From positions 5,619,001 through 5,683,000 of the forward strand of contig NC_092680.1 in NCBI RefSeq assembly GCF_964355755.1: a stretch of 64,000 nucleotides of DNA. Reading direction: 5' to 3'. A program made the position numbers and the translations under genes. The stretch is from Antedon mediterranea. Lineage: Eukaryota; Echinodermata; Crinoidea; Comatulida; Antedonidae. The notes under the pieces were generated by a model. It did no database searches and was not told the origin of the DNA. It saw only the letters and a list, made by a program, of their open reading frames with translations. Positions within the stretch are counted from its first letter, which is position 1. The number at the start of each line of letters is the position of its first letter. Shown in pieces: positions 1 to 64,000 of this stretch.

Positions 1-143
1 CAAACCCGCTATGGACTGGTTCTCTTAAACATATAAATAAATAGGAATAAATGGAGTGGTGTGTTTAGCAGCTATATTTTTAAATACTGAAAGGTTCATA
101 AACAAACTCTTTTCCAAATATATTAGTTCTCTTCTTTACTTAG

Positions 144-1079
144 AAAGCGGAAATCGAACCAGAGGTCTTTATATCATACCAATGGGATCATCAACCGCAG
201 GTTAAGGTCTTGTACAAACGACTGACCAGTCTTGGTTATTCGTGTTGGTTGGATATCAAACAAATGGGCGGTGGAGATCCATTATATAGTAAAATTGACA
301 AAGGTCTTCGCAAAGCTAAGGTAATCCAATTTTTATTTACGTTAAGTTTTTGATATGCAGATAGGTTACCTCACAAAATGAACTTTGAAGAGTCAACTCA
401 GTTTTAATTTTAATTACTAGAATAAACGTTTTTAAGTAACTAAATCAGTAAATCTATGTGTTAAAAAGACAAAACTGGGATTGGAAGTGGCTGGTTGTTC
501 ATTTTGTATAGGCCTACGTACTATTTTAACAATAATAGATTTAGAGATAAAGATAAATAATGCACATCTCCAAAACAAAGACGTTAAAGACAAATTTCTC
601 TATTTAAAACATTCTGATACGCATTAATGTATTGAAACTTATAGGTTGTAATTTCCTGCGTTACACCGAAGTATTCATTGTCAGCCAACTGCCGTCGTGA
701 AGTCAGTCTATCAGATGCTCTCCGTCGACCAATCATTCCAATCCTTCTCCAGCAGATGGCGTGGCCACCAGAAGGTCCAATGAGCATGACATTTACGCAA
801 CTTCTCTACATAGACTTCACCAAGGAGTCAAATCAGGAAAGTTTTGCTGACGAGAAATTTGACGAACTTATTGCAAAAATTAGCGAGCATTCGCAGCCTG
901 TAAAAGGAGGTGACACTCCTGCTAAACCATCTGCACCGGAATCAGTTTCTGGTGAGCCGAAACCCGAAGAACCAAAGTCCGAAGATCTAAAACCCGATCA
1001 GGTACAGACTCCTACAGAAACTCCGTCTGAACAAAAAAAGCAGCAACCTAAACCATCTAAAAGATGCTGTGTTTCATAA
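144..1079 (+). CDS. Copy A (3' end only): TIR domain 2 and CaaX tail of the ARM-like/death/TIR/TIR protein
   Basis: Two terminal exons are visible: 144-320 and 645-1079; upstream exons lie outside the window. The first encodes the N-terminal half of a TIR domain (motif [10 protein letters not shown], then a [13 protein letters not shown]-loop region). The second starts [11 protein letters not shown], contains the NCRREV motif carrying the putative NADase glutamate, and ends in a short acidic/proline tail and CCVS. Both boundaries have AG/GT signals and phase 0, and match the last two exons of copies B-D exactly. CCVS is a CaaX box whose last residue (Ser) favours farnesylation in known proteins, unlike CCVL in the other copies. 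The tail is the shortest of the four, with about three PKPEE-type units. Family and exon assignment are secure; function is inferred. Confidence 0.88.
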
Positions 1080-1436
1080 CTTCTTTTTAAATGACATCTG
1101 CCGGTGATTTTATAATAATTCAGTGTGTGCTGGGTGGTAACCGGTTAATGCTGTAATTTTCTTCTTCATCTACATTTATACTGCATAATTGTATTCATGA
1201 GAAACCTTTCATAATTACTCAGTTAACATGATCGAGATAGATATTATACATTGAAGTTGTACTGAATTCCATTGCTGGTAAATTGTAATATAGGCATATG
1301 AAATCATTATAAGGACATGTTGAATGGAATTTTTTTTTCTACAATTACAGATGTCTTTTTGTATATGATATGTTAGATAGTGCAAAGAGTTATTGTTGAT
1401 CATAGATCACAAAACAAATGGTGGAGGTATGTTTGA

Positions 1437-1442
1437 AATAAA
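1437..1442 (+). promoter_or_regulatory. Candidate poly(A) signal of copy A
   Basis: AATAAA lies about 360 bases after the copy A stop codon. It is the first good hexamer in the 3' flank. Confidence 0.4.
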
Positions 1443-1983
1443 ATACATTAGTATAATGAGAGCGAAACAAACAATATCGGGAGTGATGCCAGTCACAATT
1501 TTTTTTGTATTTGCCAGTTACAATTTTAACAATTGTATCAGTATGTCTAATGTTTCTAAATCTTAATTATTTTGTTTTGGAAATATATTGCTGGATTAAA
1601 TTTACAATTAATATCGTAAATTTTAATATTTTCACTCTCTATAGACCTTAATCTGTATTTCAATTACTGAATTATATTTTGATTTAAATAAAATGTTGAA
1701 TTTTTAATTAAAAAAAAGCTTCCCGTCGTACACTATTAATACATTATACAACATTATTTATTTGTTATATTATATATTTTAGTATATACATTGTTACGTA
1801 GTATGCATATAAAGCAACCAACTGTCTGTTGGCCTCCTAATTATAATACCAACACAATAAGTTATCATCTTTTCCATCTAATTTAATTTTTATTTTTGTT
1901 AATAAAAAAAATGCAATCGGTCCTCTAACCTACAATGTTGGAAAAAAGATAAATATATTAGTTAAACTAATCAGAATTACGAA
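1443..1983. other. Spacer between copies A and B, AT-rich
   Basis: AT-rich sequence with poly-A/T runs and no convincing coding or structured feature. Confidence 0.5.
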
Positions 1984-2270
1984 AATGGTTTTGAACGCGA
2001 TTTCTTTCTGTTATATTATCTACATTACATTGCTACACATCACCATAGCAATAGCAATATTATTTGTCGTTACGTGTAATCAATATTTGTTTAGTTATTG
2101 TTAATATTCCGGTTCACTGATTCATACAAACCCAGCAGTTGTAAGGCTAAGCCAGCAGTATGCTGAATGGTTTAAACTATTTAGCAGAAACCAGTGCTTA
2201 AATAAATTAATTAATTAATTACAGAAGACAAGATATTGAGCTGTATAAGGTAATTATGATAATTATTTGA
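1984..2270 (+). promoter_or_regulatory. Conserved upstream block of copy B (probable promoter / 5' leader exon)
   Basis: This stretch is recognisably similar to 13768-14030 (upstream of C) and 32440-32710 (upstream of D). Shared features include GCGATTTCT, CACCATRGCAATA, GGTTCACTGATTCATA-like words and a terminal AAGGTAATTATGATAATTA. The last could be a splice donor of a noncoding first exon, because the first coding exon of every copy begins just after a 3' splice site. No transcription start can be proven from sequence alone. Confidence 0.45.
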
Positions 2271-3474
2271 TATGACGTGAGATACACTTTTATTATAATA
2301 CGGATACTGTATAAGAATGCGGTTAACAGGGACACACTGTTCTGTCATGTGGACAATCGAGATTGAAGGAGACTACACGTGTGCTGCAATGACAATAGCA
2401 AATAGTCACATAATATTAATTAGGCTGTTCTTATATGGAAAATATTTATATAGGCCATTGTTTATAACATTGCGATAAAGAGTCTATGTATGAATACTAC
2501 GATAAAGCTGTTGTTTCTGCAAGGGGTTTTTTTAAATAGATTGGCAAGCAAATGACAGATTGGGGGCAAAGTACGTAAGCATAAGGTACCCAACCGATAA
2601 TAATCCATGCTTTTATTATTATCAATTTAAGCATTGAAGTAACTAAGATACGGAATACTGTATTACTATACAATCAAAACACATTAAAGAAGGCTGCTTT
2701 ATACACTAATATAATGACATGCATGTCACATTAATTTGATCAATATAGTGTACACGTACCCACTTCTCTTACCACACGATATGCCTACTAATTATATTAC
2801 AGTATAAATAAGAAAACGGGATTCAAATTAAGAATAAAACGGGACAGGAATAAATGGTCAAATAAATACCTAAATGTATATGCTTTAATAAAAACAAAGA
2901 TACTAATATAGAAGCATGTTATTTAAACAAATCCCCTTTGTTTGAAATAGCTACAGTCATCTCACTATACAAACTTAAATCACAGTAGGTCGGTTTAAAA
3001 GGTGTACACAATACGATACACAACAAAAAAACAGTAGGTTATCAGATAGCGATATACAAGGTAACCTTATGTACCATTATTGAAATTTTGCCTACGTCAT
3101 TTCCAATCCAAAGTAGTATATATCTTTTAAGGAACTGACTAGCTATAATAATACTATAAGATCCTTCTTTGACAGGAAGACGCACTACATCGAAACAATC
3201 CGTTCATTGAGTTTAAGGTAAGTTTTGTGGGTTTATGGATTTTCACTAAGGGTCAGTTCACGTAAAGCTCATTATTTAAAGCTAAAGAAACATTTTCTAC
3301 GTGAATGACTGGAGCGAATGATAATTTTTTTAAGCTTATTAGTCTTATCATACTGGTGTATGCTACACTAAAAATAAGCAATTTTGGCCATTTATCATTA
3401 CTAAACCCAACACTAACATCCATCGACTTGAAGGGAAATAGGTCTATCTCATCAAATATTATAATAATTTTCAG
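2271..3474. other. Presumed leader intron upstream of copy B
   Basis: No gene or known repeat seen. A TATA-like GTATATAT at about 3116 and an exon-like stretch ending in AAG|GTAAGT near 3219 could mark an alternative leader exon; neither is conserved in copies C or D. Confidence 0.3.
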
Positions 3475-3491
3475 CAACAACATTAATCACC

Positions 3492-6400
3492 ATGAATCGA
3501 GCAGAGGTCGAAGCGTTTGTAGAACAAATCTCAGAATCAATTGATGATTTTAAGTACATACCGAAGCTGATAAAAGCAGTGAATGAATTCGACGAAGCCG
3601 AAGATGTAAATGAGCGGAACATGCGGGTACTAACTGACGTCATTGAAGACGACATATTTTCTGCTGCTGAAAAAAGGTTACAACATTTCTTGTTTACTAG
3701 TTGTTTTAGTAATTAACAATAGGCCTACTTCTTACTTGATGTTAGATGAGAGTAGATAAGAGAGGTGGTATTTAGTAGTTAGGCTACAGTACGACAGACA
3801 AAATTATCATCTTGAACAGACTCACATTTAAAGTTACTGCTAGAGACTAGCATGATAACCGTAAGACATAATCATAATAATCATCGGTATGGCAATTTGC
3901 TGCGTGAGTTGAAAGAACCAGATATGCCCGACCACTGTAAAAAATACGGAGGTATGTTTCGAAATGGAGGAAAAACGCTTACTTCCTTCGTGGTTTCAGA
4001 CTGATCTACCTTACATGAGAAAAATACCCAAAGTGGTGATCATTTCTAGTCATACTATTGCTAGTTACTCTTCCATATAATGAAATAAGACATTGATTAA
4101 TTAAAACCACCAAAACAATATTTGTCTTTGAATTACTTTTTAAACATGTATTTATTTGTTTGAATACAGCAAGGGTAAACAGTCTAAAGCATTAGCTGGA
4201 CTTGCAGTTGCCATGGCAGAGAAGAAGATGTCCGAGTATTACCGCAGTCTCGAACGTCTATTCAGAGAGCGGAACATCGTCAATTGGAAAGTAAATTATA
4301 CCTTGAATGTTCTCTCCAGTTTATATGTTTATATGTTAATAACTTTATCTTAGGAATGCATATAACCTCAAAGGGAAATCTTTCTCATAATTGTCATAAT
4401 ATCATTAATATAATATTAAGTGTTTCCAATTTAGGTCAATTACTACTACTACTCGGCTATCCAAGGAGTTGGATAGCCGAGTCAATTGCATCTAGTGGTT
4501 AGGACACTTGACTGTCATACAGATAGACCCGGGTTCAATTCCCGACAGCTCCCAGTCCACTCAGCTGTAAAATAGTACCTGGTTGAAAATACTAGGGAGA
4601 AAAAAGGCGGCGTAGAAAGCAACTGGCCACCCTACCACATAATGCCGAGGCTTAGTACAATGAGCTCCTAACAGCTCATTCCACTACGTTCAGAGAATAC
4701 GGGACTCACCTTTACCTTTACCTTCACTACTATATACTACAACTTTTCTATGATCGTTACGAGTTAATTTTATCTTATGTATTAAGGATCGATCAACAGA
4801 AGCCATAAAAGTAATAGAAACATTTATGGAACCACCAGCAATAAAAATGACTGATAAGGATGAAAGTTGGTATGGCACTGAAGAACCAGAAAGATATGAA
4901 ATGTCTGAACGAATTAAAGATTGTACAGAAAAAATGGTAAAAGCATTTGTGTAAGTAAAACTATACTTCATGCTAGAAATAAGCTTCTTGGAAAAATTAT
5001 GTTGTACCTCAGTATAGTGATTATAAAATGTATCTCACAAAATGATCATTTTCCGTCATAAGCACAAATGTTGATCTTCGGTGTCGAAACAAATGGATAA
5101 TAACAAAACAAACTATTAATCGTAATTATTTTCTTTTTTAAATGTATGTAACAGACGAGATAAGTTAACTAAGAAAGTGTGTATCAACCTTCTACAACTA
5201 TTGATAAACTGTCTGAAGAAATCCGAGATTGTTCATCTTATGATTGCCAAGGGATTGTTAGGTGACTGGGATTTTAAGGTTGAAGTAAGTTAATAATTTC
5301 TTTTGTTTCTTTATATAATAGTTTACACATTTATTATTAAGGGACGTGGCCACAATGACTACCTAACCAGTGATGACAGTAATATAATAACCGGTAGTAA
5401 ATGATCAAGACAGATCGTGTAAAGGGTCTTTCATTGGCGTTCGATTCGAAGGACCGGAACCATGCCGGAACAGCTGGTGTGAAAGACCCTTAATGTATGT
5501 TAGGGCAGCCAGACGCTACCGATTTAGTAACTGAAAATTACCTCTGGGCTAGTTTAACGGACCAATATTTGTTAGTATTTTTGAATGGGTGTGGTGCAGA
5601 TTTATCTAATCAGTAATAAATTCCTACAGGACAGTAAAGCTAAAACTCTGATACCTGAATTAGTAAAGACTGTTGATGAGTGGACGAGAAAGTTTGACGA
5701 GAAGTTGTCAAGCGACGAACATCCATTTGAAGAAGACTTTCCAACAAATGCGTTGACAGTTGCATTTGGCTCTAACTGGTAAGATACCAAAATCAGTTTT
5801 AAACACATTTTGACCTTTTTTAATATGTTCAACTTAGTGATCGTCATCATTATATTTTCAGTAAGTAATTTGAAAAATAATAATTTACACTAAAAAAAAA
5901 ATAACGCTATACTGAATTTATAATATAAATTAAAATACAATGACTATTTATAATAAAACGTTGAATTAAACCCTTATAAAGATCTACGGTAGTAACAATA
6001 CATTCATTTCCACTTTTAAAATAATGATGTAATGCTATTTAATCGTACAATGTCTATTAATTTAATTCACGGGAAAGCTGCGCAACGTCTCGTTTCAAAG
6101 GACTGAGTATTGAGAGTAAACAATCTTGGACGGATACAAACAGCTGAAGAATCAAATCTAATAACTAGTGTGTAGACCTTAATAATGTTATTTTTAATTG
6201 ATAGTCCTCCTAAATTATACCAAAATCATGTTGTATCAATATGGAAGAACCTATTGACAAAAGAATTAGACGGTCAGCCATTGACGGGATGGGGGTCAAT
6301 TGCATCTACAATATTAAGTGAATTCATCATTCCTAAGGTAAATATTTACTTTTTACACTATTTGAACATTATTCAAACAACGTTTTAAGCCTAATCCACA

Positions 6401-9400
6401 CTAGCATACTATACCAAACTCTTTGCGAACTCTGTGTTTGCGACTGTGTTTGTATTACCTGTCGAAACGAGTTACTAGGAGTCTATCATTTTGTCTATCT
6501 GAAAAATCACATTACTACAAAGCACCCAAATACTTGTTACTTGATTCGTTGAGTTTACAAGCCTCTGCAAACTGTCAAGAAAATACACGGCCCAACGTCT
6601 GCAAACTACGATAGTCGACTAGTCAACAGAAAACTGTTATTGCCAAACTCGAGTTGTTTCAGCCAACTTTCCTTGTACAGTAGACTCTAGGTTTTAAACA
6701 AAACCATGCAAAGTCTTCCTCAAATTAAAAATTGAATTATTTTCAAATAATTGCCTTCGTAGTTTTGTAAGCGTTTTTTTATATTTATTGTTGTATTCAT
6801 AGGCCACTAAGATTGATATGAATGAGTTGGTTCCCGGGGTTATGACGCTAATACGGTCAGACGTCGAGTTGTTAAAGGATCTTTCATCTAGCCTTATAGC
6901 ATCCATGTATGAAAAGGTGGACTCACTCGTGCCGTGTGCAGAAGAGCTGATTGATGTTTATCTTGACTGCGAAGAAATGTTCTATATAGGAAGTATGTGT
7001 TTAGATTTAATCAGGTCAAAATGTGTACTTTTTCCGGATCTATTACGGTAGTAGTTTAGAGTAAATATAAATATGTGGCACATGCAAGAGAAATCAGATA
7101 TAAGTCGGAATTTTCTAAAGGTATTTCAAAGAAACTTCCAACTTCGGGTACATTTTTAACAATTACGCAATATTATACTTTTTACTATGGTCATTTTGTT
7201 TCATCATAGTGTCATTAAAACCGTTGTATGCTAAATGTCCTGAGAAGATTATGAATAAAATGGATACAATTTTGGAAAAATTACCTGACTTGGATAAAAA
7301 CAGAAAGCAATTCCTTTATTTACTATTTGACGGAATTGTGAAATCGTCTACTAAGGTAAGTAAGAATTAAACAAAAACTTTATATTTTTTTTGTGATTAC
7401 AGATCCTTTAATAACTGGTCCAAATCATAACAAGACAATACAAAGTTTAATAAATCAGTAAATGTATTCAAACAATCTGAATACACACAGTTTATAAAAT
7501 AACGAGGAAGCTATGAATAATGTATCCAATAACTATATAAAAGGTATTAATTTTTGTTTAAAGGTAATTTCGTTCTATTTCAGACATTTGCACCACACGT
7601 CGATACCTTAATGGAAGATATCAATGAGTCGAATGTTCAATACCAAGTTCTCTTGGTTCTTGGTGAAGTTGCAGCGAAATACCCGGAAAAATTTGTAAAT
7701 CACATCGAAAGTCTTACTGGGGTATTAGATTCAGAGCCAAACGCAGTGTACCACGTAGATAAGATCATTGCCTGTGTTGGAACCATGAATAAGGTATGTC
7801 GAAAACAAGCAAATTCAAAATATAAAAGTGCTTTTTATTTTCCTTTTGCCCATTTTCAACCAAATGTAACATGCCTTCTTTTTCAACTACTTTCCAGGAA
7901 TGGGCAATCAAAATTCTAAAGATTTTAGTTGGTCAGCTTCAGACAGTACAAACGTCCTACCAGTCAGTTGTTTTAATGGAGATGAAAAGAATAGGCCATA
8001 AATTTCCTGAATGTTTAACACCATACAGAAAGGAGATAGAGGCCATGAAGGAAAGTTCACAGATGGGGGTAGGAGACTTGGTGATTTCACTAATCGATTT
8101 TATGGAAGGAAGAACGTAAGTCATTTGAGAAGGGTGTACATTCTTTTTCTAAACAGAGATAGATCAAGTTCAGAGAAAGTTTGGGAAGAATCACCTTTAG
8201 AAAATAAAACATTGAACACCCACATACCCATTTGATCATCGTTATCAGTGTTTATTTTTCTTATTTTCCCCCATAAAAGTTTGGAAGCTTTACATGAGGA
8301 TATTGTAGAACAGCGAGAGGACATCGAAGTCTTAGACACACGAGTAACAAACACGGAAAATAACGTTGCAGAGGTTACAGAGAAAGTTGACGAACAAGGA
8401 AAGGAAATAACGGCGGTAAAAACAGACGTCGCAGAACAAGGACAGAAATTGGAAGAGTTGGAAGAAGTTGTTGATGAAACCGTTGTAAAAGTTGACGAGA
8501 TAGACCATAAGGTAAGATGTTATACTTTGTAATGTTTGATGAGAATACCATTATTGATGATTATCTTTGTAGTCTACTGCAGATCGAAAGTGGACAACAT
8601 AACATGGTGGTGGTTTTTCTAAAATGACTATTATTATGGCAAATTTATTTTAAATAAAAATCTGTTAAATTTTCAGACGATTACTAATGCACCAAAATGG
8701 TCACGTGATGTTTCAAAACTACTAAATCCAGAAGCTGACTATGATTGGAGATTTTTGGCGATACGTCTCGGCTACTCGGGAGAGGACATTCGAAACTGGG
8801 CGTTGTCACCTGACCCTACTATGGCAATTCTAGCCGAATGGTACACGACCCATAAAAGTAGTGATGCAACATATGCAATATTGACAGCGTTAGAAGATAT
8901 GGGACAAACAGAAGCTGTAAAGATAGTTGAAGAATCTTTAGAACAAGCAGGTAATCAAGCACACATAAATAAACATACAATTTATTTTAAGTTTTTTCTC
9001 ATTGACGATTAATGTTTAAGCTTTAATGTATAATGAATAACAATCGTATTCTTAATTAAGCTTTTCATTGACATCGATAGATGCAATGGTTCCGAAATTA
9101 GGATCCGAAATATCAGAGAAACCACCAAAGGTTTTCATCAGTTACCAATGGGATCATCAACCTGAGGTTAAGGCTATAAGAGAGCATCTTGAGATGGCAG
9201 GGTTTGCTTGCTGGATGGACATTGGTCAGATGGGAGGTGGAGATAATTTATATGCAAAGATCAACGAAGGAATGAGAGCTGCTAAAGTTGTTCTGTGTAT
9301 GACAACTGAGAAGTATTCGAAATCTGAAAACTGCAACAAAGAGGTAAAAACAAAATTTACTGAATAACTGGGTTATCTCTACGACGCTACGACTATAGAA

Positions 9401-11559
9401 ATCTTACTCACATGGTAACTTTAAATACTAAATACTTGTTTATGTTTATCCTCATTACAGGTGAACTTGGCGAATCTGCTCAACAAGCCAATCATACCGA
9501 TCCTTATTGAGCGTACAGCCTGGCCTCCAGAAGGTCCAATGAGCATGCTTTTTGCACAGCTTCTTTACATCCAATTTTTCACGGATAAAGATTACGTCAG
9601 AGGAGATAAATTTTGGGTTGATGCCAAATTTGCAGAGTTATTGGCGCAAGTCAGTTATTATGCTGCTCCAGATCCAGAACAAATTACTGACGGTATGGGA
9701 AGATTATGTTTAAATATTTTATTTATTTCTATTTTATTTTATGTTTCAGAAGTATTCAAAACGTATTGTAATCATCTAATAATATTATTATTAAAAAAAT
9801 GATTTACGAAATACGGTTTTCTTTTTTTCAGAATACAAAAGTTGGGTACCAACTGTTGAGGCACCTGAGCAAGAAATAAAACAAGCTAAGAAAGATGATA
9901 AAGGCGGTGAAACCAAAGTGGTAGAATCCGAGCAGGTAATATTCAGGAGTATATAAAGTGTATTTGACGTAAGGTCACTAACATATACAGAGTAATATTA
10001 AAATAATAAGCCCATGTAATCGTAATTATTTCTTTCTTATTGATGATTGTATAGATGCATTGAGTATTGTGTTGCTCTACAAATGGGTTTATATCCACTA
10101 AGCCAGTAACTTAATCAACGATTCTTATCTTAATTCATTTATTACCAGTTTTGTTCTTTACTTAGCAAGCGGAAATCGAACCAGAAGTCTTCATATCATA
10201 CCAATGGGATCATCAACCACAGATAAAGGTCTTGTACCAACGACTGACCAGTCTTGGTTACTCGTGTTGGTTGGATATTAAACAAATGGGCGGTGGAGAT
10301 CCATTATATAGTAAAATTGACAAAGGTCTTCGCAAAGCTAAGGTAAGTCAGTTAAAATATTATTTACATACACCTATTGTAAGTAATCAATAGGCCTACA
10401 TTATAATAATGTACCTAACCTACGTAATTATTCGAATACTAGCTAGTGTTCTAAAGGACACAATTAAGTGCCACTGTTCATGTATAATTTTAATACTATT
10501 TTAAAACTCTGAAATTATGTCGTCCTTCTATAGGTCAGTTATAGAGAGTGTCATAACGTATTCTTTAACGGTATGGTTCGGTAGCACTACCGAAAATGAA
10601 AAGCGTGACCTAAATAGAATAGTCAAGACCGCGTCGCGTGTAATTGGATCTGCACAACTGCCTTTGGAGAGCATATTTTCGGATCGTCTTCTGAAAAAGG
10701 CAGTGGCTATCAAAGATGATCAATTTCATCCGGCCTATAGTATGTTCCAGTTGATGCGCAGCGGTTGGCAATTTTGTTCTATTAAGGCCAATAAGGCACG
10801 ATTTACAAATAGTTTCTTTGCAGGAGCTATTAGAGCCTTAAACATAATGTAGACACTTTTTTGTAATGTTTTTGTTTTTGAGTTCGTGTTGTGTCCGTTG
10901 AATATTGTGCTACGCCAACAGAGCAAACAGAATTTCTATGTTTTTTCTTAAAACAAATGATAATAAATGATACTTGACTTGACTTGACTTGAAAGTCGTA
11001 CTACCAAAGGTGCTCAATGCACAGTTGAGGTTAATTATTAGATTTAATATTTTGTCTATAAATTGTATTATAGGTTGTTATTTCCTGCGTTACGCCGAAG
11101 TATTCATTGTCAGCCAACTGCCGACGTGAAGTCAGTCTATCAGATGCTCTCCGTCGACCAATCATTCCAATCCTTCTCCAGCAGATGACATGGCCACCAG
11201 AAGGTCCAATGAGCATGACATTTACACAGCTTCTCTACATTGACTTTACCAAGGAGTCAAGTCAGGAAAGTTTTGCTGACGAAAAATTTGACGAACTTGT
11301 TGCAAAAATTAATGAACATGCGCAGCCTGGAGAGGAAGGTAAACAATCTACACCTGAACAAGTTTCTGATCAGCCGAAACCTGAAGAATCAAAATCGGAA
11401 GATCCTAAACCCGAAGAACCAAAATCCAAAGCTCCCAAACCCGAAGAACCAAAGTCTGAAGATCCAAAACAAGAGGCTCCTCAGCAGCAAAAACCTCCAA
11501 CAGCGCCTGAACCGAATAAGCAAAATCAGAAAAAATCGAAGACTTGTTGCGTTTTATAA
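3492..11559 (+). CDS. Copy B: helical-repeat / coiled-coil / death / TIR / TIR / CaaX protein, 1137 aa predicted
   Basis: Seventeen exons: 3492-3676, 4170-4290, 4787-4950, 5155-5284, 5630-5778, 6205-6337, 6803-6992, 7210-7355, 7584-7793, 7898-8115, 8280-8511, 8677-8950, 9081-9343, 9461-9692, 9832-9935, 10166-10342, 11074-11559. All junctions have GT/AG and phases agree. The ATG follows a 3' splice site by about 17 bases, so a noncoding leader exon is expected. Residues 1-549 are helical repeats, the later part resembling melted/VEPH1 proteins (from memory). Residues 549-626 are an acidic coiled coil, 627-717 a death domain (core [20 protein letters not shown]), 718-882 TIR-1, 883-917 a linker and 918-1065 TIR-2. 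An acidic [10 protein letters not shown] tail ends in CCVL, a CaaX box of geranylgeranyl type. Glu805 and Glu995 align with the catalytic Glu of SARM1/plant TIRs. Likely a membrane-anchored signalling or NAD-consuming immune protein (inference). Exon 5 acceptor is the least certain. Confidence 0.85.
4452..4735 (+). repeat. tRNA-derived SINE in intron 2 of copy B
   Basis: A tRNA-like head has an A box near TCTAGTGGTTAGGAC and a B box GGTTCAATTCC (about 4533-4543). A tRNA-unrelated body follows, then a short repetitive tail of CCTTTA units near 4710-4732. The 5' end overlaps an inverted hairpin, CTCGGCTATCC / GGATAGCCGAG, at 4452-4481. It is absent from the equivalent intron of copies C and D. 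Confidence 0.72.
5338..5494. repeat. Possible small inverted-repeat element in intron 4 of copy B
   Basis: The ends are TTAAGGGACG and, on the other side, AAAGACCCTTAA. This weak inverted pair with TTAA ends is suggestive of a MITE but not conclusive. Confidence 0.3.
10509..10991 (+). mobile_element. 5'-truncated L2/CR1-type LINE 3' end in intron 16 of copy B
   Basis: An open frame at 10517-10852 translates to the C-terminal end of a non-LTR reverse transcriptase. Characteristic words are [37 protein letters not shown] and [14 protein letters not shown]. After the stop comes a short 3' UTR and a TACTTGACTTGACTTGA tail, typical of the L2/CR1 group. Copies C and D have uninterrupted intron sequence here, so the borders are set by the paralogous empty site. 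It has no endonuclease or catalytic domain and is dead. Confidence 0.82.
11376..11475 (+). repeat. Coding minisatellite in the tail of copy B
   Basis: Imperfect 15- and 30-base units of GAAGATCCAAAACCCGAAGA type encode alternating PKPEE and PKSED pentapeptides. This is the short form of an array that grows in copies C and D. Confidence 0.75.
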
Positions 11560-11619
11560 CTGTTTACAAATAACATCCAAGTCATGCGTTTGCTGTGCAG
11601 TAATGTTTTCTAAACAAAT

Positions 11620-11625
11620 AATAAA
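11620..11625 (+). promoter_or_regulatory. Candidate poly(A) signal of copy B
   Basis: AATAAA sits about 60 bases after the stop codon. Confidence 0.4.
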
Positions 11626-12178
11626 TAGTTCTATTGTCTCCTTCCTTCTTCAGTCGTTTGTCCACTAACGTCAAATTCCCTACAGTGACAATCCCATCGT
11701 AGAGCCCTGTCAACTGTCTATTGTTTGCAGTTGTTCAAAGTATACCTATAGTAACGCTATAGTTAATTCGTTATGATCAGTGCAAGTCTAATTATTTTGT
11801 TTAACCATTAAAATGTAAGTCAGCGTATATTGTATTTAGATCTTTGAACACTCTTTTGAAAATATTACATTTCTATTAATTCTTTAATTAAATTTAAGTA
11901 AAATAATTAATTAACGCTTCACTTAAACGAATTGAAACTTACATAAAATCGAATATAATTTATTAAAATAGTTTTTTTAAATTATTATTTACAAAAAGGT
12001 ATTAATAAATATTTATATATATATAGTAATTTAATTTTTGTGATGTGACTATACATGCTGCATGTTGTATTTTCTTTAATTATTTAGTTTATAAATATGG
12101 ATTATGGTTATTATGAATTCATAGAATAAAAACTTTAAAAAATTGAACGTGTGTATACTTTGAGTTGATTTATTTAAA
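11626..12178. other. Spacer downstream of copy B
   Basis: AT-rich. The part around 11870-12130 is homologous to the spacer downstream of copy C (about 30940-31190), showing that flanks were duplicated with the genes. No gene seen. Confidence 0.55.
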
Positions 12179-13476
12179 TCTATATATAAATTTACGTAAA
12201 GGCAAAATTCGGTAAATCGCGCGTAATTTCTAGAATGTTTACTCGATGGTATGTAAAGTTGGTTCGTACTTTCGGTACTGATTTTAACCACCTGATGTAA
12301 CCCCGTTTACTAATTAAATCGAGTTCGATAATTAGTTATTGACGATTAAAACGAATTTAGGTTCAACGATTTGCCCCAAATAGGGATGTTTTCCGATCGT
12401 GGTATACACTGTCTAATGTATGTCCATCTTGAAAAATACCCGCAGACAATAATACGAGGATGCTTCGCATTTTCCTATCTCCTCCTACGATAATTGTTTT
12501 TAATGGCTGAAAACCGGTTGAACAGCTCGAGTACAGCATCATAATGTTGAAGACAGGCCGATTTTCTTAAAAAAATACTATTTTGATTTAATATACGTTT
12601 ATACAAATGTATTGATTTGCAATGAATGGAACATTCCAAATTATTTGGTTTAACCAGACTTGCATACTTCCATGGTTTAACACAAGTAGGTAAATTTATA
12701 GACCCTTGGAGAATAAACATAAATAGTATTGTAATGCTATACAATACTGCAAATAGGTATTAACCACTTTTGATCGCCATTTGAATCAAAAGTGTGTTGG
12801 TACTGTTAGATATAATATAAACAAATATACTAATAAACTTTATTACTGTGAGGGTGGGTATAGCCCCTACTTTTAGATTATAAACACATAATAATATAAT
12901 ACTTTATTACCGTCAGTTGCTTCTCAACGTTTGTATTAATTAATAATTACAAAAATATAAACGTATTAGTGGTCTTTAAATGTACTTTACTATTTCAATC
13001 GACTATGAGACAGTGACAGTTTTAACTAAGTATTAAATCGGAAATGGTTTACTCTTTTTAGTGGTTTATTATTTATAGGCCTATAAAAAAATATTTCGTT
13101 ACTGAGTGGATAATAAAGAAATATAAAGAATAGGCTAATTTAATAGAAGAATATATTAAAACATTGTTCTTCTTTGTACCTATCCTCATCCCCAACTCTC
13201 AACTCTAATGTTAGATACAAAACACAAATTGGGAGTCCAAATAAAAAAATTGGGCTCCTTTTGTGACAAGTTTCTAGGTGCTAATTTGGGTTGACTGCAT
13301 AAATCATTGTGTCTATTTATTTTTTTCTGTAAACGACAATGTTTTATAGTCCTGCCGTACGTACATTTGAAATCGCCAGTTTTTTATGCTGAAATTACTA
13401 CGGTATGTATTCGAGAACCATCTGTGGGCACGAACTAGATGGTACGCGAGCGAAGCGAGCGTAGGCTACCATCTAG
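12179..13476 (+). mobile_element. Non-autonomous Helitron 1
   Basis: The 5' end is TCTATATATAAATTTACG. The 3' end is a GC-rich hairpin (ACGCGAGCGAAGCGAGCG) within a larger palindrome, finishing in CTAG. It lies between A and T with no target duplication, the Helitron signature. The spacer after copy C has the matching uninterrupted site at 31246/31247. Both ends match 27961-28526 and the inverse of 59983-62527. No Rep/helicase coding sequence is present, so it must be mobilised in trans. Confidence 0.87.
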
Positions 13477-13767
13477 TAATAATAATTATTATTATATTCA
13501 AATACATTTATTGTGTACTAGTGTGTTATAGCAATCATGTGGTTTATTTGAATTTAAACTAACTAAATTTAGTTGAATTTAATGAACGTAATAGCGTAAA
13601 GAAAATTACACGAAAGACTATTAATTATTTCTTTTTTTCTAACTTTTGAAAACGTTTCGTTTCGTTCGTTTCGTTCAATGTTTGTTTTAAAAAAAACACA
13701 AAAAAACAATGCAGTAACAGTAAGCTTAGTTTGCTATATGTATGTATCCCAATAAATAAATTAATAT
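13477..13767. other. Spacer before the leader region of copy C
   Basis: AT-rich, homologous to about 31247-31330 at its start. No gene seen. Confidence 0.4.
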
Positions 13768-14030
13768 GAGATGTTCTTGAGAGCGATTTCTATCTATTAT
13801 AATATCTACCTAACATTGATTATTACATCACCATGGCAATACTAGGCAATATTATTGTTTGTAGTATAATTAATTGGTTTATTGTATTGTTGATGATGCG
13901 GTTCACTGATTTCTAGCCAGCAGTACGCCTACTGTGGCAGTATGGTGGAAATAAGAAGAAATAAGCAGCAAGTACTTAGGTTGATACTGAGCAATAGCTA
14001 AGGTAATTATGATAATTAGTGCTTAAGAAC
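13768..14030 (+). promoter_or_regulatory. Conserved upstream block of copy C (probable promoter / 5' leader exon)
   Basis: Homologous to 1984-2270 and 32440-32710. It ends in the shared AGCTAAG|GTAATTATGATAATTA, a candidate leader-exon donor at 14002/14003. A LINE begins only about 70 bases after this donor, so a leader intron here would contain the whole LINE. Confidence 0.45.
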
Positions 14031-14071
14031 GTGAGAAGACTACTATAGTAATACTTAACTACTGTATAACC

Positions 14072-17000
14072 TGTGACATTCGTCCAGCTATTCTCACAGA
14101 TCACCAGGCGGTATCAATTAAAATAGATTTGCATGAAAAAATACGCGGTCCTGGTTTATGGATTTTCAACAATAGCTTTCTGAAAGATGAAACATTTACA
14201 AAATTAGTAATTAAAATAATTGATGTTTCAATACTAAAAAATAATAGAGAACCTGTAAGTGCAAGTTTGTTATGGGAGCTTGTAAAAACAAAAATAAAAG
14301 AATTTTCAATTGCATACGGAAAACAAAAAAATAAAAACCAGAATAAAAAGAAAGAAACATTACAAAAACAAATAAAAAACTTAACTGAAACAATTATGAA
14401 TACTCAAAATTGTGATATAACCATTGAAAATAAAATTGAAAACAAAAAAATAGAGCTTGAAAACATTTATAATATAGAAGCAAAAGGCGCGCAAATTAGG
14501 TCCAGAGTAAAATGGATAGAGGAAGGCGAGCGGAATACAAAATACTTTCTTGGGTTAGAAAGATCCAAAAGTAAAAAGAAACACATAAAAAGTTTAATTA
14601 CTAAAGATGGGAGCTTAGCAACGAGCCCAATTGATATTTTAAAGGAACAAATACAACATTTCGAAGGTTTATACGCAAAAAATGTTATAAACCCTGGAAA
14701 AATTAATAAATACCTTTGTAAATCTATTATAAACAAGCTTTCAGAAATAGAAAAAGAAAATTGTGAAGGTTACGTCACTATTGATGAATGTAAAAAGGCC
14801 ATTTCAATGATGGAAAAAAATAAAACACCTGGATCGGATGGTCTAAGTGTTGAATTTTATGTGTTCTTTTGGAATAATATTAAACATTTAATTTGCGATG
14901 CGTTAAATGAAAGTTATAATTCTCAAGAATTATCCTTTTCGCAAAAACGAGGTGTAATCACCCTTTTGTTCAAGGATGGAGAAAGAGAAAATTTGAATAA
15001 TTGGCGTCCCATTACCCTCTTAAACACCGATTACAAAATTCTTGCACATGTATTAAGTAACAGACTTAAAATGGTTATTAAATCAATAGTAAGTTCAGAC
15101 CAAAAAGGTTATATAAAAGGCCGTTTCGCTGGTGAAAACATTCGGTTAATAGAAGACCTGCTTTATTATACAGAGTGTAATGATATCGAAGGGGCAATAA
15201 TTACCGTAGATTTTAAGAAGGCTTTTGACTCTATTAGTAGAGATTTTATGTTCAATGTTCTAGAAAAGTTTAACTTTGGAATGTTCTTTTGTAACTGGGT
15301 AAAAGTATTATACAATAACGTTGAATGTGTCACAGTTAACAATGGTTGGGTTTCAAACAATTTTAAAATGGAAAGAGGTATTAGACAAGGTTGTCCTCTA
15401 TCTGCTCTGTTATTCATTTTAGTGGTTGAAGTAATGGCATCTAGAATAAGAAACAAAGATGACTATAAGGGTATTAAACTTCCAAATAATGAAAATAACA
15501 TAGAAGCTAGAATAAGCCAATTAGCCGATGATACTATTTTGTATGTTGGTAATGACAAAAGTATTAAGTCAGCAGTCAGTGTAATTGAACGTTTTTGTGA
15601 AGTATCTGGAATGACACTAAATAAAAAAAAAACCAATGCTTTTTGGATTGGTAAATGGAAGAACAGAATAGATAGACCTTTAGAATTAAATTGGGTAAAA
15701 CACCCGATCAAAATTTTAGGCATATATGTAGGGTATAATACAGAAGAATGTACCAGAAAAAACTGGGATGTTAAATTAATAGAGCTAGAAAAGACTTTAA
15801 AACAATGGAATGCTAGAAATCTCTCAATTTTTGGTAGAATAATAATCCTGAAAAGTCTTGCACTATCTAAATTAACATATGCTGCAAATATCACTGATGT
15901 TCCAAAATATGTATATACAAAAGTTACAAATCTAATATATAATTTTATTTGGAACAATAAAAGGGAAAAGATAAAAAGAAAAACTCTAATTGGTGATGTT
16001 GAGATGGGAGGCATTAAAATGCCTGATTTTACTCTTCATGTTAACGCACTCATGTGTGGCTGGTTAAAAAGAATTATGAATGATGATGGTGCTAAATGGA
16101 AAAATATTCCAATGTATTATATTAAAAAAATATGTGATGTTAATGTTTTACTTAATATGTCATGTTATAACATTATTGATGTTAATTCTGATAAAATTCC
16201 ACTGTTTTACAAAAATATGATAAAAGCCTACATAAATTATAACAGAATCTCTAAAAAAAAACCTGAAACTTATAACGATATAATGAATGAGCAACTGTGG
16301 GGAAACCACTACGTTAAACTAAAAAAAAAAATCGCTTTTCTACAAGCATTGGATTGACAGTGGCATTATCAGTATTAAAGACATTGTTAATAAGAACACT
16401 TTTTTAACATCAAACGAAATACTGGTGAAACTACAATGTAAAACAAACTGGTTAAATGAGTATTTGTGCATTATTAAGGCAATACCAATTCAATGGAAAC
16501 GTATTATTAAGGAGGTAGATATTTTCAATTGTGATGATAATGATGAATTAGTTGGGACCAAGTATGAGATTAATACTACCAAACTAATATACTCATGGTT
16601 TGTGAAAGAATATTTCATTATTCCAATGTCACAACTAAAATGGGAAGAGTACTTCAATGATAACAACATTGATTGGAAAACTTCTTGGTTACGGAAAGTA
16701 TGTAAAATGAAAGATAAGAAACTAGCACAATTCAATTATAAGATGTTACATAGAATACTGCCTACCAACAAACGGCTGTATCAGTGGAAAGTTAAGGAAA
16801 CACAAACGTGTGACAAATGTGGAGAAATTGAAAACGAAAATCATTTGTTTTTTAGTTGTAGATTTATTCAGAAATATTGGAGGAAAATGCTTAGTATCTT
16901 TGTAAGTTTAAATCACAATAATATATCATTTAAACAATTAATACTAGGAACGGGAGATAAGCTAATAGATTATATTTACACTTTTGCAGCATTTACTATT

Positions 17001-17163
17001 TATAGAATAAAAATGTTATCTGCACTAAATAAGCCAGTGGGTAAATCTTTATGGAATTCATTTAAAAGCAATATGTTATATAACATTGAATGTGAAACAT
17101 ATAACAATAAAGAAACAAGTATAGAAAAATGGGTAGCTTTAAGAAATAAGATTATGATAATAT
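14072..17163 (+). pseudogene. LINE ORF2 remnant: reverse transcriptase and zinc-knuckle C-terminus, one frameshift
   Basis: Frame 1 is open from 14072 to the stop at 16355-16357; frame 2 carries on to 17163-17165. The shift falls in a run of about 11 A at 16321-16331: reading on in the next frame gives SLFYKHWIDSGIISIKDIV and then the second open frame. RT motifs in order are TPGSDGLSVEFY, NWRPITLLNTDYKILAHVLSNR, TVDFKKAFDSI, RQGCPLSALLF and the catalytic LADD at about 15520-15531. The C-terminal zinc motif is CDKCGEIENENHLFFSC (CCHC), matching the zf-RVT family. The endonuclease is almost entirely lost, so independent retrotransposition is impossible. Confidence 0.85.
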
Positions 17164-17540
17164 AATTTCCAATTTTTATACGATTAACTGAAAAAGAATT
17201 ACAGTGATACGGGTTACTGGTGGTACTGAGCTATTATTGTTTTTTTTTTTATCATGTATATAAATATATTGTATAATCCGGGTTGTAAAATGAAAACAAA
17301 CAAATGAAAATGTGTGAACTATTTTAAAACGGGATAGATGATAATGATGATCCTGTCAAGTGTATAACAAAATATAAGAAAATTAATGAAAAAAGGAGTA
17401 ATACAGAATTCATATATGTAAAAATGTTACTTATGAACTGTAACGACATTTACAAGTTAAATAATACGATTTTATGTAATATGAGATAATATGAATGTGA
17501 ATAAAAGTGGTGTTTGCGCCACAAAAGAGAAAAAAAAAAT

Positions 17541-18057
17541 TTACTATTTATAGAATAAAAATGTTATCTGCACTAAATAAGCCAGTGGGTAAATCTTTAT
17601 GGAATTCATTTAAAAGCAATATGTTATATAACATTGAATGTGAAACATATAACAATAAAGAAACAAGTATAGAAAAATGGATAGCTTTAAGAAATAAGAT
17701 TATGATAATATAATTTCTAATTTGATACGATTAACCGAAAAAGAATTACAGTGATACGGGTTACTGGTGGTACTGAGCTATTATTGTTTTTTTATCATGT
17801 ATATAAATATATTGTATAATCCGGGTTGTAAAATGAAAACAAACAAATGAAAATGTGTGAACTATTTTAAAACGGGATAGATGATAACGATGATCCTGTC
17901 AAGTGTATAACAAAATATAAGAAAATTAATGAAAAAAGGAGTAATACAGAATTCATATATGTAAAAATGTTACAAGTTAAATAATACGATTTTATGTAAT
18001 ATGAGATAATATGAATGTGAATAAAAGTGGTGTTTGCGCCACAAAAGAGAAAAAAAA
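17541..18057 (+). repeat. Second copy of the LINE 3' end
   Basis: Nearly identical to about 16990-17539: the last 57 codons, the stop, the UTR and the A-rich end. It carries a 23-base deletion near 17970 relative to the first copy and a few substitutions. No target duplication separates the two. Confidence 0.88.
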
Positions 18058-18072
18058 AACTACTGTATAACC

Positions 18073-18550
18073 AAAGAATATACTATTCGATTGTATATCT
18101 ATTCTTATGCTTGAGTTGAGACAGTTCTGATACATATAATTACACGTAGGCCTACATATAAATACATACTGAAATTAGGTCTAGGTCTATTACATTGATC
18201 AATGAACAGATTGACTAAGTACTGGAAGGATTTCGGAGCAATGTACGTAAACATATTGAAGCCTACGAATATTAAAAGCGACGTAATAATGTTAACGTAC
18301 TAAGATACGAAATACTGTATTAGTAATACTTAGGCCTACATACTGTACAAAAAGCACTGTATGCCGCTTTGCAGACAAAAGCCCTTGCATGGATTAAAAC
18401 TGTGCCTTATGCACCGTTTCCGATACGAAGGGACATTATGCGTTTAAAAATGTTGACTTTTTGGGTTGGTCATGAATTTATAACAAGTTACTATAGTAAG
18501 TTACTAGGCCTATAAACGAAGTAAACCGTGTTATTTTTATTTATTTTTTA
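18073..18550. other. Remainder of the presumed copy C leader intron
   Basis: Homologous in parts to 32710-33215 upstream of copy D (for example CTTATGCA.CGTTTCCGATACGA near 18410 and 33090). No coding sequence seen. Confidence 0.5.
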
Positions 18551-18566
18551 GCGGAAAAAAATCGAC

Positions 18567-21500
18567 ATGAAAAGGGCAGAGGTCGAAGCGATTGTAGAAG
18601 AAATCTCGGAATCAATTGATGATTTTAAGTACATGCCGAAGCTGATTAAAGCAGTGACTGAATTTGAAGAAGAGGAAGATGTCAAAAAGCTGAACATGCG
18701 AGTATTGAGAAATGTCATTGACAAAGTACTTTCTGCCGCTAAGAAAAGGTTTGTCATGTTATTTAAATTGTTTAATAACTAACAGGAATAGTATCATGTA
18801 GGTCTAGATACTAAGTTAAAACTTGGTATCTGGCCTACATGGAATGGTATAAGCGAATAGTTAAGGGCGTATTTACACACAACACAAATAGGTTAAGCTT
18901 CCAAGTTTATTCAGAGTATACATATTTAACAATACATAATATTTATTTCTACTGATACTGTACAAGCAATGCTAAAAACTACTAAAGCTTAATAATAAAC
19001 TACATTTTGGCCTCTTGGGGGCTACCACTCATATGAAATCGCTGTATGAAAGGTCCAGTGTGTTGTCACAGGAGCCAGTAAATCAAATGGTTGTTATTAA
19101 GTAGGCCTATATCGGTAAGTTCGTGACATCCGTTAGGTAAGTTGTGGAATTTGGGGGCAAAATAATTCCCCAGAATTATACCAGCCAAATTAGCGAATAA
19201 CATGAGTAACATATGAGTAGCGCCTGTGTTGAGTTAGGTGTTGGATGATGCCGGGGGATGGCTGGGTGGGAAAGATTGAAAAGTTTGTACAACTATCGAA
19301 CGGCTAGTTTAACAATGAAGTGTGCTAGTATGCATCTTAGTAAACAACTGAAAACACACTGAATTCTCATTGGTTGCCAATTAGAAATTAGCCTATCCTA
19401 CATTTTTGTGGTTCCACTATTAGATATACCCGTAATGATCTATAGAAATACATTGTCAATTACTGTGGTTGGAACTTTGATTAAGGGTCTCCCTTGACTA
19501 ACATTCCGTTTTAATTACCTGTAAAAACAATATACCATTCATCCTAACACTTCTATTACTCTGAAATCTACCCACATTTATATACCACATCCTTAGTTAA
19601 AAGAAAGTACTTGTGCTGTGTATAAACTATAATTTATTACTTTAAATTTCCTTTTATTTACTCAATTAGAAAATCCACTAATCCTTCTAATTTGTTGCAA
19701 TAATAAGTTATTGGTGGACAACCCTTAAAACATTATAATATTTAATTCATTTATTTAATAATAAAGAGGCTTAACATTTAAGACCAAATAGTTCAGTACA
19801 TAACAGAAACTGCTGGAACAAAAATACTTCTACCAGATTCTCAGTGTATCTCCAAATATTTAAAGTATCATAGGGATATTTAATAATACATGTAGCATCT
19901 CATTTGAGTCACATGTGGTGTCTGCATCATGCAGTGTCTGCATCATACAATGTTAGGTTAAAGTATATGATACTACTGTAGGAGAAACATGTGAAACAAA
20001 TGTGATGTTGTATTTACCATTATGATGATACTAGCGAAATCTATATATAGTACCGAGAACCGGGGGATACTTCTTTGTGTTGTAGACGGATACATATTAC
20101 TGTGCGTCCAGTCTTACTAGATCCTCTACTATCTGTTAATAAAATTATAAATAATGACCAATTTAACCAAAAAACAATGCATATTTTCTTTTAAATTGTT
20201 GAAATTCGTAAAACAAATATGTATTTAAATTTGTTTGGATACAGCAAGGGTAAAGAGTCTAAAGCATTCGCCGGACTTGCAGTTGCCATGGCAGAGAAGA
20301 AGATGTCCATGTACTGTCGCAGGCTCAAGAGCTTATTTAACGACCGGAACATCGTCAATTGGAAAGTAAAACTATTTCTTTTTAAGGTTTTAAAGGTTCT
20401 CATCTAGTCTAGTTTAAATTAGGATAAATTACTTATCTTTTTTCATACGCTGTTTAGGGTCACCCTCTATAACTAAGGTGTAATAAAAAAAATAAAAAAT
20501 GGGGAGATGAACAAGTTGCTGCATTCTCACTCTTCTCCTATTATTAGTCGTTATGAGGGCTTTTGTAAAGCGATTCATAGAGGGCACTTACTTTTTATCA
20601 TGTGACACAATCGTCCAATTAAATAAAAGGAATCTATTTTAGGTGTTATATAATAGGTTTTATTTTGTTTACCAATTAAGTTTTTTTTTATAAACAAATA
20701 CTCTCAGTACAGTTTTTAATTTAAAAGTCTGGATTACTATCTATTGTTCTTCAGTTTTCAGCCAATATATATTTTATCTTGTTTGTTAAGGACCACTCCA
20801 CAGAAGCTATACAAATAATAGAGACATTTATTGAACCACCAAAAATCAAAATGACTGACGATGATGAACGTTGGTATGGCACTCGCAGACTAGAAGAATG
20901 TGAAATGTCTAAACGAATAAAAGATTGTGCAGAAGCAATGGTAAAAGCATTTTTGTAAGTACGCTTAAAGATACATTTCGCCCCTTAAAAGACAACCCGT
21001 AAGTAAGGTAGGATGAAGTATACTCAATTTGTATTAATTTTATGGGGTGGGTACGAAAAGGTTTTTGTTTTCATATTTCTTTTTCACCACCAATCCATTG
21101 GAGGACTGCAGATAATATCTGGAGAACCCACGCCCACGACACAAACGTATCTCGACGTATTCGAGAGTACAAAATAAACGTTTCAATTTAAAACAGAGAA
21201 CCAATTTAAACATACAGTTTTATCATTACTGTAATAGTAAATGTTCGTCTTTATCTCTTTTCCTTTATTAGACGAGATAAATTAGCTAAGAAAATTGAAA
21301 TCAAGCTTCTGCAACTGTTGATAAATTGTTTTGAGAAATCGGAGGTTTTTCATCTTATGATTGCCAGGGGAATGTTATATCAATGGAATTTTAAGCCTGA
21401 AGTAAGCTATTTATAGTTTAATTTTGTGTCTAAGAAGGTTTAAATAGTGCAACAAAGCCAGATTGAGTAACATTCGTTTTTGACCGAATTGACTTGAGCC

Positions 21501-24500
21501 CGAGATGACTTGAGGCCGAGTTGACTTAAGGCACAGTTGACCTGAGGCCCAGATGAATTGGGGCCGAGTTGACATTGGCCGAGACGGTTTAGAGTCGACT
21601 TGGATCGAAATCCATGTGTGCTAGAGAAACTAATAAGCAAAGCTTATTACTGTTAGTTGTTACGCAAACAAAATAAATTTGTAATAATTTTATAGAAATG
21701 TATATAGTACATGAGTTTTTTTATACCTGTACATTTATCATACTCTAAAAGTAATTTACAGGATTATTTTCATAAACGGAGGATGAGGTTCTAAATATAA
21801 TTTCGAATAATGAAATTGACTACTCTAACATCTAATGGAAAGGTTAATGTTGGTGTTTTCAAACGGGTGTGGTGCAGAATTATCTAATCAGTAATTAATG
21901 TTTGTATACCAAAAGGACAGGACTCTGATACCCAAGTTGATAAAGACTGTTGATGAGTGGACTAGAAAATTTGATGAGATAATGTCTAAAGACAACCCTC
22001 CCTACCAAGTAACCATTGTAGAGAAATCGTTGGAAATTGCATTTAATTCCAACTGGTAAGAAAGCAATGTTATTTAATTTATATCATGAAAATATAGAAA
22101 TATAATTTTAAACAATTTTGATAAAGAAGATGTCAGTTATGTTATTATACTGTAATTTTTATTCTCAATTATATAATTATATACCCTAGGTTTATTTTTA
22201 TTTTTTTAGTAATGTGTTTTGTTGTGGGTCCCTGCGAGACAAGTTTTTAACTTCTAGAAGGGATCCATGATAATAATGACTACAACTTACTGTTTTATCT
22301 ATGTTCACTTTAATATTTTTTTCTATTTTGTATATGTTCATTCATTATTATCTGAATAAATGTTATCTGAACTTGAATCTTACATCAATGAAGTAAATTT
22401 GAAATGGTCAAAAAATTGACAATTTTGAATTAAAATACTCATTTTCGTTACTCCATAAGCTACACATTCATGGCAAAGTAAAAGCTTTCCAATTTAAAAA
22501 CCTACACAAACTTATTTTTACAAATGAAAGATTGTTCAGAATCGGTTTAACTGAATCCGACTTGTGTTCCTTTTGTAAAAAAAAGAAAGACAATTTACTT
22601 CATATATTTGTGTATTATAACATGTGCCGCCCTTTATGGATATTTCTTAAAAACCTTATATTTTAACGAACAGGAAATTTAAGTAATGTAAACAATGAAA
22701 TAATTATTAGGTTTGGAGACAAAGGCTAATTAACAAAATATTATATTTATGACTGCAGAATTAAAAAATAATGTACCTTATTTAAAAGCCTTAAAATTCA
22801 TATTTAACAGATTATAACAAATTTTAGATCTTGCTTAAGTGGGTAGTGAATTATGGGTGCTCTATTCTGTATTCTTTTATTTAAATGTGTTTTTTTTTTG
22901 TATGTATAAAAGATATGAAAATAAAAAAATAATAATAATAATAATAATAATAAAACCAAGCTTTAAACGGTACGCCATTGTTTTTAGTATTCCACCTTAG
23001 ATCTATTAATCTTTCTCATTTCAGTACGTAATTATTACATTTCTAAAGTTACTGTGTTTACGTTCAGTTATTAACAGAAAACGGTTTTAAAATGGAAAGT
23101 TTTAAAAAAAAAGTAAATATCTTGGACTGGTGTTATTGGTGGTTAAAACTTGAGGTATTTAGGCCATGCTAATGTTACTTTTTTTTCGTCTTATTTTTAG
23201 CCCTCCAAAATTATACCTAAACTATGTTGTAACAATGTGGAAGAATGCATTGACAAAAGAGTTAGAAGGTCAACCATTGACAGGATGGGGGATAATAGCA
23301 TGTGAAATACTAAATGGACTCATAAATCAGAAGGTAAATATTGCTCCCTTTCCTCAAATTTAAGAAATTTTGGATAGGGTTTAATAAACTTTACAACAAT
23401 ATTATACTTGTGCTGTGTGTTACAACTGACTTTAATCTTGAATTTTAGGCATTTTGTATTAAAGATACGTAATATCAAATAACATCCAATTCATCACTAA
23501 TTCTTCCTATCATTATCGTTTTCTTCGTCTTATTTTTTGGCTAGAATGGAATAATGACTTGAGAAATGCATTATAAATTATTGTTTATAATAATAACTTT
23601 AATAATAATAATGTACACATAAAAATATACATACATACATTTTCAGCAGAAAAAAAAAATACAATTATTAAATAATTATGTTTTATGTGCACATTTTAAA
23701 TGTTTGTAACATAATATTCTTTTAAAATATTTTTTTCACTTTTTGTGAGTGTTTTTATTTCATTACAGGCTTCTATGTTTGATATGACTGAGTTAGCCCC
23801 GGGTGTAATGACTCTAATACGGGCGGACATCGATAGGTTAACTTCTTCTGCGTGTAGAGTGATATCATCCATGTACGAACAGATAGACGCACTTGCGCCG
23901 TGGACAGAAGAACTCGTTGACCTTTTTTTAGACAACGATGAGATGTGTACTAGTATAGGAAGTATGTGATCAGATTAACGCTGCATTCACACTCTTTCAC
24001 AAGCGGAAGGCGGCGCCATTTTGTTCAATATTGGAAAGTGATTTTAAGAAATAAACGGTGCCGTCTTCCGTCTCGTAAAATGGAACAAGTTTGAATATAG
24101 CGTTAATAATCTCGATGTACGCCTATTAGTATTTAATCATCAATGAATGATAATGAAAATAGTCCATGTTATTAAACTAAATTTGAATTTAATAGTCTTC
24201 ATTATGACGTCACATTACCTAATTATCATATCAGCTCAAAATTATACAATAAGTTGGAACCATTGCATACAGTACACTGCTATATTATACACAAAGAATT
24301 ATAACGTAAAACAACATTGTGTATCTTTCAAAAGAACTTATTACTTTTGAAAGTATTTTAAAGACACAACTTATTTAGTCTACAACTTATCAATGGAAAT
24401 AGGATTTTTTCTTCTTCGTTGTCAATAAACCATTACTTTTATTATTGCCATCGGTCCCTTAATTTGTAGGAACATCAACATATTAATTAATTAAATTTCA

Positions 24501-25028
24501 GTATATCACCAGGCGGTTTAGAATTACTATTCTTTGCCTAATTTGTTTATATATATATATATTATTTTTTTGCACTTTATTTGTAGTGTCATTAAAACCA
24601 CTGTATATTAAATGTCCTGAGAAGATTATGAGTAAAATGGATTTAATCTTTGAAAAGTTACCGGACCTGGATGCGAACAGGAAACGATACCTTTATCTTT
24701 TCTTTGACAATATTTCGAAAACTTCCACTAAGGTAAGGCAAGAACAAACTGATTCATGGTCCAAACTTTGTCTTTACTTTTGAAACATCTCTTCAGTTCA
24801 AATCAAACATGTTTTCAAACAATATGACAATAAGGATTTATTTAATCATTATTACTATTATCAGTATTTATTCCAGCAATGGTGAGCTGAGATTTTATAG
24901 GTCTAAAGAACTGCAATAACATAAATTACGGTAAAAGCAAAACAACCAAATTCTTGCACCTGACAATGTAATCTTCAATTTGAAAATATATCAGTTATAT
25001 GCAGATACACTGATGTGGTTTTTAAGAC

Positions 25029-25061
<33 letters not shown>

Positions 25062-28000
25062 AATAATATTAATAATTCAATTCCAATGTGATGACACACA
25101 CAACATATTTAAAATAATACGGAATTATTACTTTGTTTTCAAAAGTCTTCATTGTTTATTTTCAAAACCCATCCAGTATTCCAATGTGTCAGCCGATTTT
25201 CGGATCTGTATCTACAATTTGTCGAGTATCAAATATATACAATGTATCTTGTCTTTTACATGTGACGTCTATATCATAGGCCATATAAGGCCATATAATA
25301 AGCCTCAACTATACATTTATCTAAACTTCCGTGATGCAGACGCCACATATGAAACTGTATTATGAAATTTGAATAGATGATACTCGACAAAATAATGTCA
25401 TTGGGCAAATACATTACAACATTAGGCATATTGGTCTACAACAAAATAAGTGAGTGCATTATTTACAATCTAATATTTATGCTATAGTCTTGTTCTTTTT
25501 TACAGACATTTGTGCCACATATTGATACCTTAATTGAAGATATCAATGAGTCGGATATTCGACACAAAGTTCTTATGGTGCTGTGTGAAATTGCGGCGAA
25601 ATACCCAGAAAAATTTGTTAATCATATTGAAAGTCTTACTGGGCTATTAGATTCCGATTCAAACACAGTGTACTTCGTAGATAAGATAGTTGCCAGTGTT
25701 GGAACCGTTAATAAGGTACGTGGTGGAAATTCAAATGTAAACGAAAAGTGCCTTTTGATATTGAATTTGCAATTTGTTAAGTTTATTTTACTTTCCTTTT
25801 CCTAATTTTATAGGAATGGGCAATCAAAATCCTAAAGATTTTAATTGATCAGCTTCAGACAGTACAAACGTGCTACCATGTCTACGTTTTAATGGAGTTG
25901 AAAAGAATAGGACATATATTTCCTGAATGTTTAACAGAATATAGAAAAGAAATAGAGGCCATGAAGGGAAGTTCACAGACGGGGATAAAAGACATAGTGA
26001 TTCAACTCATTGATGTTATGGAAGGAAGAACGTAAGTAACTTGAGAAATGGAAAATCAAGCGCATGGAAAAGGGACTTTGGGGTGTAGAGGTTGGAAAAA
26101 AGCTTTATTCTTGGGAAGATACCCACACCCCAATTCGGTCCCTTCCTAAAATCCTGTGTCCGCACCGTTAAATGATGTCCTGGTGTTTTTTTCTCTATAC
26201 GATAGTTTGGAAGGTTTACACGAGAACATTGTAGACCAGCGAGAGGACATCGAGGTATTGGATACACGGGTGACAAACACAGAAAATAACGTTGCAGAAG
26301 TTACAGAGAAAGTTGAGGAACAAGGAAGGGAAATAACGGCTGTTAAAACAGACGTTGCAGAACAAGGACAGAAATTGGAAGAGTTAGAAGAAGTTGTAGA
26401 TGAAACTGTTTTAAAAGTCGACGACATAGATCATAAAGTAAGATTTATTCTTCATATTTAACATTTTAGATGGGACCTACGTGTTATGTGATTATAAGAA
26501 ATTAATAAATAAAAAAATTTAAAAAATGGATGAAAGATTGCAATATTGAAGTAAAATCCTCAACATGAAAAAATCGTCTGACAAATCTGCATTTTCTAGA
26601 CGATTACTAATGCACCAAAATGGTCACGTGATGTTTCAAAACTACTAAATCCAGAAGCTGACTACGATTGGAGATTTTTGGCGATACGTCTCGGCTACTC
26701 GGGGGAGGACATTCGAAACTGGGCGTTGTCACCCGACCCGACTATGGCAATTCTTGCCGAATGGTACACGACCCATAAAAGTAGTGATGCAACATATGCA
26801 ATACTGACGGCGTTAGAAGATATGGGACAAGCAGAGGCTGTAAAGATAGTTGAAGAATCTTTAGAACAAGCAGGTAATCAAGCACACATAAATAAAAATA
26901 CAATTTATTTTTAGTTTTTTTCTCAAGAACGAATAATGTATAATCATTACTGTATAATGAAAAGCAATCGTGTTCCTAATTCAGATTTTTATTGAAATTA
27001 TAGATGCAATGGTTCCAAAATTAGAACCCGGAATATCAGAGAAACCGCCAAAAGTATTCATTAGTTACCAATGGGATCATCAATCTGAGGTGAAGGCTAT
27101 AAGAGATCATCTTGAGATGGCAGGATTTGCTTGCTGGATGGACATTGGTCAGATGGGAGGTGGAGATAATTTATATGCAAAAATCAACGAAGGAATGAGA
27201 GCTGCTAAAGTTGTTCTATGTATGACAACTGACAAGTATTCAAAATCTGAAAACTGTAACAAAGAGGTAAAAAGAAATTTACTGATTAACTAGGCTATAT
27301 CTCTACGACGCTTTCAACAAATTATAGCATTATTTAAATTACTTTAAATACTAAATACTTTATTTTGTTTATCCTCATTACAGGTGAACTTGGCGAATCT
27401 GCTCAACAAGCCAATCATACCGATCCTTATTGAGCGTACAGTCTGGCCTCCGGAAGGACCAATGAGCATGCTTTTTGCTCAGCTTCTTTACATCCAATTT
27501 TTCACGGATAAGCATAACGTCAGAGGAGATAAATTTTGGGTTGATACCAAATTTTGCGAGTTATTGGCGCAAGTTAGTTATTATGCTGCTCCCGATCTTG
27601 ACAAAATTACTGACGGTAAGTGAAGATTCTATTTAAATATTGAATGTCCTACTGTAGCCTTTTCTTCCTTTGTGTATTTTATGTTTCAGAAGTATTCGAA
27701 ACGTATTATAACCACCTAATATCATTGATTGATTTACGAATCACGTTTTTCTTTTTTCAGAATACAAAAGTTGGGTACCAACTGTTGAAGCACCTGAGCA
27801 AGAAATAAAACAAGCTAAGAAAGATGATAAAGGCGGTGAAACCAAAGTGGTAGAATCTGAGCAGGTAATTTTCACTAATTATACAGGAGTATACAAAAGG
27901 TATTTAACGTAAGCTCACAAACATACAAATAGTAATATTAGAAATAATACGCCCTTGTAATCTATATATAAGGGCAAAATTCGGTAAATCACGCGTTATT

Positions 28001-29684
28001 TCTAGAATGTTTACTCGGTAGTATATAAAGTTCGTTCGTACTTTCGGTCCTGATTTTAACCACCTGAAGTAACCCTGTTTACTAATTAAATTGAGTTCGA
28101 TAATTAGTTATTGACAATTAAAACGAATTTAGGTTCAACAATTTGCCCCTAATAGTGGTGTTTTCCGTGGTATAAACTGTCTAATGGATGTCCATCTTGA
28201 AAAATACCCGCACACAATAATACGAGGATGCTTCGCATTTTCTTATCTCCTCCTACGATAATTGGTTTAATGGCTGAAAACCATTTGTTTACAAAACAAA
28301 AGTTTGTTTAAAATGAGTCCTTTCGGAAGTAATTTTCAGGGTGCTAATTTTAGTTGACTACATAAATCATCGTGTCTATTTATTCGTTTCTGTAAACGAC
28401 AATGTATTATACTAGTCCTGCGGTACGTACATTTGAAATCGCCAGTTTTTTTACGCTGAAATTACTGTGTATTCGAGAACGTCCATCTGGGCACGACCTA
28501 GATGGTACCCGAGCGAAGCGATCTAGTTATATTAATTACCCTTTATTGAGATGCATTGATTAATGTATTGCTCTACAAATGGGTTCATTTACAAAACGCT
28601 ATCAAGTCACTAACTTAATAAACGAATAGCTTTTCCTAATTTATTACCAGTTCTGTTCTTTACTTAGCAAGCGGAAATCGAACCAGAAGTCTTCATATCA
28701 TACCAATGGGATCATCAACCACAGATAAAGGTCTTGTACCAACGACTGACCAGTCTTGGTTACTCGTGTTGGTTGGATATCAAACAAATGGGCGGAGGAG
28801 ATCCACTGTATAGTAAAATCGACAAAGGTCTTCGCAAAGCTAAGGTAAGTCAATTCAACTCTATTATTTACATACTACTAACTATTGTAAATAAACAATA
28901 ATATAATAATGTACCTAACCTACCTAAATATTCGAATACTAGCTAAAGGACACAATTAAGTGCCACCGTACTTTTTTTCAATGTATGTACAATGTTAATA
29001 CTATATAAAAACGCGAAGATCGTACTATCAAGGTTAATTATTAGGTTTAATATTTTGTCTATATGATTTTTATAATAGGTTGTAATTTCCTGCGTTACAC
29101 CGAAGTATTCATTGTCCGCCAACTGCCGTCGTGAAGTCAGTCTATCAGATGCTCTCCGTCGACCAATCATTCCAATCCTTCTCCAGCAGATGGCGTGGCC
29201 ACCAGAAGGTCCAATGAGCATGACATTTACGCAACTTCTCTACATTGACTTCACCAAGGAGTCAAGTCAGGAAAGTTTTATCGACGAACAATTTGACGAA
29301 CTTATTATAAAAATTAATGAACATGCGCAGGCTGTAGAAGGTAAAACGTCTGCGAAACTATCTACACCTGATCAGCCGAAACCAACATCGGAAGATTCGA
29401 CACCTGAAGAACCAAAGTTCGAAGATCCGAATCACGAAGAATCAAAATGTGAAGATCCAAAACCTGAAGAACCAAAGTTCGAAGATCCGACACCCCAAGA
29501 ACAACAGTTCGAAGATCCGACACCCCAAGATCCAAAACCCGAAGATCCAAAACCCGAAGAACCAAAACCCGAAGAACCGAAACCCAAGGTACATGCTCCT
29601 AAAGAAATACCGCGGCAAACAACCCCTAATCCACCTGAACCAAATAAACAACACAACAAATCTAAGGCATGTTGCGTTTTATGA
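18567..29684 (+). CDS. Copy C: helical-repeat / coiled-coil / death / TIR / TIR / CaaX protein, 1174 aa predicted
   Basis: Seventeen exons: 18567-18748, 20245-20365, 20791-20954, 21272-21401, 21916-22055, 23201-23333, 23769-23961, 24587-24732, 25506-25715, 25814-26031, 26206-26437, 26600-26873, 27004-27266, 27384-27615, 27761-27864, 28668-28844, 29079-29684. Exon lengths equal those of copy B except exon 1 (-3), 5 (-9), 7 (+3) and 17. The death domain, TIR-1 and TIR-2 exons are nearly identical to B and D, while exons 1-8 differ much more. Glu802 (TIR-1) and Glu992 (TIR-2) are the putative NADase residues. The tail carries about 15 acidic pentapeptides and ends in CCVL. Introns 1 and 5 are long (1.5 and 1.1 kb); intron 1 holds nothing recognised, and intron 15 holds a Helitron. 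No stop or frameshift seen, so the gene looks intact. Confidence 0.85.
21481..21595. repeat. Minisatellite in intron 4 of copy C
   Basis: About six imperfect 17-19 base units of the type GAGTTGACTTGAGGCC. Confidence 0.7.
22215..22380 (+). mobile_element. LINE 3'-UTR fragment (CR1-like)
   Basis: Contains GGGTCCCTGCGAGACAAG and ends GAATAAATGTTATCTGAAC followed by TTGAA, a layout common to CR1-group LINE tails. No coding part remains. It lies in intron 5 of copy C. Confidence 0.55.
22400..22955 (+). mobile_element. Degenerate LINE C-terminal fragment with zinc knuckle
   Basis: Translating around 22480-22660 gives [19 protein letters not shown] and then [15 protein letters not shown], a decayed form of the CCHC zinc motif seen in the LINE at 14072. 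A (AAT)n tail ends it near 22955. Intron 5 of copy C. Confidence 0.65.
23974..24107. mobile_element. Small inverted-repeat element (MITE) in intron 7 of copy C
   Basis: The ends are ATTAACGCTGCATTCACAC and, inverted, TTTGAATATAGCGTTAAT, with the GGAAG.CGGC.CC motif repeated inside. A truncated version lies at the same intron position in copy D (39304-39355). It is absent from B. Confidence 0.7.
24502..24570 (-). repeat. Fragment of the tRNA-like repeat family
   Basis: The words TATATCACCAGGCGGTTTAG and TTCTTTGCCTAATTTG are the inverse of the start of the repeat unit at 31532. The fragment lacks the tRNA-like part. Confidence 0.5.
25028..25058. repeat. (ATA)n microsatellite
   Basis: Ten or so ATA triplets in intron 8 of copy C. 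Confidence 0.9.
27961..28526 (+). mobile_element. Non-autonomous Helitron 2, in intron 15 of copy C
   Basis: Starts TCTATATATAAGGGC and ends GAGCGAAGCGATCTAG, placed between A and T without target duplication. It is an internally deleted relative of 12179-13476. The matching introns of copies B and D run straight through the site (GTAATCATATTAATT in D), giving an empty-site control. It inserted after C and D separated. Confidence 0.87.
29388..29590 (+). repeat. Coding minisatellite in the tail of copy C
   Basis: About thirteen to fifteen 15-base units, many paired into 30-base units, encode [10 protein letters not shown]-like repeats. All units stay in frame. Confidence 0.85.
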
Positions 29685-29884
29685 CTTTTCATCAAAACGT
29701 TCCGTGTTTTTGTATTATCATTTAATATTTCCTAGCTTTTAAAGCATCCCCTAAGTTCAATGCATTTTGTCCACGTTGTGTATAACACCAATTGGTGCAA
29801 CTCTAAGCTAAAAGTTTAGATTTCATTTGACTAAAGTATCTTAAACATTTGTTTAGGCATGGAGAAACTAATGGTGTATTCATG

Positions 29885-29890
29885 AATAAA
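29885..29890 (+). promoter_or_regulatory. Candidate poly(A) signal of copy C
   Basis: AATAAA about 200 bases after the stop. An AATAAA at 46086 sits at the equivalent position after copy D, followed in both by AACAATGTAGGCCTACC. Confidence 0.55.
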
Positions 29891-30496
29891 AAAGAAACAA
29901 TGTAGGCCTACCTTCCTCTTCCATGTCTGGTGTACTAACATCGTCTTGCAGTAGGCATATATTTCCAATTGTCTATAGCATTAGGTGAAGGCCACGAACG
30001 ACACACACACGTAATAATGACTTAAAATTCCTCAACAAATTCTCTAGCTTGTAACTCAAAACGGATCTAGCAAAAATAAGCAATTACATTAATTAAAGAT
30101 GAAATGAATGAAGAGATATCTTGTAAGGTCTATTTCCAGGCCAGGCCAGGCCAGCCCAGCCGGAGTAGTAAATGGACCTCTCGACCGGCGACGAGGTTGT
30201 AACGTAACGTGACGTATTATGACGATAAGCCCACTGAATAGCACTTTCAATTTTCCGCATTTCTTTGTTACGTAATTTTTAAAGTAGAATCTCGGTGTGA
30301 CGTAATCAGTTAATTTGCCAGTTCACAGTTTCCAAAGCTATTATGTGCGTATCTTACACGTTAAATAAATAAATTGGCGTTTTCATGTTTGATATTTCAT
30401 AAAATGAAATCAAATCAAATCTATTTTAAAGCTAATTCTACATTATTAATGAAGTTTTTTTCTTCAGATTATACAAAAAATGTACAATATTTTAAC
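29891..30496. other. Spacer downstream of copy C, part 1
   Basis: Homologous to the spacer downstream of copy D (about 46092-46600), so it was duplicated with the gene. It includes a CCAGG/CCAGC run near 30140. No gene seen. Confidence 0.55.
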
Positions 30497-30500
30497 TTAC

Positions 30501-30551
30501 CGGAAGAGGTCCAAGTTCAACGACCTGAGTATTATGTTTCCTTGGGTCATC
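30501..30551 (-). pseudogene. Displaced copy of a NEDD4 exon
   Basis: This 51-base stretch matches exon 58570-58620 of the NEDD4 gene, on the same strand, with three substitutions. Both splice signals are kept (donor GTAAGT, acceptor AG after a T-rich run). About 35 bases of flanking intron on the acceptor side also match, with small indels. The encoded segment is the short linker before the last WW domain. The spacer after copy D lacks it. As a lone internal exon it cannot encode a protein by itself. Confidence 0.85.
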
Positions 30552-30604
30552 CTTTAAAAAACAACAAAGAGCGCAAGTGATAGATGTGCTTTTAGCTTAA
30601 TATC

Positions 30605-30628
30605 TGAAGATCCGAAATCCAAAGATAA
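30605..30628. repeat. Stray fragment of the tail minisatellite
   Basis: GAAGATCCGAAATCC and neighbouring bases match the repeat units coding the acidic tail of copy D. It lies about 50 bases from the displaced NEDD4 exon. Confidence 0.5.
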
Positions 30629-30639
30629 TAATCAGTGCA

Positions 30640-31400
30640 ATACTAATTTTTATTTTATTTAATTTTTAGTCTATAGCTCTATGTCGGTTGGTCGGTCGGT
30701 CGGTAAATCCTCAAATTTGCGCACGCCATGTATATGGCCGTGTTGTGATTGAAATCAGTGTGTATTGTATTTTAGGTCTTAGAAGACTCCCTTGAAAATA
30801 TTACATGTTATTCTTTTATTATAAAGTTTGATTTTTCCCATCTGTTCTTCTACAGTATCTTGATTAAATTAAAGCTATGCTTACCTTACCTTTATCTCAA
30901 GATTTATTAGTCGATTTTTATAGAAGCTGTTTCATTATATTTTCTTTAATTAGAAGTAAAATAATTAATTACCGTTTCAAACTGAATCTAATTTAATGCA
31001 AATGTACAATAAAATAGTGTTTTTTAAAATTATAATTTACAAAAAGGTATTGAAAAATAATTATATATTATATATTATATAGTAGTTTAATTTATGTGAA
31101 GTAGTTGACTATACATGCTGCATGTTGTATTTTCTCTAATTATTTAGTTTATAACTATGGATTATGGTTATTATGAATTCATGAAATAAAAAATAAAATA
31201 AATTTTAAGTGTGTGAAATATAGTGTTTGTAATTTGATTCTTCAAATAATAATAATTATTATATTCAAATACACTTATTCTGCACGAGTGTGTTATAGCA
31301 ATTATATGGGCTTTATGGTTGAACTTGAAGGACGTACTGAGGTAAGGAAAAATAATTTTAAAAAAATTAATTATATATAATATATATATATATATATATA
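30640..31400. other. Spacer downstream of copy C, part 2
   Basis: Contains GGTCGGTC repeats near 30685 and the empty Helitron site at 31246/31247. The stretch 30940-31330 is homologous to 11870-12178 plus 13477-13560. No gene seen. Confidence 0.5.
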
Positions 31401-31636
31401 GAATTAATGTTCTTTGCCTGATTTGTTTATATATATTTGTATCTCCATTGAGCCAGCCACTGATACCCACAGCATTGTCATTTTTTCAGTTATTTGCCTT
31501 TGGAATTATATATATATATATATATTTATACAGTAGGCAAAGAACATTAATTCTAAACCGCCCGGTGATATACTGAAATTTAATTAATTAATTTGAAACG
31601 ATAAAGATGAGGAAATCTGTGAGAATGAGAAAAAGT

Positions 31637-31708
31637 CGCCCCAACCGAGACTCGAACTCGGACCGTCTGCTTGATATGCAGTTGCCCTAACCATTAGACC
31701 ACTGGGGC
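31637..31708 (-). tRNA. tRNA-like sequence, complete cloverleaf, predicted anticodon AUC
   Basis: Read on the minus strand, the acceptor stem GCCCCAG pairs with UUGGGGC. The D arm is GUCU/GGGC, the T arm CCGAG-UUCGAGU-CUCGG is perfect, and the anticodon loop is AUAUCAA. A T-run (TTTTT) follows the 3' end, as for a Pol III terminator. The AUC anticodon would read GAU (Asp), but animal tRNA-Asp uses GUC, and this body does not look like tRNA-Asp. It lies in a tandem repeat, so it may be a tRNA-derived repeat rather than a working tRNA. Stem pair 27-43 is mismatched. Confidence 0.5.
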
Positions 31709-31998
31709 TTTCATGGTATTGTTCAAACTCGATTGGATAGCGACTCTTTAACATTCTCGGCGTGGTACGGCGGAACAGCACTAGTCCTCAGTTGTACACA
31801 CGCGCACCAGAGATCAAATTGATACGCCCTCATCTTACAGTATTTTTATTCACGAGGCGGGATCTCCGAAGAGATACTTTTATATATAAACACAGTAGGC
31901 AAAGAACATTAATTCTAAACCGCCCGGTGATATACTGAAATTTAATTAATTAATTTGAAACGATAAAGATGAGGAAATCTGTGAGAATGAAAAAAAGT

Positions 31999-32070
31999 CG
32001 TCCCAACCGAGACTCGAACTCGGACCGTCTGCTTGATATGCAGTTGCCCTAACCATTAGACCACTGGGGC
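31999..32070 (-). tRNA. Second tRNA-like sequence, one acceptor-stem mismatch
   Basis: Identical to the copy at 31637-31708 except for a base that breaks acceptor pair 2-71. Same AUC loop and T-run terminator. Probably non-functional if the first is functional. Confidence 0.4.
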
Positions 32071-32367
32071 TTTCATGGTATTGTTCAAACTCGATTGGAT
32101 AGCGACTCCTTAACATTCTCGGCGTGGTACGGCGGAACAGCACTAGTCCTCAGTTGTACACACGCGCACCAGAGATCAAATTGATACGCCCTCATCTTTC
32201 AGTATTTTTATTCACGAGGCGGGATCTCCGAAGAGATACTTTTATATATAAACACAGTAGGCAAAGAACATTAATTCTTATTAATTTAAGTATTTATATA
32301 AACACATCGGGCAAAGAACATTAATTCTAAACCGCCCGGTGATATACTGAAATTTAATTAATTAATT

Positions 32368-32369
<2 letters not shown>

Positions 32370-32418
<49 letters not shown>
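32370..32418. repeat. (TA)n microsatellite
   Basis: About 24 TA units following a partial repeat unit. Confidence 0.93.
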
Positions 32419-32420
<2 letters not shown>

Positions 32421-32439
32421 CCAGTAAATAAAATAATAA

Positions 32440-32710
32440 GATGACACTGAGAGCGATTTCTATCTATTATAATAATCTACCTTACATCCTCACCATGGCA
32501 ATATTATTATTTGTAGCGTAATCAATAGGTGTATTTTAGGCCTATTGTTGATGATGCGGGTCAGTGATTCATAGCTAGCAGGATGTGCGCATTGAGTCTT
32601 TCAGTAAGGTGGTATAACCATGGACAATATTTAGCAGAAACAAGCAGTATGTGTAAGGTTGATACTGTGCTATAGCTAAGGTAAATATGATAATTAGCGC
32701 TTTTAAGAAC
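32440..32710 (+). promoter_or_regulatory. Conserved upstream block of copy D (probable promoter / 5' leader exon)
   Basis: Homologous to 13768-14030 and 1984-2270. Ends AGCTAAG|GTAAATATGATAATTA, a candidate leader-exon donor at 32680/32681. Confidence 0.45.
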
Positions 32711-33229
32711 GTGAGATAGGCTATTCTAGTAATACTGAACAAGCAATTAATTATCTGGGTACCAGTTCTGATTTCATGTCATACAATATGCATATCAGGC
32801 ATGCCTGTGGATGTTGTCGGAAAAAGACTAAGTTTTTTTTTACAGATTATTACTATAGAGTATGAATACTGTAATTGAAGGATTTTTTTAACACATTGAA
32901 GCCTAAAACTCAAGTGATAATAATCCATGCTTTTTTTTAATATAACTAATATTGAAGTAACTAAAGATACGAAATACTGTATTAGTAATACTTTCATACA
33001 ATAGGACTACAAAGCATAATAAGGGAAGCACCTCTTTACCGACCGACAACTAAGCCCTTGCGTAGATTATAACTCGAGTGTGCCTTATGCATTGTTTCCG
33101 ATACGATGGGATATTATTATGTGTTTAGGAATGTTGAAATGTTGGGTTACTTATGACAAAAATAAAGTCATTGCAGTTACTATAAAAGAAGTGAACCGCG
33201 TTATTTTAAAATTTTTAGCGAAAATAACC

Positions 33230-36200
33230 ATGAAACGGGCAGAGGTCGAAGCGGTTGTAGTTGAAATCTCAGAATCAATTGAGGATTTTAAGTACATGCC
33301 AAAACTGATTAAAGCAGTGACTGAATTTGAAGAAGAGGAGGATGTCAGAAGGCGGAACATGCGAGTATTAACAAATGTCATTGACAAAGTACTTTCTGCC
33401 GCTAAAAAAAGGTTTGTCATACGACATTTTATTTAAACTGTTTTAGTTATTTGAATAACTAAACAGGCCTAGTAGCATGTAGGCCTAGTTACTAAGTTAA
33501 GCTAAGTAACTGACTTCAAGGAATGGTATATATAAGAATATTTAAGAGCGTATTTATTTACTCACACAGAATCCTCCTAATTTGTTATAAGTTATTGGTG
33601 GACAAAACTTAAAACATTATAATTTACTTCATTACTTTACTAAAGCGTGTGGTTCCCACTACTAGCGACGCAACGCAAGGACGTAACGCAACGCAAGTGA
33701 ATTGACCAATCACAAGCGATGGCTTATTCGCTTGTGACTGCTAACTGTCTATAACTTCGCTTGTCATTGGTTAAAACGCTTGCGTTGCGTTTACGTCCTT
33801 GCGTTACGTTCTAGTGGGAACCAAGCTTTAAGGGCTTAACAGCAAATAGTTCAGTACGGTACATAAGAATAGACGGATACATTATTTATAGACTTACTAC
33901 CATATTTAAATGAAATAATGACTAATTTAACATATTTTTCTTTTAAATTGTTGAAATATGTATTTAAATTTGTTTGGATACAGCAAGGGTAAAGAGTCTA
34001 AAGCATTCGCCGGACTTGCAGTTGCCATGGCAGAGACGAAGATGTATACGTACTGTAGCAGACTGGAAACTATATTTAAAGACCGGAACATCGTCAATTG
34101 GAAAGTAAAGCTATTTCTTTATTTTAAAGGTTCTCCCCCAAAGTCTAGATTAAATTAGGATAAATTACTTATCTTAGAAATTCATGTTTTAATTTGTTGG
34201 CAATGGAGAGAGACAGAGTAAGGAATGGTTGCCGCATTCTCACTCTTTCTCCTATTGGTCGTTATGTGGACGCGCTGCCCGGGCTTCATCCAGTAAAAAT
34301 CGGAATTCCCCGCGCTATGTGCAGCCATTGATAGGGCACTTTATATCATGTGATATACACAGTCGTTCAATCGATGACCGGAATCTCTTTATGTGTTTTA
34401 TTTTGTTTACCAATTTTAATTGGTCAAAAACTTAAGACCACTTAAAAGTAGTCGTAAGGTTTTTTTTATGAACGAATACTCTCAATAAAATTCCTAATTA
34501 GTATTATTATATTATCTATTATTCTTCAGTTTTTCTTCAGTTCTCAGGCCAATATATTTTTAATTTTTTATCTTGTTTATTAAGGACCACTCAACAGAAG
34601 CTATACAAATAATAGAGTCATTCATGGAACCAACAATGACTGACCATGAACATGCTAAAGAAAAAAGATATTTTAACATAGAAATGGTCGCAGCATTTGT
34701 GTAAGTAGGCCCTACAGTACGCTTAAAGATCTATTTTCCCCCTGAACATTTTTTTTAATATGCCATTTTAATATCACATAATAGTTATTTACATTGAACA
34801 AAAATTGAACTGAAAATAAATTATTTATCTTTATTTTTAAAAAAAATAGTCAAATTTACAAAAGCCCGTTCGGGCCACTAGTTAATTATATTTTAAGAGC
34901 TGTTACCAGGTGGCCGCCAGATAACTATCTAGCGGACGCCACTTAATTATCTGGCGGAAGCCACTTAATTATCTGTCTGTATTGCATCAACAAGTATGTT
35001 TGCTTTGACATACACTATGACGGCAAATACAATGTTGACGCAAATATTGGAACTTAGATTTAACGAAAAAAATATTGGCATGGTAAAAATGCAATTATTC
35101 GAGATATATCCTATTTTTTATAATTTACACTTTATATTAGGGCTCGGAAATATTTGGGTAATTTATCCTATTTTATTTATAATTTGGGCTTGGTTATGCT
35201 TAGGTAGGACTTGACCTGGGCTATGGGCTTTTGTCACAAGAGAATGTACAGTGTCTGGCGGTCAGATGACGCAATACAGACAGATAATTAATGGCGTCCA
35301 GAAGATAATTAAGTGGCGGCCGCACGATAATTAACTGGCGGCCGCCAGGTAACAGCTCTTAAAATACAATCAACTAGTGGCATGAACGGGCTTCCGTACA
35401 AATTGGCAGCCGGTTGAATTTAACCGTTTGTCAATTTTGAAAACAATTTTTTCGGGGTTTTTTTCTATGGAAGGGATTAACATTGGTAAAACTATAAAAT
35501 ACCTTATTCAAAGTCTAATATTAATTTTTTTTTTCCTAATTTTTTTTAGACAACAATACATCTTTAATAATAAATAACATTATACAAATAAATGGTGTTT
35601 TTCTGTGTATCCCTCTATTGACAGTATTAACACCTTTCTACCTAATTAAAAATAATTATACAGTATTTACTGTCTTTTATTCATTTATTTGTACATTTTA
35701 TTTTTCTAATATTTGACAGCACCGAACATTGGTACATTCTTAAAAAATATGTTTTAAAGTGGATGCAATAACATTACAGAATCCTTCCATCATTTTTAAC
35801 ATAGTATAGGCATATTAGGCCTAACTTAATTCATAATTAAAATCGAATAAACATAAGAGAGGTTTCGCAATCTTACGAATACGATAACGAAAACGGATAC
35901 GTCACACATTTTGTGAAACTTTTGAGCTGATCCCCATTTCATATTCGTAAAGCGTATTTGTGTTGACGAATATCACCAGTCATATTCGTAACTACAAAAC
36001 GAGTAGGCCTATAGTTTTTGATCTATTTTGCACATTTTGCATTTGAATCAGGAATGATTCATGATTATAATATAATTATACTTTTATTGAAAGTAATTTA
36101 CTAAAGTAATTTACTAAAATGCCAGGTAAATTTTGATAAATAGCAATTTTTAAAGTCTTCACTCGCTTTGATGTTACGCTCGGCCTAGGCAGCCAAGCAC

Positions 36201-39200
36201 CAAGCAACACGTACTGCGCTTCCCTCACATTTACCGCAGTCATATTTTGGGAGGCGCCCTCAATATTTCGTTGCAATGCGAAACTTTTTTACTGGCTTAC
36301 GAAAAACGAATACGTGTGCGTGACGTATCCGTTTTCGTTATCGTATTCGTAAGATTGCGAAACCTCCCTATTAACATAGAAAAAGGATCAATAACTATAA
36401 AAGCATATTAGGCCTACATCGTAATACGGTCTGCTCGATGGAGTTTGATCGACAATACAAAATAAACGCTTCAATTTGAAACACAAAGCTAATTTAAACG
36501 TATTATATTGTTTAAATAATAATATACAATTTAATCATTACTGTATAGTAACTTTTGTACAGGTGATATTCGTCTTTAACTGTTTTTCTTTATTTTATAG
36601 ACGAGATAAGGTGGCTAAGAAAATTGAAATCAAGCTTGTACAACTGTTGATAAATTGTCTTGAGAAATTCAACTATATTAATCTTAAGGTTGCTTTAGGA
36701 TTGACATATCGCTGGGATTTTAATGTTGAAGTAAGCTATTTATAGTTTAATCTCGTATCTAAGAAAGTTTAGATATTACTAAAAGGCTAGATTGATTAAA
36801 GATGTAGGCATATTGTCCCTTGAAACACAAAAAAAATGAAGGTCAAAATATTCTAAATTTAAATTGGCCATATCAAAGTAATATTAAAGTTATTCACTTT
36901 AAGTCGAAAATTTACGTATTTAACAGGTAAATTAATTTGATTACATTTCGTCTGGAAAATCGTCGCGAGCGAAAGTAAACAAAGATTTCAGAACACGAGT
37001 ATGCATTATGTGTGATGCTAATTAGGATAGTTTACAACTCGTCACGGTTGAAAAGGTGTTTTCACATAGATCGCGAGAAGTTTTATGATTATGCATACAG
37101 AGTAGCCAAATTAGCGTGTTGCATTATGAGATATGTTTTGATCGAAACTTTGACTGGAAGTCAAAGTTATTTTTTTAACAAAAAAGTATGTATTTCAGTT
37201 AAATGATTTTTTCTTCGACAAATTTTTGGTGATAGTTAATAACTATTATGATACTTCAAAATTACCCACATTTTTCGAAATATTTTTTTAAAATTTTTTT
37301 GGAATTAGTCAAAGGAACAATACATCTTTAACATTTGTAAACACGACAGTAATAGTAATCAATCGATGATAAGGTAAATTTATTCATAGCATGTGTGCTA
37401 TACAGACTAGCAAGCAAAGCTTTACGGCTAGTTACACTTTCATTAGAAAGGTATATACTACGGAAGTTTTTCTATAATATCTGTACATTTTTAACTGGCT
37501 GTAATTGGCACATTAATCGAATCTATTATCAAACAAAAACTACAATACTTTGGACATATTGCCAGACGGGATGGAGATAGTATGGAGAAAATGATTATGT
37601 TTGGGAAAGTTGAGGGGAAACGAAAAAGAGGAAAACAGAGACCCAGATGGATTGATGGTATAAGTGGTGCTGCAAACCGACCAATAATCAGTTGCTACAA
37701 TGAAGCTCAAGATCGGCAAGAATGGAGACACCTCATCAGAATGGTCACGAGTACTCAGATATGAGTAGAACGACGAGAGAGTAATTGAATATTATATAAA
37801 TAGTTCTAAGGCATTAGGAACTTTAAACCGCCAATTAATTTACAGAATTGTTTTTATATTCTTATTTGATGGAGATCCTGAGATGATCTGATACCGGTGT
37901 TTTTTTTTTGTGTCTGTCTTTGTATTTAAACTTATTTTATGCAATTGATTTTGTAACTATGGACGTCCGTTTCCGAAATAAATACAAAATGAATGAAATG
38001 AAATAAACGGAAGATTATGTTCGATCATGTAATTTCAAATAGGGCATTTGCTAACGAAATTAACTACTCTGTAGAAAGCTAATGCTTGTGTTTTCAAATG
38101 GGTTATCTAATCGATAATTAATTGTTACTTAAAGGACAGGACTATTATACTCAAGTTAATAAAGACTATTGATGAGTGGATGACAACATTTGATGATATA
38201 ATGGCAAAAGACAATCGTCCCCTCGAACTAAGGCTTGTGGAAGAGTCGTTGGAAATTGCATTTGAATCCAACTGGTAAGAAACCAAGCTTTTGAACGATA
38301 AGCCATTGTTTTAGTTTTTCACCTTAGACCTATTAATCTTCCTTATTTCAGTACCTAACTAATTACATTGTAAATTTACTGTGTTTACGTTCAGTTATTT
38401 AACAGAAAAACGGTTTTAAAAATGAGAGTTTAAAAAAATGAAGTAAATATCTTGGACTGGTGTTACCGGTGTTTTTAAACGAAAGCGGAAAAAACGAATG
38501 ATTTGAGGTGTGTAGGCCATGTTAATGTCATTTTCTCCCATTTTTTAGCCCTCCAAAATTATACCTAAACGATGTTATAAGAATGTGGAAGAATGCATTG
38601 ACAAAAGAGTTAGAAGGTCAACCATTGACAGGATGGGGAATAATAGCATCTACAATAATAAATAAACTCATCATTCCAAAGGTAAATAATATTGCTTTTA
38701 ACTTTACAAAGTACTCCTATTTCTCATTTTGGACAGAGTTTAACAAAACATTACAACAATATATATTTATGTTGTGTGTTATAACTTTAATCTTGAATTT
38801 TAGGCATTTTGTATTAAAGATACGTTATATCAAATAACGTCCCATTCATCACTAATTCTTCCTATTATCATCGTTTTCTTTGTCTTTGGCCTGAATAGAA
38901 TAAAAATACTAAAATTTATTATTATTATACATTATTGTTTATAACTTTAATATTAATGTACATAGAAATATGTATACATACCAGCTGAAATTAATACGCT
39001 GACATTAATTAAATATTTGTTTGGTTCACATTTGAAATGTTTGTAACAGGACATTCTTTTCAAATATTTTTTTTGGAGCGTTTTTATTTCATTTACAGGC
39101 TTCTATGTTTGATATGACTGAGTTCGCCCCGGGTGTAATGACTCTAATACGGGCGGACATCAAGAAGTTAACTTCTTCTGCGTCTAGTGTGATATCATCC

Positions 39201-42200
39201 ATGTACGAAAAGGTGGACACATTTGTGCCGTGGACAGAAGAACTCGTTGACCTTTTTCTAGACGACGATGAGATGTATACTAGTATAGGAAGTATGTGAT
39301 CAGATTAACGCTGCATTCACACTCTTTCGCAAACGGAAGGCGGCGCCATTTTGTTCTATTATTATTATTTAATCACCAATGAATAATAATGATATGGTCA
39401 ATGTTATTAAACTAAATTTGAATTGAATAGTCTTAATGATGACGTCATATTGTCAAAATATCATATCAGCTCAAAATATATAATAAGTTGGAACTATTGC
39501 ATACATTTATAGTACAAATTGTTGCCGGGGTATATTATACAAAGAATTATAACGTAGGCCTTGTTACAACCGTTAATGTAGAAAACGCCAGCTAATGTCG
39601 AAACAACCGTTAATGTAGAACAACCCACCGCTTATGTAGTAAAACCTCCAGCTTATGTAGAAACACCAACAGCTTATGTAGAAAATAAAAATCAACACCA
39701 GCTAATGTAGAAACAGTCAACAGCTTATGTAGTAACGAAAATTGCCTCCCAGCTTATGTAGTTACTATCGCCAGCTAATGTAGAAAATGTTATACATTTT
39801 ACAAATGCATCGATCTTTACTTAGCTATCAGTCTTTCCACCTTTCGTAAGCAACCAACTTTCTAAAACGACCCACATATCGTAACCAACCATCTCTGTTA
39901 AGAGACCCTTTCACATAATCGACCACCTCTCGTAAGGGATCACCTCCTCTCATAAGGGACCACTTCTCATAATCGACCACCTCTCTCGTAAGCGACCACC
40001 TCTCGTAAATGACCACCTCTTTTAAGGGACCATGACCTCTTTCTCTCTTTTAAAGAACCACCTCTCTTAACGTCCCCACCTCTCGTAAGTGACGACCTCT
40101 TTTAAAGGACCACCACCTCTATTAAGGGACCGCTTCTTATTGACCACTTCCGAGAGGTGGTCGATTATGATAAATGGTCCCTTAAAAGAGACGGTGGTCG
40201 TTCAATAGAGGTGGTCACTTACCAAAGGTCGTTGTGAGAAGCGGTTCTTTAATAGAGAGAAAGAGGTTGTGGTCCCTTAAAAGAGGTGGTCACTTACGAG
40301 AGGTGTGGTCGTTAAGAGAGGTGGTCGCCTACGAGAGGTGGTCGATTATGAAAAGCGGTTCCTTATGAGAGGAAGTGATCACTTACGAGAGGTGGTCTAT
40401 TATAAGCAGTGGTCCCTTAATAATAGAAACGGTGGACGTTCAATAGAGGTGGTCACTTACCAGAGATCGTTGTGACGGGAGATAGTCGATTATGAGAAGC
40501 GGTCCTTTAATAGAGAGAAAGAGATCGTGGTCCCTTAAAAGAGGTGGTCATTTACGAGAGGTGTGGTCGTTAAGAGAGGTGGTCGCTTACGAGAGGTGGA
40601 AAGACTGATAGCTAAGTAAAGATCGATGCTTGCACATGAATTATAGACATTTTTGTAAAATATATAACATTTTCTACATTAGCTGGCGATAGTAACTACA
40701 TAAGCTGGGAGGCAATTTTCGTTACTACATAAGCTGTTGGTGTTTCTACATAAGCTGGAGATTTTACTACATAAGCGGTGGATTGTTATACATTAACGGT
40801 TGTTTCGACATTAGCTGGCGTTTTCTACATTAGCGGTTGTAACAGGCCTAAATCAAATATTTGTGTTGAAAAGAAAATCTTTCAAAAAGAACTTATAATT
40901 ATGTTGAAAATTATGTCCATTATACAAACATTATTTAACTTCTAAATATAGTCTACAACTTACCAATGGAAACTAACTTGAAAATGTTTTCTTTTTCTTC
41001 GTCAATAAACCCTTACTATTATTATGGCCATCAATTATTAAATTTGTAGGAATATTAAACAATTATTATTATTTATTTTTAGGTTCATTAAAACCACTGT
41101 ATGTTAAATGTCCTGAGAAGATTATGAGTAAAATGGATTTAATCTTAGAAAGGTTACCTGACATGGATGCGAAAAGGAAACACTATATTTATGTTTTATT
41201 TGACAATGTTTCGAAAACTTCCACTAAGGTAAGGCAAGAACAAACTGATTAAATATTCCTATAGATAAACAACTGGTCCGAACTGGTCCGAACGTGGTCA
41301 TAATTTTGAAGACATGCACTATCTTCAGTTCAAATCAAAACACTAGGCACAATATAATAAGCGGCAGGTCCAAGAGCTTGTTTAGAGAGCGCCCATTGCC
41401 ACCTCTCTACAAACTTTAAAGTACACTAAATCCTTTGTTAGCCTAAACCCTTAATAGTAATTCAGAGCTGTACCGTTGATCGAAAATTCACTGCGGTCAT
41501 CCTCAAATCCAAGATGGCGTTCAAAATTGCCGGCATTTCTAACACAAGCCTAAGGTTTAAAAACTGTACATGTTATCAAACAATATGAAAATAAGGATCT
41601 ATTTAATTATTATGATTATCATTTCACCATAGTTAAAGGTGACCCAGAAAGGGTGAGCTTATTTTAAAGGACCCTCAACAAGACAAGACGACACACAATA
41701 ACAAACAATATAAACAAAATATAAGCAAATTAAAATGTATCTAATCTTCCATGATACAGACTCCCCATGTGACACTGTATCACGGAATTTGAATGTGATA
41801 CTAAAAAAATAATGTCTTTGTGGAAATACATCACAAAACGACGCATATTGGTCTTTAAAAAAATAAGTAAGTGCATTACGCCAATTTACTATGTATTATT
41901 ATAATATTTATGCTATAGTTGTTTTATTACAGACATTAGTACCACATATTGATACTATCATTGAAGATATCAATGAGTCGGATATTCGATACCAAGTTCT
42001 CATGGTGCTTGGTGAAATTGCTGCGAAATACCCAGAAAAATTTGTTAATCATGTTGAAAGTATTAATGGGTTATTAGATTCCGAACCAAACACAGTGTAC
42101 TACGTAGATAAGATAGTTGCCAGTGTTGGAACCGTTAATAAGGTACGTGGTGGAAATTCAAATGTAAACGAAAAGTGCCTTAATATTGAATTGACAATTT

Positions 42201-45200
42201 GTTAAATATATTTTACTTTCTTTGTTCAAATTTTATAGGAATGGGCAATCAAAATCATAAAGATTTTAGTTGATCAGCTTCAGACAATACAAACGTCCTA
42301 CCAGGGTATCGTTTTAATGGAAATGAAAAGAATAGGCCATAAATATCCTCAATGTTTAACACCATACAGAAAGGAGATAGAGGCCATGAAGGGAAGTGCA
42401 CAGATGGGAGTACGAGACGTGGTGATTTCACTCATCGATTTTATGGAAGGAAGAAGGTAAGTCACTTGAGATGGACGTACAAATTCTGTTTTTCTCACGA
42501 AAATCAAGCGCATGGGAAAGGGAAACCTTTTGGGTTGTTAAGGTTATCAAAAAAAGCTTTATTCTTGGGAAGATATCAACACCTCAATTCGGTCCCTTTC
42601 CAACATCCTGTGTCCGCACCGGTAAATGATGTGCTGGTGTTTTTTCTCCTCAATACGACAGTTTAGAAGGTTTACACGAGAACATTGTAGACCAGCGAGA
42701 GGACATCGAGGTATTGGATACGCGAGTGACAAACACAGAAAATAACGTTGCAGAAGTTACAGAGAAAGTTGAGGAACAAGGAAGGGAAATAACGGCGGTT
42801 AAAACAGACGTCGCAGAACAAGGACAACGATTGGAAGAGTTGGAAGAAGTTGTTGATGAAACCGTTGTAAAAGTCGACGAGATAGATCATAAGGTAAGAT
42901 TTTATTCCTTATATTTAACATTTAAGATGGGATTAACAATCCTTTTCATGTGATTCACACAAATTATAGACTTACAGTACGTGTGATGTGATATGATAAG
43001 ATAAGAAATGGATGAAAAGATTGCAATATTTAAGTAAAAACCACATATCTATGACAACATTTCTGACAAAATCTATTTTCTAGACGATTACTAATGCACC
43101 AAAATGGTCACGTGATGTTTCAAAACTACTAAATCCAGAAGCTGACTACGATTGGAGATTTTTGGCGATACGTCTCGGCTACTCGGGGGAGGACATTCGG
43201 AACTGGGCGTTGTCACCGGACCCGACTATGGCAATTCTTGCCGAATGGTACACGACCCATAAGAGTAGTGATGCAACATATGCAATACTGACGGCGTTAC
43301 AAGATATGGGACAAACAGAGGCTGCAAAGATAGTTGAAGAATCTTTAGAACAAGCAGGTAATCAAGAACACATAAATACACATTTTCTCATTGACAATTA
43401 ATATATAAACATTACTGTATAATGAAAGCCAATCATGTTTCTAATTCAGATTTTCATTAAAATTATAGATGCAATGGTTCCAAAATTAGGACCCGAAATA
43501 TCAGAGAAACCGCCTAAAGTATTCATTAGTTACCAATGGGATCATCAACCTGAAGTGAAGGCTATAAGAGATCATCTTGAGATGGCAGGGTTTGCTTGCT
43601 GGATGGACATTGGTCAGATGGGAGGAGGAGATAATTTATATGCAAAGATCAACGAAGGAATGAGAGCTGCTAAAGTTTTTCTGTGTATGACAACTGAGAA
43701 GTATTCGAAATCAGAAAACTGCAACAAAGAGGTAAAAAGAAATTTACTGATTAACTAGGCTATATCTCTACGACGCTTTCAACAAATTATAGAAATCTTA
43801 CTCACATGGTAACTTTAAATACTAAATACTTTATTATGTTTATCTTCATTACAGGTGAACTTGGCGAATCTGCTCAACAAGCCAATCATACCGATCCTTA
43901 TTGAGCGTACAGCCTGGCCTCCGGAAGGACCAATGAGCATGCTTTTTGCTCAGCTTCTTTACATCCAATTTTTCACGGATAAGCATTACGTCAGAGGAGA
44001 TAAATTTTGGGTTGATACCAAATTTGCAGAGTTATTGGCGCAAGTTAGTTATTATGCTGCTCCCGATCCAGAAAAAATTACTGACGGTAAGTGAAGATTC
44101 TATTTAAATATTGAATGTCCTACTGTAGCCTTTTCTTCCTTTGGGTATTTTATGTTTCAGAAGTATTCAAAACGTATTATAACCACCTAATATCATTGAT
44201 TGATTTAGGAATCACGTTTTTCTTTTTCAGAATACAAAAGTTGGGTACCAACTGTTGAAGCACCTGAGCAAGAAATAAAACAAGCTAAGAAAGATGATAA
44301 AGCCGGTGAAACCAAAGTGGTAGAATCTGAGCAGGTAATTTTCACTAATTATACAGGAGTATATAAAGAGTATTTGACGTAAACTCACTAACTAAATAGT
44401 AAATATTAGAAATAATAAGCCCTTGTAATCATATTAATTCAATAATTTATTGCTGATTGTAGAGATGGATTGATGTGTGCTCTACAAATGGGCTTATTTA
44501 CAAAATGTTATCAAGTCACTAACTTAATCAACCATAGCTTTTCCTAATTTATTACCAGTTTTGTTCTTTACTTAGAAAGCGGAAATCGAACCAGAAGTCT
44601 TCATATCATACCAATGGGATCATCAACCACAGATAAAGGTCTTGTACCAACGACTGACCAGTCTTGGTTACTCGTGTTGGTTGGATATCAAACAAATGGG
44701 CGGTGGAGATCCATTATATAGTAAAATTGACAAAGGTCTTCGCAAAGCTAAGGTAAGTCAATTCTACTCTATTATTTACATACTACTATTGTAAATAAAC
44801 AATAATATAATAATGTTCCTAACCTACCTAAATATTCGAATACTAGCTAGTGTTCTAAAGGACACAATTTTAGGTGCCACCGTACTTGTTTTATGTATGT
44901 ACAATTTTAATACTATTTAAACACGCGAAGATTGTACTACCAACGGTACTCAATGCACAGTTGAGGTTAATTATTAGGTTTAATATTTTTGTCTATGAAT
45001 TGTATTATAGGTTGTTATTTCCTGCGTTACACCGAAGTATTCATTGTCAGCCAACTGCCGTCGTGAAGTCAGTCTATCAGATGCTCTCCGTCGACCAATC
45101 ATTCCGGTCCTTCTCCAGCAGATGGCGTGGCCACCAGAAGGTCCAATGAGCATGACATTTACACAACTTCTCTACATTGACTTTACCAAGGAGTCAAGTC

Positions 45201-45898
45201 AGGAAAGCTTTACCGACGAAAAATTTGACGAACTTATTACAAAAATTAATGAACATGCACAGCCTGTAGAAGGTGATACGTTTGCAAAACCATCTACACC
45301 TGAACGAGTTTCTGATCAGCTGAAACCCACATCCGAAGATTCGAAACCCGAAGAACCAGAGTTTGAAGATACGAACCCCGAAGAACCAAAGTTCGAAGAT
45401 CCGAACCCCCAAGAATCAAAGTTCGAAGATCCGAAACCCGAAGATCCAAAACCCGAAGAACCAAGACTCGAAGATCCGAAACCCAAAGAACCAAAGTTCG
45501 AAGATCCGAAACCTGAAGATCCAAAACCCGAAGAACCAATGCTCGAAGATCCGACACCTAAAGAACCAAAGTTCGTAGATCCGAAACCCCAAGAACCAAA
45601 GTTCGAAGATCCGAAACCCGAAGAACAAAGGTTCGAAGATCCGAAATCTGAAGAATCAAAGTTCGAAGATCCGAAATCTGATGAGTCAAAGACCAAGGAT
45701 CCGAAATCCGAGGAAGCAAAGACCGAAGAACCGAAACCAGAGGACGCAAAGTCTGAAGATCCGAAATCCGAAGAATCAAAGTCCGAAGATCCAAAACCCG
45801 AGGTACATGCTCCTAAAGAAACACCGCGGCAAACAACCCCTAATCCGCCTGAACCAAATAAGCATCACAGAAAATCTAAGGCATGTTGCGTTTTATGA
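33230..45898 (+). CDS. Copy D: helical-repeat / coiled-coil / death / TIR / TIR / CaaX protein, 1252 aa predicted
   Basis: Seventeen exons: 33230-33411, 33984-34104, 34585-34700, 36601-36730, 38135-38274, 38549-38681, 39099-39291, 41083-41228, 41933-42142, 42239-42456, 42662-42893, 43084-43357, 43469-43731, 43855-44086, 44231-44334, 44576-44752, 45011-45898. Exon 3 is 48 bases shorter than in B and C, losing 16 residues in frame. Exons 12-16 are almost unchanged. Putative NADase glutamates are Glu786 and Glu976. The acidic tail is the longest (about 30 pentapeptides) and ends in KACCVL. The frame also runs upstream of the chosen ATG without a stop, but the start is placed at the ATG just after a 3' splice site, as in copies B and C. 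Introns 3, 4 and 7 are swollen by transposons. The gene appears intact. Confidence 0.85.
33643..33828. mobile_element. MITE in intron 1 of copy D
   Basis: Terminal inverted repeats AAGCGTGTGGTTCCCACTA / TAGTGGGAACCAAGCTT, flanked by TA on both sides. The interior is also self-complementary (AACGCAAG / CTTGCGTT). Confidence 0.8.
34862..35393. mobile_element. Foldback-type element in intron 3 of copy D
   Basis: Long inverted arms start AAGCCCGTTC and end GAACGGGCTT. Each contains ATTTTAAGAGCTGTTACC and several GGCGGCCGCCAG-ATAATTA-type subrepeats, with a unique AT-rich centre. No transposase seen. No clear target duplication found. Confidence 0.78.
35540..35573. repeat. Partial end of the TTAAAGATGTATTGT element family
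   Basis: Contains CAACAATACATCTTTAAT, matching the right end of the element at 36796-37331. No partner end found. Confidence 0.4.
35856..36368. mobile_element. MITE with ~48-bp inverted ends, intron 3 of copy D (family 1, copy 1)
   Basis: Ends GAGGTTTCGCAATCTTACG and inverse are near perfect for about 48 bases; TA flanks both sides, as for Tc1/mariner-type insertion. An inverted relative is at 56898-57397 in the NEDD4 gene. No transposase. Confidence 0.87.
36796..37331. mobile_element. MITE with TTAAAGATGTA ends, intron 4 of copy D
   Basis: Left end TTAAAGATGTAGGCATATTG pairs with right end CAATACATCTTTAA. TTAA occurs at both borders. No coding sequence supported; the short frames inside do not resemble proteins I know. 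Confidence 0.72.
37375..38007 (+). mobile_element. LINE 3' end fragment in intron 4 of copy D
   Basis: Reading about 37545-37763 gives [20 protein letters not shown], then [16 protein letters not shown] and EWRHLIRMV. These are the conserved extreme C-terminus of RTE/Jockey-like reverse transcriptases. A 3' UTR and an AATGAAATGAAATAAA tail follow. 5'-truncated and dead. Confidence 0.78.
39304..39355. mobile_element. Truncated MITE shared with copy C
   Basis: Left part of the element at 23974-24107, at the identical place in intron 7 just after GTATGTGATCAG. Confidence 0.7.
39557..40848. mobile_element. 1.3-kb foldback element built of nested tandem repeats, intron 7 of copy D
   Basis: Ends GGCCTTGTTACAACCG and CGGTTGTAACAGGCC are inverted, flanked by TA on both sides. 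The outer arms hold many units of CAGCTTATGTAGAAAC type. The inner arms hold CCACCTCTCGTAAG-type units. The halves mirror each other about a centre near 40145. Copy C has the uninterrupted site near 24308. No transposase; non-autonomous. Confidence 0.87.
45340..45810 (+). repeat. Coding minisatellite in the tail of copy D
   Basis: About 30 in-frame 15-base units. Includes a higher-order tandem of two 75-base blocks around 45420-45570. The unit core is GAAGATCCGAAACCC. Confidence 0.9.
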
Positions 45899-46085
45899 TT
45901 TTCATCAAAACGTTCTGTGTTTTTGTATTATCATTCACTCTTTCCCACCTTTTAAAACATCCCCTAAGTTCAATGAATTATGCATCATTTGGTGCAACTC
46001 TAAAGTTAAAAGTTTAGATTTCTTTTGAATAATGTATCTTAAACATTTGGACATGGAGAAATTAATGGTTTATTAACATGAATAC

Positions 46086-46091
46086 AATAAA
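46086..46091 (+). promoter_or_regulatory. Candidate poly(A) signal of copy D
   Basis: AATAAA at the position equivalent to 29885-29890 after copy C. Confidence 0.5.
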
Positions 46092-47245
46092 AACAATGTA
46101 GGCCTACCCTTTTCTTCCATGTCTGGTCTAGTCTAACGTCGTCTTGCAGTATATTTCTAATTGTCTAAAGCGATGATAATGTTCCTGCAATATTGCAAAC
46201 TCATTGTACTTTTAGGAAACGAATTAAAAATATAACGACCAAAAATTCCTCAAAGAACTTCCGAACATTGAACTCAAAACGGCAATGTATCTATCAAAAA
46301 ACAAGAGCAATTGCACAAAATAGAAACAAGTGGAGAGATCTTGTAAGGTGTATTCCTATGTCAGCCCATATGTAAAATGACGTATAGCACTTTCAAATTT
46401 CCGCATTCCATTGTTACGTAATAGTAGTAGAATTTCGTTGTGACGTGATCAGTTTAATTGGGCAGCTCGCAGTTCAACTCTTTCGCAAGTTTAACTGATA
46501 ACATTTAAGTGTAGGCCTATGTGTATGCATATCTTTTTTATTTTAAGGCAATATCTAAATTATTTATGAAGTTTTTATTCAGATTATATAAAAAAAGGTA
46601 CCGGTACTTTTAAACAATATTTTAATGTATAGATGGTAGTATACTAGATGTAGGCCAGAATAGCCTATAAACTATGATGTAACTATAAGCAAAACTTTTC
46701 TTTATTAAATAATTATATAACTGCAGGTTGTTGGAATTCAGATCTGTCTTAGTAGAGGAAAGCAAGTAATGTATCATTAAAATAATGTGTAATTATAATT
46801 GCAGCAATACTTTTTAAAATTTTAATTTATTTGATTTATAAACATTTATAATATCAATAATATGTACAGGTATATTATATAGACACGGTATAAAAGGAAC
46901 ATGTATTTAAATTGTCACTGTAATGAAGTATAGTTTTATTAATTTCAAAAAGGAAGAGTTTTTATATAATATTTATATATACATCAGACATAGCCTATAC
47001 CTTCCATTGGAGAAAATGCTTTGGACGGTTGTTTTACTCATAACAAACCCAACTAGGCACATTATACATTTCTATTTATATGATCTGGTTTTCATTCAGT
47101 ACTCTATATTTTATTCTGTATCCATTATTATAACCACGAAAGGAATTGTTTTTCTATAAATTATATTGCAAATATGTTTTACTCTGCTTTGTTATTCAGG
47201 TCTTGGAAATAAAACGACTCTTTGAATCTAAAGTACTACTGTCAA
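46092..47245. other. Spacer between the TIR array and NEDD4
   Basis: The first 500 bases are homologous to the spacer after copy C; the rest is AT-rich with nothing recognised. The array appears to end here, as no fifth copy is seen. Confidence 0.55.
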
Positions 47246-47395
47246 GCCGATTTTCCACTAGGTGAATTTGTTGGCGCGTAAGCGTTAGCTTATACGCATA
47301 TTCATGTTTCCATCTTTCAAATCCATCTTTACGCATGCGCATATAAGCTGACGCGTTTGATTCTCGCTAACAAATTCGTCTAGTGGAAAATCGGC
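47246..47395. mobile_element. MITE in the spacer
   Basis: Inverted ends GCCGATTTTCCACTAGGTGAA and TTCGTCTAGTGGAAAATCGGC, with a self-complementary interior. Confidence 0.75.
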
Positions 47396-47636
47396 GTCAG
47401 GGCTCATTTTGTGGATATGACATTCGAAATAAAAGAAGTTTAATCTATCGAACATTTTACTTGTCACGTTATTTTAAAAACTAAGCGTGTTGCCTATACA
47501 AATCACGGCCGGAGAGATGAACTTTATTTCAGGATTGTGACTGAGCAGTTTAGAACATCTCTAAGTTTTTCTGTTAAATTTTTTGTTGAAAAATGGAAAA
47601 CAAAAGGAAACCAATAAGTTGTAGATTTTTCCAAAA

Positions 47637-49598
47637 TTTATTATGGAGTAATATAAAGATAGAAGTAGATATCCATTGATATCAGTTTTGTAGTGAATAT
47701 AGCAACACAATCAGAAACACCTCATAGCTGTCTATATATAAGATTACAGTTAACACAAACAATTACACAAATGAAAACCGGAGAACAAAGTTAGTGAAGA
47801 TAAGAATGCCTACATGTAATTGTAATATCAACATCAAACACATACTGTATGTATATTAAGCAAAATATCATTCCCTCTGGGATGTCAAATCTTATATTTC
47901 ACCTCTAAGCAGGCAATATGTGTATAATAATACACACTTTAGATTTAGTGTGGAATATGATATATTAACTAAACTAAAAAAGAGAGAAAATAAATATTGT
48001 TTAGTATAATAGTGGCCTCTAATCCAGAGTTATTGGTTCGAATCCTGCTGTGCCCATGTAAGCATGCCCATGTAAGCGTTCAGATGGCTGAACCTGGTAA
48101 TAAGACTCGCTGTATCAGGCATGCGTTATTTCTTGACAGGTATAAAACTGTTGCATGTCGAAATACATTCCAATTAATTTGTCTAAACTAAAACTTCATC
48201 AGTGGACCATCATCATTATATTATGCAATGCAATGTACACACAATGCTGATGACACAATAAATGCTACAATATACATTTTTTGGGTTAAAAATAAATAAT
48301 TTAGTATATTGCCTACTAAACTTGGACAATGGCAGTAAAGTTTAAAAAAAAATTGTATCTGGTTTTGTTTGTGAGCTTTTCTTATTTTTCTGCATTAGCT
48401 TTTAACAGAAATTATTTGTGCGAACTGCCAAATTGTAAAAATCTACTCAAATTATGAAAAATAACTTGTTATTAGGCTGGTCTAGTTTAACTTGCTCGGA
48501 TAAGTAAGTAAAATCTGTACAAAATCATCCATGAATTATTATATATTCATATTTACTATACTTTAAAAAAATTTATATACAGTTTATATATTATAGATTC
48601 TTACACAAAACTAGTTTGAAATTGATTAAAGTAATTTAAATTACTTGAAGTTTAGTTAAGTAACTTCATTTGTTTAAGATGAGGAGCCAAAATATACATA
48701 CACAACTTACAATTATTAGTAATTAACACACAATATTAAATAATCCTTCACAGCAAAGTTGCCCATTGGCTATTAGCAGTTAATTGACCAGTGACTTCCC
48801 ATCTTTAATAACATAATTGCTTATAGTATAATATAGTACTTTGAGTAAAGTAGTTCACACTAGCTTCATATGCAGTGGATTACTTGCGAACAACTTTAAT
48901 CTCCCCCTTTGTGTCAAATGTTCTCATAGGTCTGTCAAAAATGATAAGTGGACCAGTACACCCACTTTCGTTGATCCATAGGGTTATAGAAATATGCCGA
49001 TCTTATAGCTATGTTTCTAGCGTCTCTACCTTGACTCAGTGGGATAACGCAGATGACTGCGGCCCCTGGTTTAGAAACCCTAAGTGGCCTCTGTTGTTTT
49101 TAGCATTTTCGACATATTTTAATGCCTGTTTTATCCTCTTGGCATGCACTGCTCAGGGCCGCCAAACCTCCACGGGTTTAGCCAGTAATTTTACGCCACT
49201 GCCTTGACTACAATTACTATATTATTTTATTTATTTCCAGTGTGTTATACTTTTGTCTATTCTATGTTACTGTATTTTGAATGTTTACTATAATTCATAA
49301 TATTTAATAGGTTTAAAAAAATCTGTAAAAAAAATCATTTATTGAAGATAATTTGGTTTAAAAATTAATCTACTTCATGATCTATAATGACATTATTAAA
49401 ACTTTATACTTTTGTCGACCATCTTTTATAACAATTTTAAACAAATCAGCTTGATTAGCTTTCCCCAAGCAAGACTATTCAGTAGAAGAAGATTTAAATA
49501 ATGCATATTATTTTGGCTTTAAAAACATTTACAAAAGAATTATGATACAGTTATCGGTCTTTTTACAATAGATTTCATTTCATTGGACTATTTTGTAA
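47637..49598 (-). other. Probable 3' UTR of the NEDD4-family gene
   Basis: Non-coding stretch after the stop codon at 49599-49601. TTTATT at 47637-47642 is AATAAA on the minus strand and a possible end. The true 3' end could be nearer. It includes a SINE near 48000. A 330-base open frame on the opposite strand at 48875-49207 resembles nothing I know. Confidence 0.35.
47990..48190 (+). repeat. tRNA-derived SINE
   Basis: A-box-like TAGTATAATAGTGG at about 48002 and a perfect B box GGTTCGAATCC at 48035-48045, followed by unrelated sequence. No clear tail or target duplication. Confidence 0.6.

Positions 49599-64000
<14,402 letters not shown>

Follow-up and report, generated by a model that had tools for sequence, protein, structure and literature searches.

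A tandem cluster of predicted Death-TIR-TIR genes in Antedon mediterranea combines a putative melted/VEPH1-type N-terminal region with a C-terminal CaaX box

Proteins with an armadillo-like N-terminus, a central death domain and two TIR domains have been catalogued in invertebrates as "ecTIR-DC family 6" (Gerdol et al. 2017, as cited), and are described as cytosolic in PMC6836662. The family is elevated in gills in a mussel atlas (PMC5549309) and is also cited in Loripes and Mytilisepta papers. Comparable proteins are described in Aplysia, where MyD88-like proteins carry an added armadillo fold and one carries a ROCO region (PMC9334734). No experimentally shown function for the Death/double-TIR/armadillo architecture was found in the literature searched. 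The N-terminus of melted, the counterpart of VEPH1, is likewise predicted to adopt an armadillo fold; TSC1 and FoxO are partners of Drosophila melted, and according to a 2019 review no paralogue of VEPH1 is known from any species (PMC6734325). Neither a combination of VEPH1 with a TIR domain nor a prenylated TIR or death-domain protein was found in the literature searched.

The cluster presented here lies in, and partly just upstream of, a 64,000-nucleotide window (G000:C11:5619001-5683000) of the A. mediterranea assembly, and the whole 354-Mb, 18-contig assembly was searched for relatives. It consists of four complete tandem genes, designated Z, A, B and C, each encoding ~1,120-1,250 aa in the same order: helical N-terminus, coiled coil, death domain, TIR, TIR, proline-rich/acidic tail, polybasic stretch and CaaX box. 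The features are as follows, in window coordinates.

-7779 to -149, upstream of the window (loci L001/L002): exons 1-15 of the intact gene Z
144-1079, + strand: gene Z exons 16 (144-320) and 17 (645-1079), encoding TIR-2, the tail and the CaaX box (KRCCVS)
3492-11559, + strand: gene A, 17 exons joined in frame with GT-AG introns, 1137 aa, ending TCCVL
3492-5778, + strand: gene A exons 1-5 (aa 1-249), extra N-terminal region with no relative detected outside the cluster
6205-8115, + strand: gene A exons 6-10 (aa 250-548), putative melted/VEPH1-type armadillo region, matching melted exons 2-6
8280-8511, + strand: gene A exon 11, coiled coil of 77 aa identified by heptad test
8677-8950, + strand: gene A exon 12, death domain (Pfam Death 7.7e-10; p75NTR 7e-6)
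9081-9692, + strand: gene A exons 13-14, TIR-1, with its glutamate in SENCNKE
10166-11559, + strand: gene A exons 16-17, TIR-2 (glutamate in SANCRRE), PKPEE/SED repeat tail, polybasic stretch and CaaX box
18567-29684, + strand: gene B, 17 exons, 1174 aa, ending ACCVL
33230-45898, + strand: gene C, 17 exons, 1252 aa, with the longest repeat tail, ending ACCVL

The exons of gene A were read one by one, and genes B and C have the same 17 exons and the same intron phases, with exon 3 of gene C shortened to 116 nt from the 164 nt of the other copies. The three complete 17-exon paralogues proposed in an initial annotation of this DNA are thus borne out, 3492 being the start of A and 45898 the stop of C. 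The same annotation listed a fourth 3' end; this is present as exons 16-17, but it is the end of a complete gene and not a lone fragment, as gene Z (1121 aa) is intact and its other exons occupy the 8 kb preceding the window. Between genes A and B (14027-17165) lies a non-LTR retrotransposon with matches to reverse transcriptase (2.8e-34) and zf-RVT (1.7e-8) in two reading frames, and a WW-domain exon (3.8e-13) follows a signal-peptide-like start at 62579-62914 on the - strand.

The exon joins are predictions, made from sequence conservation between the paralogues, and an artefact in which a neighbouring melted-like gene and a Death-TIR-TIR gene were wrongly joined has therefore to be weighed. 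It is highly improbable: the same order and phases are repeated in four tandem copies, exons 10 and 11 are separated by an intron of only ~165-220 nt with a conserved phase of 2, and a single clam unigene transcript of the family is described in PMC6836662 as carrying armadillo, death and two TIR regions.

With a long armadillo-like N-terminal region, a central death domain, two C-terminal TIR domains, no signal peptide and no transmembrane segment (highest 19-residue hydropathy 1.24), the predicted proteins resemble ecTIR-DC family 6 as it is described in the papers that cite it, and on those descriptions Z, A, B and C are probably a tandem cluster of family 6 genes. The initial annotation named no characterised protein with this domain order; the order had in fact already been published for family 6 (PMC6836662), as had armadillo, death and TIR together in Aplysia (PMC9334734). 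Relative to the literature searched, the new elements are the proposed melted ancestry of the N-terminus and the CaaX box. In that literature, neither the papers citing family 6 nor the Aplysia paper mentions either one, and the present genes are further set apart from family 6 by their arrangement as four tandem copies.

The N-terminal half was compared with the melted gene of the same genome, which lies on contig C3. A VEPH1 stretch served only to locate this gene, and the melted exons were then read from the DNA. By blastp, genes A-C scored 72-75 bits against melted (A, 72.4) and gene Z 36 bits, against 29.6 bits for the best of 2000 shuffles. A profile of the four N-termini scored 66.6 bits (best shuffle, 7.1 bits), and hhalign returned a probability of 98%. 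The gene structures agree as well. The introns that follow family exons 5-10 have the phases 2,0,1,0,0,2, and the same series follows melted exons 1-6. In the alignment, three of these six introns occupy exactly the same column in both genes and the remaining three are offset by 2-9 columns; exon 9 of the family has the same length, 210 nt, as exon 5 of melted. The sequence signal resides mostly in exons 9-10, where the alignment is gap-free over 137 columns, while no other sub-region is individually significant against melted. Exon 5 aligns weakly to melted exon 1; for exons 1-4 no similarity to melted was found, and melted-like internal duplications among them were not significant. A genome-wide search with the N-terminal half gave no matches outside this cluster.

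A generic armadillo/HEAT resemblance arising by analogy could account for an overall identity of only 21-24%, for the 36 bits of gene Z alone and for individual significance being confined to exons 9-10. Against this, the N-terminal profile that scores 66.6 bits against melted matches neither an armadillo protein nor a SARM1 chain in the PDB at E <= 10. The gap-free 137 columns, the coincident phases with three exact positions and the shared 210-nt exon also argue against analogy, which is consequently very unlikely. These comparisons are by far best explained by common ancestry of exons 6-10 with the armadillo region at the melted/VEPH1 N-terminus. The relationship is easily missed, because Pfam reports nothing significant for the family N-terminus or even for the genuine melted N-terminus. 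Exon 10 modelled alone forms four helices, and a fold search with that model was uninformative.

The N-terminus had initially been called "melted/SARM-like". The melted part of that description is upheld by the bit scores and by the intron phases and positions; the SARM part is not, as a SARM1-type N-terminus finds no support in the PDB result given above, the likeness to SARM1 being limited to the general plan and the type of TIR. The cluster genes differ from melted in having death and TIR domains and, by Pfam, no PH domain; at the melted locus of this genome a PH-type exon lies downstream (E 1.8e-4, slightly below the Pfam cut-off for a single exon).

For the remainder of the protein, the coiled coil, death domain, two TIR domains and CaaX box listed in the initial annotation were all recovered, and a domain search was among the checks proposed there. 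Pfam gave Death at E 7.7e-10 and two TIR_2 stretches (E 1.2e-48 for the protein), with nothing convincing elsewhere and no SAM domains. In the exon 11 coiled coil the hydrophobic fraction at a/d positions is 0.77, a value reached by none of 2000 shuffles. Structure models were made for exons 10 and 12 singly. That of exon 12 has six helices, and its first fold matches are the death domains of MyD88, p75NTR, UNC5, FADD and ankyrin, all with weak E-values; by sequence the nearest is p75NTR (7e-6). The death domain followed by TIR is shared with MyD88, to which the cluster genes add a 630-residue N-terminus, a second TIR, enzyme-type TIR domains and the CaaX box.

TIR-1 and TIR-2 are 56-59% identical within one gene, whereas each shares 94-99% identity with the corresponding TIR of copy A, indicating that duplication of the TIR preceded that of the genes. 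Among solved structures in the PDB, TIR-1 is nearest to Cat1, the bacterial TIR 3h16, SARM1 and AbTIR rather than to MyD88 or TLR, and the catalytic-site glutamate of SARM1 and Cat1 lines up with that of TIR-1. A glutamate is also present in TIR-2, in the motif NCRRE, outside the best-matched stretches of the PDB alignments shown. Four positions before the glutamate, Asn occupies the place of a Trp in SARM1. Retention of the glutamate makes NAD+ cleavage possible, and both TIR domains may be NADases, as the initial annotation suggested for the protein, although this residue is found in more than 70% of all TIR domains, including those of non-enzymatic TLRs (PMC7075850), and is no proof of activity.

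These features invite comparison with SARM1, which also joins helical repeats to a TIR with the conserved glutamate. As a SARM1-like executioner, the protein would hold its TIR domains inactive through the armadillo region, and their release would lead to NAD+ destruction and cell death; the helical N-terminus, the glutamates of both TIR domains and the NADases nearest to TIR-1 are all in keeping with such a role. It is nevertheless unlikely, as the N-terminus is of melted type with no SARM1 chain among its PDB matches, SAM domains are absent by Pfam and the Trp of SARM1 is replaced; two TIR domains and a death domain are further departures from SARM1. A stronger contender, given a little under an even chance, is a pure scaffold with enzymatically dead TIR domains that bind TLRs and MyD88 by homotypic contacts only, as proposed for the clam relative in PMC6836662. 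The MyD88-like pairing of death and TIR domains, the cytosolic character of the protein and the frequency of the glutamate in non-enzymatic TIR domains (PMC7075850) speak for this, but the PDB comparison places TIR-1 and TIR-2 nearest to enzyme-type TIR domains rather than those of TLRs and MyD88.

A CaaX-type sequence closes all four proteins (CCVL for A, B and C; CCVS for Z), preceded by a polybasic stretch. The PKPEE/SED tail upstream is encoded by a 15/30-nt repeat array (11345-11530, 29368-29640 and 45312-45860). The number of repeats varies from gene to gene, giving tails of 57-208 aa, yet the CaaX end is kept. A CaaX box predicts prenylation but does not prove it; the products of A, B and C would be geranylgeranylated (X = L) and that of Z farnesylated (X = S), which would place the proteins on the cytosolic face of a membrane and agree with the membrane tethering proposed in the initial annotation. 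This lipid-anchor signal may replace the membrane role that the PH domain has in melted.

A second Death-TIR gene on contig C6 (L009; G000:C6:30126000-30135999, 5724-8075) has a death domain (1.4e-10) and the closest TIR outside the cluster. That TIR shares 63% identity with TIR-1 and contains an intron that matches the one in TIR-2 in both position and phase. The gene ends NCLVCAIL, also a CaaX box, so the CaaX box probably belongs to an older Death-TIR module. The exons upstream in L009 appear ROC-COR-like by eye, and Pfam support for this was not found; the ROCO-type version described in Aplysia may be a parallel to this gene. Elsewhere on contig C6, a 464-aa frame (L010; G000:C6:22748000-22757999) joins a TIR to a SAM-like region and is accompanied by a further TIR exon, with no CaaX end. 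Many death-domain exons on contigs C3 (19-25 Mb) and C5 (12-14 Mb) apparently reflect a lineage expansion of death-domain proteins, and TIR matches are densely packed at 5.55-5.66 Mb of contig C3, on both strands and in single open frames of ~180-230 aa.

The two halves of the cluster genes have diverged very differently. Across exons 1-10, dN between copies is 0.11-0.27 and dN/dS 0.28-0.82, whereas dN does not exceed 0.04 and dN/dS is 0.03-0.28 in the exons for the death and TIR domains, indicating strong coding constraint. At the amino-acid level, the N-terminal half of these predicted proteins thus diverges quickly while the death/TIR half is almost frozen, a pattern consistent with an input half that diversifies on a common output. 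In the 3' half dS is lower too, and the introns there can be aligned between gene A and its paralogues, which does not hold for most introns of the 5' half. The low dS and alignable introns suggest that gene conversion has probably homogenised the output half, and part of the contrast between halves would then be due to gene conversion and not to selection.

Overall, the cluster probably encodes prenyl-anchored cytosolic adaptors in which a rapidly evolving input half is joined to a conserved Death-TIR-TIR output half. CaaX prenylation would hold the protein on the cytosolic membrane face, where the armadillo half would receive a copy-specific input and the coiled coil would promote oligomerisation. 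The clustered death and TIR domains could then recruit partners by homotypic contacts in a MyD88-type assembly that is pre-placed on the membrane, and the two TIR domains may additionally cleave NAD+. A bolder scenario, considered doubtful, starts from melted as a regulator that keeps TSC1 and FoxO at the membrane. Exon shuffling would have joined its N-terminal scaffold to a prenyl-anchored Death-TIR-TIR output, giving a membrane-bound NAD-cleaving switch that couples growth and nutrient signalling to cell death or immunity. Were this true, the cluster genes would be the first recognised paralogues of the N-terminus of VEPH1.

Melted ancestry would correct the published claim that VEPH1/melted is without a paralogue. 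For an architecture so far catalogued in invertebrates, it also supplies a hypothesis for the input half, while the CaaX box offers one for the location of the protein and the near-frozen TIR pair one for its output.
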